64,000 nucleotides of DNA from NCBI RefSeq assembly GCF_963675165.1, contig NC_087382.1:4627963-4691962 (forward strand), written 5' to 3'. Below the pieces are notes generated by a model. It saw only the letters and a list, made by a program, of their open reading frames with translations, did no database searches and had not been told where the DNA came from. How positions within the stretch are numbered: position 1 is the stretch's first letter; every line of letters starts with the position of its first letter. A program made the translations under genes and the position numbers. Origin of the DNA: Halichondria panicea. Lineage: Eukaryota; Porifera; Demospongiae; Suberitida; Halichondriidae. Shown here piece by piece: positions 1 to 64,000 of this stretch.

Positions 1-416
1 ATTTTTTTTGTAAGAAGAATTTCATTTTATCTTTCTTGTTTTGGGTGTAAAATTTGTGCAGCGTTTGCAGGCACGCATAAATCTGGGAAACTGTTATTTT
101 TTCTATTTAAAGCCCCCTTATTATATATGCGTATTTAAAGTATCCGCTGAACTAAAAATGCTGGACAATTTTTCCAGGCACCACAAGAAAGATAAAATGA
201 AGATCTTTTTCCTAAAAAAATTTGGGGGTGGCTGCACTTGTATGCATTCCGGATTTTCAATTCAAGGTAATTACACTGTAACACCACCCTCAAAGGTCAC
301 ATGACCTACAAATTTGTTCAGCATGTAGCTTCTTTATGAGACTACATTCCTACAAAATTTCATTGATTCATATGAAACTATCTCAAAGATATGATCACTT
401 GTACAAAAAAAATCAC
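1..416. other. Left flank, no gene seen
   Basis: AT-rich DNA with no convincing coding frame. It contains a short palindromic stretch around 293-306 (aaggtcacatgacct). The last eight bases before the foldback element (aaaatcac, 409-416) match seven of the eight bases just after it (acaatcac, 4257-4264), so this edge is probably one half of a target-site duplication. Confidence 0.5.
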
Positions 417-524
417 GGTTGTTTCTCCATGTAACCAATCCTAGATTACATCATCTATATACCTTCCTAATGACGTCATAGTAGCTGGTAGGTGAATATA
501 GTAGGTAACTAGTAGCATGCAGCA

Positions 525-2050
525 GTACAGTAGCACTGGTAGCAGCAGTAGCAGCAGTAGCACTGGTAGCACTGGTAGCACTGGTAGCAGCAGTAGCACT
601 GGTAGCAGTAGTAGCAGCAGTAGCACAGGTAGCACTGGTAGCAGCAGTAGCACTGGTAGCAGTATAGTAGCAGCAGTAGCATTGGTAGCAGTAGTAGCAC
701 TGGTAGCAGCAGTAGCACTGGTAGCAGTAGTAGCAGCAGTAGCACTGGTAGCACTGGTAGCAGCAGTAGCACTGGTAGCAGTATAGTAGCAGCAGTAGCA
801 TTGGTAGCAGTAGTAGCACTGGTAGCAGCAGTAGCACTGGTAGCAGTAGTAGCCGACTGGTAGCACTGGTAGCGCTGGTAGCAGCAGTAGCACTGGTAGC
901 AGCAGTAGCACTGGTAGCACTGGTAGCAGCAGTAGCACTGGTAGCACTGGTAACAGTAGTAGCATTGGTAGCATTGGTAGCAGTAGTAGCACTGGTAGCA
1001 GCAGTAGCACTGGTAGCAGTAGTAGCACTGGTAGCGCTGGTATAGCACTGGTAGCACGCACTGGTAGCAGCAGTAGCACTAGTAGCGCTGGTAGCAGCAG
1101 TAGCACTGGTAGCGCTGGTAGCACTGGTAGCACTGGTAGCAGCAGTAGTCTAGCACTGGTAGCAGCAGTATAGCATTGGTAGCACTGGTAGCAGCAGTAG
1201 CACTGGTAGCGCTGGTAGCACTGGTAGCAGTAGTAGCACTGGTAGCGCTGGTAGCACTGGTAGCAGCAGTAGCACTGGTAGCACTGGTAGCAGCAGTAGC
1301 ACTGGTAGCACTGGTAGCAGCAGTAGCACTGGTAGCGCTGGTAGCAGCAGTAGCACTGGTAGCACTGGTAGCAGCAGTAGCGCTGGTAGCAGCATGCAGT
1401 AGCACTGGTAGCGCTGGTAGCAGCAGTAGCACTAGTAGCACTGGTAGCAGCAGTAGCACTGGTAGCGCTGGTAGCAGCAGTAGCACTGGTAGCACTGGTA
1501 GCAGCAGTAGCACTGGTAGCGCTGGTAGCACTGGTAGCAGTAGTAGCACTGGTAGCGCTGGTAGCAGTAGTAGCACTGGTAGCGCTGGTAGCACTGGTAG
1601 CAGCAGTAGCACTGGTAGCACTGGTAGCAGCAGTAGCACTGGTAGCACTGGTAGCAGCAGTAGCACTGGTAGCGCTGGTAGCAGCAGTAGCACTGGTAGC
1701 ACTGGTAGCAGCAGTAGCGCTGGTAGCAGCATGCAGTAGCACTGGTAGCGCTGGTAGCAGCAGTAGCACTAGTAGCACTGGTAGCACTGGTAGCACTGGT
1801 AGCAGCAGTAGCACTGGTAGCGCTGGTATATAGCAGTAGTAGCACTGGTAGCGCTGGTAGCAGCAGTAGCACTGGTAGCACTGGTAGCAGCAGTAGCACT
1901 AGTAGCGCTGGTAGCAGTAGCAGTGGTAGCAGCAGTAGCACTGGTAGCAGTAGTAGCACGTACTGGTAGCGCTGGTAGCAGCACTGGTAGCACTAGTAGC
2001 AGCAGTATAGCAACAGTAGCACTACTGGTATAGCGCTGGTAGCAGCAGTG
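525..2050 (+). repeat. Left minisatellite arm of the foldback element
   Basis: About 1.5 kb of the 18-bp unit ggtagcagcagtagcact mixed with 9-bp units ggtagcact and ggtagcgct. There are higher-order blocks: the stretch around 1380-1440 with a gcatgcagtagcactgg break recurs around 1730-1770. The units carry almost no stop codons in any frame, so long Leu/Pro, Cys/Tyr/Gln and Ala/Thr/Ser frames appear on both strands; they are repeat artefacts. Confidence 0.95.
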
Positions 2051-2772
2051 AAACAATTTTTGGAGTTTTCTTTTATCTACTATATACACAATGGTATTAT
2101 CAGCAAAATTTCTTAGCCTATTATTCACATTTATGTAGCATGGGCACTCTCTACACAGTAGGCCGCAGACACCGCGTATAATTTACATGCAGTGACAACT
2201 GACAAACTATAAGGCGTGATGATTATGAAAACAACATAGCAAAACAATCACATATAATAATCGCAATGCAAAGTCAAGTCATAATTATATAGAGTAACCA
2301 CAATAGTTACTGTGAGTATGAAGAGTCACCCTTGCACAGCCTCTTCGAAATTGGAGGAGCCTCGGCTTTTGATCTCGTATAATATCGTTTTCGGGGAATC
2401 CATTGCTTAGCACTCTCCGGTGGCGGCTCATGAGGATGGGTGGAGTTTGGGTTCTCTGGCTCGGGAGTGGAGTTTGGGTTCTTCTCTGGCTCAAGAGTGG
2501 AGTTTGGGTTCTTCTCTGGCTCAAGAGTGGAGTTCGAGTTATCTGACTCGGGGGTGGAGTTTGGGTTCTCTGGCCGCTCGGTAGTGGAGTTTGGATTCTC
2601 TGGCTCGGGAGTGGAGTTCAGGTTCTCTGGCTCGAGAGTGGAGTTAAGGTTCTCTGGCTCGAGAGTGGAGTCGGTAGTGTTCTTTGACGGTTCGAGAGCA
2701 GTACACTTTCATTGCAATATTAATTTTGTAACATTATATATATAATTTTTTCAATGAAAGATATTTCCCCCC
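2051..2772. other. Central spacer of the foldback element
   Basis: Unique DNA between the two inverted arms. It has no recognisable transposase or other protein. Its only clear structure is the tandem repeat at about 2433-2690, listed separately. Short frames here do not resemble a known family. Confidence 0.6.
2433..2690 (+). repeat. 27-33 bp minisatellite inside the spacer
   Basis: About eight imperfect copies of a unit built on gtggagtttgggttctctgg followed by ctcgggagt or ctcaagagt. Unit length alternates between 27, 30 and 33 bp because of 3-bp steps (tctctgg versus tcttctctgg). The 3-bp steps keep a GVEFGFSGS-like frame open, but there is no start, splice or domain context to make it a gene. 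Confidence 0.85.
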
Positions 2773-4143
2773 AGTGCTACTGCTGCTACCAGCGCTACCA
2801 GTGCTACCAGTGCTACTACTGCTACCAGCGCTACCAGTGCTACTACTGCTACCAGCGCAACCAGTGCTACTGCTGCTACCAGTGCTACCAGTGCTACCAG
2901 TGCTACTGCTGCTATATACCAGTGCTATACCAGTGCCACTGCTGCTATACCAGTGCTACCAGTGCTACCATGCAGTGCTACTGCTGCTACCAGCGCTACC
3001 AGTGCTACCAGTGCTACTGCTGCTACCAGCGCTACCAGTGCTACTGCTGCTACCAGCGCTACCAGTGCTACTGCTGCTACCAGCACTACCAGTGCTACTA
3101 TACTACTACCAGCGCTATACCAGTGCTACTATTGCTACCAGTGCTACCAGTGCTACTATACTACTACCAGCGCTATACCAGTGCTACTATTGCTACCAGT
3201 GCTACCAGTGCTACTACTGCTACCAATGCTACCAGCGCTACCAGTACTACTATACCAATGCTACTGCTGCTACCAGTGCTACCAGTGCTACTGCTGCTAC
3301 TGCTGCTACTGCTGCTACCAGTGCTACTATCTAGTGCTACTGCTGCTACCAGCGCTACTAGTGCTACCAGTGCTATACTGCTGCTACCAGCGCTACCAGC
3401 GCTACCAGTGCTACTGCTGCTACCAGTGCTACCAGTGCTACTGCTGCTACCAGCGCTACCAGTGCTACTGCTGCTACCAGCGCTACTGCTGCTATACCAG
3501 TGCTACCTGTGCTACTGCTGCTACCAGTGCTACTGCTGCTACCAGTGCTACCAGCGCTACCAGTGCTACCAGTGCTACTGCTGCTACCAGTGCTACTACT
3601 GCTACCAATGCTACTGCTGCTACTACTGCTACCAGTGCTACTGCTGCTACCAGCGCTACCAGCGCTACCAATGCTACCAGCGCTACCAGTGCTATACTAC
3701 TGCTACCAGTGCTACTGCTGCTACCAGTGCTACCAGTGCTATACTACTGCACTGTAAAAAATGATTGAAAAAAAGTGCGGTGGACACACTAAAACCGTCG
3801 CATATAGCACGCTTTTTTGAAAAAGTGTGCTATATGCGACGGTTTTAGTGTGCTCACCGCACTTTTTTTTTTACAGTGTGCTACCAGTGCTACTGCTGCT
3901 ATACCAGCGCTACCAGTGCTATACTACTGCTACCAGTGCTACTAGTGCTACCAGTGCTACTACTGTTACCAATGCTATACTGCTGCTACTACTGCTACCA
4001 GTGCTATTGCTGCTACCAGTGCTACCAGTGCTACTACTGCTACCAGTGCTACCTGTGCTACTGCTGCTACTGCTGCTACCAGTGCTACTGCTGCTACTAG
4101 CGCTACTAGTGCTACCAGTGCTACTACTGCTACCAGAGCTACC
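2773..4143 (-). repeat. Right minisatellite arm of the foldback element
   Basis: The same minisatellite as the left arm but inverted: units read agtgctactgctgctacc on the + strand. The arm is interrupted at 3750-3878 by a small MITE. Units near 3090-3190 contain extra ctatactacta variants forming a local higher-order duplication. Confidence 0.93.
3750..3878. mobile_element. 129-bp hairpin MITE inside the right arm
   Basis: It begins cactgtaaaaaa and ends ttttttacagtg. Between these the two halves are nearly perfect inverted copies around gtgcggtg..acactaaaaccgtcgcatatagc and its complement, with a short loop near 3812-3820. The minisatellite resumes on both sides, so this is a later insertion into the foldback arm. 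No coding capacity. Confidence 0.85.
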
Positions 4144-4256
4144 AGTGCTACTGTACTGCTGCATGCTACTAGTTACCTACTATATTCACCTACTAGCTAC
4201 TATGACGTCATTAGGAAGGTATATAGATGATGTAATCTAGGATTGGAGAAACAACC

Positions 4257-5039
4257 ACAATCACAGGGACAGTCCTTAACTACATTGAGTAAGAAGTACT
4301 AGCTGTACATAGCTATAGTCTTTGCATGTGAACAGAATGACTGCTCGCCAAATTATGGTCATTTTTGTAACGAGTACTATATGCGTCGAGTAGAACTTCA
4401 ACTTGAGGAACTTTGCTAACGAGAAGAAATGGCTGTCCTTTGACATACTTAGTGTAGGGGTGCATTGTCGAAATGTGAATGATATGTATAATTATATACA
4501 TATTTAGTATCATGAGAACAAACGAGTTATGCACATGCAAAGTGAAGCCACACAGTGTAGTGAATCTACAAATGGGCAATTTAGGAAGCCTTAGGGAAGT
4601 TAACACACACACAAGCAACTCCAGTGGAACTTGAATCCAATATGCATGCCTATACGCTGGTGGTATATAGTAGTTGGTACAAAAATAACCACCTCTATAT
4701 ACTTAGGCCAAATTTTTGTTGTATTGATTGAGGATTGAGGATTGACAATAATTTATAACACTACCGCCTGGGCACATCATGCACTAAACAATCTCTGCAT
4801 GCAGGCTTGGTGTAGGCATTCGTTTATCTATGGTTTAGCCTTATCCACTAGGTTAAATACACTTTTTATAATGATCTTATAATTATACAGGTCAGCTATA
4901 ATAATTAAGTATAATTATATAGACATCATCGTCATTGACAGGCAACGGGGAGACCATGCATGCAGCTGTTACAATTAAGCACCATGCATGCATTATATAG
5001 TTCTTTGTACATGCACATGCACTATTGTAAGTACTGTAT
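4257..5039. repeat. Intergenic module shared with the receptor array
   Basis: Stretches of this segment recur upstream of the receptor genes. The part around 4390-4450 (gtagaacttcaact, then acgagaag and tgtcctttgacata) recurs at about 35125-35185 and 41350-41410. The part around 4540-4600 (gtgaagccacacagtgtagt, gggcaatttaggaagcc) recurs at about 11250-11300, 19850-19930, 35260-35290 and 43810-43840. No gene is evident. Confidence 0.6.
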
Positions 5040-5777
5040 CAGGGGCGTAGGGAGGGGTAGGGCTTTGGGGGCTGGAGCCCCCCCTTCCTCTACAAAAACC
5101 ACACTACTGAGAGCCCCACCTTTTGATGACTGTCTTCAGCCTGGGAATTACTGATATAGATTAGTGGCAGCCAAAAAACAGCATGTCCAAGAGCTAGCTA
5201 TACTATACTAGTAACTTTAATTCTTCAGTGTAACTAAGCTAGCTAGCTAGATCTAGCTTCTTTAATTTAGCATGCATGCAATTAATATTTAATTGAAGCA
5301 GGTGTGGCTATAAACTATTTCTTGCCATCATGCGCAATGCACTGTGCAACTGATTAATAATCTACCACAGAGGTTGATTGAGAGCAGCAACTATGTCGCA
5401 AAAACTGGACCACTATTTCTCAAGGCCAAGATCTATACATGTAGTGCCAACTTGCCAAGCTCTAGTACTGCCAGCCTGAGTACTGATGAAGAGCCAGCAA
5501 AGTAACTGATCAGCTACATTATCATAATATGATTATATTATGTAAATGATTATTAGCAATGTTTTCATGCATATTAATTGTTATATTACAAGTACAAAAA
5601 AAATTATAACATCATAAAATTATTACAAGTAACAAGTACAACAAAATTAATATTCCCAGAAAGAGTCATTAATTAGGAGGTGTGGTTTCCGGTCGCCGAA
5701 AATTTTCGGCGACTCCGTGCCAGAAACCAGCTTTTCAGCTCAGCCCCCCCTTCCTCAAAATCCTGCCTACGCCCCTG
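5040..5777. mobile_element. 738-bp MITE with CAGGGGCGTAGG ends (hAT-like)
   Basis: It begins caggggcgtagg and ends cctacgcccctg. The bases ctgtat occur immediately outside both ends, a partial target duplication. CAGGGGCGTAG-type ends are known from hAT-like elements. Inside, a short frame from 5393 (MSQKLDHYFSRP, stop 28 codons from the start) could be a relic of a transposase N-terminus, and a palindrome, ggtcgccgaaaattttcggcgac, lies at about 5691-5713. The element is non-autonomous. Confidence 0.75.
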
Positions 5778-6159
5778 CTGTATATAGGGTATACACATTC
5801 GGTTAGCATATATACGCTACTATATAGTGTATACTATCCATGTATTATGCAGGATTAAAATAAAAAAATTGTTGAGAGTGCATAAATCCGGCTCGTGACA
5901 TTGATGTCACACCACAAGTGTGGCAGTGATATAGAAGGGCCTAATCACCTGATAAATTATGGTCAATTCTTTAAAGATGTGCCTATTATTCTCATAAAAA
6001 AATCCTCAATCATTCCCTGACATAGACAAAATCAAGACATAGACATAAACACAGCACACAATTGACACACGACATAATTAATATCATGGTTCTCGATCAG
6101 TGTTATCTTGCTGATTGAACTGATTCACCTTCACATTTTTTGTCATGAGAACATCGTTA
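5778..6159. other. Intergenic, with an inverted shared module
   Basis: The stretch near 5875-5935 (gagagtgcataaatccg, ccacaagtgtggcagtgatatag) is an inverted copy of about 11720-11795. The stretch at 6096-6165 (atcagtgttatcttgctga, then tcatgagaacatcgttatgc) is an inverted relative of the interior of the MITE at 12546-12771. No gene seen. Confidence 0.5.
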
Positions 6160-6600
6160 TGCAATCCACCTTGAAGGCTCTGTACTGGGAATAATGGACT
6201 GTATAGGGGTGTGCTGTAGGTGTAACTAGTGGAAGTGGCAGTGGCCTGGCTGTCTCCAGAACTCTCCCCCTGAAGTCTCTCATTTTGCAACGTTATTTTT
6301 CTTTTACTTTACTGTCCAAGTCTTCAGTCTGTGGGGGTGGATTGAGTGAGGGGAAGGGTGGTAAGAGGTGAAGGTGGTGGAATGAGTGAGGATGTGTGTG
6401 TGTGGGTGGGGACAACTGAGGGGGAGGTGAAATAGGAACTCTTATGTTTTAACAATCAACCAGGTCTCTGCACATCTCTTGAGATCTGCAATGCTGTCTC
6501 CTGTAAGTTGCCGATCATGCTAGCCTCCCAAAATTCATATGAATGCTTGTTTGGTCTATGAATGCTTTATAATTAATTGTTGGTTGGTTGTTGTGTCACC
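6160..6600 (+). repeat. Duplicated 5' flank of receptor gene 2
   Basis: Nearly identical to about 20155-20520 and then, after a deletion, to about 21095-21145, both upstream of receptor gene 2. The - strand of this segment has a short coding-like stretch in both copies (residues such as GESSGDSQATATSTSYTYS near 6190-6270, and REREASMIGNLQETALQ in the downstream copy), perhaps a relic exon. I do not recognise it. Confidence 0.75.
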
Positions 6601-6607
6601 CACACAG

Positions 6608-7122
6608 GACTACAGGCTGGCATTGATGGTGGTGGAGAGATTGGTGTAAACTCAGGTAGTGTGTCCGTTTCCCACAGCACTCTAACAAACAACAGAGCTG
6701 ACTAGGTGGAGCAATTTATGTTAGCGAAGGCGGTAGAGTATCCATCTTCAACAGTAGGTTGGCAAACAACAGAGGTACTAAAAATAGTGGTGGAGCGATT
6801 GGTGCGAACTCAGGCAATGTGTCTATCTCCCACAGCACTCTGACAAACAACAGAGCTGATTATGGTGGAGCGATTAGTGTTAGCAAAGACAGTACTTTGT
6901 CCATCTCCATCTGTGAGCTGACAAACAACAGTGCTGATAAGGGTGGAGCTATTGATGTTAGCCCAGGCAGTAATGTGTTCATCTCTGACAGCATGGTGAC
7001 AAACAGCAGTTCTGATAAAGGAGTAATTTATGCTTCAAGATCCAACTTAATCCTTAACAATACTAACATTACCAATAATGTGGTCAGTTTGAACATTAAC
7101 CAGCAATCAAATGTGACAAAAG
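6608..7122 (+). pseudogene. Receptor gene fragment (beta-helix coils only)
   Basis: Very close to receptor gene 2 at about 22840-23350. It covers roughly seven GGAI coils, including TNNRADYGGAISVSKDSTLS-type sequence. A reading-frame break is visible near 6703: gctgactaggtgg replaces the in-frame gctaactttggtgg of gene 2. The match ends abruptly after aatgtgaca at 7122, where gene 2 continues attcacagg. Signal peptide, Cys-rich module, membrane helices and tail are all missing. With the preceding duplicated flank this forms an internally deleted cassette, almost certainly a pseudogene. Confidence 0.85.
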
Positions 7123-7513
7123 GCGTACACAAATACCACACACATTCCACATACGTATACATTATATTCATGCATGCATGCCTGATTGTATAGTTGGAGA
7201 TGTGGGTGTGCATATAATTATAGTAAGTTGGACAAGTTATTTATGGTCTAATTTATTCATGGTCTGATGGTTTGATAGCTTGCTAGAGACACTCCCCAGG
7301 TTTGTCTCCTCACAAGAAAGAGAAAAGTGCAGCATTCATTTTAGCGCACATGCCGTAAGCGGCGCGCCACTGGACACATGCATGGGATTTTCCCCAGGAT
7401 CAAAATGGGTGTGGTTTATCCAACAAAGTTGAGCTGTCTATTCGATATTCAGCTAGATCATATCAGCCGGCTTCAGCTTCTCACTACCGTACCGAGATTC
7501 AGACAGAATCAGG
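7123..7513. other. Intergenic upstream of the epimerase gene
   Basis: This gap must contain the epimerase promoter and 5' UTR. A cgcacatgccgtaagcggcg segment at about 7346-7365 is more GC-rich than its surroundings. I see no clear TATA box and no repeat. Confidence 0.4.
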
Positions 7514-8890
7514 ATGGCTACTCAATGGAGATCAGTGACTAAACTACTCACACAACATCTGTCCAGTCGTCTGGCAGCTGCCCCTCTGGCTGGAGCAACA
7601 CAGGTGATCAGGCTATAAAAATACGCTAGCGATAAAAATAACTTTCCCAGTATATACAATCATGATAAACTAGGTCAACTGTATTCATTATATTAGTGGC
7701 ACAACACGCCATAGATTGAACAATTGCACGTAATACATGAATGGTTCATCTCTCCGCCCCAGTTGTGCAGGAGACAGTTCTCAGCCACCCCCACCCCCTC
7801 ACAAGCCACGCCCCTCAAGTCCTGGAAACTGGGTCGTCTGAACCACGTTGCCATAGCAGTACCGGACCTGGAGGCGGCCACACATCTGTACAGGGATGTG
7901 CTGGGAGGGGAGGTCAGCGAGACAATGGTGAGCTGGGTAGGGCCATAAGAAACAATAACTGCACATTATACCAAGAGTGCATGAATATACTGTACATTAT
8001 ACATAATAACACTGTGCATTGTGGTCATTTTATAATTATGTTATCCTGTAGTATATATAGTTGCTAGCCAAACAGTCTCCATAGCATTGTGTTTCAACCT
8101 GCATGTGTTAGCAGGCCACCTCTTTATTACAGCTGTTAGTCTGCCCAAGGATGACAGCTATAAAAACAGATTTCACTGGTATAAATGTATAGGTGAATGA
8201 ATTGCTGTGATTGTTTCTACATAGCCCCTACCTGAGCATGGCGTGTACACAGTGTTTGTGAATCTGGGGAACACTAAAATTGAGGTGAGCTTATAGATAA
8301 AAAAAATAGTGCCTAAAATTACTGATACAATACTATATAGTTTAATGATCGAATGTTCTTGGCTCTGTTTTACATGCAGTTACTCCACCCCCTCGGTGAG
8401 AACAGTCCGATAGAGTCGTTCCTCAAGAAGAAACCAGAGGGAGGCATGCACCACGTCTGTATTGAGGTGCAAAAATTTAGTAATAGTACTTACAAATATA
8501 GTATAGCTAGTTCCGGTTAGTAAGTGCCTGCAGCTACAGGTTCATTGGTAGACTGCATGGTACAGCCTTCATTACATGGATGCTAAGTTGTGTGTTTGTG
8601 TTGCCGTCCTGTGCAGGTCGACGACATCAGAGCAGCTTTAAAGGACCTGGAAGGCAAAGTGAGGGCGCTCAACCATGAGCCGAAGGTGGGTCACTGCATT
8701 ACAGTGTGAATAAGATATTTTGTATTTTGAAGCAATGATCTTTACCAATTCACTAAATTTACAAACTGTGTACAATCATCATTAGTTTACCTGTATAATT
8801 ATTATGCAGATTGGAGCTCACGGAAAGCCTGTCGTGTTTCTCCATCCAAAGGACTGCAATGGAGTACTAGTTGAACTGGAAGAAGCATAG
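7514..8890 (+). CDS. MCEE: Methylmalonyl-CoA epimerase, mitochondrial (6 exons)
   Basis: Interconverts the (2S) and (2R) forms of methylmalonyl-CoA in mitochondrial propionyl-CoA breakdown, feeding methylmalonyl-CoA mutase. I read six in-phase exons with GT-AG introns: 7514-7603, 7763-7927, 8225-8284, 8380-8466, 8617-8685 and 8810-8890, giving 183 residues (family about 140-180). Residues 1 to about 45 are basic and Ser/Ala-rich with no acidic residue (RRQFSAT near 33), a typical mitochondrial presequence. LNHVAIAVPDLEAA (56-69), PLPEHGVYTVFVNLGNTKIE (86-105), GGMHHVCIEVDDI (126-138) and a final LVELEE are diagnostic for this VOC-fold enzyme. Candidate metal ligands are His58, His130 and Glu179. 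The acceptor at 7762 was chosen over the one at 7770 because it has a better pyrimidine tract and keeps phase 0. The gene is intact. Confidence 0.95.
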
Positions 8891-8986
8891 AACGTGCTTA
8901 TTTCCTAGCTACTGATTTTGTCCATCTGTTTGTTCTATTCGTTGTGTGTAATTATGAACTCATGAACTGATAAATTTACTAATTGT

Positions 8987-9265
8987 TTATGAGGTGTGGT
9001 TTAGACACATTTTATCCAAGAAGAGCTTGCAACTCCAGTAAGGAACTTCGAATGGCCAACGCTTGGACCAAGCTAGGGGCTCTTGAGTATCTGTATAGGA
9101 GTCGACGTGTTGCTCAACTAGCTCTTTGACGGCTGCAAAATCCGGCATAGTCTTGCAGTCTGCATCATAGAGTTGAATTGTTGCTATAGGGGGAGTTCTA
9201 GTGCTGCGGTCATGTATATAGTATAAGTCAGATATACCACACCTACTCGGAGGATATGCATCCAT
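8987..9265 (-). CDS. Hypothetical protein or terminal exon, unrecognised
   Basis: A 92-codon frame running toward the 3' end of the epimerase gene. It has soluble, mixed composition with coding character, for example MPDFAAVKELVEQHVDSY and SKRWPFEVPYWSCKLFLDK, unlike the low-complexity frames elsewhere. There is no signal peptide, membrane helix or known domain. It could be the last exon of a longer - strand gene with upstream exons beyond 9265, a lone small gene, or chance. No family is assigned. Confidence 0.35.
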   Translation of the reverse strand: MDAYPPSRCGISDLYYIHDRSTRTPPIATIQLYDADCKTMPDFAAVKELVEQHVDSYTDTQEPLAWSKRWPFEVPYWSCKLFLDKMCLNHTS

Positions 9266-10060
9266 ATAATATCCTCTGCTACCATGGTTACTCTGAGGCG
9301 TATATTATATGGGTGCATGTATACCCTTCTCTTAGGTGTAGTATAAATACAAAAAACAAATTGAATAATCGAAATACTGTATAAGTAACATTGAAGGTCC
9401 TATACATGTGTACATGTACACGCTTGTTACCTTGACAACGTAATGAAATTGCTAATGTGCACATATACAGAGAACATTCAACAGTATCTCCTGAGACGTA
9501 TACATATTCAATATGACGCATTACAAATGCACATGACAGAAATTAAGTAACTGGACACTTATAGCCCCGGCATTCGTTTTTGTTCATAATCACCAGGCAA
9601 CCAGTCAACATAAATGTCCTGATTCACTTTTTTCCTAGGTGATTCAGTGTCAAATCGCATTCAGTGATTTCCCACTAATTACTCGTACCTTCAGATTTTA
9701 GCACACCATGTCAGCTGGTTTCTGGGGTGATCTTTAGCCCATGCAGTGTCAGGGGAGGGGGGAGTTAATGCAAGGGTCCTTACCCCCCACAGCTAGTAAG
9801 TTGGACGCAGGACTGAAACAGAGTGGGTGGAATTAGGGGGTGTATATATATATGGTTTTACCTTTGAGTTGGCAATATGAGCTACCGCTCTCACTTCCGT
9901 CCTATTGTAACACACCATCCACTCTGTGGGGGGGGGGGGGGTGGGGGTAACATGTTTAATGCATTTAATTAGGACTCTCCCCAGAGAAAGCCACTACTTA
10001 AAACGCATCTGTGTAATTTGTTATGTCTGAGTGTTTAACTGGATCAAATGTGATCACCAT
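9266..10060. other. Intergenic; poly-G tract and a shared module
   Basis: Contains a poly-G run near 9927-9945. The stretch 9418-9505 (acgcttgttacctt, acagagaaca, acagtatctcctg) recurs at about 33958-34030 downstream of receptor gene 3. No convincing gene. Confidence 0.5.
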
Positions 10061-10062
10061 TA

Positions 10063-10480
10063 GGCCTTGCCCAATTGCGCTAGCATAATTTTGAGACTAA
10101 TAGGTGCGGTGGAGCATTGAGCATTATACCAGCCTAATAGGTAAAAAATATTAGCCTATTAAGCAATTTTTATCAAATTTTGTAAAAAGTATGAAGCACT
10201 ATATCCTCAATAGCATGAGTAATGCTAATACTGAGATAATTTATGTATGGAAGGTACTATATGGTAGACTTTCTAGTACAGTTAACTCTTTTCTAAGATT
10301 TCTTTCACCGATATAGTTCCTTAGAAGATTATGTAGAAGCATCTGTGATGTTGCAATATTCTTCTCGTGACGTTGATGATTTTTATTGAGACTAATGGTA
10401 TAAAGACTAATATAGGTACAATGCATGAGACTTGAAGACTAGACTAATAGGCAACATTTTGAGCATAATTGGGCAAGGCC
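10063..10480. mobile_element. 418-bp MITE with TA target duplication
   Basis: Begins ggccttgcccaatt and ends aattgggcaaggcc, with the dinucleotide TA immediately outside both ends (10061-10062 and 10481-10482). Subterminal copies of gactaatagg and cctattag add further inverted repeats. A TA duplication with short TIRs fits a Tc1/mariner-type non-autonomous element. Confidence 0.8.
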
Positions 10481-10503
10481 TAGTCAGTAGTCACCATGCT
10501 GGT

Positions 10504-10530
10504 GATGTAATCTAGGATTGGTTAACCCAT
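10504..10530. repeat. Solo end of the foldback element family
   Basis: gatgtaatctaggattgg followed by tta and catg matches the reverse complement of the left TIR of the element at 417-4256. No minisatellite follows, so this is a solo terminal remnant or the end of a different family member. Confidence 0.55.
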
Positions 10531-11145
10531 GTTTGTATATAAACACACATCAAACTGTGAAGGTATACCACATGCAACCCACATATAAACACATGCTGCC
10601 GGTCATTGAGGCTACCACCACTTCAAAATTTCCCTAGCATATGTTTCCACTTGTGTAAACAAGCTGTTAATTGGTCTGCCCAAGGGTGGCCACAATAAGC
10701 ACATTTCGATCTCACTATTTAACCACAGGAACAAAAGTGCATAATTATAGTAGTTGAACACTGCATGCACATGTCACCCAAACACTATACATGCACATCA
10801 CCTTCTTTGGACTTGGTTTTATTTCTGTTTTAAAGTCCGAGGAGTGGTGACTATAATAGTCCTGGAGAATCAGTACATCCAACAGGTCAATCGTGCCTGG
10901 CCTGTGCGTGTGTGTTGTGTGTGTGTGCATGTGTGTGGATGTGTGTGCATGTGTGTGTGTTTGGGGTGAGAGGTTTGAAGCTAGCACTAGAGTCTAGTAC
11001 TGGCAAAGTACTAAAAAAGCGAGAGGTTCAAATTAATAGGAAGTCAAACTAATTACTGTAACAGCGCTTGATCAAAGTAAAGAAATGGCTATATAGAAAT
11101 GAGATTAGTGCTGCATGTTGTACTTTTACATTACAATATGGTGTG

Positions 11146-11201
<56 letters not shown>

Positions 11202-12004
11202 CAACGTACTGGAAAGCATGAGAACAATCAAACGAGTTACACAAAGTGAAGCCACACAGTGTAGTAAATACAAATGGGCAATTAAGGAAGGGAAGTTAAA
11301 CACATGCACACAAGCACTCCCATTGCAATTGAAGGGATATGCATGCCTACACTGGTGGACCTGGTGGTGGTTGCATGGTACTATTATTGCCGTTTTTAGA
11401 CAAAAATAACCACCTCTTAGGCTTAGTTTCACATGTTAGGCTATAAGAGAGACAAATTTGTGTATTGAATTGAGATTGAGGATTGACAATAACACTACCG
11501 CCTGAAAATTCTGGGCACATGACAACAATCTCTGCAGGCTTGGTTTAGGCCAGTGCCTTATACATTATAGGTCAAATACGCTTTTCATTATCGTATACAG
11601 GCTAATTAAGTTTTCCAGTATACCATTGGATGGCATACTGGAAAACCTCACTTTGCACTTGAACAGAAACATTCTACAGTTCAACTTTTGCTAAAATTAT
11701 TGCATCACCATGCAGGCCTTTCTATATCACTGCCACACTTGTGGTAGTGACATCAATGTCATGCACGGAATTTATGCACTCTCAATAGTTTATATCTCCC
11801 TGTTGCACAATGCTGTCTATATACTTAGCTAGCCTGCATACGATGTTTATAAAGCGTATTATGAATTAAAGTTTCTGCATGTTCTAGTTTTAACCCAGAT
11901 GTACAACTTGACGAAAATCAGAACAGTAGCTACCAAACAATTGGCAACTAAGTGACACCCATAGCAATGCATGGACTTGTTTAACATGGCTTCAATTATC
12001 ATGG
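10531..12004. repeat. Upstream intergenic modules of receptor gene 1
   Basis: Mosaic of modules shared with other receptor upstream regions. About 10600-10740 recurs near 34520-34700; 10790-10910 near 34790-34920; 11230-11520 near 4540-4770, 19850-20090, 35255-35430 and 43805-43985; 11710-11790 is inverted near 5875-5940. Two GT-rich microsatellites are included (about 10905-10970 and 11141-11200). On the - strand, 10860-10905 and 34855-34905 both read GTIDLLDVL- or NTVDLLDVL-like, a possible relic exon. Confidence 0.6.
11141..11200 (+). repeat. (GT)n microsatellite
   Basis: An almost pure run of about 28 GT dinucleotides, preceded by tgcat. Confidence 0.97.
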
Positions 12005-12545
12005 TATAAAATTATAGTTAAGCATCAGAAACAGAAAAGAATGCAACAGTCCATGGATTATTAAAAAGTGAGTTCAAAACTATAATCTGCACTATAGATG
12101 TGTATGCAATGTATATACAGCTAGATCTATTTAGCTATGGGGAGTACACCTTAACCAAATTTACTAGCAAAATTTTAAAGAACTTGAAAGCATGAGCAAT
12201 TTGCTATAGAGGAATTGGAAGCAAAGGGTACCCTCGAGTAAGATCACGCTATGCTGTGGTTTAATCGAGGCCATCTCAACAATGCCTTATTTCTACACAC
12301 AGTGCATAATAAACTACAAGCAAACTGTGCTCATTTCGAAAAAGAGGGATGGCATGCACGCGTCATGTGATGCTAGTTAAATGCAGTGTGTGATGTCACA
12401 CCCTCTGGTTAGAGGCTTGTTGCGCTCAAGAAAGTATACACTAGCTGCTTCCTATAACTGCTTAGTTTTCTTGTAGAGGGCCTAAAAGAGAAATTCAAAA
12501 AGCAATCCTGCATCATGTACATATACATCCAACACTACTGATTTA

Positions 12546-12771
12546 GGCCCTGATAAATTATGCATGGAATATTTTAGGTGTCTAAAGCAACAATGTCCAT
12601 TTTTGGTAAAGATCATTGCATTTAAGTTTTGCATAACGACGTTCTCATGGCAAAAAATGGCTGAAAGTAAATAATTATTATGAATCAATTCAAGTCAGCA
12701 AGATAACACTGATTTTTCCAAGAATTAAAGAATAGAATAATGGGTGAAAAAAAGCGTAATTTATCAGGGCC
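12546..12771. mobile_element. 226-bp MITE with TA target duplication
   Basis: Begins ggccctgataaatta and ends taatttatcagggcc, with TA on both outer sides (12544-12545, 12772-12773). Its interior is related, inverted, to 6096-6165. It sits in the 5' UTR intron of receptor gene 1. Confidence 0.8.
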
Positions 12772-13551
12772 TACTACTGATAGCTACAGCTGCTATGTTA
12801 GGGTAGCACTTCCTTTTATTCAGCTTGATTTGTGTGAAAAACACGAAAATGCTGCAAAAGTTTCCAGACCTAATCCTAGCTCTACTTGATTTTGCCCCTG
12901 ACATCAATGCATTGAACTTGTAGTGATTCGAGCACGCATATCAGGCCTCCTCAAGAGGAGGTCGGATATCACTTGAGGGTTCACTGATTATGACCTTTTA
13001 CCAAGCCAAATTGCTTTACGTTTTTGCTGACTCAGCAGCAGCTAGTGTCTTCTTCTGTGGGTCTAAGCAGCCACCATTACCTTACTTCAGCAATCTTTGA
13101 GTGAGCGTTTTCTCAATACTGCTGATTCACAGCATTGCATGAAACGAGATATGTGCACACTAAGCATATCAATGCGTAGGCAATTTTTCACTTTATCACT
13201 CTGGTGTAATATTATATAGATCGTAAAAATCATAGCTTGCGCTGATTATTTCCCAGAGCCTGTCATATATATAGGCGAGTGCATGGAGTGGTGCACGCGA
13301 TGCTTTTACATATTGCATCTGTAGTGAAGCCTCGAAATCTATCCGCTTTTCACCCTTGAAAAGAGGATTTTTTGCCAAGTATAACTGGCTCAAAATAAGA
13401 TGTGTTTCCTCGATCTCTTTCAGAAAATTAAAACATGCCTATTCTGTGAGCCACGTAAAGCGTTACTCGAGGGTACCTTCGTTTCCAATCCCTCTCTTTC
13501 CTGGTATCTATAATGAGGCCCATGCACATGCTGTTTGCATCTTGCACACAA

Positions 13552-13603
13552 GCCTCGTTCTCAGGCCGATTTATTTTTAAGAAAATTGGCCTGAGAATGA
13601 GGC
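13552..13603. mobile_element. 52-bp hairpin element (GCCTCG family)
   Basis: gcctcgttctcaggcc pairs with ggcctgagaatgaggc (15 of 16) across an AT-rich centre. The same outer sequence and layout occur in the hairpin at 43254-43307, so the two form a family. No coding capacity. Confidence 0.75.
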
Positions 13604-13794
13604 CATTTAATTGCACACTTCCTGGTTGTGAGATTGTTTATAGTAAAATTCGTTGAGTTGTACCCTTACATGAGTAACACTAGCAAAATGGGTAGAATTT
13701 GAGCAAAGCAAAATGGGTAAAAAAAAAGCAAATATACTTATTTGAGAGCAGCATATAACATAAACATGCCAATCATCATACACTCACCTCAGAG

Positions 13795-16700
13795 ATGCTG
13801 TCTAGAAATATTCTCAACTGGTTAGTGCTGCTACTGACCCTAGCTACTGTTACCAGGAGTGAGCACTATCACATTGTGCCGGTGGATTCAACCAGCTTGT
13901 GTCATGACTATCGAAATGGAACCTGCTTTACTCTCGAGAAACTTCAAACAGACCTGTTATCTGGTGGAGACAATCTCACCTTGAGCTTTCTACCTGGAGA
14001 TCATGTGTTAACTGAGCAGTTATTGATTAGTAAATTTTCACATGTGCATATTACTGGCCAAAACGAATGTACAACTGTAGTCAGATTCAATAGCAAAGGT
14101 GCGATACATTTTGTTAATGTTACCAAATTGAGTATTGAATGCTTGGGTTTCATTGGAGCGAATGTTGGACCACCAAACTCACATCAAAGATTGATCGTTG
14201 ACGGTGCCCACGATGTCTATATCAACCACTGCTACTTTAATTACGCAAACAGCCACATAGTTAAGATTTTTAATACTCGAACTGCAACAATTGAGAGCAC
14301 TCTTTTTATGAACAACACTGGTCGGGCACTGCACGTTGAGGCTGATGATGTGTATATAACAAATAGCAAGTTTACTAGAAATGATGGAGGTGCAGTTTAT
14401 ACTAAATCAAACAACACACTGATCAACAACACAGAGTTCAACTACAACAGTGCCCTGAGTGGAGGAGCAGTAAAAATGTTGTCTGGTACTCTTGTGATCA
14501 CTTGGTGTAACTTCACAAGCAGCAAATCTTTAAAGCATGGTGGAGCAATTCATGTTAACTTAGGTAGTGTGTCTATCTCCAAATGTGAGCTGACAAACAA
14601 CTGTGCTGGCTATGGTGGAGCGATTTTTGTTAACTCAGGCAGTGTGTCTATCTCTGGCAGCACACTGAAAAACAACCGAGGTACCTATGGTGGAGCGATT
14701 TATACTAACTCTGGCAGTGTGTCTATCTCCAACAGTGTGTCCATCTCTGGCAGCACACTGACAAACAACAGTGCTAACGAGATAGGTGGAGCAATTTATT
14801 GCTCGGGAAGTAATATGTCCATCTCCAAATGTGAGCTGACAAACAACCGAGGTACCTATGGTGGAGCGATTTTTACTAACTCTGGCAGTGTATCCATCTC
14901 CAACAGTGTGTCTATTTCTGGCAGCATACTGACAAACAACAGTGCTAACAAGATAGGTGGAGCAATTTATTGCTCGGGAAGTAATATGTCCATCTCCAAA
15001 TGTGAGCTGACAAACAACCGAGGTACCAATGGTGGAGCGATTCATACTTTCTCTGGCAGTGTGTCTATCTCCAACAGTGTGTCCATCTCTGGCAGCACAC
15101 TGACAAACAACAGTGCTAACGAGAAGGGTGGAGCGATTCTCGTTCACTCGGGCAGTAGTATGTCCATCTCCAAATGTGAGCTGAAAAATAACGGAGGTTC
15201 CGATGGTGGAGCGATTTATGTTAACTCAAGCAGTGTGTCTATCTCTGGCAGCAGTGTGTCTATCTCTGGCAGCACACTGATAAACAACAGTGCTAACGAG
15301 ACAGGTGGAGCAATTTATTGCTCAGGAAGTAATATGTTCATCTCTAAATGTGAGCTGACAAACAACCGAGGTACCTATGGTGGAGTGATTTATGTTAACT
15401 CAGGCAGTGTGTCCATCTCTGGCAGCACACTGACAAACAACAGTGTTAACGAGACGGGTGGAGCAATTTATTGCTCAGGGAGTAATATGGTCATCTCTAA
15501 ATGTGAGCTGACAAACAATCGAGGTTCCAATGGTGGAGCGATTTATGTTAACTCAGGCAGTGTGTCCATCTCTGGCAGCATACTCACAAACAACAAAGCT
15601 AACTACTATGGTGGAGTGATTCATGTTTTCTCAGGCAGTGTGTCTATCTCTGACAACACACTGACAAACAACAGAGCTGACTTTGGTGGAGCAATTTATG
15701 TTATCTCAGGCAGTGCGTCTATCTCTGACAGCACACTGACAAACAACACTGCCAATATGAGTGGTGGAGCGTTTTATGGTAACTTAGGTAGTACTGTGTC
15801 CATCTCCCATAGTACGCTGAAAAACAACATAGCTTTCTACGGAGGAGGGATATTTCTGAAAGTATGTACGCTCTTTGTAAATGAGCCAATAGAGATCTAT
15901 CACAACACAGCACACCAAGATGGTGGAGGCATTTATGCTCATTCAAGTAAAGTTGAATTTCAATCTGCGTTACGAATTCCTGCAAATGTACAAAGTGAGA
16001 TTGCTGACAACATTGCTGAGAATGGTGGAGGTATTTATGCAGTAGCTACAACCATTAAACTAACTCATTCACACGTTAACATTGACTCAAACACAGCAAC
16101 TGCTAAAGGAGGTGGAGTGTTTCTACAGCAAAGTTCAAAACTTTACTTATTTAAGAAAGAGTACGAAGATGTGGCAGAAAAGCCTCTTGTCACATTAACA
16201 ATTAACAACAACTCGGCTCAGTACGGAGGGGGGATATTTGTAGCAGATAACACACAAAAGAGTGTGTGTGGAGGAGAGGTAACAGAAAATGGTGCCGTTT
16301 TTGAGGACTGCTTTATTCAAACAATGGATGTGCATATATTCAAGCTGAAATTAAACTACTTCAACACATTCATGACTAACAACACAGCTACCCAGTCAGG
16401 AGCAGACATCTATGGAGGTCTGTTGGACAGGTGTACAGCAAATAGAAATGCGGAATATCAAAATTCCTTAAATGGATTGGACTACATAAAAAAAACTGTA
16501 AAACCCTCCACTGAGTTATCAATCTCCTCTTCACCTGTTCAAGTAATTATTTGTAACTATTCACAAAGTGACTTTGTTCTTACTAGAAAAGGACACACAT
16601 TTAAAATCAGTGTTATGGCTGTTGACCAAGTTGGAAATCCAGTGAATGCAACAATTCAAAGTTCAGTTGTCAGTGAGAATGGAGTTGATCGCCTCAAAGA

Positions 16701-18624
16701 AGGACAGGCAGAACAAAGAGTTGGCAATCAGTGCACAGAATTAGAGTACAATGTATTCTCACAAGACAGCTTTGTTCAAGTGGAACTCTATGCCAAAGGT
16801 CCATGCAACAATTTGGGAATTTCAAAACAATTTATTAATATATATTTTCTACCCTGCACATGTCCTATTGGACTGAAACCAATTCTGTCCCAAATTGAGT
16901 GCAAGTGTGACTGTGATCCAGTCTTGCAACAAGGATATCAGATAGGAAACTGCTCAGAGAAAAATGAGACCATAAAGCTGGAAAGTAACATATGGATAAG
17001 AGTCGCAAATACCACCAACGGAACAGGTTATGTTGTTAGTAACTGTACTTTTGACTATTGTGTAGAAAAACCAGTCATTATCAGTCTAAGCAACCCTGAC
17101 GATCAGTGTGCTTTCAATCGAAGTGGTATCTTGTGTGGAGAATGTGAACCAGGACTGAGTCTTGTGTTAGCTACATCCAACTGTAAAGAATGCTCTAATC
17201 TTTACCTTCTTCTACTAATACCATTTGTGCTGGCAGGCATATTGCTTGTTGCTTTAATTCTGGTGCTCAACATCACTATAGCAATGGGAATGATTTATGG
17301 CCTTATTTTCTATGCGAACATACTAGCAGCTAATAAAGTCATTTTCTTGCCTAATTTATACAATTTTTTAACAATTTTTGTATCATGGTTGAATCTTGAC
17401 TTGGGAATCGAAATATGCTTTTATGATGGAATGAACTCTCAAGCAAAAGTACTTCTTCAACTTGTCTTTCCCGCTTACCTGTTTCTTCTTATGTTTCTTG
17501 TTATCATTTTAAGCAAGTATTTTGACTCATTTTCAAAGCTCCTCTCCAACAGGAACCCAGTTGCTGCCCTAGGAACACTTGTCCTTCTCTCTTATTCCAA
17601 ACTCTTACGGTTTATTATTGCTGCACTACGATACAGGGTCTTATATTATCCTGATAATACAAGTGATATAGTTTGGCTGTACGATGGCAATGTGCAATAC
17701 TTCACTCCTGATCACATCCCTCGGTTTGTTGCTGCTGCTATAATCCTCATTACTGGTGGATTGTTCACTGTATTGCTCTTCTTTGGACAATGGTTTTCAC
17801 GCTGTTCAAATATTATGATATGGACCAAGAATACGAAGTACAATGGCTTCATGGACGCATACCATGCTCCATTCACTCCCAAGCATCGCTACTGGGTGGG
17901 ACTGCTCCTCCTTGCACTGATTGCTCATAATATAGTAACTGCTATGGCTTCAAACACTTACCTCCCTATTCTATCATCTGGAGTTCTATCAGTTGGACTG
18001 ATTGGATGGAAACTATTGAATAATCGTTTGTATAAAAATACATTCTGTGGTTCCCTTGAAACTCTGTATCTACTCAATATTGCTACTCTAGCATTTGGCA
18101 CCTTCTATGTCAAAGATACCAAGAAAAATCAGTCAGCACTAGCCAATATTTCGATTGCTATATCATTCACCTTATTTGTCACAACACTCTGCTACCATTT
18201 TTACCAATTTGTACTCAAGAAGAGTAATACATGGCTGAAGATAGAGGACACCATAAGGAACTTACGAGCTGGTGCTGCAGACATGAGACTCCGACGAGCT
18301 AACAATGTCCGAGAAATGTATCAGCTGGTAGCTGAGGAAAACGATGAAGATCAATTACTCGAAGTAGTAGACGACTATGAACAAAGAGACGCCTTGAACC
18401 CACCTTACACTGATGAAGCTGTGGAAGAAGCTGACCCTGATCGTTACATCACTCCTCCCATTATCAGACCAGCCACGAGGCCCGAACAGTTGAGACTTTC
18501 CTACATGGATGAACTAGCCCCCCTCACCACAGAGGACTACAGACCAGCCCCTCCCCCTCCAAGAGTCAACCATTGTCCTGCTGTTACACACACAGAAATC
18601 GGCCCCATACGCAATGAAATATGA
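13795..18624 (+). CDS. Receptor gene 1: Pmp-like beta-helix multi-pass membrane protein (subtype A)
   Basis: 1609 residues in a single coding exon. Residues 1-22 are a signal peptide, then a conserved cap (EHYHIVPVDSTSLC). About 23 GGA/GGG coils span residues 199-815 (units such as SISGSTLTNNSANEIGGAIY), matching the Chlamydia Pmp-type repeat and predicting a right-handed parallel beta-helix. Most coils carry NNS/NNT sequons. An Ig-like segment (about 905-1015, KISVMAVDQVGNPVNA) and a Cys-rich module (about 1020-1130, CTCPIGLKP, ECKCDCDP, CGECEPGLSLVL) follow. About 9-10 hydrophobic helices (1137-1474) contain NLDLGIEICFYDGMNSQAK and NRNPVAALGTLVLLSYSK. The tail (1475-1609) has PPYTDE, DRYITPP, SYMDELAPL and RPAPPPPR. 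The ATG follows the conserved splice acceptor. Likely a surface receptor or adhesin; ligand and function unknown. The TM core resembles an uncharacterised family I recall from early animals. Confidence 0.9.
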   Translation: MLSRNILNWLVLLLTLATVTRSEHYHIVPVDSTSLCHDYRNGTCFTLEKLQTDLLSGGDNLTLSFLPGDHVLTEQLLISKFSHVHITGQNECTTVVRFNSKGAIHFVNVTKLSIECLGFIGANVGPPNSHQRLIVDGAHDVYINHCYFNYANSHIVKIFNTRTATIESTLFMNNTGRALHVEADDVYITNSKFTRNDGGAVYTKSNNTLINNTEFNYNSALSGGAVKMLSGTLVITWCNFTSSKSLKHGGAIHVNLGSVSISKCELTNNCAGYGGAIFVNSGSVSISGSTLKNNRGTYGGAIYTNSGSVSISNSVSISGSTLTNNSANEIGGAIYCSGSNMSISKCELTNNRGTYGGAIFTNSGSVSISNSVSISGSILTNNSANKIGGAIYCSGSNMSISKCELTNNRGTNGGAIHTFSGSVSISNSVSISGSTLTNNSANEKGGAILVHSGSSMSISKCELKNNGGSDGGAIYVNSSSVSISGSSVSISGSTLINNSANETGGAIYCSGSNMFISKCELTNNRGTYGGVIYVNSGSVSISGSTLTNNSVNETGGAIYCSGSNMVISKCELTNNRGSNGGAIYVNSGSVSISGSILTNNKANYYGGVIHVFSGSVSISDNTLTNNRADFGGAIYVISGSASISDSTLTNNTANMSGGAFYGNLGSTVSISHSTLKNNIAFYGGGIFLKVCTLFVNEPIEIYHNTAHQDGGGIYAHSSKVEFQSALRIPANVQSEIADNIAENGGGIYAVATTIKLTHSHVNIDSNTATAKGGGVFLQQSSKLYLFKKEYEDVAEKPLVTLTINNNSAQYGGGIFVADNTQKSVCGGEVTENGAVFEDCFIQTMDVHIFKLKLNYFNTFMTNNTATQSGADIYGGLLDRCTANRNAEYQNSLNGLDYIKKTVKPSTELSISSSPVQVIICNYSQSDFVLTRKGHTFKISVMAVDQVGNPVNATIQSSVVSENGVDRLKEGQAEQRVGNQCTELEYNVFSQDSFVQVELYAKGPCNNLGISKQFINIYFLPCTCPIGLKPILSQIECKCDCDPVLQQGYQIGNCSEKNETIKLESNIWIRVANTTNGTGYVVSNCTFDYCVEKPVIISLSNPDDQCAFNRSGILCGECEPGLSLVLATSNCKECSNLYLLLLIPFVLAGILLVALILVLNITIAMGMIYGLIFYANILAANKVIFLPNLYNFLTIFVSWLNLDLGIEICFYDGMNSQAKVLLQLVFPAYLFLLMFLVIILSKYFDSFSKLLSNRNPVAALGTLVLLSYSKLLRFIIAALRYRVLYYPDNTSDIVWLYDGNVQYFTPDHIPRFVAAAIILITGGLFTVLLFFGQWFSRCSNIMIWTKNTKYNGFMDAYHAPFTPKHRYWVGLLLLALIAHNIVTAMASNTYLPILSSGVLSVGLIGWKLLNNRLYKNTFCGSLETLYLLNIATLAFGTFYVKDTKKNQSALANISIAISFTLFVTTLCYHFYQFVLKKSNTWLKIEDTIRNLRAGAADMRLRRANNVREMYQLVAEENDEDQLLEVVDDYEQRDALNPPYTDEAVEEADPDRYITPPIIRPATRPEQLRLSYMDELAPLTTEDYRPAPPPPRVNHCPAVTHTEIGPIRNEI
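14672..15360 (+). repeat. 171-bp higher-order repeat inside gene 1
   Basis: Blocks starting near 14671, 14842, 15013 and 15187 repeat at steps of 171, 171 and 174 bp (57-58 residues). Each block contains two beta-helix coils plus an extra SVSIS strand, for example RGTYGGAI, then NSVSISGSTLTNN, GGAIYCSGSNMSISKCEL. The copies are close in sequence, so this is recent internal expansion. Confidence 0.9.
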
Positions 18625-19028
18625 CCTGTATTATTAAATTTTAGCTAAGGTACCCCAAAAATGTTAATGTTTATAAGCAATTCATTAACTATTCGCAATT
18701 TAGATTTCTCTTTTATTTTAACAATAGTGATGGTGATGAGTTCATATTCTGTATATTTGATTCCCAAAATGTCGGCTAATAATAATTAATTTATGTAATT
18801 GCAAAACTACTGCATAAAGACAGCAAAGCTACAATGACCCACTGACAGCAATCATGAATGAAAGCACCGCGGGTGCTGATGCCTTGGACTTGGTGGAGGA
18901 GCCAATTAAGCTTTTTATGGTAATGAAGCTACAGTACTAGCAGCAGAGCACATAATGGTGAAAAATAGTGGGAAATGATTGACTATTAAGACCTACAGTA
19001 TGCACTTATGCTACTAATCACCTGACAG
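18625..19028. other. Intergenic after receptor gene 1
   Basis: The 3' flank begins with ttattaaattttagctaaggtacccc. Comparable tagctaa..gtacccc stretches follow genes 4 and 5, so this is probably shared 3' UTR. No other gene seen. Confidence 0.5.
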
Positions 19029-19029
19029 C

Positions 19030-19346
19030 TAACATGCACATACATTGAAGGTAGTTATCATCCAACAGTACGTCCCCATTGCTCTCTTTAGACGGATCAT
19101 GAATCGACTTCTCATGGAGCCCTTCAAATCGAACACCTTGTTGGTGCTGTGCTCCATCACTAGAACGTCCAATTGTCTTGAGGAACCGGTACGAGAGTTG
19201 CGAAATCCAATACTGTACGCACCGAGGATCTCGGCCAAGGTCAAAGGTATCTGAAAGGTATAGGCAACCACAGGTAGATCTATAATTATAATGTGCATAT
19301 AGAGGTCAACACTCATCTTTTGTACGATCTCCTTTCCAACGTACAT
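19030..19346 (-). pseudogene. PIKfyve-like lipid kinase fragment (a)
   Basis: On the - strand a cctttcag acceptor is followed by IPLTLAEILGAYSIGFRN, then RQLDVLVMEH and KVFDLKGSMRSR. This is the phosphoinositide-kinase core and fits PIKfyve/Fab1 best (family motifs ILGVYRIGYKNS, KLDLLVMEN, VFDLKGSLRNR). About eight residues between VMEH and KVFDL are missing compared with the family. The next motif, GDVLLDDNYLQ, is readable only in another frame. The piece is therefore a decayed exon, with no complete kinase around it. Confidence 0.75.
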
Positions 19347-19398
19347 ACGAGACTCATGGTTACTATAATCTAAAATGCTGAGACACTGTTTAGAAAGT

Positions 19399-19491
19399 TT
19401 CCACGTGATTTAGAAGCCCTCAGGGCTTAGTAGAACCCCCACTCATTCGAGATACTACAACAAGCCTTTTGGGTTTCTAAATCACGTGGAA
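19399..19491. mobile_element. 93-bp hairpin element
   Basis: ttccacgtgatttagaa at the left and ttctaaatcacgtggaa at the right are exact inverted copies. A second inner pair (gccctcagggc) adds structure. No coding capacity; the target duplication is unclear. Confidence 0.7.
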
Positions 19492-20154
19492 TTTGCAGTG
19501 CTTGAAGTGTTGGGTTCAACTACTATAATTATATGCTCTGTCTCTTTCCCAGTGCACATTATGATCATACATAGCATGTGTTTAAGTGTATTACAGTGAG
19601 CTCAGTGCTGTGAAATGTGCATGGTTATGCATGGGTGGCCACCCTTGGGATGTTTACACATGCATACTAGGGAGATTTTGAAGTTTTGTATTTGGTACCC
19701 TCAACGACATTTTGTGGTGTGTCTGTGTGCCTTCACAGCTGGATGTGGTGTGTTTACAATTTGACTGTTCTTATAATCTTTGCTACATAATTTTCTAGAA
19801 CACTACCTCTCTAGCCAATCAGATTGTATGAGTTTATGGCTGTTAAATGATGGGCAGTTAAGGAAGGGAAATTTAGTGTTCATGGGAACAAAACACAAGT
19901 TACGCACAAAGTGGAGCCACACTGTGTAAACACAGAACCAACTCTGGTAGGACTGCATGGCACCAACAACATGCATCAGTGATGGTTGTACTATATAACC
20001 ATGAACCTCCTTGATGTTCAGTTGGGCTATAAAAGAGGCAAATTTGTGTATTGAAATTGAGACTGAGGACTGACAGTACCTTAATGTTACTATTATAAAC
20101 GGGTACTAACTTTGCAGTCACTTATAGTTGCAGTATAGTACGTACTGCATGCAA
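19492..20154. repeat. Intergenic modules upstream of gene 2
   Basis: About 19590-19700 (gagctcagtgctgtgaaatg) is an inverted copy of a stretch near 34660-34690 and 21450-21475. About 19850-20090 is the gggcagttaaggaaggg module shared with genes 1, 4 and 5. No gene seen. Confidence 0.55.
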
Positions 20155-20530
20155 ACCACCTTGAAGACTCTGTACTGGGAATAATGGACTGTATAGGGGT
20201 GTGCTGTAGGTGTAACTAGTGGAAGTGGCAGTGGCCTGGCTGTCTCCAGAACTCTCCCCCTGAATGTCTCTCATCTTGCAACGCTAGCTACTTTTCTCTT
20301 ACTTTACTGTCCAAGTCTTCAGTCTGTGGGGGTGGGTTGAGCGAGGGGGAGGGTGGTGAGAGGTGAAGGTGGTGGAATGAGTGAGGATGTGTGTGTGGGT
20401 GGGGAACAACTGAGGGGGAGGTGAAATAAGAACTCATCACATTTCTTGAGATCTGCAATGCTGTCTCCTGTAAGTTGCCGATCATGCTAGCCTCCCTCTC
20501 GCGGTTAATCATGTTGTCTTTTTCGTACAT
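20155..20530. repeat. Source copy of the flank duplicated at 6160-6540
   Basis: Nearly identical to 6160-6540 apart from small indels. The - strand reads REREASMIGNLQETALQIS at 20440-20510 and a Ser/Thr/Pro-rich stretch beyond, which may be a relic of coding exons. No domain recognised. Confidence 0.7.
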
Positions 20531-20879
20531 TTAACAAGTACGACCAGCTAGTCCTTTAGTTGCCTCAACTTTTGATCAGGCATCTCGCTCGGCCAAGATA
20601 TAGATGGACATTGTTTAGTATACTACAAGCCAAATTCACAGAATCAAATTCCCCAGGAAAATTATCCGCCGAATAATAATGCTACTTGTATAGTAACCAT
20701 GACAACAATGCCAACGTATGCTATAGAGTTGCAGCAATAATATTATAGTTGTCAATATCGAGGGCCGCTGGTTCCTTTCTGCCGCTCCAGTTTCTGTCTG
20801 ACATAATAATAACACATTCTCCACTGCATGGGAAGGGGTAACATACATCAACGCACTAAATCCGGGAAAGCACTAGTGT

Positions 20880-21248
20880 TTGAGTGCTGAATGTATACAT
20901 GATCACAACTATTATTTGTACAGGAAGTATAAGCTTCCAGCAAAATTAGTTTACCCACATGAATGCTTAGTTGTGAGCACACATCCCACATATAGTCAGT
21001 CCCCACTGTCTATACTGTGGGTACCCTGCATATATGGTTGCATAGTCTATGAATGCTTTGTTGGTGTTCGCTGTGACACCTACATATGAATGTTTCAATG
21101 TTTGGTCTATGAATGCTTTAATTAATTGTTGTTGTTGGTTGTGCTGAATTAATGTATATAAATGGTCACAACTATTAATTTGCACAGGAAGTGTAAGCTT
21201 CCAGCAAAATTAGTTTACCCGCATGAATGCTTAGTTGTGAGCACACAG
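20880..21248 (+). repeat. Direct repeat pair of about 105 bp
   Basis: 20886-20985 and 21147-21244 share ggtcacaactatt/gatcacaactatt, acaggaagt, aagcttccagcaaaattagt and atgcttagttgtgagcacac. The copies are about 260 bp apart in the same orientation. Confidence 0.8.
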
Positions 21249-21471
21249 GACCACATATGAATACTTTCCATATGGTCAGTTCGCACTTTCTGCAAAATGT
21301 AGCCACATTTACAAAATTTCTCGGCATAAAGTATAACAGCCTCTTCCTGTAAGCTTCAAAATATCCCTATATGGCCTTACGATGCAACTCGTTAAATTAT
21401 TACAGCCATGCACTGTTAGTTTGCCCGCGACCATACACAACCATGGACACATTTCACAGCACTGAGCTCAC

Positions 21472-21645
21472 TATAAAGATACAAAAATTAACGTTTCAGC
21501 ATTAAAAGCAGTAAAACAGAAAAGAGTGCAACATCCTTAATAATTAAACGGTGAGTTGATGCAGTAGCTCTATACGAACTAGATCCATACTCGGAGAAGT
21601 ATAATCACTAATATACAATCATTATCATATATACATGCACCTCAG
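21472..21645 (+). promoter_or_regulatory. Receptor gene 2 promoter, non-coding exon, 95-bp intron
   Basis: A candidate TATA box (tataaag, 21472-21478) is followed by aaacagaaaagagtgcaaca, also found in gene 1. The exon ends 21550 at the GTGAGTT donor, and the acceptor CACCTCAG ends at 21645, two bases before the ATG. Confidence 0.7.
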
Positions 21646-21647
21646 AT

Positions 21648-24600
21648 ATGCTGTTCAACTGGTTAGTGCTGCTACTGACCCTAGCTACTGTTACCAGGAG
21701 TGAGCACTATCACATTGTGCCAGTGGATTCAACTGACTTGTGTCATGACTACTATCGAAATGGAACTTGTTTCGCTCTCGAGCAGCTTGTTCAAACAAAC
21801 CTGTTATCTGATGGAGACAATCTCACCTTGAGCTTTCTACCTGGAGATCATGTATTAACTGAGCAGTTATTGATTCGTAACTTCTCACACGTGCAAATCA
21901 CTGGCCAGAACACAGGTACAACTGTAGTTGGTTTCCATAGCAATGCTACGATACTTTTTGTTAATAATACTGAATTGAGTATTGAAAACTTGGGTTTCGT
22001 TGGAGTGAATGTTGGACCACAAACCAATCGAAGTATGATTATTGACAATTCCCACAACGTTTATATTAAAGATTGCTACTTTATGGACTTTGTATTACTC
22101 AATCAGGTGGAAACCCACATAGTTAAGATTGCTAATACTCAAACTGCAACAATTGAGAGCACTCTCTTTATGAACAATACTGGTCAGGCACTGCACGTTG
22201 AGGCTGATGATGTGTACATAACAAATAGTGTGTTCACTAGAAACGATGGAGGTGCAGTTGACATTGATTTAAACAAGGTACTGTTCAGCAACAGCATAGA
22301 GTTATACTACAATAATTCTTGGAGCGGAGGAGCAGTAGAAGTGGTGTCTGGTACTCTTGTGATCACATCGAGTACCTTCATCGATAACAAATCTCAGTTT
22401 GGTGGAGCAATTTCTATTTTCTCAGGTAGTCTGTCCATCTCTGACAGTACACTGACTAACAACAGTGCCTATGGCAGTGGCGGAGCGATTAGTATTTACT
22501 CAGGTAGTGTGTTCATCTCTGACTGTACGCTGACAAACAACAGAGCTGACGGTGGTGGGGCGATTGGTGTTTTTACAGGCAATGTGTCCATCTCCAACAG
22601 CGAGCTGACAAACAACAGAGCTGACTCTGGTGGTGGTGGAGCGATTGGTGTTTCCACAGGCAGTGTGTCCATCTCCAACAGCGAGCTAACAAACAACAGA
22701 GCTGATTATGGTGGAGTGATTGGTGTGACCTCAGGTGATGTGTCCATCTCCCACAGCACTCTTTCAAACAACAGAGCTGTTGGTGGTGGAGCGATTGGTG
22801 TTTTGACAGGCAGTGTGTCCATCTCCAACAGCACACTGACAAACAACAGAGCTGGCTTTGATGGTGGTGGAGCGATTGGTGTGAACTCAGGAAGTGTGTC
22901 TGTTTTCCACAGCACTCTAACAAACAACAGAGCTAACTTTGGTGGAGCAATTTATGTTAGCGAAGGCGGTAGTGCGTCCATCTTCAACAGTAGATTGGCA
23001 AACAACAGAGGTACTAAAAATGGTGGTGGAGCGATTGGTGCGAACTCAGGCAATGTGTCTATCTCCCACAGCACTCTGACAAACAACAGAGCTGAATATG
23101 GTGGAGCGATTAGTGTTAGCGAAGACAGTACTTTGTCCATCTCCATCTGTGAGCTGACAAACAACAGTGCTGATAAGGGTGGAGCTATTGATGTTTGCCC
23201 AGGCAGTAATGTGTTCATTTCTGACAGCATGGTGACAAACAGCAGTTCCAATAGAGGAGTAATTTATGCTTCAAGATCCAACTTAATCCTTAACAACACT
23301 AACATTACCAATAACATGGTCAGTTTGAACATTAACCAGCAATCAAATGTGACATTCACAGGAATGAATATTGTCAGCAATAATAATGGCCCCATTAATG
23401 CTTCTAATAGTCGAGTCGACTTTAATGGACCTACAACACTCAGTAACAATCATGGTGTGTTTGGCGGAGCCATCAGCGCTGACCAGAGTCAAATATACAT
23501 TAACGCAGAAGGAGTAATCATCACCAACAACACGGCTACCTCTGGAGGAGGGATATTTCTGAGAGAGAGTACGCTCTTTGTAAATGAGCCAATAGAGATC
23601 AATCAGAACACAGCACATAATGGCGGAGGGATTTATGCTTATTCAAGCAGAGTTGAGTTCAAATCAGTGCAGATGGTAGGTGCTGATACTTATCCAAATA
23701 AACAGAGTGAGATCGCTCACAACATTGCTGAGAATGGTGGAGGTATTTATGCAGTATCTTCAAGTGTTGAACTTACTCAGTCATACGTCAACATTGACTC
23801 AAACACAGCAGCCACTAAAGGAGGTGGAGTGTATCTACAGCAAGGTTCAAAACTGTACATATATAAAAATGACCCTGACATTTCGGCAAAGGATCCATTG
23901 GTCAAGCTAATGATTAACAACAACTTGGCTCAGTACGGAGGGGGAATATTTGTGGCAGATGACACAGAGAGTGGTGCCTGCAGAGGAGGGGCCACAGAAA
24001 CTGATGCAACTCAAACCATTTTTGCTGATTGCTTCATTCAAACAATTAAATTGCATAGTGACTCCATCAAAATAAACCATATCAACACATTCATGACTAA
24101 CAACACGGCTACACAGTCAGGAGCAGACATCTTTGGAGGTTTGTTGGACAGGTGTACAGCAAGTCAAAATGCTGAATATAAATCTTCAAAAGGATTGGAC
24201 TACATAATTAAAACCGTAAGATCCACCATTGCATCGATCTCCTCTAGGCCTGTTCGATTGACGTTTTGTAACTATTCACAATATGACTATGTTTCTACAA
24301 AAAAAGGACATACATTTAAAATCAGTGTTATGGCTGTTGACCAAGTTGGAAATCCAGTGAATGCAACAATTCAAAGTTCAGTTGTCAGTGAGAGTGGAGT
24401 TAATCGTCTCAAAGAAGGACAGGCTGAACAAAGAGTTGGCAATCAGTGCACAGAATTAGAGTACAATGTATTCTCACAGGACAGCTCTGCTCAAGTGGAA
24501 CTCTATGCCAAAGGTCCATGCATCAATTTGGGAATTTCCAGACAACTTATTAATATTTCTTTTCTACCCTGCACATGCCCTGTCGGACTCAAGCCAATTC

Positions 24601-26333
24601 GGTCCCCAATTGAGTGCAAGTGTGACTGTGATCCAGTTTTGCAAACTGAAGAATATCAGATAACAAATTGTTTTGAGCAAAATGGAACCATAGCGCTGGA
24701 AAGAAATAACAACACATGGATAGAAGTCATAAATACTACCAACAGAACGGAGTATGTTGTTAGTAACTGTGCATTAGACTATTGCGTAGAAATTCCAATT
24801 AATATCAGTCTAAGTAACCGTGACGAACAGTGTGACTACAATCGAAGTGGTGTCTTGTGTGGAGAATGTGAACCAGGACTAAGTCTTGTGCTGGCTACGT
24901 CAAACTGTCAAGAATGCTCTAATCTTTACCTTCTTCTACTAATTCCATTTGTGCTGGCTGGCATATTGCTAGTTGCTTTAATTCTCGTGCTCAACATCAC
25001 TATAGCAACTGGAAATCTTCATGGCATCATTTTTTACGCAAATATAGTAGCTGCTAATAGAGCAATTTTCTTTCCTAGTTTAAACAACTTTTTAACAGTT
25101 TTCATATCATGGGTGAATCTTGACCTGGGAATCAACACGTGCTTTTATGATGGAATGAACTCTCAAGCAAAAGTACTCCTTCAACTTGCCTTTCCCACTT
25201 ATCTGTTTCTTCTAATACTTCTTATTATAGTTTTGAGCAAGTATTTTGACTCATTTGCAAAACTCCTCTCCAACAGGAACCCAGTTGCTGCCCTAGGCAC
25301 ACTCGTCCTACTGTCTTATTCTAAATTTTTACGATTTATCGTTGCTGCACTACAAAGCAGGGTCTTGGAATATTCTGATGGTTCAATCAAGACTGTTTGG
25401 TTGTTTGATGGCAACGTAACATACTTTACTTCCAAACACATTCCTCAGTTTGTTGCTGCTATTATAATCCTCATTGCTGGTGGATTGTTCACTGTAGTGC
25501 TCTTCTTTGGGCAATGGTTTCCACGCTGTTCCAAGGTTATGATATGGACCAAGAACACATATTACATTGGCTTCATGGACGCATACCATGCTCCATTCAC
25601 TCCCAAGCATCGCTACTGGGTGGGACTGCTCCTCTTTGCTCTGATTGCTCATAATCTAGTAGCTGCCATGGCTGCAGACACTTCTCTCCCTGTGCTATCA
25701 GCTGGGTGTATTGCATTCGAGCTGATATCATTGAACAACCGAGTGCACAAAAAGCAATTTAATGGATATCTAGAAACCTTCTTTCTGCTTAATCTTGGCA
25801 TTCTATCTATTGGCACTTCCTATGTTGTTGAAACACACCGACAGCAAGAAACACTGATCAATGTTTCAATGTCCATAGCTTTCATCCTTTTTGTGATAAT
25901 AATCAGCTACCATTTCCACCACTTTATACTAAAGAAGACCAAAATATGGCTTAAAATAAAGGAAGTCACAAAGAACTTGAGAACTGGTGCTGCAGACAAA
26001 AAGAATCAACAACCTAACAACGCCATGGCAATGCATCATCTTGCAGCCATTGATGACGATGAGCAACTTAAAGCTGAGCATATAGATCTAGACATGGTGG
26101 ACCCACCATCTTACACTGATGGAGCCGTGGAACAAGCTGACCCTGATCGTTACATCACTCCTCCCATCATCAGACCAGCCACGAGGCCGGACCAGTTGAG
26201 AGAGCCTGCCCTGGACGTACTAGCCCCCCTCACTACAGAGGACTACAGAAGACCAGCCCCTCCCCCTCCAAGAGTCAACCATCGTCCTGTTGTTACGCAC
26301 ACAGAAATCGGCCCCATACGCAATGAAGTGTGA
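21648..26333 (+). CDS. Receptor gene 2: Pmp-like multi-pass membrane protein (subtype B)
   Basis: 1561 residues, single coding exon. The signal peptide is shorter (about 1-18, starting MLFNWLVLLL). About 20 coils follow; several have an extra glycine (GGGAIGV). Residues about 565-630 hold a segment shared only with gene 6 (NNNGPIN, FNGPTTLSNN, FGGAISADQSQIYIN). The Cys-rich module starts near 973, helices span about 1095-1430. The last helices are a subtype-B variant (TSLPVLSAGCIAFELISLNN, SIGTSYVVETH) unlike genes 1, 3, 4, 5 and 7. The tail differs too: it has a PPSY sequence, a genuine PPxY WW-binding consensus, where the paralogs have PPY, plus RPAPPPP, an RxxPxxP SH3-type match. The source of the fragment at 6608-7122. 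Surface recognition role inferred. Confidence 0.9.
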   Translation: MLFNWLVLLLTLATVTRSEHYHIVPVDSTDLCHDYYRNGTCFALEQLVQTNLLSDGDNLTLSFLPGDHVLTEQLLIRNFSHVQITGQNTGTTVVGFHSNATILFVNNTELSIENLGFVGVNVGPQTNRSMIIDNSHNVYIKDCYFMDFVLLNQVETHIVKIANTQTATIESTLFMNNTGQALHVEADDVYITNSVFTRNDGGAVDIDLNKVLFSNSIELYYNNSWSGGAVEVVSGTLVITSSTFIDNKSQFGGAISIFSGSLSISDSTLTNNSAYGSGGAISIYSGSVFISDCTLTNNRADGGGAIGVFTGNVSISNSELTNNRADSGGGGAIGVSTGSVSISNSELTNNRADYGGVIGVTSGDVSISHSTLSNNRAVGGGAIGVLTGSVSISNSTLTNNRAGFDGGGAIGVNSGSVSVFHSTLTNNRANFGGAIYVSEGGSASIFNSRLANNRGTKNGGGAIGANSGNVSISHSTLTNNRAEYGGAISVSEDSTLSISICELTNNSADKGGAIDVCPGSNVFISDSMVTNSSSNRGVIYASRSNLILNNTNITNNMVSLNINQQSNVTFTGMNIVSNNNGPINASNSRVDFNGPTTLSNNHGVFGGAISADQSQIYINAEGVIITNNTATSGGGIFLRESTLFVNEPIEINQNTAHNGGGIYAYSSRVEFKSVQMVGADTYPNKQSEIAHNIAENGGGIYAVSSSVELTQSYVNIDSNTAATKGGGVYLQQGSKLYIYKNDPDISAKDPLVKLMINNNLAQYGGGIFVADDTESGACRGGATETDATQTIFADCFIQTIKLHSDSIKINHINTFMTNNTATQSGADIFGGLLDRCTASQNAEYKSSKGLDYIIKTVRSTIASISSRPVRLTFCNYSQYDYVSTKKGHTFKISVMAVDQVGNPVNATIQSSVVSESGVNRLKEGQAEQRVGNQCTELEYNVFSQDSSAQVELYAKGPCINLGISRQLINISFLPCTCPVGLKPIRSPIECKCDCDPVLQTEEYQITNCFEQNGTIALERNNNTWIEVINTTNRTEYVVSNCALDYCVEIPINISLSNRDEQCDYNRSGVLCGECEPGLSLVLATSNCQECSNLYLLLLIPFVLAGILLVALILVLNITIATGNLHGIIFYANIVAANRAIFFPSLNNFLTVFISWVNLDLGINTCFYDGMNSQAKVLLQLAFPTYLFLLILLIIVLSKYFDSFAKLLSNRNPVAALGTLVLLSYSKFLRFIVAALQSRVLEYSDGSIKTVWLFDGNVTYFTSKHIPQFVAAIIILIAGGLFTVVLFFGQWFPRCSKVMIWTKNTYYIGFMDAYHAPFTPKHRYWVGLLLFALIAHNLVAAMAADTSLPVLSAGCIAFELISLNNRVHKKQFNGYLETFFLLNLGILSIGTSYVVETHRQQETLINVSMSIAFILFVIIISYHFHHFILKKTKIWLKIKEVTKNLRTGAADKKNQQPNNAMAMHHLAAIDDDEQLKAEHIDLDMVDPPSYTDGAVEQADPDRYITPPIIRPATRPDQLREPALDVLAPLTTEDYRRPAPPPPRVNHRPVVTHTEIGPIRNEV

Positions 26334-26719
26334 AATCAGTCTGTGTCTTAATTAGCTATACCCTGCATTTTTGGAGGCTACATCAAATTTAATTGTATAT
26401 CATTAGTATATTAATTGTCGCTTGTATCTTTTGTACTGAATATTGATTCCATTAATAACGAATTCCAATACTATAAAGATATGTTATACCTAGTAACCTA
26501 GTATAGGAGTATACTTACTTCGTAATTGTCACAATTAATTGTTGATAACAATACTTGTCTATGATGTTCATCGAAAAACAGTGTGTAGGCTATCTCCAAA
26601 TCAGAGTTATAGCCATACTTCAAAAGTTATTTGAGAATACAAGCATAAAATTAACATGCACGTGATATGAAGCTTGCTAATAAGCCACTTATAATGCACT
26701 TACATGTCCTGCTTACCAT
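26334..26719. other. Intergenic; 3' flank shared with gene 3
   Basis: Starts aatcagtctgtgtcttaatt and continues in close similarity to the flank after gene 3 (from 33123), including tggaggctacat and ttgttgataacaatacttgt. No gene. Confidence 0.65.
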
Positions 26720-27069
26720 TTTTTCCGACAAATTTTCCAACAACAGTCACCAATGCAAGTGAGTTACTGTAGAGAGTCAGTCCATGATGGCGTTCTGTAT
26801 ACCAGGAACTCAATGTCAGCTAGTGTGGCCTTACTAATCACCTGACATCTTAAATAAGTAACATGCACATTCACGTACATGCATTGAAGGTAGTTTTCAT
26901 CCAACAGTACGTCCCCACTGCTTTCTTTAGATGGATCAATGAATGTACATCTCAAATCAAACACCTTGTTGGCTGTGCACGTTGCTTGCATCAATATAGG
27001 TACCCCCTTGGAGTGGGAGTACACGTATACTGGGACACTTGCTAAACTCAGAATATACTGAATGGCCAT
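26720..27069 (-). pseudogene. PIKfyve-like lipid kinase fragment (b)
   Basis: On the - strand KVFDL and SGDVLLDENYLQ are followed by a gtacgtga donor-like site, an intron-like stretch, a cag acceptor, then VISKATLADIEFLV and, after a small frame break, AIMD and SLALVT-like residues ending at a GTAAGC donor near 26716. This is the kinase-core region following the DLKG motif of the PIKfyve family. The frame breaks and absent catalytic remainder make it a remnant. Confidence 0.7.
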
Positions 27070-27380
27070 ACTATAATAGCCACTGCATGCTGTATACTAC
27101 TATAGTAGTCAAAATAGTTATACTTAGTATACAGCATGCAGTGCATGCCTTTTAGGCTATACTAACTTCCACAGACACTTCCAACTAAAAACATATATCA
27201 GTATAGGTTGTACATAGGATTGACAGTGCAATTGCAATATTGTGTGTGTTTTCAATTATTGCACAAATTTTTATAATTGTGACATATAACATAATTATAC
27301 ATGTGTGTAGTATAAAATTAAAACCTACATGCAGTGTGCACATCACCTGATAGCTTAAACAAGTAGTAATACGTAGACAT
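27070..27380. other. Intergenic, no gene
   Basis: AT-rich. A short inverted stretch around 27085-27145 pairs gcatgctgtatacta with tagtatacagcatgc. Parts of 27290-27380 recur near 50360-50450. Confidence 0.5.
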
Positions 27381-27480
27381 TAACACGTACATTGAAGGTA
27401 GTTCTCATCCAACAGTACGTCGCCACTGTTATTTTTTTATATCCCTATAGCTTTTTCTATCATCTGTGGAGAAAATACAA
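27340..27480 (-). pseudogene. PIKfyve-like fragment (c), single motif
   Basis: The reverse complement of about 27388-27424 encodes SGDVLLDENYLQ, followed by the same intron-side sequence ending cctgatag. Flanking DNA to 27480 (ctatcatctgtggagaaaatacaag) matches 50450-50560. A third copy of the same relic exon edge. Confidence 0.6.
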
Positions 27481-27699
27481 GTAAAGAATTGTGGGTATAC
27501 AATGTACTGCCATTGCATGGACATATAAAGAAGCTTGCACACAAACATAGCTTTTTTTTGTAAACGTTACAATACAAGACTAATTTCGTCTTTCCTTCTT
27601 TAGCATCGTGCTTGATACAAGAGACAGCAAACAAATAAAACTGAAAGCTCACATGTATTATATTAATCACTCACAGAAAGTGATATACAGTGGTTTCAG

Positions 27700-28386
27700 T
27701 CATACTCAGAGTAGTAGGCGATGGCTCTCGAGTGTGTTGTGGTTTTGTGGTCTGTTCATCTGCTGCATGTTGATGTGGATTGCAGTGTTGATGTTGTACC
27801 ATGTCAGAAGTATCACAAGTGTGGCAACAAAAGAAGGACCTGGGGGAACAATAGTTGTGTTGTACTGAGAATTATTGTTTTATGTTGTACTGCGATGCTC
27901 CCAGGATGTTTATACTCGGACAATAAATCGATTAGTAAAGAGAGTGTGCCTATTTGTATAGTATATACATCTGGCAAGGCCATCAGGGAAATACTGAAGT
28001 CCAATGTTACGTTTCCATGAAACAGGATGTTTAAACATAAAACAAAAGTAAATATTGTGCCTGTAAGTCTATTAGGCTGGCATATAGAAAAGACAACAGG
28101 AAAGTTAAGTATAATTAGTGGCTATGCTGCTTATGCATGCATGCACTGGTGGTTTACTATCAAACTCCCCTTAGGAGAAACTGTGTTATTTAAGGCTGTT
28201 ATAAGTGCATGGGATGTGGCAATCACTGTAAGACAAAAAAGAAGAACATTCAGAACTGAAAGTGCAAACAAGTGAGTTATGCGTAGATTATCTTACAGGG
28301 TATGCATGCGGTGTACACATGCAGTTATCTATACGAGCAGCATAACTATTATCTTTTTAACATGCCAACAATCATATGCACCTCAG
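27700..28386 (+). promoter_or_regulatory. Receptor gene 3 upstream region, non-coding exon, 115-bp intron
   Basis: Matches the gene 6 upstream region (51370-52193) over most of its length, for example atcacaagtgtggcaacaaa, aacaggatgtttaaacataaa, ctggtggtttactatcaaac and gaactgaaagtgcaa. The exon ends 28271 at GTGAGTT; the acceptor CACCTCAG ends 28386, two bases before the ATG. Confidence 0.7.
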
Positions 28387-28388
28387 AT

Positions 28389-31300
28389 ATGAAGTCTAAG
28401 AGTATTCTCAGCTGGTTAGTGTTCCTCCTGTCCCTAGCTACTATTACCAGGAGTGATCATGAGCACTATCACATTGTACCAGTGGGTTCAATTGACTTGT
28501 GTTATAACTATCGAAATGGAACCTGTTTCACTCTCAAGCAGCTTGTTCAAACCGACTTGTTATCTGGTGGAGACAACCTCACCTTGAGCTTTCTACCTGG
28601 AGATCATTTGTTAACTGAGCAGCTATTGATTCGTAACTTCTCACATGTGCAAATCACTGGCCAGAACACAAGTACAACTGTAATTGGATTCCATAGCAAT
28701 GGTACGATATGTTTTGATGGTACTGCTACATTAAATATTGAACACTTGGGTTTTGTTGGAGCGAATTTTGGACCTCAAAACTCTGATCAAAGTTTTATCA
28801 TTTATGGTGCCCATGACATCTATATCAACAACTGCTACTTCATGGACTTTAAACTACTCGATCAGGTGGAAACGCACATAGTTAAGATTACTAAAACTCA
28901 AACTGCAACAATTGAGAGCACTCTCTTTATGAACAACATTGGTCGGGCACTGCACGTTGAGGCTGATAATGTGTACATAACAAATAGTGAGTTCACTAGA
29001 AACGATGGAGGTGCAGTTGATGTTGAATCAAACAACGTACTCATTAACAACACAGAGTTCAACTACAATACTGCCAAGAGTGGAGGAGCAGTAGAAGTTA
29101 TATCTAGTACAATAGTGATCACTTGGTGTAACTTCACATATAACGAAGCTTTTCTGTATGGTGGAGCGATTTATTTTGGCCCAGGAAGTAGTGTGTCCAT
29201 CTCTGACAGCATACTGACTAGTAACAGAGCTGAATTTGGTGGAGCAATTCACATTTGGTTAGGCAGTGTGTTTATGTCCAACTGCACAGTTACAAACAAC
29301 ATGGCTGACGTGAATGGTGGAGCGATTAGTGGTAATGTAAGTAGTACTTTGTCCATCTCCGACAGTATACTGACAAACAACAGAGCTGACTATGGTGGAG
29401 CGATTGATGTTTATTCGTGCAGTGTGTCCATCTCCGACAGCGAGCTGACAAACAACAGTGCTGACAAGAGTGGTGGAGTGATCAATGTTGACTCAGGTAG
29501 TGTGTCCATCTCTGACAGCATACTGACTAGTAACAGAGCTGAATTTGGTGGAGTGATTGACGTTTGGTTAGGCAGTGTGTTTATGTCCAACTGCACAGTT
29601 ACAAACAACATGGCTGACGGGAACGGGGGAGCGATTCATTGTAATGCAGGTAGTACTGTGTCCATCTCCGACAGCACACTGACAAAAAACAAAGCACATG
29701 ACTATGGTGGAGCGATTGATGTTTATTCATGCAGTGTGTCCATCTCCGACAGCGAGCTGACAAACAACAGTGCTGGCTCTGATGGTGGAGCAATTGGTAT
29801 TTACACAGGCGGTGTGTCTATCTCCAACAGCACACTGTCAAAAAACAAAGCTGACTATGGTGGAGCGATTAGAGTTTCCTTAGGTAATGTGTCCATATCC
29901 TACAGCACCCTGTCAAAAAATGAAGCTGACTATGGTGGAGCAATTAGTATTTTCTCAGGTACTGTGTCCATCTCTGACAGCACACTGAAAAAGAACAGTG
30001 CTGACCATAATGGTGGAGCGATTCGTATTTTCGCAAGCAGTAGTGTGTGTATCTACAAAAGCACACTGACCAACAACAGAGCTGCCCATGGTGGAGGAAT
30101 GATTCATGTTTACTCAAGTAGTGTGTCCTTCTCCTACAGCACGCTGACAAACAACAGAGCTGAATATGGTGGAGCAATTGTTGTTTACTCAGGCAGTGCG
30201 TCTGTCTCCGACAGCACCCTGACACACAACACTGCTGACGGGAGTGGTGGAGCGTTATATGGTAATCTAGGCAGTACTGTGTCCATCTCCAATAGTACGT
30301 TGAAAAACAACATAGCTACCTATGGAGGAGGGATATTTCTGAGAGTGAGTACACTTTTTGTAAATGAGGCAATAGAGATCTATCACAACACAGCAAAGAA
30401 TGGTGGAGGCATTTATGCTGATTCAAGTAAAGTTGAATTTCAATCTGCATTACGAATTCCTGCAAACATACAAAGTGAGATTACAGACAACATTGCTGAG
30501 AATGGTGGAGGTATTTATGCAGTAGCTACAACCATTAAACTAACTCAATCACACGTTAACATTGACTCAAACACAGCAACTGCTAATGGAGGTGGAGTGT
30601 TTCTACAGCAAAGTTCAAAACTGTACTTATTTAAGAAAGAATATGAAGATGTGGCAAAAAGGTCTCAGAATATATTAGTCACTTTACTAATTAACAACAA
30701 CTCGGCTCAGTACGGAGGGGGAATATTTGTGGCTGATGACACAGAGAGTGGTCCCTGCAGAGGAAGGGTCACAGAAACTGGTGCTAGTCAAACTATTTTT
30801 GATGAATGCTTTATCCAAACTATCAATGTGTATGGATTCAAGTTAAACATAAACTACTTCAACACATTTATGACTAACAACACGGCTACCCAATCAGGAG
30901 CAGACATCTACGGTGGTGTGTTGGACAGGTGTACAGTAAGCATAAATACTGAATATCAAAATTCATTAAATGGATTGGACTACATAAATAAAACTGTAAA
31001 ATCCTCCACTGAGTTATCAATCTCCTCTTTGCCTGTTCAAGTGATTTTTTGTAACTATTCAAAAAGTGAGCATGTTCTTACAAGAAAAGGACACACAATT
31101 AAAATCAGTGTTATGGCTGTTGACCAAATTGGAAATCCAGTGAATGCTGCAATTCAAAGTTCTGTTGTCAGTGAGAGTGGAGTTGGTCGTCTCACAGAAG
31201 GACAGGCAAAACAGGAAGTTGGCAATCAGTGCACAGAATTAACGTACAATGTATTCTCAAAGGACAGCTCTGCTCAAGTGGAACTCTATGCCAAAGGCCC

Positions 31301-33122
31301 ATGCATCAATTTAGGAATTTCAAAACAATTTTTTAATATATATTTTCTACCCTGCACATGCCCTATTGGACTCAAACCAATTCTGTCCCAAATTGAGTGC
31401 AAGTGTGACTGTGATCCATTGTTGCAACAAGGATATCAGATAGGAAACTGCTCTGAGAAAAATGAGACCATAAAACTGGAAAGTAACATATGGATAAGAG
31501 TCGCAAATACCACCAACGGAACAGGTTATGTTGTTAGTAACTGTACTTTTGACTATTGTGTAGAAAAACCAGTCATAATCAGTCTAAGTAACCCTGACGA
31601 TCAGTGTGCTTTCAATCGAAGTGGTGTCTTGTGTGGAGAATGTAAACCAGGACTGAGTCTTGTGCTGGCTACGTCAAACTGTCAAGAATGCTCTAATCTT
31701 TACCTTCTTCTAGTGATACCATTTGCGCTAGCTGGCATATTGCTAGTGGCTTTAATTCTGGTGCTCAACATCACTATAGCAACAGGAAATATTCATGGCC
31801 TTATTTTCTACGCCAACATACTAGCAGCTAATAAAGTGATTTTCTTTCCTAATTTATATGATTTTTTGACAATTTTTGTATCATGGTTGAATCTTGACTT
31901 GGGAATCGAAATATGCTTTTATGATGGAATGAACTCTCAAGCAAAAGTGCTTCTTCAACTTGTCTTTCCTGCCTACCTGTTTCTTCTTATGTTTCTCGTT
32001 ATCATTTTGAGCAAGTACATTGACTCATTTGCAAAGCTCCTCTCTAACAGAAACCCTGTTGCAGCCTTAGGCACACTCATTGTACTCTCTTATTCCAAAC
32101 TCTTACGGTTTATTATTGCTGCACTACGATACAGGGTTTTAGATTATCCTGATGGTAGAAGTGATATAGTTTGGCTGTACGATGGTAATGTGCAATACTT
32201 CACTCCTGATCACATCCCTCGGTTTGTTGCTGTTGCTATAATCCTCATTGCTGGTGGATTGTTCACTGTAGTGCTCTTTTTTGGACAATGGTTTCCTCGC
32301 TGTTCTAACGTTATGAAGTGGACCAGAAATACGAAGTACATTGGCTTCATGGATGCATACCATGCTCCATTCACTCCCAAGCATCGCTACTGGATGGGAC
32401 TGCTCCTCTTTGCCCTGATTGCTCATAATCTAGTAACTGCTATGGCTCCAGACACTTACCTCCCTATTCTATCATCTGGAGTTCTATCAGTTGGACTGAT
32501 TGGATGGAAACTATTCAATAATCGTTTGTATAAAAATACATTTTGTGGTTCCCTTGAAACTCTTTATCTACTCAATGTTACTGCTCTAGCATTTGCCACC
32601 TTTTATGTCAAAGATATCAAGAAAAATCAGTCAGCACTAGCCAATACTTCACTTGCGCTATCATTCACCCTATTTGTGATAACACTCTGCTACCACTTTT
32701 ACCAATTTGTACTCAAGAAGAGCAATACATGGCTAAAGGTTGAGGACACTATAAGGAAATTAGGAGCTGGTGCTGCAGACATGAGACTCCGACGAACTAA
32801 CAATGTCCGAGAAATGTATCAGCTTGTAGCTGAGGAAAACGATGACAATGAATTACTCGAAGCAGTAGATGATTATGATCAAAGAGACCCCGTGGACCCA
32901 CCTTACACTGATGGAGCCATGGAAAAAGCTGACCCTGATCGTTACATCACTCCTCCCATCATCAGACCTGCCACGAGGCCAGACCAGCTGAGACTTTCCT
33001 ACATGGATGAACTAGCCCCCCTTACCACAGAGGACTACAGACCAGCCCCTCCCCCTATAAGAGTCAACCATCGTCCTGCTGTTACACATACAGAAATAGG
33101 CCTCATACGCAATGAAGTGTGA
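28389..33122 (+). CDS. Receptor gene 3: Pmp-like multi-pass membrane protein (subtype A, mosaic)
   Basis: 1577 residues, single coding exon. An in-frame ATG exists at 28302 but lies in the predicted intron, so 28389 (MKSKSILSWL) is preferred. The leader and cap resemble gene 6 (LNIEHLGFVGAN, GAHDIYINNCYF). About 22 coils follow, some with unusual turns (SSVCIYKSTL, GGMIHVY). The Cys-rich module starts near 987 and the helices near 1104, and both are almost identical to gene 1 (KNETIKLESNIWIRVANTT). The tail from about 1443 reads DPPYTDGAMEKADPDRYITP and RPAPPPIR, so the last proline of the SH3-type run is lost. The 3' flank matches gene 2. Thus three parts of this gene have three different nearest relatives. 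Confidence 0.9.
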   Translation: MKSKSILSWLVFLLSLATITRSDHEHYHIVPVGSIDLCYNYRNGTCFTLKQLVQTDLLSGGDNLTLSFLPGDHLLTEQLLIRNFSHVQITGQNTSTTVIGFHSNGTICFDGTATLNIEHLGFVGANFGPQNSDQSFIIYGAHDIYINNCYFMDFKLLDQVETHIVKITKTQTATIESTLFMNNIGRALHVEADNVYITNSEFTRNDGGAVDVESNNVLINNTEFNYNTAKSGGAVEVISSTIVITWCNFTYNEAFLYGGAIYFGPGSSVSISDSILTSNRAEFGGAIHIWLGSVFMSNCTVTNNMADVNGGAISGNVSSTLSISDSILTNNRADYGGAIDVYSCSVSISDSELTNNSADKSGGVINVDSGSVSISDSILTSNRAEFGGVIDVWLGSVFMSNCTVTNNMADGNGGAIHCNAGSTVSISDSTLTKNKAHDYGGAIDVYSCSVSISDSELTNNSAGSDGGAIGIYTGGVSISNSTLSKNKADYGGAIRVSLGNVSISYSTLSKNEADYGGAISIFSGTVSISDSTLKKNSADHNGGAIRIFASSSVCIYKSTLTNNRAAHGGGMIHVYSSSVSFSYSTLTNNRAEYGGAIVVYSGSASVSDSTLTHNTADGSGGALYGNLGSTVSISNSTLKNNIATYGGGIFLRVSTLFVNEAIEIYHNTAKNGGGIYADSSKVEFQSALRIPANIQSEITDNIAENGGGIYAVATTIKLTQSHVNIDSNTATANGGGVFLQQSSKLYLFKKEYEDVAKRSQNILVTLLINNNSAQYGGGIFVADDTESGPCRGRVTETGASQTIFDECFIQTINVYGFKLNINYFNTFMTNNTATQSGADIYGGVLDRCTVSINTEYQNSLNGLDYINKTVKSSTELSISSLPVQVIFCNYSKSEHVLTRKGHTIKISVMAVDQIGNPVNAAIQSSVVSESGVGRLTEGQAKQEVGNQCTELTYNVFSKDSSAQVELYAKGPCINLGISKQFFNIYFLPCTCPIGLKPILSQIECKCDCDPLLQQGYQIGNCSEKNETIKLESNIWIRVANTTNGTGYVVSNCTFDYCVEKPVIISLSNPDDQCAFNRSGVLCGECKPGLSLVLATSNCQECSNLYLLLVIPFALAGILLVALILVLNITIATGNIHGLIFYANILAANKVIFFPNLYDFLTIFVSWLNLDLGIEICFYDGMNSQAKVLLQLVFPAYLFLLMFLVIILSKYIDSFAKLLSNRNPVAALGTLIVLSYSKLLRFIIAALRYRVLDYPDGRSDIVWLYDGNVQYFTPDHIPRFVAVAIILIAGGLFTVVLFFGQWFPRCSNVMKWTRNTKYIGFMDAYHAPFTPKHRYWMGLLLFALIAHNLVTAMAPDTYLPILSSGVLSVGLIGWKLFNNRLYKNTFCGSLETLYLLNVTALAFATFYVKDIKKNQSALANTSLALSFTLFVITLCYHFYQFVLKKSNTWLKVEDTIRKLGAGAADMRLRRTNNVREMYQLVAEENDDNELLEAVDDYDQRDPVDPPYTDGAMEKADPDRYITPPIIRPATRPDQLRLSYMDELAPLTTEDYRPAPPPIRVNHRPAVTHTEIGLIRNEV

Positions 33123-33470
33123 AATCAGTCTGTGTCTTAATTAGCTATACCCTGCATTTTTGGAGGCTACATTATTATTTCATGTTAGAGAGATAGACAT
33201 TATAGTTGTCGCTTTACTGCATCTTTTGCTGAATATTAATTAAGTTGATTCCAACGAATTCCAATACTATAAAGGTATTACTTCGTAATTGTCACAATTA
33301 ATTGTTGATAACAATACTTGTCTATGATGTTTACCGAAAAACAGTGTGTAACTCCAAGAGTTAAAAGCCATACCTCAAAAGTTATTAGCATAAAGTTAAC
33401 ATGCACATGATATGAAGCTTGCTAATAATTATTATAAGCCACTTACATGCCCTGCCCTTTCCCCACGGCG
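33123..33470. other. Intergenic; 3' flank shared with gene 2
   Basis: Continues the gene 2-like 3' flank, with small indels, to about 33440. No gene seen. Confidence 0.6.
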
Positions 33471-33600
33471 CTTACCATTTTTTAGAACAACAAGCAGTCA
33501 CCAATGCAAGTGAGTAACTGTAGTCCATGATGGCGTTGTGTACCAGGAACTCAATGTCAGCTAGTATGGCCTGCATCAGTATATATGCACTTGGAGTGGG
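33470..33600 (-). pseudogene. PIKfyve-like lipid kinase fragment (d)
   Basis: The reverse complement of about 33490-33575 reads LADIEFLVHNAIMDYS without interruption, the IMDYS/IIDYS motif of the phosphoinositide-kinase core, in the best-preserved copy. On its 3' side a SLALVT stretch and a gtaagcg donor-like site follow. Neighbouring exons are missing. Confidence 0.7.
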
Positions 33601-33785
33601 GGTACACTGGGTGCCCTCAAACACTTACTATACTTGATAGCGAGGAGCCAGCCGAGTGATGATATCGATGTCTCTATAGGACTTGACCATAATAAAACTG
33701 TTGAGAATGCAGTTTAAGCAAATTAAAGAATGGTGGGTATAATGTGTCGTTGCATGAGATTTACAGTTGTTTTATAAGAGAAGCT

Positions 33786-33825
33786 CGCACGCACACATAC
33801 ACACACATACACACACACACACATA
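33786..33825 (+). repeat. CA-rich microsatellite
   Basis: Imperfect acacacatacacacac run. Confidence 0.9.
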
Positions 33826-35685
33826 GCTAAGTCTTGTAAACGCTACATTAATACCTGCAATAAATATGTGTTTTATTATAATGACAACCCTTACCAAATT
33901 ATGCTTTACTGTGGAATATAACTATAACACAGAAAAGGGACTGTATGATTTTTATTACACGCTTGTTACCTTAGCAGCATCGTTTAATACGTGCGCAAAC
34001 AGAGAACACAAACAGTACTATCTCCTGGGTAACGTATATAATTCATATAACAACTTGAGTTTTCTATAAAATACTGCATGTATAGCGGGTATATTTTGAG
34101 GGTATAAATGTTCGTGGTTTTCGCTGATAAGTATGTACCGCGAACATTATACACCCACGAATTTACTATCGCATGCATGCATGCATGCTGCAAAAAGGCT
34201 GCTAGCGCGAAAATTAAATCCGCGAAAGGGGGTGGATCATATGACATCCATGCATCATTGCATGGTTTGCACTGCAATAATGCTAATTTGCTTGCCATGG
34301 CTGTGCAATAATTATAACTTGGATCTTGCTTATAGTGCCAATACATGCACTGAATAATCACTCATACCTAGTAAAAAACCATTTGTGTCTGAAGAGTGGT
34401 TTGTCTAACAGAAAGCGGTGTGGTCACAACATTAAATTGTGTAAGTACACCACATCAAGCTATGAAGTCACACACACACACCCACACATGTGACATTGTT
34501 GCCAACTATTGTCTGTGATCTACCCACATCAAAATTTCCCTAGCAATATACCGGTATGTTTCCACCTGTGTAACCATGCATGCAATTCAATATTTCAGTC
34601 ACTGTTGGTCTGCCCATAGATATAGTATCTATGGTCTGCCCAAGGAAGGCTACTATTAAGCACATTTCACAGCACTGAGCTCACTATATTATACTTAAAC
34701 ACATACCATAATTATATGTATGATCATAATTATGATGTGCACTGGAAAAATAGTGCATAATTATAGCAGTTAACCCCCAAGCACTATACATGACATTCCT
34801 TGGATTGGTTTTATTAGTCCAGGTGTAACTTCCAACGAGGGGTGTGGGGATACGAATCCATGATCTTCAGGGGAGCAAGTACATCCAACAGGTCAACCGT
34901 GTTTGGCCTGTGTGTATATGTACTTGTATATGTGTATTGATCATTATACCATTAATATGCTGGCAGGTTGTTTGAGTCTATTGTGCATTTATAGGTTTCC
35001 TCCAATATTTTCTGTACAGGTGTTAGATGCATGCAATTAAGCTAGCCTATACCAGCCCTGCATGCACACAGTACAGGATGCATGTTTACCATCAATTAAG
35101 TTGTGTCTGTGATATGTCTCGGAGTAGAACTTCAACTCAAAGAAATGTGCAAACGAGAAGAGAAGGTTGTCCTTCGACATATTGGTGTAGCGAGTACACT
35201 GTTGAATGGGAATATCATATAAATTTGGTATCATGCAAGTTGTGCACATTGTGTACTAAATACATGGGCAATTAAAGAAGGGAAATGCCCACGCTGATGG
35301 TGGTTGGTACAAACCCCATGAAACTCTAAACACCTCTTAGGCATTTTACCATCTTAGGCTTTAAGAGAGGCAATTCTGTGTTTTGAATTGAGATTGTGGA
35401 TTGGCACAATAAAATTAATACTGCATGGGCACTACTAAACAATTCCTGTAAGGAGATCTTTGGAACAGATCTCATCAATCGTACCTAGTCCCAAAAATTG
35501 TTCAAGGCCAGCTATGTATGACCATAGTATGACACAATTGTCGTTGCCAGGTAACAGGGAGACCAGCTGTTGTATGTTGATGTAGATTGCTGACAGTAAT
35601 TGTTGTGTCATTGAACTACAGAGGATTTCAAAACACTGCCATAGATAGTAAAAAAAATTACCTGGCAAAGGAATCTTCTCGTTTT

Positions 35686-35920
35686 TACCGTATTACTAGA
35701 ATGTTTTGCTGGTGAAAACCTTTGCGAATGAGCCAGATCAGCAGAAAATTTGACCCTTTGTGATCTAACTATTGCATGCGTTCTGGCAAGGATTGTGTGT
35801 ATTTACTAGTTTACTAGCATTTACTAATTTAGGTTTTGCGGATTTTATTGTTGCGAATTAATCAACCATCACAAAGTTCGCAAATGTTTGATGCTCGCAA
35901 AACATTCTAGTAATACGGTA
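35686..35920. mobile_element. 235-bp MITE with TA target duplication and empty site
   Basis: Begins taccgtattactagaatg and ends cattctagtaatacggta. The duplicated region upstream of gene 5 (about 44180-44200) runs straight across this point: gttttatgccatcactg there, gttt-[element]-tgcaatcactg here. That comparison shows an insertion flanked by a duplicated TA. Confidence 0.9.
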
Positions 35921-36099
35921 TGCAATCACTGTAAATACACAAACACCAGTAAAGTTTCAATTTATCCTGCCTGGTGTAGAACAAAGCAGACTGCATGGCT
36001 TCTAATACCAAACAATTGGCAATTAACAAAATGTTTGGATTTGTTGCAACAATTGACTTTTAACAGCAGTGGTAACATAACTTCTTATCATTCGCATCA

Positions 36100-36764
36100 C
36101 CATGACTATATGCAAATCACACACCTGCAGTATCGAAGCCGAGAGACATGTTGTTACGGCCGTAGTAAAACATTGGTAACTGGACACGGGAATGACACTA
36201 TACATAGGAGAGCAATGGAATGAGCTCTAAATGGGAGAACAAGCAATGCACAAATCTATGGTATTTTTATAGCTACGCCAGTACAATCGTATATGCACAT
36301 ATAGCAGTATTAATTAAGATATAATATTATAAGGGGGACGTACAAATAATAAACAGACGGCCTCATATGCAGGTGGAAAGATTCTCAGACTTGTATATAC
36401 AACCATTGTGGGAGGCAGGTGACAATCACTAAACAGGATGGAGATGCCTTGCTGCTTGATTGGGTCAAAACAATCCATTAGCAGGGGAAAGTCAAAACAT
36501 CAATATGCATTGTATGTATTATCAATACCAAAAGCAGCACCTTGTATCCATGAGATTATGCAAGTTTTCAAAACAGGATACTACTCTCTTCATTGAATTG
36601 TTTTTAAAAGAGTGCTTGTTGACTAGCGAAACAGAAACAGTTACGAGAGTGCAGCATCATTAAACAAGTGAGTTAATTATAGGCATGTATAATTTATATT
36701 TAGGTAGCAGATTAATCATTATAACATGCTAACAATAACTGATTAATCCTCATATGCACCTCAG
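36100..36764 (+). promoter_or_regulatory. Receptor gene 4 upstream region, non-coding exon, 97-bp intron
   Basis: Nearly identical to the gene 5 upstream region (about 44330-45034). Shared stretches include cttcattgaattg, taaaagagtgcttgttgac and cgaaacagaaacagttac. The exon ends 36667 at GTGAGTT; the acceptor CACCTCAG ends 36764, four bases before the ATG. Confidence 0.7.
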
Positions 36765-36768
36765 AGAG

Positions 36769-39700
36769 ATGCTGTCTAGAAGGATTCTCAGCTGGGTAGT
36801 GCTGCTACTGACTCTAGCTACTGTTACCAGGAGTGAGCACTATCACATTGTGCCAGTGAATTCAACCAGCTTGTGTCGTGACTATCGAAATGGAACTTGT
36901 TTTACTCTCGAGCAACTTGTTCAAACAGACCTGTTATCTGGTGGAGACAATCTCACCTTGAGCTTTCTACCTGGAGATCATGTGTTAACTGAGCAGTTAT
37001 TGATTCGTAACTTCTTACATGTGCAAATCACTGGTCAGAACAAAAGTGCAACTGTAGTTGGATTCAATGGCAATAGTGCGATAAGTTTTGTTAGTATTAC
37101 TGAATTGAGTATTGAACACTTGGGTTTTGTTGGAGTGAATATTGGACGACAAAACTCACATCAAGGATTTACCATTGACAGTGCCAACGATGTCTATATC
37201 AACGACTGCTACTTTATGGACTTCGATTTACTCAATCAGGCAGATACAGTAAAAATTGCTAACACTAAAACTGCAATAATTGAGAGCACTCTTTTTATGA
37301 ACAACACTGGTCGGGCACTACACGTTGAGGCTGATGATGTGCACGTAACAAATAGTGTATTCACTAGAAATGATGGAGGTGCACTTTACAGCGAGTCAAA
37401 CAATGCACAGATCAACAACACAGAGTTCAACTACAACAGTGCGTTGACTGGAGGAGCAGTAGAAGTGATATCTGGAGCTGTAGTGATTACTTGGTGCACT
37501 TTCACAAATAACAAAGTTTCTCAGGATGGTGGAGCGATTCATGTTGGCTCAGGCAGTAGTGTGAACATCTCCAATTGTGAACTGACAAACAACAGTGCTC
37601 ACGGGAGTGGTGGAGCAATCGGTGTTTACTTAGGCAGTATGTCAATCTCTGATAGTACCCTGACATATAACAGTGCTAAAGAAAATGGTGGAGCGGTTGG
37701 TGTTTACTCATGCTCACACAGTGTCACCATCTCCGACAGCATACTGACAAACAACAGAGCTGACAGGAATGGTGGAGCGATCAATTATAATCATTCATTC
37801 AATGTGTCCATATCCGACAGCATACTGACAAAAAACAGTGCTCACTGGAGTGGAGGAGCAATTGGCACTTCCTCAGGTATTGTAAACATCTCTGATAGCA
37901 AACTGACAAACAACAGAGCTGACCGTTGGGGTGGTGCGATTAATGTTGACTCAGGCAGGGTGTTTATCTCCGACAGCACGCTGACAAACAACAACGCTGA
38001 ATGGAATGGTGGAGTGATTGATAATTACTCAGGCAGAGTGTCAATCTCCAACAGCACACTGACAAACAATAGTGCTGATATGAGTGGTGGAGCGATTGGT
38101 GTTACCTTAGGTACTGTAATTATCTCCGACAGCACATTGACAAACAACAGTGCTAACGCAAATGGTGGAGTGATTCATGGTGACCTTGGCAGTACTGTGA
38201 CAATCTGTGACAGTATGCTGAAAAACAATAGAGCTACCTACGGAGGAGGAATATTTTTGAGAGTGGGTACACTCCTAGTAAATAAGCCAATAAAGATCAA
38301 TCTCAATACAGCACACCAGGATGGTGGAGGAATTTATGCTCATTCTAGTAGAGTTGAATTTCAACATTCGTCCAATAATAAATTAATAAATGATATACGG
38401 ACTGTGATTGTTGACAACATTGCTGAGAATGGTGGAGGTATTTATGCAGTAGCTACAACCATTAAACTAACTCACTCACACGTTAACATCGACTCAAACA
38501 CAGCAACCACCAGTGGAGGTGGAGTGTTTCTGCGGCAAAGTTCAAGACTGTACTTATTAAAATATTACTATGAAGATGTGGCACAAAAGCCATTGGTCTC
38601 GTTACTGATCAACAGCAATTTGGCTCGGTACGGAGGGGGAATATTTGTGGCCGATGACACAGAGAAGAGTGGTGCTTGCAGAGCAGGGGTCATAGAAACT
38701 GGTGCTATTCAAACTATTTTTGAGGATTGCTTTATTCAAACAATAAACTTTAATGAACCCAAGTTGAAAACAAACCACTTCAACACATTCATGACTAACA
38801 ACACAGCTACTCGATCAGGAGCAGACATCTACGGAGGTCTGTTGGACAGGTGTACAGCAAGTCAAAATGCTGAATATCACAATTCTTCAAATGGATTAGA
38901 CTACATAAATAACACTGTAAAACTATCCGCTGAGTTATCAATCTCCTCTTCGCCTGTTCAAGTAATTGTTTGTAACTATTCACAAAGTGACTATGTTTTT
39001 ACAAGAAAAGGGCACACGTATAAAATCAGCGTTATGGCTGTTGATCAAGTTAGAAATCCAATTAATGCCACAATTCGCAGTTCTGTTATAACTACGAGTG
39101 GAGTTGGTCGTCTCAAAGAAGGACAAACTGAACAAACAGTTGGCAATCGGTGCACAGAATTAGAGTATAATGTATTCTCAAAAGACAGTTCTGCTCAGAT
39201 GGAACTGTATGCCAAAGGTCCATGCATCAATTTGGGAATTTCGAGACAACTTATTAATATTTATTTTCTACCCTGCACATGCCCTATTGGGCTCAAACCA
39301 ATTCAGTCCAGTATTGAGTGCAAGTGTGACTGTGATCCAGTTTTGCAACAAGATTATCATATAACAAACTGCTCTGAGAAAAAGGAGACCATAAAACTGG
39401 AAAGTAGCATATGGATAAGAGTCGCAAATACCACCAACGGAACAGGGTATGTTGTGAGCAACTGTAGATTTGACTATTGTGTACAAAAACCAGTCAACAT
39501 CAGTCTAAGCAACCCTGACAAGCAGTGTGCCTACAATCGAAGTGGTGTCTTGTGTGGAGAATGTAAACCAGGACTCAGTCTTGTGCTGGCTACGTCAAAA
39601 TGTAAAGAATGCTCTAATCTTTACATTCTTCTAGTAATACCATTTGCGCTGGCAGGCATATTGCTAGTGGTTTTAATTCTGGTGCTCAATATCACTATAG

Positions 39701-41043
39701 CAACAGGAAATATTCATGGCCTTATTTTCTATGCCAACATACTAGCAGCTAATAAAGTGATTTTCTTGCCTAATGTACATGATTTTTTAACAATTTTTGT
39801 ATCATGGTTGAATCTTGACTTGGGAATCGAAGTATGCTTTTATGATGGAATGAACTCTCAAGTAAAAGTGCTCCTTCAACTTGTCTTTCCCGCTTACTTG
39901 TTTCTTCTTATGTTTCTTATTATCATTTTGAGCAAGCACTTTAACTTATTTTCAAAGCTCCTCTCCAACAGGAACCCAGTTGCTGCCCTAGGCACACTCA
40001 TCCTACTCTCTTATTCTAAACTCTTACGGTTTATTATTGCTGCACTACAATACAGGGTTTTAGATTATCCTGATAATACAAGTGATATAGTTTGGCTGTA
40101 CGATGGCAATGTGCAATACTTCACTCCTAATCACATCCCTCGGTTTGTTGCTGCTGCAATAATCCTCATTGCTGGTGGATTGTTCACTGTACTGCTCTTC
40201 TTTGGACAATGGTTTCCACGCTGCTCCAAGGTTATGATATGGACCAAAAATACGAAGTACATTGGCTTCATGGATGCATACCATGCTCCATTCACTCCCA
40301 AGCATCGCTACTGGATGGGACTGCTCCTCTTTGCCCTGATTGCTCATAATCTAGTAACTGCTATGGCTCCAGATACTTACCTCCCTATTCTATCATCTGG
40401 GATTCTATCAGTTGGACTTATTGGATGGAAACTATTGATTAATCGTTTATATAAAAATACATTCTGTGGTTCCATTGAAACTCTCTATCTACTCAATATT
40501 GCTATTCTAGCATTTGGTACCTTCTATGTCAAAGATACCAAGAAAAATCAGTCAGCACTAGCCAATACTTCAATGGCTATGTCATTCACCCTATTTGTCA
40601 CAACACTATGTTATCACTTTTACCAATTCGTACTCAAGAAGAGGAATACGTGGCTGAAGATAGAGGACACCATAAGGAACTTAGGAGCTGGTGCTGCAGA
40701 CATAAGACTCAGACAAGCTAACAATGTCCGAGAAATGTATCAGCTTGTAGCTGAGGAAAATGATGACAATGAATTACTAGGAGCAGTAGATGATTATGAT
40801 CAAAGAGACCCCGTGGACCCACCTTACACTGATGGAGCCGTGGAAAAAGCTGACCCTGATCGTTACATCACTCCTCCCATCATCCGACCAGCCACGAGGC
40901 CGGACCAGCTGAGACTACCCTACATGGATGAACTAGCCCCTCTCACCACAGCGGACTATACACCAACTCCTCCCCCTCAAAGAGTCAACCGTCATCCTGT
41001 TGTTACGCACACAGAAATTGACCTCATACGAAATGAAATATAA
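36769..41043 (+). CDS. Receptor gene 4: Pmp-like multi-pass membrane protein (subtype A, shortest)
   Basis: 1424 residues, the shortest of the seven, with only about 16 coils. An in-frame ATG at 36754 lies inside the predicted intron, so MLSRRILSWV at 36769 is the likely start. Coils are less homogeneous than in gene 1 (GGAVGVYSCSHS, GGAINYNHSFN), suggesting no recent internal expansion. The Cys-rich module starts near 835, helices near 953-1290 and the tail after that. The tail keeps PPYTDG, DRYITPP and YMDELAPL but reads TPTPPPQR, so the RxxPxxP match is lost. It ends IRNEI; most paralogs end in Val or Ile. Closest to gene 5, with which it shares upstream DNA. Confidence 0.9.
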   Translation: MLSRRILSWVVLLLTLATVTRSEHYHIVPVNSTSLCRDYRNGTCFTLEQLVQTDLLSGGDNLTLSFLPGDHVLTEQLLIRNFLHVQITGQNKSATVVGFNGNSAISFVSITELSIEHLGFVGVNIGRQNSHQGFTIDSANDVYINDCYFMDFDLLNQADTVKIANTKTAIIESTLFMNNTGRALHVEADDVHVTNSVFTRNDGGALYSESNNAQINNTEFNYNSALTGGAVEVISGAVVITWCTFTNNKVSQDGGAIHVGSGSSVNISNCELTNNSAHGSGGAIGVYLGSMSISDSTLTYNSAKENGGAVGVYSCSHSVTISDSILTNNRADRNGGAINYNHSFNVSISDSILTKNSAHWSGGAIGTSSGIVNISDSKLTNNRADRWGGAINVDSGRVFISDSTLTNNNAEWNGGVIDNYSGRVSISNSTLTNNSADMSGGAIGVTLGTVIISDSTLTNNSANANGGVIHGDLGSTVTICDSMLKNNRATYGGGIFLRVGTLLVNKPIKINLNTAHQDGGGIYAHSSRVEFQHSSNNKLINDIRTVIVDNIAENGGGIYAVATTIKLTHSHVNIDSNTATTSGGGVFLRQSSRLYLLKYYYEDVAQKPLVSLLINSNLARYGGGIFVADDTEKSGACRAGVIETGAIQTIFEDCFIQTINFNEPKLKTNHFNTFMTNNTATRSGADIYGGLLDRCTASQNAEYHNSSNGLDYINNTVKLSAELSISSSPVQVIVCNYSQSDYVFTRKGHTYKISVMAVDQVRNPINATIRSSVITTSGVGRLKEGQTEQTVGNRCTELEYNVFSKDSSAQMELYAKGPCINLGISRQLINIYFLPCTCPIGLKPIQSSIECKCDCDPVLQQDYHITNCSEKKETIKLESSIWIRVANTTNGTGYVVSNCRFDYCVQKPVNISLSNPDKQCAYNRSGVLCGECKPGLSLVLATSKCKECSNLYILLVIPFALAGILLVVLILVLNITIATGNIHGLIFYANILAANKVIFLPNVHDFLTIFVSWLNLDLGIEVCFYDGMNSQVKVLLQLVFPAYLFLLMFLIIILSKHFNLFSKLLSNRNPVAALGTLILLSYSKLLRFIIAALQYRVLDYPDNTSDIVWLYDGNVQYFTPNHIPRFVAAAIILIAGGLFTVLLFFGQWFPRCSKVMIWTKNTKYIGFMDAYHAPFTPKHRYWMGLLLFALIAHNLVTAMAPDTYLPILSSGILSVGLIGWKLLINRLYKNTFCGSIETLYLLNIAILAFGTFYVKDTKKNQSALANTSMAMSFTLFVTTLCYHFYQFVLKKRNTWLKIEDTIRNLGAGAADIRLRQANNVREMYQLVAEENDDNELLGAVDDYDQRDPVDPPYTDGAVEKADPDRYITPPIIRPATRPDQLRLPYMDELAPLTTADYTPTPPPQRVNRHPVVTHTEIDLIRNEI

Positions 41044-41495
41044 ACTGTCTTAGTTAGCTAATGTACCCCAAACAGGAATTCATTTTAAAGCAATTCTGGG
41101 TTAATATAAAAATTATAATTATAGTGAAAGACATTACAATTTTTTGTATTATACTGAATTGATTCCTTCATATCAATTATTAAAGGTACTAACTGGGTAA
41201 CGTATATATGCATTCATAACAACATGAGTTTTTTTATAGGTGTATGATTTCGAGGGTTATGAAAATATTCGTGGTTTTTCACTGATTAGCTAACTGCGAA
41301 TATTTATACTACTATCGCATGCATGCATGCTGCAAAAAGGCTGCTATTCCTAGTAGAACTTCAACTCGAGGAAATGTGCAAACGAGAAGAGAAGGTTGTC
41401 CTTCGACATAATTATTGGTGTAGCGAGTACACTGTCGAATGGGATATCATATAAATTTGGCATCATGCAAGTTGTGCACATTGTGTACTAAAAAA
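41044..41495. repeat. Intergenic; modules shared with gene 3/4 interval
   Basis: 41200-41345 parallels 34020-34200 and 41350-41490 parallels 35125-35255, in the same order and orientation. This marks the edge of the tandemly duplicated unit. Confidence 0.7.
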
Positions 41496-41766
41496 TACGG
41501 AAGCCCGTAGGGGCCATTCAGTTCCACTCTAAGATTCCACTCTAGAATGCACTTCCACTCTGAAATTCCACTCTGGAGTGCACTTTCATTCTAAAATTCC
41601 ACTCTGGAATGCACTTCCACTCTGCAATTCTTTCATTCTGATATTCCATTCTAGAATGCATTTCTATTCTGAAATTCCATTGTGTTATTGTCTCCATCCA
41701 GTGTGAAAAATGGCTATAGTGAAGTTGAGAAACTTGTTAATATTTTGAGAGTGCATGGGTATTCTT

Positions 41767-41785
41767 ACAGGCTAATCCGGCCTGT
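41767..41785. repeat. 19-bp palindrome private to the left arm
   Basis: acaggctaatccggcctgt, an imperfect palindrome absent from the corresponding place in the right arm (near 43330). Confidence 0.6.
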
Positions 41786-43253
41786 GTTTTTTATCTTGTT
41801 AATCCCCAACAGCTACTGCTTGTAATAATTATTCTGAAACATAGTTAGGACACAATCAAACAACCACTGTTATACGGTGACAGCATTGGGGACATGAATG
41901 CTGTCTCCAACACATGCACAAATTGATATAAATGTTACAAATCATCAATAAACGCTAAATTTCTAGCTGCAGTTTTAATGTTCATATAGCTGCCTGTTCT
42001 GTTACTAAGTGCCTGAACACGTACAGACCATGCAGATGATGTCAATCTGACCTTTGTGGTCTTGACATATACCTCCAGGCTCCACTCTGGTTGAACATCA
42101 GAGAGGGCAGAGCTGGTGGGCAGGACTTTATCCTGCATGAGGACACTATACTCCCATGCACACTCCTTTAATACATACCACACTGTTACAGTATGTGTAG
42201 GGGTCAGATTTATAATCTCAAAGATGTGTAGCTATACAACGGCTGAATTTCAGTAGCCCTTGCTACAGAATATCAATTAAATAATTATAACTACTTGCAT
42301 GTGGGAGGTCATCAAAAACATGCACCATTCTCAACTGCAGAGTCCACTAATAAATAGTATACACACACAGTAATAATATACCATACTCACAAACGATTTA
42401 TCAGAGCAGTTTAGTCACTGGTTTTATACGGAAGCCCGTAGGGGCCATTCATTTCCACTCTAAGATTCCACTCTAGAATGCACTTCCACTCTGAAATTCC
42501 ACTCTGGAATGCACTTCCATTCTAAAATTCCACTCTGAACTTCCATTCTGGAGTGCACTTCCATTGTGCCAATCACATGGTATCACGCGTCGGCCTCTCT
42601 GTACCAAGATCGTATCTACCAGTGACTAAACTGCTCTGATAAATCGTTTGTGACTATCATGGTATATATTACTGTGTGTGTGTATAGTATTTATTAGTGG
42701 ACTCTGCATGCAGTTGAGAATGGTGCATGTTTTTGATGACCTCTCACATGCATAATTATTTAGTATACTATTCTGTAGCCAAGGGCTGCTGAAATTCAGC
42801 CGTTGTATAGCTATACATCTTTGAGTATATATATCTGACCCCCCCCCACACATATAGTGTCGTATCTGTATTAAAGGAGTGTGCATGGGAGTATAGTGTC
42901 CTCAATGCAGGATAAAGTCCCGCCCACCAGCTCTGCCCTCTCTGATGTTCAACCAGAGTGGAGCCTGGAGGTATATGTCAAGACCGCAAAGGTCAAATTG
43001 ACATCATCTGGTCCTGTACGTGTTCAGGCACTTAGTAACAGAACTGGCAGCTATGAACATTAAAAGTGCAGCTAGAAATTTAGCGCTTATTGATGATTTG
43101 TAACATTTATATCAATTTGTGCATGTGTTGGAGACAGATCATTAGCATTCATGTCCCCAATGCTGTTACCGTATAACAGTGGTTGTTTGATTGTGTTCTA
43201 ACTATGTTTCAAATAATTATTACATGCAGTATAGCTGTTGGTGATTAACTATA

Positions 43254-43307
43254 GCCTCGATTCCAGGCCGATTAAAATACGTATTTTAATCGGCCTTGAA
43301 TCGAGGC
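43254..43307. mobile_element. 54-bp perfect-cruciform hairpin element (GCCTCG family)
   Basis: gcctcgattccaggccgatt pairs with aatcggccttgaatcgaggc, and the arms continue through aaaatac/gtatttt with no loop (26 of 27 paired). The opposite arm of the host palindrome (near 41805-41815) lacks it and reads ggggattaacaag there. Here gattaac occurs on both sides, suggesting a 7-bp target duplication. Relative at 13552-13603. Confidence 0.85.
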
Positions 43308-43797
43308 TAGGGATTAACAAGATAAAAAACACCCATGCACTCTCAAAATATTAACAAGTTTCTCAACTTCACTATAGCCATTTTTTTCACACTGGATGGA
43401 GACAATAACACAATGGATTTCAGAATGAAATTTCAGAATGGAAGTGCATTCCAGAGTGGAATTTTAGAGTGGAAGTGCATTCCAGAGTGGAATTTTAGAA
43501 TGGAATTGCATTCCAGAGTGGAATTTCAGAGTGGAAGTGAATTCTAGAGTGGAATCTTAGAGTGGAACTGAATGGCCCCTACGGGCTTCCGTAGTTTTAA
43601 TAGTAGACACGATCTTGGTACAAGATGAGGCCGACACGTGATATCATGTGATTGGCACAATGGAAGTGCACTCCAGAATGGAAGTTCAGAGTGGAATTTT
43701 AGAATGGAAGTGCATTCCAGAGTGGAATTTCAGAGTGGAAGTGCATTCTAGAGTGGAATCTTAGAGTGGAACTGAATGGCCCCTACGGGCTTCCGTA

Positions 43798-44330
43798 AAA
43801 AATTAATTCAAATGGGCAATTAAGGAAGGGAAATGCCCACACAGGATACGTGGTGGTTGGTACAAACCCCATGAAACTCTAAACACCTCTTAGGTATTTT
43901 ACCATCTTAGGCTTTAAGAGAGGCAATTCTGTGTTTTGACTCTGAATTGAGATTGTGGATTGGCACAATAAAATTAATACTGGGCACTACTAAACAATTC
44001 CTATAAGGAGATCTTTGGAACAGATATGATCAACTGTACCTGGTCCCTGCATGCATGAGAGGAAACAATATAATTGCATCTAAACACACACAGTATGTTG
44101 TTATTTTGTCATTGAACTACAGAGGATTTCAAAACACTGCATGGATAGTAACAAAATTATCTGGCAAAGGAATCTTCTTGTTTTATGCCATCACTGTGAC
44201 ACGAACACCAGTAAAGTAATTTCCTGCGCTTGCCTGGATGGCTTCTAATACCAAACAATAATTATTGGCAATTAATCAAATGTTTGCAACAATTGACTTT
44301 TAACAGCAGTGGGGGAATGTGGTACATGGC
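43798..44330. repeat. Upstream module of gene 5
   Basis: Collinear with 35260-36060 upstream of gene 4, minus the 235-bp MITE. Includes gggcaattaaggaaggg and caaaacactgcatgg-type stretches. No gene. Confidence 0.7.
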
Positions 44331-45034
44331 TTCTTATCATTCACATCACCATGACTATATATGCACCATGAAAAAATCACACACCTGCAGTATCGAAGCC
44401 GAGAGACATGTTGTTACGTCCGTAGTAAAACATTGGTAACTGGACACGGGAATGACACTATACATAGGAGAGTAATGGAATGAGCTTTAAATGGGAGAAC
44501 AATCAATATGTACAAATCTATGGTATTTTTATCAGCTACGCTAGTACAATCATACATGCACATAGTATTACATGCAGTATTAAGATATAGGGGACGTACA
44601 AATAATAAACTGACAGCCTCACATGCAGGTGGGAAGATTCTCAGATTTGTATATACAACCAATGTGGGATGCATGTGACAGTCATTAAACAGGATGGAGA
44701 TGCTTTGATGTTTGATTGGGTCAAAACAATCCATTAGCAGGGGAAAGTCAAAACATCAATATGCATTGTATGTATTATCAATACCAAAAGCACCCTGTAT
44801 CCATGAGATGATGCAAGTTTTCAAAACAGGATACTACTCTCTTCATTGAATTGCTTTTAAAAGAGTGCTTGTTGACTAGCGAAACAGAAACAGTTACTGA
44901 GAGTGCAGCATCATTAAACAAGTGAGTTATGTATATATAATTATATGGGCATGTACATAGCTATTTATAGGTAGCAGATTAATCATAATTATAACATGCT
45001 AACAATAACTGATTAATCCTCATATGCACCTCAG
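44330..45034 (+). promoter_or_regulatory. Receptor gene 5 upstream region, non-coding exon, 113-bp intron
   Basis: Duplicate of the gene 4 promoter region. The exon ends 44921 at GTGAGTT; the acceptor CACCTCAG ends 45034, two bases before the ATG. On the - strand near 44690-44734, DCFDPIKHQSIS matches similar stretches upstream of genes 4 and 7. Confidence 0.7.
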
Positions 45035-45036
45035 AT

Positions 45037-48000
45037 ATGCTGTCTAGAAGGATTCTCAGCTGGGCAGTGCTGCTACTGACTCTAGCTACTGTTACCAGGA
45101 GTGAGCACTATCACATTGTCGATTCAACTGACTTGTGTCATGACTATCGAAATGGAACTTGTTTTACTCTCGAACAGCTTGTTCAAACGGACCTGTTATC
45201 TGGTGGAAACAATCTCACCTTGAGCTTTCTACCTGGAGATCATGTGTTAACAGAGCAGTTATTGATTCGTAACTTCTCACATGTGCAAATCACTGGCCAG
45301 AACAAAAGTGCAACTGTAGTTGAATTCAATGGCAATGGTGCGATACGTTTTGTTAGTATTACTGAATTGAGTATTGAACACTTGGGTTTTGTTGGAGCGA
45401 ATGTTGGACCACAAAACTCACATCAAGGATTTACCATTGACAGTGCCAACGATGTCTATATCAACAACTGCTACTTTATGGACTTTGATTTACTCAATCA
45501 GGCAGATACAGTAAAAATTGTTAATACTAAAACTACAATAATTGAGAGCACTCTCTTTATAAACAACACTGGTCGGGCACTGCACGTTGAGGCTGATGAT
45601 GTGTACATAACAAATAGTGTGTTCACTAGAAATGATGAAGGTGCATTTTACAGCGAGTCAAACAACGCACAGATCAACAACACAGAGTTCAACTACAACA
45701 GTGCATTGACTGGAGGAGCAGTAGAAGTGATATCTGGTACTGTAGCGATCACTTGGTGTAACTTTACAAATAACAAAGCTTCTCAGGATGGTGGAGCGTT
45801 TCATGTTGGCTCAGGCAGTAGTGTGAACATCTCCAATTGTGAGGTAACAAACAACAGTGCTGACGGGAATGGTGGAGCGATTTATGCTGGCTCAGGCAGT
45901 GTGTTTATCTCTGACAGCACACTGACAAACAACAGTGCTCATGTGAGTGGTGGAGCGATTGGTGTTTACTTTGGCAGTGTGATCATTTCCGATTGCACTC
46001 TGACAAACAGTAGTGCTAACAAGTATGGTGGAGCAATTAATGTTCACACAGCCAGTGTTTCCATCTTTGACAGCACACTAACAAACAACAGAGCTATAGA
46101 TAGGAGTGGTGGAGCAATTGATAATTACTCAGGCAATGTGTCCATCTCCGACAGCACACTAACAAACAATACTGCTAACAGGGATGGTGGAGCGATTGAT
46201 AATCATCACTCAGGCAATGTATCCATCTCTAACAGTGAGCTGACAAACAACAGTGCTGACTATGAAGGTGGAGCAATTGAAAATTACTCAGGCAATGTGT
46301 CTATCTTTGACAGTATCCTGGCAAATAACAGTGCTAAAATGGGTGGTGGAGCGATTGGTGGTAACTCAGGCACTATCACCACCATCTCCGACAGCACGCT
46401 GACAAACAACAACGCTGGCTCAAATGGTGGAGCAATCGATAATTACTCAGGCAGTATGTCCATCTCTTACAGCACACTAACAAACAATACTGCTAACAGG
46501 AGTGGTGGAGCAATTGATAATCATCACTCAGGCAATGTATCCATCTCTAACAGTGAGCTGACAAATAACAGTGCTAAAAGGGGTGGTGGAGCAATTGGTG
46601 GTAACTCAGGCACTATCACCACCATCTCCGACAGCACACTGGCTAACAACAGAGCTAACTTTGGTGGAGCGATTTATGTTACCTCAGGCAATGTGTTCAT
46701 CTTCGACAGCATGCTGGAAAAAAACAGTGCTCACTGGAATGGTGGAGCGATTCACATCATATACTCAAGCAGGGTAACAATTTCAGATAGTACACTGACA
46801 AAAAACACAGCTGGTAGTTGGGGTGGAGCTATTAATGTGGACTCAAGCACTGTGTCTATCTCCGACAGCACGCTGACAAACAACAACGCTGGCTCAAATG
46901 GTGGAGCGATCGATAATTACTCAGGCAGTATGTTCATCTCCTACAGCACATTTACAAACAACAGTGCTGACAATGGTGGAGCAATTGGTGTTACCTCAAG
47001 CAGTATGACCATCTCCTATAGCTCACTGACAAACAACAGAGCTGACGCAAATGGTGGAGCAATTCATGGTGACCTTGGCAGTACTGTGTACATCTCCGAC
47101 TGTACGCTCAAAAGCAACGGAGCTACTTCTGGAGGAGGAATATTTCTGAGTGTGGGTACACTAATAGTAAATGAGCCAATAAAGATCAATTTTAATGCAG
47201 CAAAACAGGATGGTGGAGGAATTTATGCTCATTCAAGTAGAGTTGAATTTCAATATTCTTCCAATATTAAACGGACTGAGATTGTTGGCAACATTGCTTT
47301 GAATGGTGGAGGTGTTTATGCAGTAGCTACAACCATTAAACTAACTCAATCACACATTAACATTGACTCAAACACAGCAACTGCTAAAGGAGGTGGAGTG
47401 TTTCTGCGGCAAAGTTCAAGACTGTACTTATTAAAAAATTACTATGAAGATGTGGCACAAAAGCCATTGGTCTCATTACTGATCAACAGCAATTTGGCTC
47501 GGTACGGAGGGGGAATATTTGTTGCGGATGACACGGAGAGTGGTGCCTGCAGAGCAGGGGCCACAGAAACTGGTGCTATTCAAACTATTTTTGAGGATTG
47601 CTTTATTCAAACAATCAACTTGAATGAACCCAAATTGAAAATAAACCACTTCAACACATTCATGACTAACAACATAGCTACTCGATCAGGAGCAGACATC
47701 TATGGAGGTCTGTTGGACAGGTGTACAGCAAGTCAAAATGCTGAATATCACACTTCTTCAAATGGATTAGACTACATAAATAAAACTGTAAAACCCTCCA
47801 TCGAATTATCAATATCTTCTTCGCCTGTTCAAGTACTTTTTTGTAACTATTCAAATGACTATGTTTTTACAAGAAAAGGACACAAGTATAAAATCAGTGT
47901 TATGGCTGTTGACCAAGTTAGAAATCCAATTAATGCCACAATTATCAGTTCTGTTATCACTACGAGTGGAGTTGGTCGTCTCAAAGAAGGACAGACTGAA

Positions 48001-49911
48001 CAAACAGTTGGCAATCAGTGCACAGAATTAGAGTACAATGTATTCTCAAAAGACAGCTCTGCTCAGATGGAACTCTATGCCAAGGGTCCATGCATCAATT
48101 TGGGAATTTCAAGACAACTTATTGATATTTCTTTTCTACCCTGCACATGTCCTATTGGGCTCAAGCCAATTCAGTCCGATATTGAATGTAAGTGTGACTG
48201 TGATCCAGTCTTGCAACAAGATTATCTGATAACAAACTGTTCTGAGAAAAATGGAACTATAAAACTGGAAAGTAACATATGGATAAGAGGTGCAAATACC
48301 ACCAACGGAACAGGTTATGTTGTTAGCAACTGTACATTTGACTATTGTGTACAAAAACCAGTCGACATTAGTCTAAGCAACCCTAATAAACAGTGCGCCT
48401 ACAATCGAAGTGGTGTTTTATGTGGAGAATGTGAACCAGGACTAAGTCTTGTGTTGGCTACGTCAAACTGTAAAGAATGCTCTAATCTTTTCCTTCTTTT
48501 GCTAATCCCATTTGCGCTAGCTGGCATATTGCTAGTTGCTTTAATTCTCATACTCAATATTACTATAGCAACTGGAAATATTTATGGCCTTATTTTCTAT
48601 ACCAACATAGTAGCTGCTAATAGAGTGATTTTCTTGCCTAATTTAAATAACTTTTTAACAGTTTTCATATCATGGTTGAATCTTGACTTGGGAATTGAGA
48701 TATGCTTTTATGATGGAATGAACTCTCAAGCAAAAGTGCTCCTTCAACTTATGTTTCCAGCTTACTTGTTTTTTCTTATGTTTCTTATTATCATTCTGAG
48801 CAAGTATTTTGACTTATTTTCAAAGCTCCTCTCCAACAGGAATCCAGTTGCTGCCCTCGGCACACTCGTCCTACTCTCTTATTCCAAACTCTTACGGTTT
48901 ATCATTGCTGCACTGCAATACAGGGTTTTATATTATCCTAATGACACAAGTGACATAGTTTGGTTAAATGATGGCAATGTACAATACTTCACTCCTGATC
49001 ACATCCCTCGGTTTGTTGCTGCAGCCATAATCCTCATTGCTGGTGGATTGTTCACTGTACTGCTCTTCTTTGGACAATGGTTTCCACGCTGCTCCAAGGT
49101 TATGAAATGGACCAAAAATACAAAGTACATTGGCTTCATGGACACATACCATGCTCCATTCACTCCCAAACATCGCTACTGGGTGGGACTGCTACTCTTT
49201 GCTCTGATTGCTCATAATCTAGTAACTGCTATGGCTCCAGACATTTACCTCCCTATTCTATCATCTGGAGTTCTATCCTTTGGACTAATTGGATGGAAAC
49301 TATTGAATAATCGTTTGTATAAAAATACATTCTGTGGTTCCCTCGAAACTCTATATCTGCTCAATATTGCTACTCTAGCATTTGGCACCTTCTATATCAA
49401 AGATACCCAAAAAAATCAGTCAGTACTAGCCAATACTTCAATGGCTATATCATTCACCCTATTTGTCACAACACTATGTTATCACTTTTACCAATTCGTA
49501 CTCAAGAAGAGTAATACGTGGCTGAAGATAGAGGACACCATAAGAAACTTACGAGCTAGTGCTGCACACAGGAGACTCCGACGAGCTAACAATGGCCAGG
49601 AAATGTATCAGCTGGTAGCCGATGAAAACGATGACGATGAATTACTTGAAATAGCAGACAACTATGAACAAAGAGACCCCGTGGACCCACCTTACACTGA
49701 TGGAGCCATGGAAGAAGCTAACCCTGATTGCTACATCACTCCTCCTATAATTAGACCAGTTATGAGGCCAGACCAGCTGAGACTATCCTACATGGATGAA
49801 CTAGCTCCCACCACCACCGAGGACTATACACCAACTCCTCCCCCTCAAAGAGTCAACCGTCGTCCTGTAGTTACGCACACGGAAATTGACCCCATACGCA
49901 AGGAAATATGA
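45037..49911 (+). CDS. Receptor gene 5: Pmp-like multi-pass membrane protein (subtype A, longest)
   Basis: 1624 residues, the longest member, with about 24 coils. The cap lacks two residues seen in paralogs (HYHIVDSTD versus HYHIVPVDSTD). Two blocks with GGAIDNHHSGNVSISNSELT and GGGAIGGNSGTITTIS are duplicated internally (about 46130-46400 and 46460-46640), and an NNNAGSNGGAIDNYSGSM unit occurs twice (46405, 46875). The Cys-rich module starts near 1035 and the helices near 1151. The tail reads NPDCYITPP and APTTTEDYTP, with some motif erosion (Arg to Cys before YITPP). An AATAAA signal lies right after the stop, at 49925-49930. Intact. Confidence 0.9.
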   Translation: MLSRRILSWAVLLLTLATVTRSEHYHIVDSTDLCHDYRNGTCFTLEQLVQTDLLSGGNNLTLSFLPGDHVLTEQLLIRNFSHVQITGQNKSATVVEFNGNGAIRFVSITELSIEHLGFVGANVGPQNSHQGFTIDSANDVYINNCYFMDFDLLNQADTVKIVNTKTTIIESTLFINNTGRALHVEADDVYITNSVFTRNDEGAFYSESNNAQINNTEFNYNSALTGGAVEVISGTVAITWCNFTNNKASQDGGAFHVGSGSSVNISNCEVTNNSADGNGGAIYAGSGSVFISDSTLTNNSAHVSGGAIGVYFGSVIISDCTLTNSSANKYGGAINVHTASVSIFDSTLTNNRAIDRSGGAIDNYSGNVSISDSTLTNNTANRDGGAIDNHHSGNVSISNSELTNNSADYEGGAIENYSGNVSIFDSILANNSAKMGGGAIGGNSGTITTISDSTLTNNNAGSNGGAIDNYSGSMSISYSTLTNNTANRSGGAIDNHHSGNVSISNSELTNNSAKRGGGAIGGNSGTITTISDSTLANNRANFGGAIYVTSGNVFIFDSMLEKNSAHWNGGAIHIIYSSRVTISDSTLTKNTAGSWGGAINVDSSTVSISDSTLTNNNAGSNGGAIDNYSGSMFISYSTFTNNSADNGGAIGVTSSSMTISYSSLTNNRADANGGAIHGDLGSTVYISDCTLKSNGATSGGGIFLSVGTLIVNEPIKINFNAAKQDGGGIYAHSSRVEFQYSSNIKRTEIVGNIALNGGGVYAVATTIKLTQSHINIDSNTATAKGGGVFLRQSSRLYLLKNYYEDVAQKPLVSLLINSNLARYGGGIFVADDTESGACRAGATETGAIQTIFEDCFIQTINLNEPKLKINHFNTFMTNNIATRSGADIYGGLLDRCTASQNAEYHTSSNGLDYINKTVKPSIELSISSSPVQVLFCNYSNDYVFTRKGHKYKISVMAVDQVRNPINATIISSVITTSGVGRLKEGQTEQTVGNQCTELEYNVFSKDSSAQMELYAKGPCINLGISRQLIDISFLPCTCPIGLKPIQSDIECKCDCDPVLQQDYLITNCSEKNGTIKLESNIWIRGANTTNGTGYVVSNCTFDYCVQKPVDISLSNPNKQCAYNRSGVLCGECEPGLSLVLATSNCKECSNLFLLLLIPFALAGILLVALILILNITIATGNIYGLIFYTNIVAANRVIFLPNLNNFLTVFISWLNLDLGIEICFYDGMNSQAKVLLQLMFPAYLFFLMFLIIILSKYFDLFSKLLSNRNPVAALGTLVLLSYSKLLRFIIAALQYRVLYYPNDTSDIVWLNDGNVQYFTPDHIPRFVAAAIILIAGGLFTVLLFFGQWFPRCSKVMKWTKNTKYIGFMDTYHAPFTPKHRYWVGLLLFALIAHNLVTAMAPDIYLPILSSGVLSFGLIGWKLLNNRLYKNTFCGSLETLYLLNIATLAFGTFYIKDTQKNQSVLANTSMAISFTLFVTTLCYHFYQFVLKKSNTWLKIEDTIRNLRASAAHRRLRRANNGQEMYQLVADENDDDELLEIADNYEQRDPVDPPYTDGAMEEANPDCYITPPIIRPVMRPDQLRLSYMDELAPTTTEDYTPTPPPQRVNRRPVVTHTEIDPIRKEI

Positions 49912-50500
49912 ACTGTCTTATTTAAATAAATGTACCCCAAACATTTTTACAAGCTATAGTTCTTTAAAGTAATGTTATAGTTATTATAATTAGATCGAGT
50001 GATAATAATTCTAGAAATGATTGTAAATTGATTCCACTTGATGTCTACGCCCAGTTCTACATGTCCATTTATCAAGCACTACAGTGAAATATTTGTCCAT
50101 TGTATCTCAGAACCTTTTACGGTAGAGTTCAGGGTACACGACAGTTGGTAACGTCTTCTCAGCTGTACCCTCTTAGAGTCTTGCAGTGTCTCAATGTCGG
50201 CTAGTATATATGGCCTGCATGCATCAATATAGGTACCTCCCTGTACTCGGACACTTGTTAAACTCAGAACAGCATGCATGTACACAGTAGTGAATGCCTT
50301 TTAGGCTACTAAATTCCACATGCAGACACCTCCAACTAGTCATAATTACTAATTGTGCATCATACATGTGTAGTATCAAATTAAAACCTATACATGCAGT
50401 GTGCACGTAGTATGTATGCTACTAATCACCTGACAGCTTAAACAAGTAATATGTACATTGAAGGTAGTTCTCATCCAACAGTACGTCCCCACTGCTATTT
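49912..50500 (-). pseudogene. Intergenic with PIKfyve-like remnants (e)
   Basis: The reverse complement of about 50458-50498 reads SGDVLLDENYLQ, and 50424-50450 carries the same intron end (cctgacag on +). A more decayed copy of the next exon (agtgtctcaatgtcggctag) lies near 50180-50205. Order and strand match fragment (b). No intact frame. Confidence 0.6.
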
Positions 50501-51360
50501 TTATATCTCTATAGATTTGACCTGCTCAGTTCGATCATCTGTGGAGAAAATACAAGTCCATTTATAGTGTACTGCCATTGCATGCATGGACATATATAAG
50601 AGAAGCTTGCACACACACACATAGCTAAGTTTTTTGTAAACAATACATGCATGCAATATCTGCAGAAGGCTTATCTCGTCTTTCTGCTTGATACAAGAGA
50701 CAGCGAACAAAGCTCATGCCACAATCACTCACGAGCAAGTTCTTATATATGCACTGAATGATATACAATACTCATACTATAGCAATAAGTATATAATAAT
50801 TATACTAGTCTTAGACTAAAAAAATGTGGCAAGTCCAACTTAATGTCCATACCAGACTTAAGCTATACATACATGTCTACTCACTGAAATTGGACCACCT
50901 CTGAAGTTGTAGCCACTACCAAAATAATGATCCACACAAATAAATGAATTGTTACTCCCAAAATTGCCTTACAGTATATATATTTTGGAGAAGAAAATGT
51001 ACAGTAGACGTCTAGTGATCTTTGTGAGGTGTTGGTTCGCGGTACACACACTGTTCATTTGAGACCTGAGTGTCCAGTATGTATATATATCACAAGAAGC
51101 TTTCCTCAGAGGTGAACGAACATGCAGTACTTGCATGCATGCATGCATATGGTCATGCACAGTATAGTAATTTTTGAAGGCTATAATTATAATTATATGC
51201 AGCTAAATAGATTCAATATAATTATTTGTACCATGATGTGCTCTGACACAAAGGAATATCCATTGAAACTCTCAGGATACTCCAGGTACAAATCCCATGT
51301 ACCCTGCTAGGGTGTATATTCATGTACCCTAGGGTACATTGGCTTGTGGTCAGCCTACAG
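50501..51360. other. Intergenic, no gene
   Basis: AT-rich. The first 60 bases match 27440-27500. A gtaccctagggtac palindrome lies at about 51323-51336, next to another accctgctagggt. A gcatgcatgcatgcat run lies at about 51133-51149. Confidence 0.5.
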
Positions 51361-51369
51361 CCTACCTCC

Positions 51370-52193
51370 ACCGTTGCTGCATGTTGATGTGATTGCAGGA
51401 TTTCATGTCAGTAGTACCACAAGTGTGGCAGCGAAAGAAGGGGAACAATAGTTTTGTTGTAAAAGTTGTGGTCATGTATTATGTTACGCTTCCAAGCAGC
51501 ACGCAGGATGTTTATATAAATCGATACTTAAGATTGTGAATTTGGCAAGGCCTTCAGAGAAATACTGAAATCCAATTACGCTTCCATGAAACAGGATGTT
51601 TAAAAAGTAAATATTGTGCCTGGTGGTTTACTATCAAACTCCCCATAGGAAAACTATGTTATTTAAGGCTGTTTATAAGTGTACAAGATGTGGCAATCAC
51701 TATAAACAATAAAGAAGGATGTTTATAATAAATCTTAAGATTGTGCCTATTTGTGTAGTATATAAATTTGGCAAGGCCTTCAGGGAAATACTGAAGTCCA
51801 ATGTTACGCTTCCATGAAACAGGATGTTTAAACATAAACTAAAAGTAAATATTGTGCCTTTAAGTCTATTAGGCTGGCATATACAAAAAGTAGAGAAAAG
51901 ACTACAGGGAAGTTAGTGGCTATGCTGCTCATGCATGCATGCACTGGTGGTTTACTATCAAACTCCCCTTATGTTATTTAAAGACTGTTTATAAGTGCAC
52001 AAGATGTGGCAATCACTATAAAACAATGAACATAATTATAATTATTGAGAACTGAAAGTGCAAGATTATTTAAACAAGTGAGTTATGCAGTAGATCTAAG
52101 CTTACAGGATAATATGCATTCAGTGTACACATGCAGTTATCTATAGAAGCAGAATAACTATTATTTTAACATGTCAACAATCATGCACCTCAG
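51370..52193 (+). promoter_or_regulatory. Receptor gene 6 upstream region with duplicated promoter block, 116-bp intron
   Basis: Related to the gene 3 upstream region but partly duplicated in tandem. Copy 1 is about 51540-51715 and copy 2 about 51765-52030. Both have aacaggatgttta, ggtggtttactatcaaactc and acaagatgtggcaatcacta. The exon ends 52077 at GTGAGTT; the acceptor CACCTCAG ends 52193, four bases before the ATG. Confidence 0.75.
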
Positions 52194-52197
52194 ATAT

Positions 52198-55100
52198 ATG
52201 CAGTCTAAGAGTATTCTCAGCTGGTTAGTGCTACTGACCCTAGCTACTGTTACCAGGAGTGAGCACTATCACATTGTGCCAGTGGATTCAACCGACTTGT
52301 GTGATGAATATCGAAATGGAACTTGTTTCGCTCTCGAGCAGCTTGTTCAAACAGACCTATTATCCGCTGGTGGAGACAATCTCACCTTGAGCTTTCTACC
52401 TGGAGATCATGTTTTAACTGAGCAGTTATTGATTCGTAACGTTAGACATGTGCATTTAACTGGCCAGAACACAAGTACAACTGCAGTTGGATTCCATGGT
52501 ACAATGCGTTTTGATAGTACTGCTAAATTAAATATTGAACACTTGGGTTTTGTTGGAGCGAATGTTGGACCACAAAACTTTGATCAAAGTTTATTCATTG
52601 ATGGTGCCCATGATATCTATATCAACAACTGCTACTTTATGGACTTCAATCAGGTAGAAACCCACATACTTAAGATTGTTAATGCTCAAACTGCGACAAT
52701 TGAGAGCACTTTCTTTATGAACAACACTGGTTGGGCACTGCAAGTTGAGGCTGAGGATGTGTACATAACAGATAGTGAGTTCACTAGAAACGATGGAGGT
52801 GCAGTTGACATTGAATCAAACAACTTTCTGATCAACAACACAGAGTTCAACTACAACAGTGCTGAGAGTGGAGGAGCAGTAAAAGTGGTATCTGGTACTG
52901 TAGTGATCACTTGGTGTAACTTCACAAATAACAAAGCTTCTTGGAGTGGTGGAGCGATTTATGCTGCTGGCTCAGGCAGTGTGTCCATCTTCGACAGTAG
53001 GCTGACAAACAACAGAGCTAGCTATGGTGGAGTGATTTATGTTGACTCAGGCAGTGTTTCTATCTCTGACAGTGAGCTGACAAATAATAGAGCTGACAGA
53101 GGGTGCGGTGGAGCGATTAATGCTGGCTCAGGCAGTAGTGTGTCTATCTCCGACAGTACGCTGACAAACAACAGAGCTCTCTATGGTGGAGCAATTTATG
53201 TTACTTTATGTAGTTTGTTTATCTCTAACAGTGAGCTGACAATTAATAGGGCTGGCTGGAGTGGTGGAGCAATTGCTGCCTCAGGCAGTTTTTTGTCCAT
53301 CTCTGACAATACGCTGACAAACAACACAGCTAACTATGGTGGAGCGATTTATGTTGAATCAAGCAGTGTGTCTATCTCTGACAGTGGGCTGACAAACAAC
53401 AGAGCCGACGGGACTGGTGGAGCGATTAATCTACTCACAGGCCGTGTATCCATTTCTGACAGCACATTGACAAACAACAGAGCTGAAAATGCTGGAGTGA
53501 TTAGTGTTACGTTAGGCAATGTGTCCATCTCCGACAGTACTCTCACAAACAACAGAGCTGATGAGGTTGGATCCGGAGCAATTGACGTTTTGGAATTCTC
53601 CACCTTGATCATACACAACACTGTCATCAGTAATAACATAGATAGTTTGAACATTCAACAATCAAATGTGATATTCACGGGAATAAATATTGTCAGAAAT
53701 AACAATGGTCCCATCAATGCTTTCAATAGTCGAATGGAGTTTAATGGACCTACAACACTCAGTAACAATCGTGGTGTGTTTGGCGGAGCCATAAACGCTG
53801 ACCAGAGTCACATATACATTAACATAAATAATGGAATGATCATCAGCAACAACACGGCTACCTACGGAGGAGGGATATTTCTGAGAGAGAGTACAATCTT
53901 TGTAAATGAGACAATACAGATCTATCAAAACACAGCACACCAGGACGGTGGAGGCATTTATGCTTATTCTAGCAGAGTTGAGTTCCAATCATTAGTGGTA
54001 AGTGATTTTCCTCCAAATAAAGAAAGTGAGATTGCTCACAACATTGCTGAGAATGGTGGAGGTATTTATGCAGTAGCTACTACTATTGAACTAAGTCGAT
54101 CACACGTTAACATCGACTCAAACACAGCAACCACTAGTGGAGGTGGAGTGTACCTACAGCAAAGTTCAAAACTGTACCTATTTAAAAAGAAACCTGAATA
54201 TCAATCATATTATGTCAGGTTAGTGATTAACAACAACTCGGCCGAGTATGGAGGAGGGATATTTGTGGCAGATGACACCGAGAGTGGTGCCTGCAGAGTA
54301 GGGGCCACAAAAAATGATGCTACTAAAATCATTTTTGCGGACTGCTTCATTCAAACAATTAGATTACATTCGGCCAAGAGCATTAATCAAAACTATTTCA
54401 ATACATTCATGACTAATAACACAGCTACCCAGTCAGGAGCAGACATCTACGGAGGTCTGTTGGACAGGTGTATAGCAAGTAAAAACGCTGAATATAACAT
54501 TTCTTTGAATGGATTGGACTATATTAGAAATACCATAGAAGTCTCCACCGAACCACCATCAATCTCTTCTAGGCCTGTTCGAGTAGTTGTTTGTAACAAT
54601 TCACATATTTCTACAAGAAAGGGACACGCATTTAAGATCCGAGTTATGGCTGTTGACGAAGTTGGAAATGCAGTGAATGCCAAAATTCATAGTTCAGTTG
54701 TCAGTGAGAGTGGAGTTGGTCGTCTCAAAGAAGGACAGGCTGAACAAACAGTTGGCAATCAGTGCACAGAATTAGAGTACAATGTGTTCTCAAACGAAAG
54801 CTCCACTCAGATGGAACTCTATGCCGAGGGTCCATGCATCAATTTGGGAATTTCAAGAAAACTTGTTAATATATATTTTCAACCCTGCACATGCCCTATT
54901 GGACTCAAGCCGATTATGTCCCATATTGAGTGCAAGTGTGACTGTGATCCAGACTTGCAAACAGAAGAATATCAGATAACAAATTGTTCTGAGGAGAATG
55001 AAACCATAAAGCTGGAAAGTAATAACAACATATGGATAGAATTCATAAATACTACCAAAAAAACAGGGTATGTTGTTAGTAACTGTGCATTTGACTATTG

Positions 55101-56670
55101 TGTAGAAAAACCAGTTCACATCAGTCTAAGCAACCCTGACGAACAGTGTGCATACAATCGAAGTGGTGTCTTGTGTGGAGAATGTGAACCAGGACTGAGT
55201 CTTGTACTGGCTACGTCAAACTGTAAAGAATGCTCTAATCTTTACCTTCTTTTACTAATCCCATTTGCATTGGCAGGTATATTGCTAGTTGCTTTAATTC
55301 TCGTGCTCAACATCACTATAGCAACTGGAAACATTCATGGCCTTATTTTTTACGCCAACATAGTAGCTGCTAATAGAGCAATTTTCTCTCCTAGTTTAAA
55401 CAACTTTTTAACCATTTTTGTATCATGGGTGAATCTTGACTTAGGAATCGACACGTGCTTTTACGATGAAATGAACTCTCAAGCAAAAGCGCTTCTTCAA
55501 CTTATCTTTCCCGCTTACTTGTTTTTTCTAATCTTCTTAATAATCATTTTGAGCAAGTACTTTGACTCATTTGCAAAGCTCCTCTCCAACAGGAACCCAG
55601 TTGCTGCCCTAGGAACACTCGTCCTACTCTCTTATTCAAAATTCTTACGTTTCATTGTTGCTGCGCTACAATTCACATACTTACATTATCCTGATGGTTC
55701 AATCAAGATTGTTTGGTTGTTTGATGGTAATGTGCAATACTTCACTCCCACTCACATCCCTCAGTTTGTTGCTGCTATCATAATCCTCATTGCTGGTGGA
55801 TTGTTCACTGTACTGCTTTTTTTTGGACAATGGCTTCCGCAGTGTTCAAAGGTTATGATATGGACTAAGAACACAAAATACATTGGCTTCATGGATGCAT
55901 ACCATGCTCCATTCACTCCCAAGCATCGCTATTGGGTGGGACTGCTCCTGTTTGCTCTGATTGCTCATAATCTAGTAGCTGCCATGGCTACAGACACTTC
56001 TCTCCCTGTACTATCTGCTGGGTGTATTGCATTCGGACTAATATCATTGAACAACCTAGTGTACAAAAAGCAATTTAATAAATATCTAGAAACATTTTTT
56101 CTGCTTAATCTCGGCATTCTATCTATTAGCACTTCCTATGTTGTTGAAACACACCAACAGCAAGAAACACTGACCATTGTTTCAATGTCTATAGCTTTCA
56201 TCCTTTTTGTGACAATCATCAGCTACCATTTCCACCATTTCGTACTAAAGAAGACCAAAGTATGGCTCAAGATAAAGGAAGTTGTTAAGGATATCGAAAC
56301 AAAATTACGAGCAGGTGTTGCAGACAAGAGACTCCGACAAGCTAACAATGGTCGGGTAATGTATCAGCTGGTAGTCGATGAAAACGATGACGATGAATTA
56401 CTTGAAGTATTAGACGATTATGAACAAAGAGACCCCGTAGACCCACCTTACACGAATGGAGCTGCTGTGGAAAAAGCTGACCCTGATCGCTACATAACTC
56501 CTCCCAATATCATACTAGCCACGAGGCCGGATCAGCTGAGACTATCCTACATGGATGAACTATCCCCCCTCACCACAGAGGACTACAGACCAGCCCCTCC
56601 CCCTCTAAGAGTCAATCTTCGTTCTATTGTTACACACACAGAAATCGACCTCATACACAATCAAGTATGA
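52198..56670 (+). CDS. Receptor gene 6: Pmp-like multi-pass membrane protein (subtype B, mosaic)
   Basis: 1490 residues with about 17 coils. ATGs at 52171 and 52183 lie within the predicted intron; MQSKSILSWL at 52198 is preferred. The cap resembles gene 3. The segment FNGPTTLSNN..FGGAINADQSHIYIN (about residues 515-545) and the helices (from about 1015; TSLPVLSAGCIAFGLISLNN, TSYVVETHQQQETL) are subtype B like gene 2. The tail (from about 1352) switches back to the subtype-A form (NNGRVMYQLVVDENDDDELL, DPPYTNG, DRYITPP). Some coils have lost a GGA glycine (ENAGVISV, VGSGAIDV). It ends IHNQV. Intact. Confidence 0.9.
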   Translation: MQSKSILSWLVLLTLATVTRSEHYHIVPVDSTDLCDEYRNGTCFALEQLVQTDLLSAGGDNLTLSFLPGDHVLTEQLLIRNVRHVHLTGQNTSTTAVGFHGTMRFDSTAKLNIEHLGFVGANVGPQNFDQSLFIDGAHDIYINNCYFMDFNQVETHILKIVNAQTATIESTFFMNNTGWALQVEAEDVYITDSEFTRNDGGAVDIESNNFLINNTEFNYNSAESGGAVKVVSGTVVITWCNFTNNKASWSGGAIYAAGSGSVSIFDSRLTNNRASYGGVIYVDSGSVSISDSELTNNRADRGCGGAINAGSGSSVSISDSTLTNNRALYGGAIYVTLCSLFISNSELTINRAGWSGGAIAASGSFLSISDNTLTNNTANYGGAIYVESSSVSISDSGLTNNRADGTGGAINLLTGRVSISDSTLTNNRAENAGVISVTLGNVSISDSTLTNNRADEVGSGAIDVLEFSTLIIHNTVISNNIDSLNIQQSNVIFTGINIVRNNNGPINAFNSRMEFNGPTTLSNNRGVFGGAINADQSHIYININNGMIISNNTATYGGGIFLRESTIFVNETIQIYQNTAHQDGGGIYAYSSRVEFQSLVVSDFPPNKESEIAHNIAENGGGIYAVATTIELSRSHVNIDSNTATTSGGGVYLQQSSKLYLFKKKPEYQSYYVRLVINNNSAEYGGGIFVADDTESGACRVGATKNDATKIIFADCFIQTIRLHSAKSINQNYFNTFMTNNTATQSGADIYGGLLDRCIASKNAEYNISLNGLDYIRNTIEVSTEPPSISSRPVRVVVCNNSHISTRKGHAFKIRVMAVDEVGNAVNAKIHSSVVSESGVGRLKEGQAEQTVGNQCTELEYNVFSNESSTQMELYAEGPCINLGISRKLVNIYFQPCTCPIGLKPIMSHIECKCDCDPDLQTEEYQITNCSEENETIKLESNNNIWIEFINTTKKTGYVVSNCAFDYCVEKPVHISLSNPDEQCAYNRSGVLCGECEPGLSLVLATSNCKECSNLYLLLLIPFALAGILLVALILVLNITIATGNIHGLIFYANIVAANRAIFSPSLNNFLTIFVSWVNLDLGIDTCFYDEMNSQAKALLQLIFPAYLFFLIFLIIILSKYFDSFAKLLSNRNPVAALGTLVLLSYSKFLRFIVAALQFTYLHYPDGSIKIVWLFDGNVQYFTPTHIPQFVAAIIILIAGGLFTVLLFFGQWLPQCSKVMIWTKNTKYIGFMDAYHAPFTPKHRYWVGLLLFALIAHNLVAAMATDTSLPVLSAGCIAFGLISLNNLVYKKQFNKYLETFFLLNLGILSISTSYVVETHQQQETLTIVSMSIAFILFVTIISYHFHHFVLKKTKVWLKIKEVVKDIETKLRAGVADKRLRQANNGRVMYQLVVDENDDDELLEVLDDYEQRDPVDPPYTNGAAVEKADPDRYITPPNIILATRPDQLRLSYMDELSPLTTEDYRPAPPPLRVNLRSIVTHTEIDLIHNQV

Positions 56671-57159
56671 ACTGTCTTATTTAGCTAGGTAGACCATAAG
56701 TAATGCAATCTTATTTAACTCCTTGCAATTTTTATTGTTAAGTAATATTAACTATAACAATGCTAACATGAAATGTTATAATAATCGCCTTCCTATCTTT
56801 AAATAGCATTAATCTAGTACATTTAATTGTAATACCTATACAAATTCTCCACCTTTGGGCTACCTCCGGGCGTGATTACTTACTGTCGAGGTATTGCACA
56901 ATAATAATAATAATAATATTATTGTCATGTGCATTTTGTTTTAATTGACCTCATAATACAATCTATGGATGTAGAAATGTATCACAAGTACAACGTACCA
57001 TGTTTGTCTCTACAAACATCCTATATCTCTCTTTTAAACTAGTAATAACAAAACAAAACAACCAGTTTCAAACAACAGTCATGAAACTATACACAATGCC
57101 TACAAACTAATTTGTACATGTATAACGGTATACCTCAGCTAAAAAGAACAATTCACACT
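56671..57159. other. Tail-to-tail gap between genes 6 and 7
   Basis: 489 bp between two stop codons of converging genes. Contains an (AAT)n microsatellite (about 56902-56925) and no gene. Must hold both 3' UTRs. Confidence 0.6.
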
Positions 57160-60100
57160 TCACTGCATAATTTTTTTTATGGGGCCGATATCCGTATGTG
57201 TAACGGGACGACGGTTAGGATTTGGAGGGGGAGGGGCTGATCTTCTGTAGTCCTCTGTGGTGAGGGGGGCTAGTTCATCCATGTAGGATAGTCTCAGCTG
57301 ATCTGGCCTCGTGGCTGGTCTGATGATGGGAGGAGTGATGTAACGATCAGGGTCAGCTTTTTCCATGGCTCCATCAGTGTAAGGAGGGTCTCTTTGTTCA
57401 TAGTCGTCTACTGCTTCAAGTAATTCATCGTCATTGTTTTCATCGGCTACCAGCTGATACATTTGTCGGGCGTTGTTAGCTCGTCGGAGTCTCATGTCTG
57501 CAGCACCAGCTCCTAAGTTCCTTATAGTGTCCTCTATCTTTAGCCATGTATTACTCTTCTTGAGTACGAATTGGTAAAAGTGATAACAAAGTGTTGTGAC
57601 AAATAGGGTGAATGATATTGCAATCGAAGTATTGGCTAGTGCTGACTGATCTTTCTTGGTATCTTTGACATAGAAGGTGCCAAATGATAGAGTAGCAATA
57701 TTGAGCAGATATAGAGTTTCGAAGGAACCACAGAATGTATTTTTATACAAACGATTATTCAAGAGTTTCAATCCAATCAGTCCCACTGATAGAACTCCAG
57801 ATGATAGAATAGGGAGGTAAGTGTCTGGAGCCATAGCAGTTACTAGATTGTGAGCAATCAGAGCAAAGAGGAGCAGCCCCACCCAGTAGCGATGTTTTGG
57901 AGTGAATGGAGCATGGTATGTGTCCATGAAGCCAATGTACTTTGTATTTTTGGTCCATTTCATAACTTTGGAACAGCGAGGAAACCATTGTCCAAAGAAG
58001 AGCACTACAGTGAACAATCCACCAGCAATGAGGATTATAGCAGCAGCAACAAACCGAGGGATGTGATCAGGAGTGAAGTATTGCACATTACCATCGTACA
58101 GCCAAACTATATCACTTGTATTATCAGGATAATCCAAAACCCTGTGTTGCAGTGCAGCAATGATAAACCGTAAGAGTTTGGAATAAGAAAGTAGGACGAG
58201 TGTGCCTAGGGCAGCAACTGGGTTCCTGTTGGAGAGGAGTTTTGCAAATAAGTTAAAGTACTTGCTCAAAACAATAATAAGAAACACAAGAAGAAACAAG
58301 TAAGCGGGAAAGACAAGTTGAAGGAGCACTTTTGCTTGAGAGTTCATTCCATCATAAAAACATATCTCGATTCCCAAGTCAAGATTCAACCATGATATGA
58401 AAACCGTTAAAAAGTTATTTAAACTAGGAAAGAAAGTCACTCTATTAGCTGCTAGTATATTAGTATAGAAAATAAGGCCATGAATATTTCCCGTTGCTAT
58501 AGTGATATTTAGCGTGAGAATTAAAGCAACTAGCAATATGCCAGCCAGCGCAAATGGTATTAGTAGAAGAAGGTAAAGATTAGAGCATTCTCTACATTTT
58601 GACGTGGCCAACACAAGACTGAGTCCTGGTTTACATTCTCCACACAAGACACCACTTCGATTGTAGGCACACTGTTTGTCAGGGTTGCTTAGACTGATGT
58701 TGACTGGTTTTTGTACACAATAGTCAAATATACAGTTGCTAACAACATACCCTGTTCCGTTGGTGGTATTCGCGACTTCTATCCATATGTTACTTTCTAG
58801 TTTTATGGTCTCATTTTCCTCAGAACAATTTTTTATCTGATAATCTTGTTGCAATATTTGATCACATTCGCACTTGCATTCAATATCCGACTGAATTGGC
58901 TTGAGCCCAATAGGGCATGTGCAGGGTAGAAAAGAAATATTAATAAGTTGTCTTGAAATTCCCAAATTGATGCATGGGCCTTTGGCATACAGTTCCACCT
59001 GAGCAGAGTTGTCTTTTGAGAATACATTGTACTCTAACTCTGTGCACTGATTGACAACTGTTTGTTCAGCCTGTCCTTCTTTGAGACGACCAACTCCACT
59101 CGTAGTGATAACAGAACTGATAATTGTGGCATTCATTGGATTTTCCACTTGGTCAACAGCCTTAACACTAATTTTATATGTGTGTCCTTTTCTTATAGAA
59201 ATATAGTCACTTTGTGAATAGCTACAAACAATTACTTCAACAGGCGAAGAGGAGATTGATAACTTAGTGGAGGATTTTACAGTTTTGTTTATGTAGTCCA
59301 ATCCATCTGAAGAATTGTGATATTCAGCATTTTGACTTGCTGTACACCTGTCCAACACACCACCGTAGATGTCTGATCCTGACTGGGTAGCCGTGTTGTT
59401 AGTCATGAATGTGTTGAAGTGGTTTATTATTGGTCCAGGTTCCATCAAGCTGATTGTTTGAATAAAACAGTCCTCAAAAATGGTTTGAATAACACCAGTT
59501 TCTGTGACCCTTCCTCTGCAGGCACTACTCTCTGTGTCATCCGCCACAAATATTCCCCCTCCGTACTGAGCCGAGTTGTTGTTAATTAGTAATGATACAT
59601 ATGTAATCTGAGACTGATTCTTTTCTGCAACATATTCATACTCTTTTTTAAAAATGTACAGTCTTGAACTTTGGCGCAGAAACAATCCACCTCCTTTCGC
59701 GGATGCTGTGTTTGAGTCAATGTTAACGTGTGATCGAGTTAGTTTAATGTATGTAACTACTGCATAAATACCTCCACCATTCTCAGCAATGTTTTCAACA
59801 ATCTCACTTCGTATATTTGATGGAATCGGTAAAGCAGATTCAAATTCAACTCTACTTGAATGAGCATAAATTCCTCCACCATCCTGTTGTGCTGTATTGA
59901 GATTGATCTTTATTGGCTCATTTACTAGGAGTGTACTCACTCTCAGAAATATTCCTCCTCCAGAGGTAGCTCTGTTGTTTTTGAGCGTACAGTCAGAGAT
60001 GGACACGGTGCTACCAAGGTCACAATGGATCGATCCACCATTTGCGACAGCACGATTGTTTGTCATTGTGCTATCTGAGATAGACACACTGCTTGAGTAA

Positions 60101-61748
60101 ACACCAATCGCTCCACCACTCCCGTCAGCATTGTTGTTTGTCAGTGTGCTATTGAAGATAGACACACTGCCTGAGTAGGTATCAATCGCTCCACCATTAC
60201 CGTCAGCACAGTTGTTTGTCAATTTGCTGTCGGAAATAAAGACACTGCCTGAGTCAATATTAATCCCTCCACCCCAACTGCCAGCTCTGTTGTTTGTCAG
60301 GTTGCTACTGGAGACGGTCACGTTGCCTGATTGCACACCAATTGCTCCACCACTCTCATCAGCTCTATTGTTTGTCAGTGTGCTGTCGTAGATGGACATA
60401 TTACCTGACTTAACACCAATCGCTCACCACCAACACTTATAGCAGTGTTGTTTGTCAGGGTGCTGCCGAAGATAGACAAACTGCCCAAGTAATTATTAAT
60501 AGCTCCACCACTCCAGTCAGCACTGTTGTTTGTCAGTGTGCTGTCATTGATAAGCAAACTACCTGAGTAATTATTAATCGCTCCACCAACTCTGTTCGCT
60601 TCGTTATTTTTCAGTGTGCTGTCGGAGATGGTCACACTGCCTGAATAATTATCAATAGCTCCACCATTCCAGTTAACACAGTTATTTGTCAGTGTGCTGT
60701 AGGAGATAGAAACGTTGCCCGAGTCATCAATTGCAATCGCTCCACCATATTTATCAGCTGTGTTGTTTGTCAAGGTGCTATTGAAGATAGACACACTTCC
60801 TGCGTAAACACTAATCGCTCCACCACTTCCGTCGGCACTGTTATTTGTCAGTGTGCTGTCGGAGATGGACACACTACTTGAGTTAACAAAAATTGCTCCA
60901 CCATTCCAGCCAGCACTGTTGTTTGTCAGCTCACAATTGGAAATGTTCACACTACTGCCTGAGCCAACATAAATTGCTCCACCATACCACCGATAAGCAT
61001 TGTTATTTGTGAAGCTACACCAAGTGATCACTACAGTACCAGATACCACTTTTAATGCTCCTTCGTTCCTAGCACTGTTGTAGTTGAACTCTGTGTTGTT
61101 GATCAGTGAGTTGTTTGATTCAATGTCAACTGCACCTCCACCATTTCTAGTGAACACATTATTTGTTATGTACACATCCTCAGCCTCAATGTGCAGTACC
61201 TGACGAGTGTTGTTCGTAAAGAGATTTCTCTCCATTGTTGCAGTTTGAGTTTTAGCAATATTTATTATCTTCTCTGGCTGACTGAGTAGTTTAAAGTCCA
61301 TAAAGTAGCAGTCGTTGATATAGACATCATGGGCACTGTCAATGGTTAATCCTTGATGTGACTTTTGTGGTCCAAAATTCGCTCCAATGAAACCAAAACG
61401 TTCAATGCTTAATTTGGTAATACTAACCAAACGTATTGCACCATTGCTATGGAATCTGACTACAGTTGTATTTTCCGTCAGGCCAGTGAGATATACATGT
61501 GAGAAGTTAAGAATCAATAACTGCTCAGTTAACACATGATCTCCAGGTAGAAAGCTCAAGGTGAGATTGTCTCCACCAGGTAACAGGTCTGTTTGAACAA
61601 GCTGCTCGAGAGTAAAACAAGTTCCATTTCGATAGTCATTACACAAGTCAGTTGAATCCACTGGCACAATGTGATAGTGCTCACTCCTGGTAACAGTAGC
61701 TAGGGTCAGTAGGAGCACTAACCAGCTGAGAATACTTCTAGACAGCAT
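57160..61748 (-). CDS. Receptor gene 7: Pmp-like multi-pass membrane protein (subtype A), one-base frameshift
   Basis: The only member on the - strand. Starts at 61748 (MLSRSILSWL) just after the conserved acceptor. The frame is open for about 440 codons to a coil where ggtggtgagcg replaces the usual ggtggtggagcg: one G is missing (about 60424-60428 on +). The rest, about 1079 codons to 57160, is open in the next frame. All other parts are intact: about 20 coils, Cys-rich module (CTCPIGLKP), subtype-A helices, and a tail with YITPP and YMDELAPL. About 1529 residues without the frameshift. The C-terminus is altered: GPIKKIMQ instead of GPIRNEV, from an A-rich change near 57171-57182. With a single lesion this is either a young pseudogene or an assembly error. 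Confidence 0.85.
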
Positions 61749-61750
61749 AT

Positions 61751-62130
61751 CTGAGGTGCATGCATGTATAATGATGATTGTAATGATCATACTGCTCCCA
61801 GAATGGCTACATAGATCTTTGTTACCCAATGAGTGGGCAGATCAAAGCAATCCAGTGCTATGGATTGGTAGTGATGCAACTGTGTGGGATGAAATTTGCT
61901 GTTGGAATTATTCTCTACCTTCCCGCCCAATCTCCTGGCTACTATCTTTTGCACTAGTTGTGGGAAGAAAACCCATGGAATTCAGCAAAAAACTAATACA
62001 TCTAATATACATATATAGTTGCGTGCATTGCATAGCATACACCCTATAGTTTTACTGCATATGATTGTAATCTTTAACTCACTGTTTAAAATGGACGCAC
62101 TTTTTTCTGTACAATGCATGTTTGCTAGTT
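61751..62130 (-). promoter_or_regulatory. Receptor gene 7 non-coding exon and 332-bp intron
   Basis: Read on the - strand, the exon ends at 62083 (tttaaaca) at the GTGAGTT donor (62082-62076). The acceptor CACCTCAG ends at 61751, two bases before the ATG. Confidence 0.65.
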
Positions 62131-62515
62131 CATCTTCTTTTGAAACTGTTGTATACTAAGGATTGCATATATACACATAGCACGAATATCTGACCTATAT
62201 GCAGTAGACTTAACATCCTTCTCATAAAAGTTCCCGCAGCTTTCGAAATTATTGTTGGATGCTAACATGTAAAACCATGCACTGAATCCTTACTTGGTGT
62301 GAGTAGATAGATATTGATTGTGTTATGACCTCCTAAAGCTAGCCAAACCGGGAGTTTTATGTATTAACTATAAGTAATGTATTAACTATAAGTACCTTAT
62401 CAAAATAGACTACGTCACTTTCATCCAGCCTGTCCTAGATTTGAGCATATACGATGTAATAGGTCTTTACAAAAGCTTTTAGAGTGCATATAATCATAGG
62501 TATAGGGTATAATAA
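62131..62515. other. Intergenic upstream of gene 7
   Basis: AT-rich, no convincing gene. A 15-bp direct repeat (gtattaactataagta) lies at about 62360-62393. Confidence 0.45.
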
Positions 62516-62529
62516 TTATGATTTTTCTC

Positions 62530-62610
62530 TGCAGTCAGTTGGACTGCTTTGACTGGATCAAGCATCAAGGCATCTCCATTCGATTCAGTATCACATCACA
62601 TGATCGGACT
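62530..62610 (+). pseudogene. Relic exon, unrecognised (DCFDWIKHQGISI)
   Basis: A pyrimidine-rich tract and ctgcag acceptor at 62525-62534 precede a frame reading QLDCFDWIKHQGISIRFS. Related antisense stretches lie upstream of gene 4 (about 36440-36480) and gene 5 (about 44690-44734). In all three cases the frame is antisense to the adjacent receptor gene. Family not recognised. Confidence 0.45.
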
Positions 62611-62761
62611 ATAGCACCTAGACCCCAGTACCATCATGCAGGTCCCCCTGCTGCTGAGTACATACTAGAGTATAACGGACTAGAGTACAGGCAGCATAAT
62701 TATTATAGGCACATTTTTTGGTAAGAATTATATGCAGGATAAATAATGGGCGGGCAGTAAC

Positions 62762-63569
62762 CAGTGGCGTGTACAATGGGGGGCTTTGGGGGCTTGAGCA
62801 CCCCCATGTCCTCCCAGACAACCATGAAATATCACTCAGTAGCTAGCTAGCTAACTGTGCAGCTCCAGAGATACGTGCAGCTCTATCTCGTTGACAACGA
62901 CAAGTCATGATCGACCACGCCCAATTGAGCATGCGCAATCAGTATTGCCATTCCAATGGTTATGTAATGCTAAATAGCTGATCAAGATCCTCTGCACTCT
63001 CCCAGTCACCTCTTGCTCCACTGAGAGATACTGAGAAGCAATGACTAACACCAGAATGACTGGAAATCCCCATTGCAGTGATTGACCAGTTTGCTAGGAT
63101 GTATCCCAGGAGAATAGTGCATGGAGATCCTACAAGATGACTGACTCATAATTATCATGCTATGAGATCCCATTTGAGTGTATTTAGCAGGGAACTATGA
63201 GCTATAGTACCGGTACTATAGATTGCTCTGGGCTACAAACTACAACATTATACATTGTATTGTCATTTACAAGAAGATACACATGTAATAACATAAAAAT
63301 GACTGTAGCTAGATGCTTTATCTAGTAACATAGTAACAGAACTATAGAATGGAAGAGAGAAGCTCTAGAGGAGAATAGTAGGAGCTGCTCTTTTCTTGGG
63401 CAGTGTGCTGTACTTTTTTGCTGCAAGGCTGCATGGGGGAGGAGCTGGATGTATGAAAGATGCGCCGCAATAAATGAGGGGGTGTAAAATCGCGCGCGCG
63501 CTATGCGCGCGGCCCCATTTTTCTGTATTCTTGAGCACCCTCCTGCTTCAATCTCTAGAAACGCCCCTG
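62762..63569. mobile_element. 808-bp MITE with CAG..GGCGT / ACGCCCCTG ends (hAT-like)
   Basis: Begins cagtggcgt and ends acgcccctg, with gtaac next to both ends (62757-62761 and 63570-63574). Similar ends to the element at 5040-5777. It contains a cgcgcgcgcgctatgcgcgc stretch near 63491-63510. No transposase seen. Confidence 0.65.
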
Positions 63570-64000
63570 GTAACATTAACGTCTGTAGGCGTTACAGGTA
63601 CTTTCTCATAGAATTGTTGCGATCCTTGACATGGAATATAATTGTAATGATTCTAGACTACAGTGTCAACAGTCATGCATTGGCTATTATAATGTTTGTG
63701 ACAATTTATTTATTAAATTGTGTAATGTCAATGTGAGGCCCTAGCTCTGTATGCATTGGTGTATGCAGTGTTTTGAAAACCTCTGTAGTTCAGTAGCAAA
63801 GAGCTGATACAACACACCGCATTATTGTGTATCTACATACTGTTTTCTCATGCAGGCTTAGTGCTCAAGTTAATTATTGCTTTTTTCCTGCAGGTCCTTC
63901 TATTATGTCACATTGGTGGATATAATAGCATCAACGTTATTGATTCATGTACTGTCAGCAATCCACAATAATCAACATGCATCAGTTGGTCCCTCCGCGA
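63570..64000. other. Right edge, no gene seen
   Basis: AT-rich with no supported coding frame or repeat. Possible splice-like tttttcctgcag at about 63882-63893 could mark an exon of a gene continuing beyond the window, but nothing recognisable follows. Confidence 0.3.

Follow-up and report, generated by a model that had tools for sequence, protein, structure and literature searches.

Tandem array of beta-helix/multi-pass genes

Using the ORF listing of the window (the whole 64,000-nucleotide stretch of DNA analysed), we identified six uninterrupted single-ORF genes of 1,434-1,632 codons from stop to stop on the forward strand, together with a seventh, frameshifted gene on the reverse strand. 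The ATG at 13795 and the ATG at 61748 form the outer limits of the array, in agreement with the span that the initial annotation had given. The window contains the following copies.

6625..7031 (approx.), + strand: remnant of an eighth copy, a broken piece of ectodomain in which just coils are left (tblastn and translation)
13795..18624, + strand: gene 1, single-ORF beta-helix/multi-pass receptor (ORF 13759-18624)
21648..26333, + strand: gene 2, architecture as gene 1, TM7-10 of type B, PPSY in the tail (ORF 21612-26333)
28389..33122, + strand: gene 3, architecture as gene 1, TM7-10 of type A (ORF 28287-33122)
36769..41043, + strand: gene 4, architecture as gene 1, shortest coil array among the six intact genes (ORF 36739-41043)
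45037..49911, + strand: gene 5, architecture as gene 1, longest coil array among the six intact genes (ORF 45013-49911)
52198..56670, + strand: gene 6, mosaic gene (ORF 52147-56670)
57160..61748, - strand: gene 7, architecture as gene 1, frameshifted (overlapping ORFs 61841-60375 and 60423-57160)

The coils of gene 1 contain internal 171-bp duplications, and the frame break of gene 7 lies within its coil array, near 60375-60426. The array extends beyond the window with at least four further copies, reaching C6:4,725,939. A kinase-like fragment suspected from the letters between genes (19032-19409 and 26767-27096) gave no such Pfam match.

Protein architecture and domain matches

From N- to C-terminus the genes encode a beta-helix and a macroglobulin-like sandwich (both predicted), followed by a Cys module, a membrane part of about nine helices, and a tail rich in Tyr and Pro. 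The coils are 25-27 residues long and vary in number by gene, with 15-26 GGA-type anchors per gene in the six intact window genes. The parts of gene 4 are arranged as follows.

36769..36834, + strand: signal-peptide-like N-terminus (by eye; the model shows an N-terminal helix at 2-16)
37450..38223, + strand: variable GGA(I/V) coil array, beta-helix (sequence and predicted model)
38224..38937, + strand: C-terminal part of the beta-helix, less repetitive, model confidence dropping along it
38938..39273, + strand: beta-sandwich, macroglobulin-like (VIA-align Z 10.5 to complement C5; pLDDT mostly 49-62)
39274..39618, + strand: Cys-rich module CTCP...LCGEC...C..C, DUF7630-like below cut-off
39619..40632, + strand: membrane core, about ten hydrophobic segments, motif DAYHAPFTPKHRYW
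40633..41043, + strand: tail with RYITPP, QLR..YMDELAP and PPP motifs

Whole-protein domain scans covered genes 1 and 4. The Pfam model Chlam_PMP matched gene 1 at E 3.7e-31 and gene 4 at E 1.9e-24, Beta_helix matched gene 1 at E 3.1e-22, and the NCBIfam POMP_repeat matched the two genes at E 7.6e-17 and 4.2e-7, respectively. The GGAI ectodomain had been likened to Chlamydia Pmp proteins and the membrane core described as having 9-10 helices; both descriptions agree with our results, with about ten hydrophobic segments lying C-terminal to the ectodomain. The likeness to Chlamydia Pmps (PF02415, TIGR01376) consists of the GGA(I,L,V) beta-helix coil repeat and of a multigene family. However, Pmps belong to the bacterial autotransporters and possess a beta-barrel (PMC11166332), whereas the animal proteins described here carry the helix on a macroglobulin-like sandwich, together with a Cys module and a set of about nine alpha-helices. 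No model of a C-terminal autotransporter barrel was found at E <= 1 in the Pfam and NCBIfam scans of genes 1 and 4, so that the proposed link to Pmps extends to the repeat and stops short of the barrel. Judged from these sequences, the repeat would be all that the two groups have in common, possibly by convergence.

The best library match of the membrane part is PF24633 (DUF7630), a Pfam name without a function, in which the NRSGVLCGEC...C..C part of the Cys module is matched. With the limit set at E 5, every one of the 30 scanned cores matches it, the best at 5.2e-5; genes 1 and 4 of the window score 18.3-21.3 bits, below the curated cut-off of 27 bits, and no library family matched the membrane part above its cut-off. 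Elsewhere in the genome the PF24633 cut-off is passed by four copies alone and by five more with their neighbours, as at C2:466376 (27.9 bits) and C11:5689058 (27.8 bits). Other weak Pfam matches of the cores, such as MurT_C (best 0.0018, 7 of 30 members), were regarded as chance, as were the PDB sequence matches (best E 0.13 for the gene 1 sandwich-to-tail part and 1.7 for the 30-member core profile). With regard to 7-TM GPCRs, for which a 7tm family match and seven helices would be expected, the 30 cores had no 7tm Pfam match, about ten hydrophobic segments were seen, and the core model was unusable (see below). SRCR or Calx-beta are the defining domains of SRCR receptors and sponge aggregation factors, and neither turned up when window genes 1 and 4 and seven superfamily members were scanned against Pfam.

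Family size in the genome

The seven paralogs of the array, as the initial annotation counted them, are only a small subset of the family: a family motif matches 116 times in this genome, against 1 in the control, and a less strict superfamily motif matches 216 times, against 3. Copies are clustered on C6, C11, C14, C3, C4, and C17. Of 88 scored copies, 56 have a frame that stays open over 1,300 aa or more, and the other 32 are short or contain stops. A genome-wide search with a 19-column repeat model gave none at E <= 0.001 among the 150 scored of 540 candidates, and no relative was confirmed among the 54 genome-contig stretches or the 55 viral-contig stretches tried.

The 45-46 genes compared below are those nearest to the window family rather than a random sample. 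Left out were the window's own genes (L001-L005) and five rows (L013, L020, L024, L025, L026) that are the same places as L047, L033, L035, L036, and L037; L006 was omitted from the coil, module, and tail counts (reading frame not located), L030 from the module table, and L044 from the trees (N-terminus outside the slice). In the tail, RYITPP is found in 41 of 46 copies and QLR...LAP in 43 of 46, a count that includes L044 although its slice has no tail.

Predicted fold of the ectodomain

Gene 4 was the first sequence in both structure predictions. Its ectodomain was modelled as a right-handed beta-helix, with block pLDDT mostly 84-98 over residues 161-530. Foldseek returned three PDB chains at E <= 0.001, whose whole-query TM-scores lie at 0.17-0.37. 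The best VIA match was a phage tail protein (Z 27.9, rmsd 2.6 over 484 residues), and AlgE4 (Z 25.1), the adhesin PfbA (22.3), and pertactin (18.7) also matched. From this model, the ectodomain is predicted to be a pectin-lyase-like right-handed beta-helix. AlphaFold2 on the seven window cores gave an unusable model (pLDDT 37.7, pTM 0.24). The GGA/PB1/T3 nomenclature and the assignment of inward side chains follow PMC11166332. In the ectodomain model, coil positions 3-6 form strand PB1, in which the residues at 3 and 5 are hydrophobic and alternate with those at 4 and 6, and position -2 lies in the turn preceding GG.

The predicted fold is common to pectin-lyase-like enzymes and phage tailspikes, and the matches to PL6, GH87, and AlgE4 could indicate membrane-anchored glycan-processing enzymes with a lyase-like helix. 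We consider this highly improbable given the many GGA-type anchors of the six intact genes and the location of the variation: beta-helix glycan enzymes have their active site on the PB1/T3 face, and here that face is the most variable part. In contrast to these enzymes, the window genes have a membrane receptor layout and regular Pmp-type coils, with the active-site-equivalent face hypervariable.

The bacterial surface proteins among the matches, pertactin and PfbA, would also suit cell or matrix adhesion, in which the beta-helices would attach to one another or to the matrix, with their diversity serving adhesion specificity instead of immune sensing; PMC11166332 reports predicted stacking of Pmp21-D helices into oligomers. 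This explanation, which overlaps the surface recognition favoured below, appears somewhat unlikely, since a conserved multi-pass core and tail blocks kept in at least 40 of 46 copies exceed what an adhesin needs.

Mosaicism of the membrane core

Core identity to gene 1 ranges from 71 to 90 %. The initial annotation described a membrane core that barely changes; this does not hold for the last four helices (TM7-10), whose DNA is 70-73 % identical between genes 2 and 6 and the other five genes, and 93 % identical between gene 2 and gene 6. Divergent TM7-10 types (A, B, and C) occur on otherwise similar genes. In gene 6, the N-terminus and upstream flank are nearest to gene 3, and TM7-10 is nearest to gene 2. 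The genes are mosaics.

Selection on coil positions

Four coil positions, the outward pair of PB1 (4 and 6) and the turn pair before GGA (-2 and -1), have a pN above the coil-wide pS. Selection was assessed by pairwise counting rather than with a codon model, with positions picked from one half of the genes and evaluated in the other over 200 splits; every split places related genes in both halves, which are thus not independent lineages. The hold-out ratio of pN to coil pS at the four positions has a median of 1.62 (1.28-2.10) and exceeds 1 in all 200 splits, against 0.51 for the rest of the coil, and the four positions were selected in 188-200 of the 200 splits. Among 107 coil pairs using each coil once, the ratio is 1.75 (1.43-2.12) at the four positions and 0.52 elsewhere. 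When the synonymous rate of the positions themselves serves as the reference, the excess shrinks to a hold-out median of 1.37 (1.00-1.93), with 97.5 % of splits exceeding 1, and it is weak in the 52 closest coil pairs (88-98 % identity), where the own-position ratio of 1.07 (0.68-1.76) is not significant. The same procedure on single columns gave 0.78 (0.65-0.94) for the Cys module with TM1-6, 0.82 (0.59-0.98) for TM7-10, 1.01 (0.74-1.44) for the tail, 1.05 (0.81-1.30) for the sandwich, 0.98 (0.73-1.22) for the N-terminus, and 1.63 (1.35-1.97) for the C-terminal end of the helix. By pairwise counting, and weakly in the closest pairs, diversifying selection is localised on one face of the ectodomain. 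Strong purifying selection on the coils had been named as evidence against a recognition role. The coils are not uniformly constrained in this way: pooled dN/dS is below 1 in every domain and 0.72 in the coils, but the four positions exceed the coil-wide synonymous rate.

The family could instead have expanded neutrally, as tandem duplicates under relaxed constraint without diversifying selection. The short or interrupted copies, the domain-wide dN/dS below 1, and the closest-pair ratio are in keeping with such an origin. We nevertheless regard it as improbable, because relaxation alone is an unlikely source of a pN above coil pS at four in-register hold-out positions whose neighbours remain near 0.5.

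Aromatic residues, which are typical of many glycan-binding sites, are abundant in the stripe formed by these positions; at position 4, Y occurs in 56 and F in 47 of 315 coils. This stripe, and a predicted fold shared with glycan lyases, epimerases, and phage tailspikes, would be compatible with receptors that act in chemosensation or feeding, for instance by detecting glycans of bacteria or algae during filter feeding. We judge this unlikely; it too overlaps with recognition, and the present results favour neither feeding nor immunity over the other.

A candidate recognition receptor family

The genes probably constitute a germline-encoded, tandemly expanded family of cell-surface recognition receptors in an animal, likely a sponge. 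Fast change along one ectodomain face is the pattern expected if that face recognises cells or microbes. Each gene would present an extracellular beta-helix with a variable number of coils, on which PB1 and the T3 turn next to it form a stripe that is proposed to contact the ligand and to be diversified by selection. The sandwich and Cys module would hold the helix on the conserved membrane core, and the tail, putatively cytoplasmic and marked by conserved motifs with Tyr and Pro, may pass the signal on. Repertoire diversity would arise as genes duplicate in tandem, gain or lose coils, and exchange ectodomain against TM7-10 with one another. The recognised target may be microbial glycans or the cell surfaces of other individuals. 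The surface recognition family proposed in the initial annotation is thus the best-supported reading, and our data accommodate its three variants, allorecognition, microbe sensing, and adhesion, alike.

Lamprey VLRs consist of repeat units with a variable binding face. Many clustered copies are found in lamprey VLR and in sponge and sea urchin SRCR families, as here; in the window genes a beta-helix replaces the leucine-rich repeat or SRCR, the genes are single ORFs, and the core is polytopic. The SRCR repertoire of sponge and sea urchin is described in PMC10855680. Tentatively, the family may be an early-animal beta-helix counterpart of lamprey VLRs, with about 200 germline genes discriminating self from non-self or symbionts from microbes; its diversity would then derive from the hypervariable PB1/T3 stripe, coil number, and the exchangeable ectodomain and TM7-10. 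Nothing in the present data suggests somatic assembly. Sponge self/non-self discrimination is highly specific and is held to be underlain by a polymorphic genetic system (PMC5450542). If the genome belongs to a sponge, the family, which combines about 200 genes with a defined variable face and a membrane part that is conserved, is a concrete candidate for this system and makes the question testable. In our searches of open PMC papers we recognised no description of the receptor core or of the beta-helix/multi-pass architecture. PMC3386278 lists a cluster of 18 segments, apparently taken from the proteome of Amphimedon, in which two carry the annotation 'pectin lyase-like'; this cluster may or may not be the same family as the window receptors.

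Organization of the array and size of the family

The initial annotation described a tandem array of seven beta-helix/multi-pass receptor genes. This array is borne out and its extent is greater than claimed, with copies continuing past the window and the family spread genome-wide. Each of the six + strand genes is a single ORF of 1,434-1,632 codons stop to stop; in gene 7 a frameshift inside the coil array splits the reading frame. Common to 7/7 window genes is CTCAG 2-4 bases 5′ of the start codon, which may be the splice acceptor of a 5′-UTR intron.

Array features (window coordinates unless a contig, C, is named)
13795-61748, six genes on the + strand plus one on the - strand
6625-7031, coil fragment of an eighth copy
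C6:4698043, 4707438, 4715816, 4724533, further copies 3′ of the window (core search with gene 1)

We searched the genome (131.5 Mb, 39 contigs; window at G000:C6:4627963-4691962) with the gene 1 membrane core and found at least 88 copies (88 of 466 candidates scored, weakest E 3.6e-183), while a distant member's core yields at least 89 (89 of 479 scored); both counts are lower bounds, and with gene 1 every scored candidate matches (88/88). A 20-base family motif, one mismatch allowed, has 116 matches genome-wide (reversed control 1), the looser RxGxLCGxC 216 (control 3), and a membrane-core motif in another spelling 20 (control 0), 10 of these within C11:5.35-5.41 Mb. Seven members (L051-L057) were taken from other clusters, and each is one ORF of 1,183-1,355 aa; from sandwich to tail, six are 21-36% identical to each other and to the window family, and L056 17-21%. 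The window family is therefore one GGA-coil-rich branch of a deeper superfamily. Among the 88 scored copies, 56 have an open frame ≥1,300 aa, 7 have core stops and 25 are shorter, and thus the family is of the birth-and-death type.

Among the matches listed are open frames of 2,847 aa (C6:3203725, L011), 2,206 aa (C6:4707438) and 1,971 aa (C6:5042941), members whose sequences probably encode very long ectodomains. The copies at C6:1274719 and C6:1391380 have equal score, equal frame length and one TGA each, reflecting either a recent segmental duplication or duplicated assembly.

Protein architecture

Judged by eye, the N-terminus of the window genes is signal-like. The parts of the protein are of the following lengths.

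Protein parts (residues)
N-terminal part, 200-209
Coil array, 258-467 (six intact genes)
Less repetitive C-terminal helix part, 232-240
Macroglobulin-like sandwich, 109-112
Cys module, 115-118
Membrane core, 335-338
Tail, 134-141

Gene 1 matches Pfam Chlam_PMP (3.7e-31) and Beta_helix (3.1e-22). The gene 4 ectodomain model (867 residues, 8 rows) has a mean pLDDT of 71.7, with blocks mostly at 84-98 over residues 161-530. The top Foldseek match is the PL6 alginate lyase 8bwk (E 6.2e-5; rmsd 23 across the whole query), and VIA-align returned the phage tail protein 8egr_B (Z 27.9), RbmB (25.3), AlgE4 (25.1) and pertactin (18.7). Residues 726-835 align with the macroglobulin region of complement C5 at Z 10.5, in a stretch with pLDDT mostly 49-62. 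Rhombotarget A is also in the gene 4 fold list (Z 19.8) and is a weak NCBIfam match to the gene 1 ectodomain (2.3e-9, 36 bits; cut-off 295).

Structure prediction of the membrane core gave no usable model (pLDDT 37.7). Mean hydropathy over 14 superfamily members resolves about ten hydrophobic segments after merging overlaps. By eye, some loops carry sequons and the others basic residues, a pattern that would fit nine membrane-spanning helices, ectodomain out and tail in; the weak segment 1017-1035 of gene 4 would then be a putative loop or re-entrant.

The tail carries RYITPP in 41/46 copies, a QLR...LAP block in 43/46, P-rich stretches in 41/46, a PPY-type motif in 36/46 and LSYMDELAP in 34/46. 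We take these motifs to be of SH2/SH3 docking classes, and such proteins may dock on them. A short LREPLL-like motif lies near the C-terminus in 4/7 distant members (L052, L053, L055 and L057), as LREPLL in L052 and with QLREP-like ends in L053 and L055. It partly matches the QLREPALD form of the window family, but the tails otherwise differ.

Amino acid change clusters along one side of the helix

Median pairwise dN/dS among the window genes is 0.29 in the Cys module, 0.29 in the TM region, 0.45 in the tail and 0.55-0.64 in the ectodomain parts; pooled values over parts are 0.35-0.72. With coils of 25-27 residues in a register set on GG, entropy peaks at positions 4, 6 and the final two or three. 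In 190 nearest coil pairs (258 coils, 26 genes), pN over coil-wide pS is 1.89 at position 4, 1.69 at 6, 2.19 at -2 and 1.83 at -1; it is 1.02 at -3 and <0.9 at every other position. When no coil enters more than once (107 pairs from 37/41 genes; 315 coils), the ratio is 1.75 [1.43-2.12] at the four positions and 0.52 elsewhere in the coil; between-gene pairs only (99 pairs) give 1.54 [1.26-1.88] and 0.46.

Because the positions were first spotted in part of the same data, we chose positions in half of the genes and tested them in the other half. Over 200 random halves this hold-out ratio is 1.62 [1.28-2.10], exceeding 1 in 200/200 (rest 0.51), and 1.37 [1.00-1.93] against the positions' own synonymous rate. 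The 52 closest coil pairs alone are no proof of an excess, since their ratios are 1.44 [1.01-2.03] against coil-wide pS and 1.07 [0.68-1.76] against own-position pS. Single-column hold-outs give 0.78 [0.65-0.94] for Cys+TM1-6, 0.82 [0.59-0.98] for TM7-10, 1.01 [0.74-1.44] for the tail, 1.05 [0.81-1.30] for the sandwich, 0.98 [0.73-1.22] for the N-terminus and 1.63 [1.35-1.97] for the helix C-end. Together with the coil values, a clear amino acid excess is therefore found in the helix only, while the intervals for tail, sandwich and N-terminus span 1.

The naming of the PB1/T3 face and the inward alternation of coil side chains follow PMC11166332. In the gene 4 model, PB1 corresponds to coil positions 3-6, hydrophobic at 3 and 5, so that 4 and 6 should face outward, with -2 inside the turn that precedes GG and -1 on the edge of that turn. 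In pectate lyases PB1/T3 forms the substrate cleft. Since amino acid change gathers on a single face of the repeat ectodomain rather than in the core, the sequences are best read as a recognition receptor family with a candidate ligand-facing helix. A literature search of open PMC papers recognised no published account of this receptor architecture; our guess is that such genes are probably already in sponge annotations under no name.

Mosaic genes and probable exchange between copies

Divergent versions of the last membrane helices split the window genes in two. TM7-10 DNA identity is 91-94% among genes 1, 3, 4, 5 and 7 (type A) and 93% between genes 2 and 6 (type B), versus 70-73% across groups; the remaining gene parts have 73-96% identity. 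TM5-6 has a weaker form of the split (80-85% across groups vs 86-94% within), which was not seen in the N-terminus or sandwich of the window genes. By nearest TM7-10 type, 45 copies comprise 31 A, 8 B, 3 of a third type, C, and 3 with none assigned.

Some copies combine types. L023 and L029 have a type C sandwich, Cys module and TM1-6 but type A TM7-10, and L034 joins a sandwich closest to gene 4 with type B TM7-10. The gene 6 N-terminus is closest to gene 3 (89%), and these two share an upstream flank (82% over 367 bp), as do genes 4 and 5 (84% over 867 bp). Across 22 genes, three outliers excluded, distances correlate at 0.42 between core and N-terminus (best of 500 permutations 0.35) and at 0.93 between N-terminus and helix C-end; including the outliers, the values are 0.77 and 0.94. 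Exchange between copies, by conversion or unequal crossing-over, would be the simplest cause of these mosaics.

Other features of the locus and genome

Minisatellites of 9 bp, GTAGCACTG and the complement-like CCAGTGCTA, occupy window 530-2001 and 2771-4151, and the long ORFs crossing them on both strands are probably spurious. A fold-back-type element at 41491-43802, between genes 4 and 5, has nested inverted repeats with arms ≤176 nt, 98% complementary, and 31-bp tandem units. At 7715-7945 (+) lies a glyoxalase-like exon (PF00903, 3.4e-6), which we take to resemble methylmalonyl-CoA epimerase and which is probably part of an ordinary host gene adjoining the array. Elsewhere in the genome, Wnt has 10 matches on three contigs (best 5.3e-54), which marks the genome as an animal's; the low number of Wnt loci, the SRCR matches and the modest genome size would point to a sponge. 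SRCR has at least 213 matches (150 of 1,364 candidates scored), including C3:6.4-6.9 Mb, C11:2.0 Mb, C5, C2 and C16, a very large repertoire that is a candidate second recognition family in the same genome.
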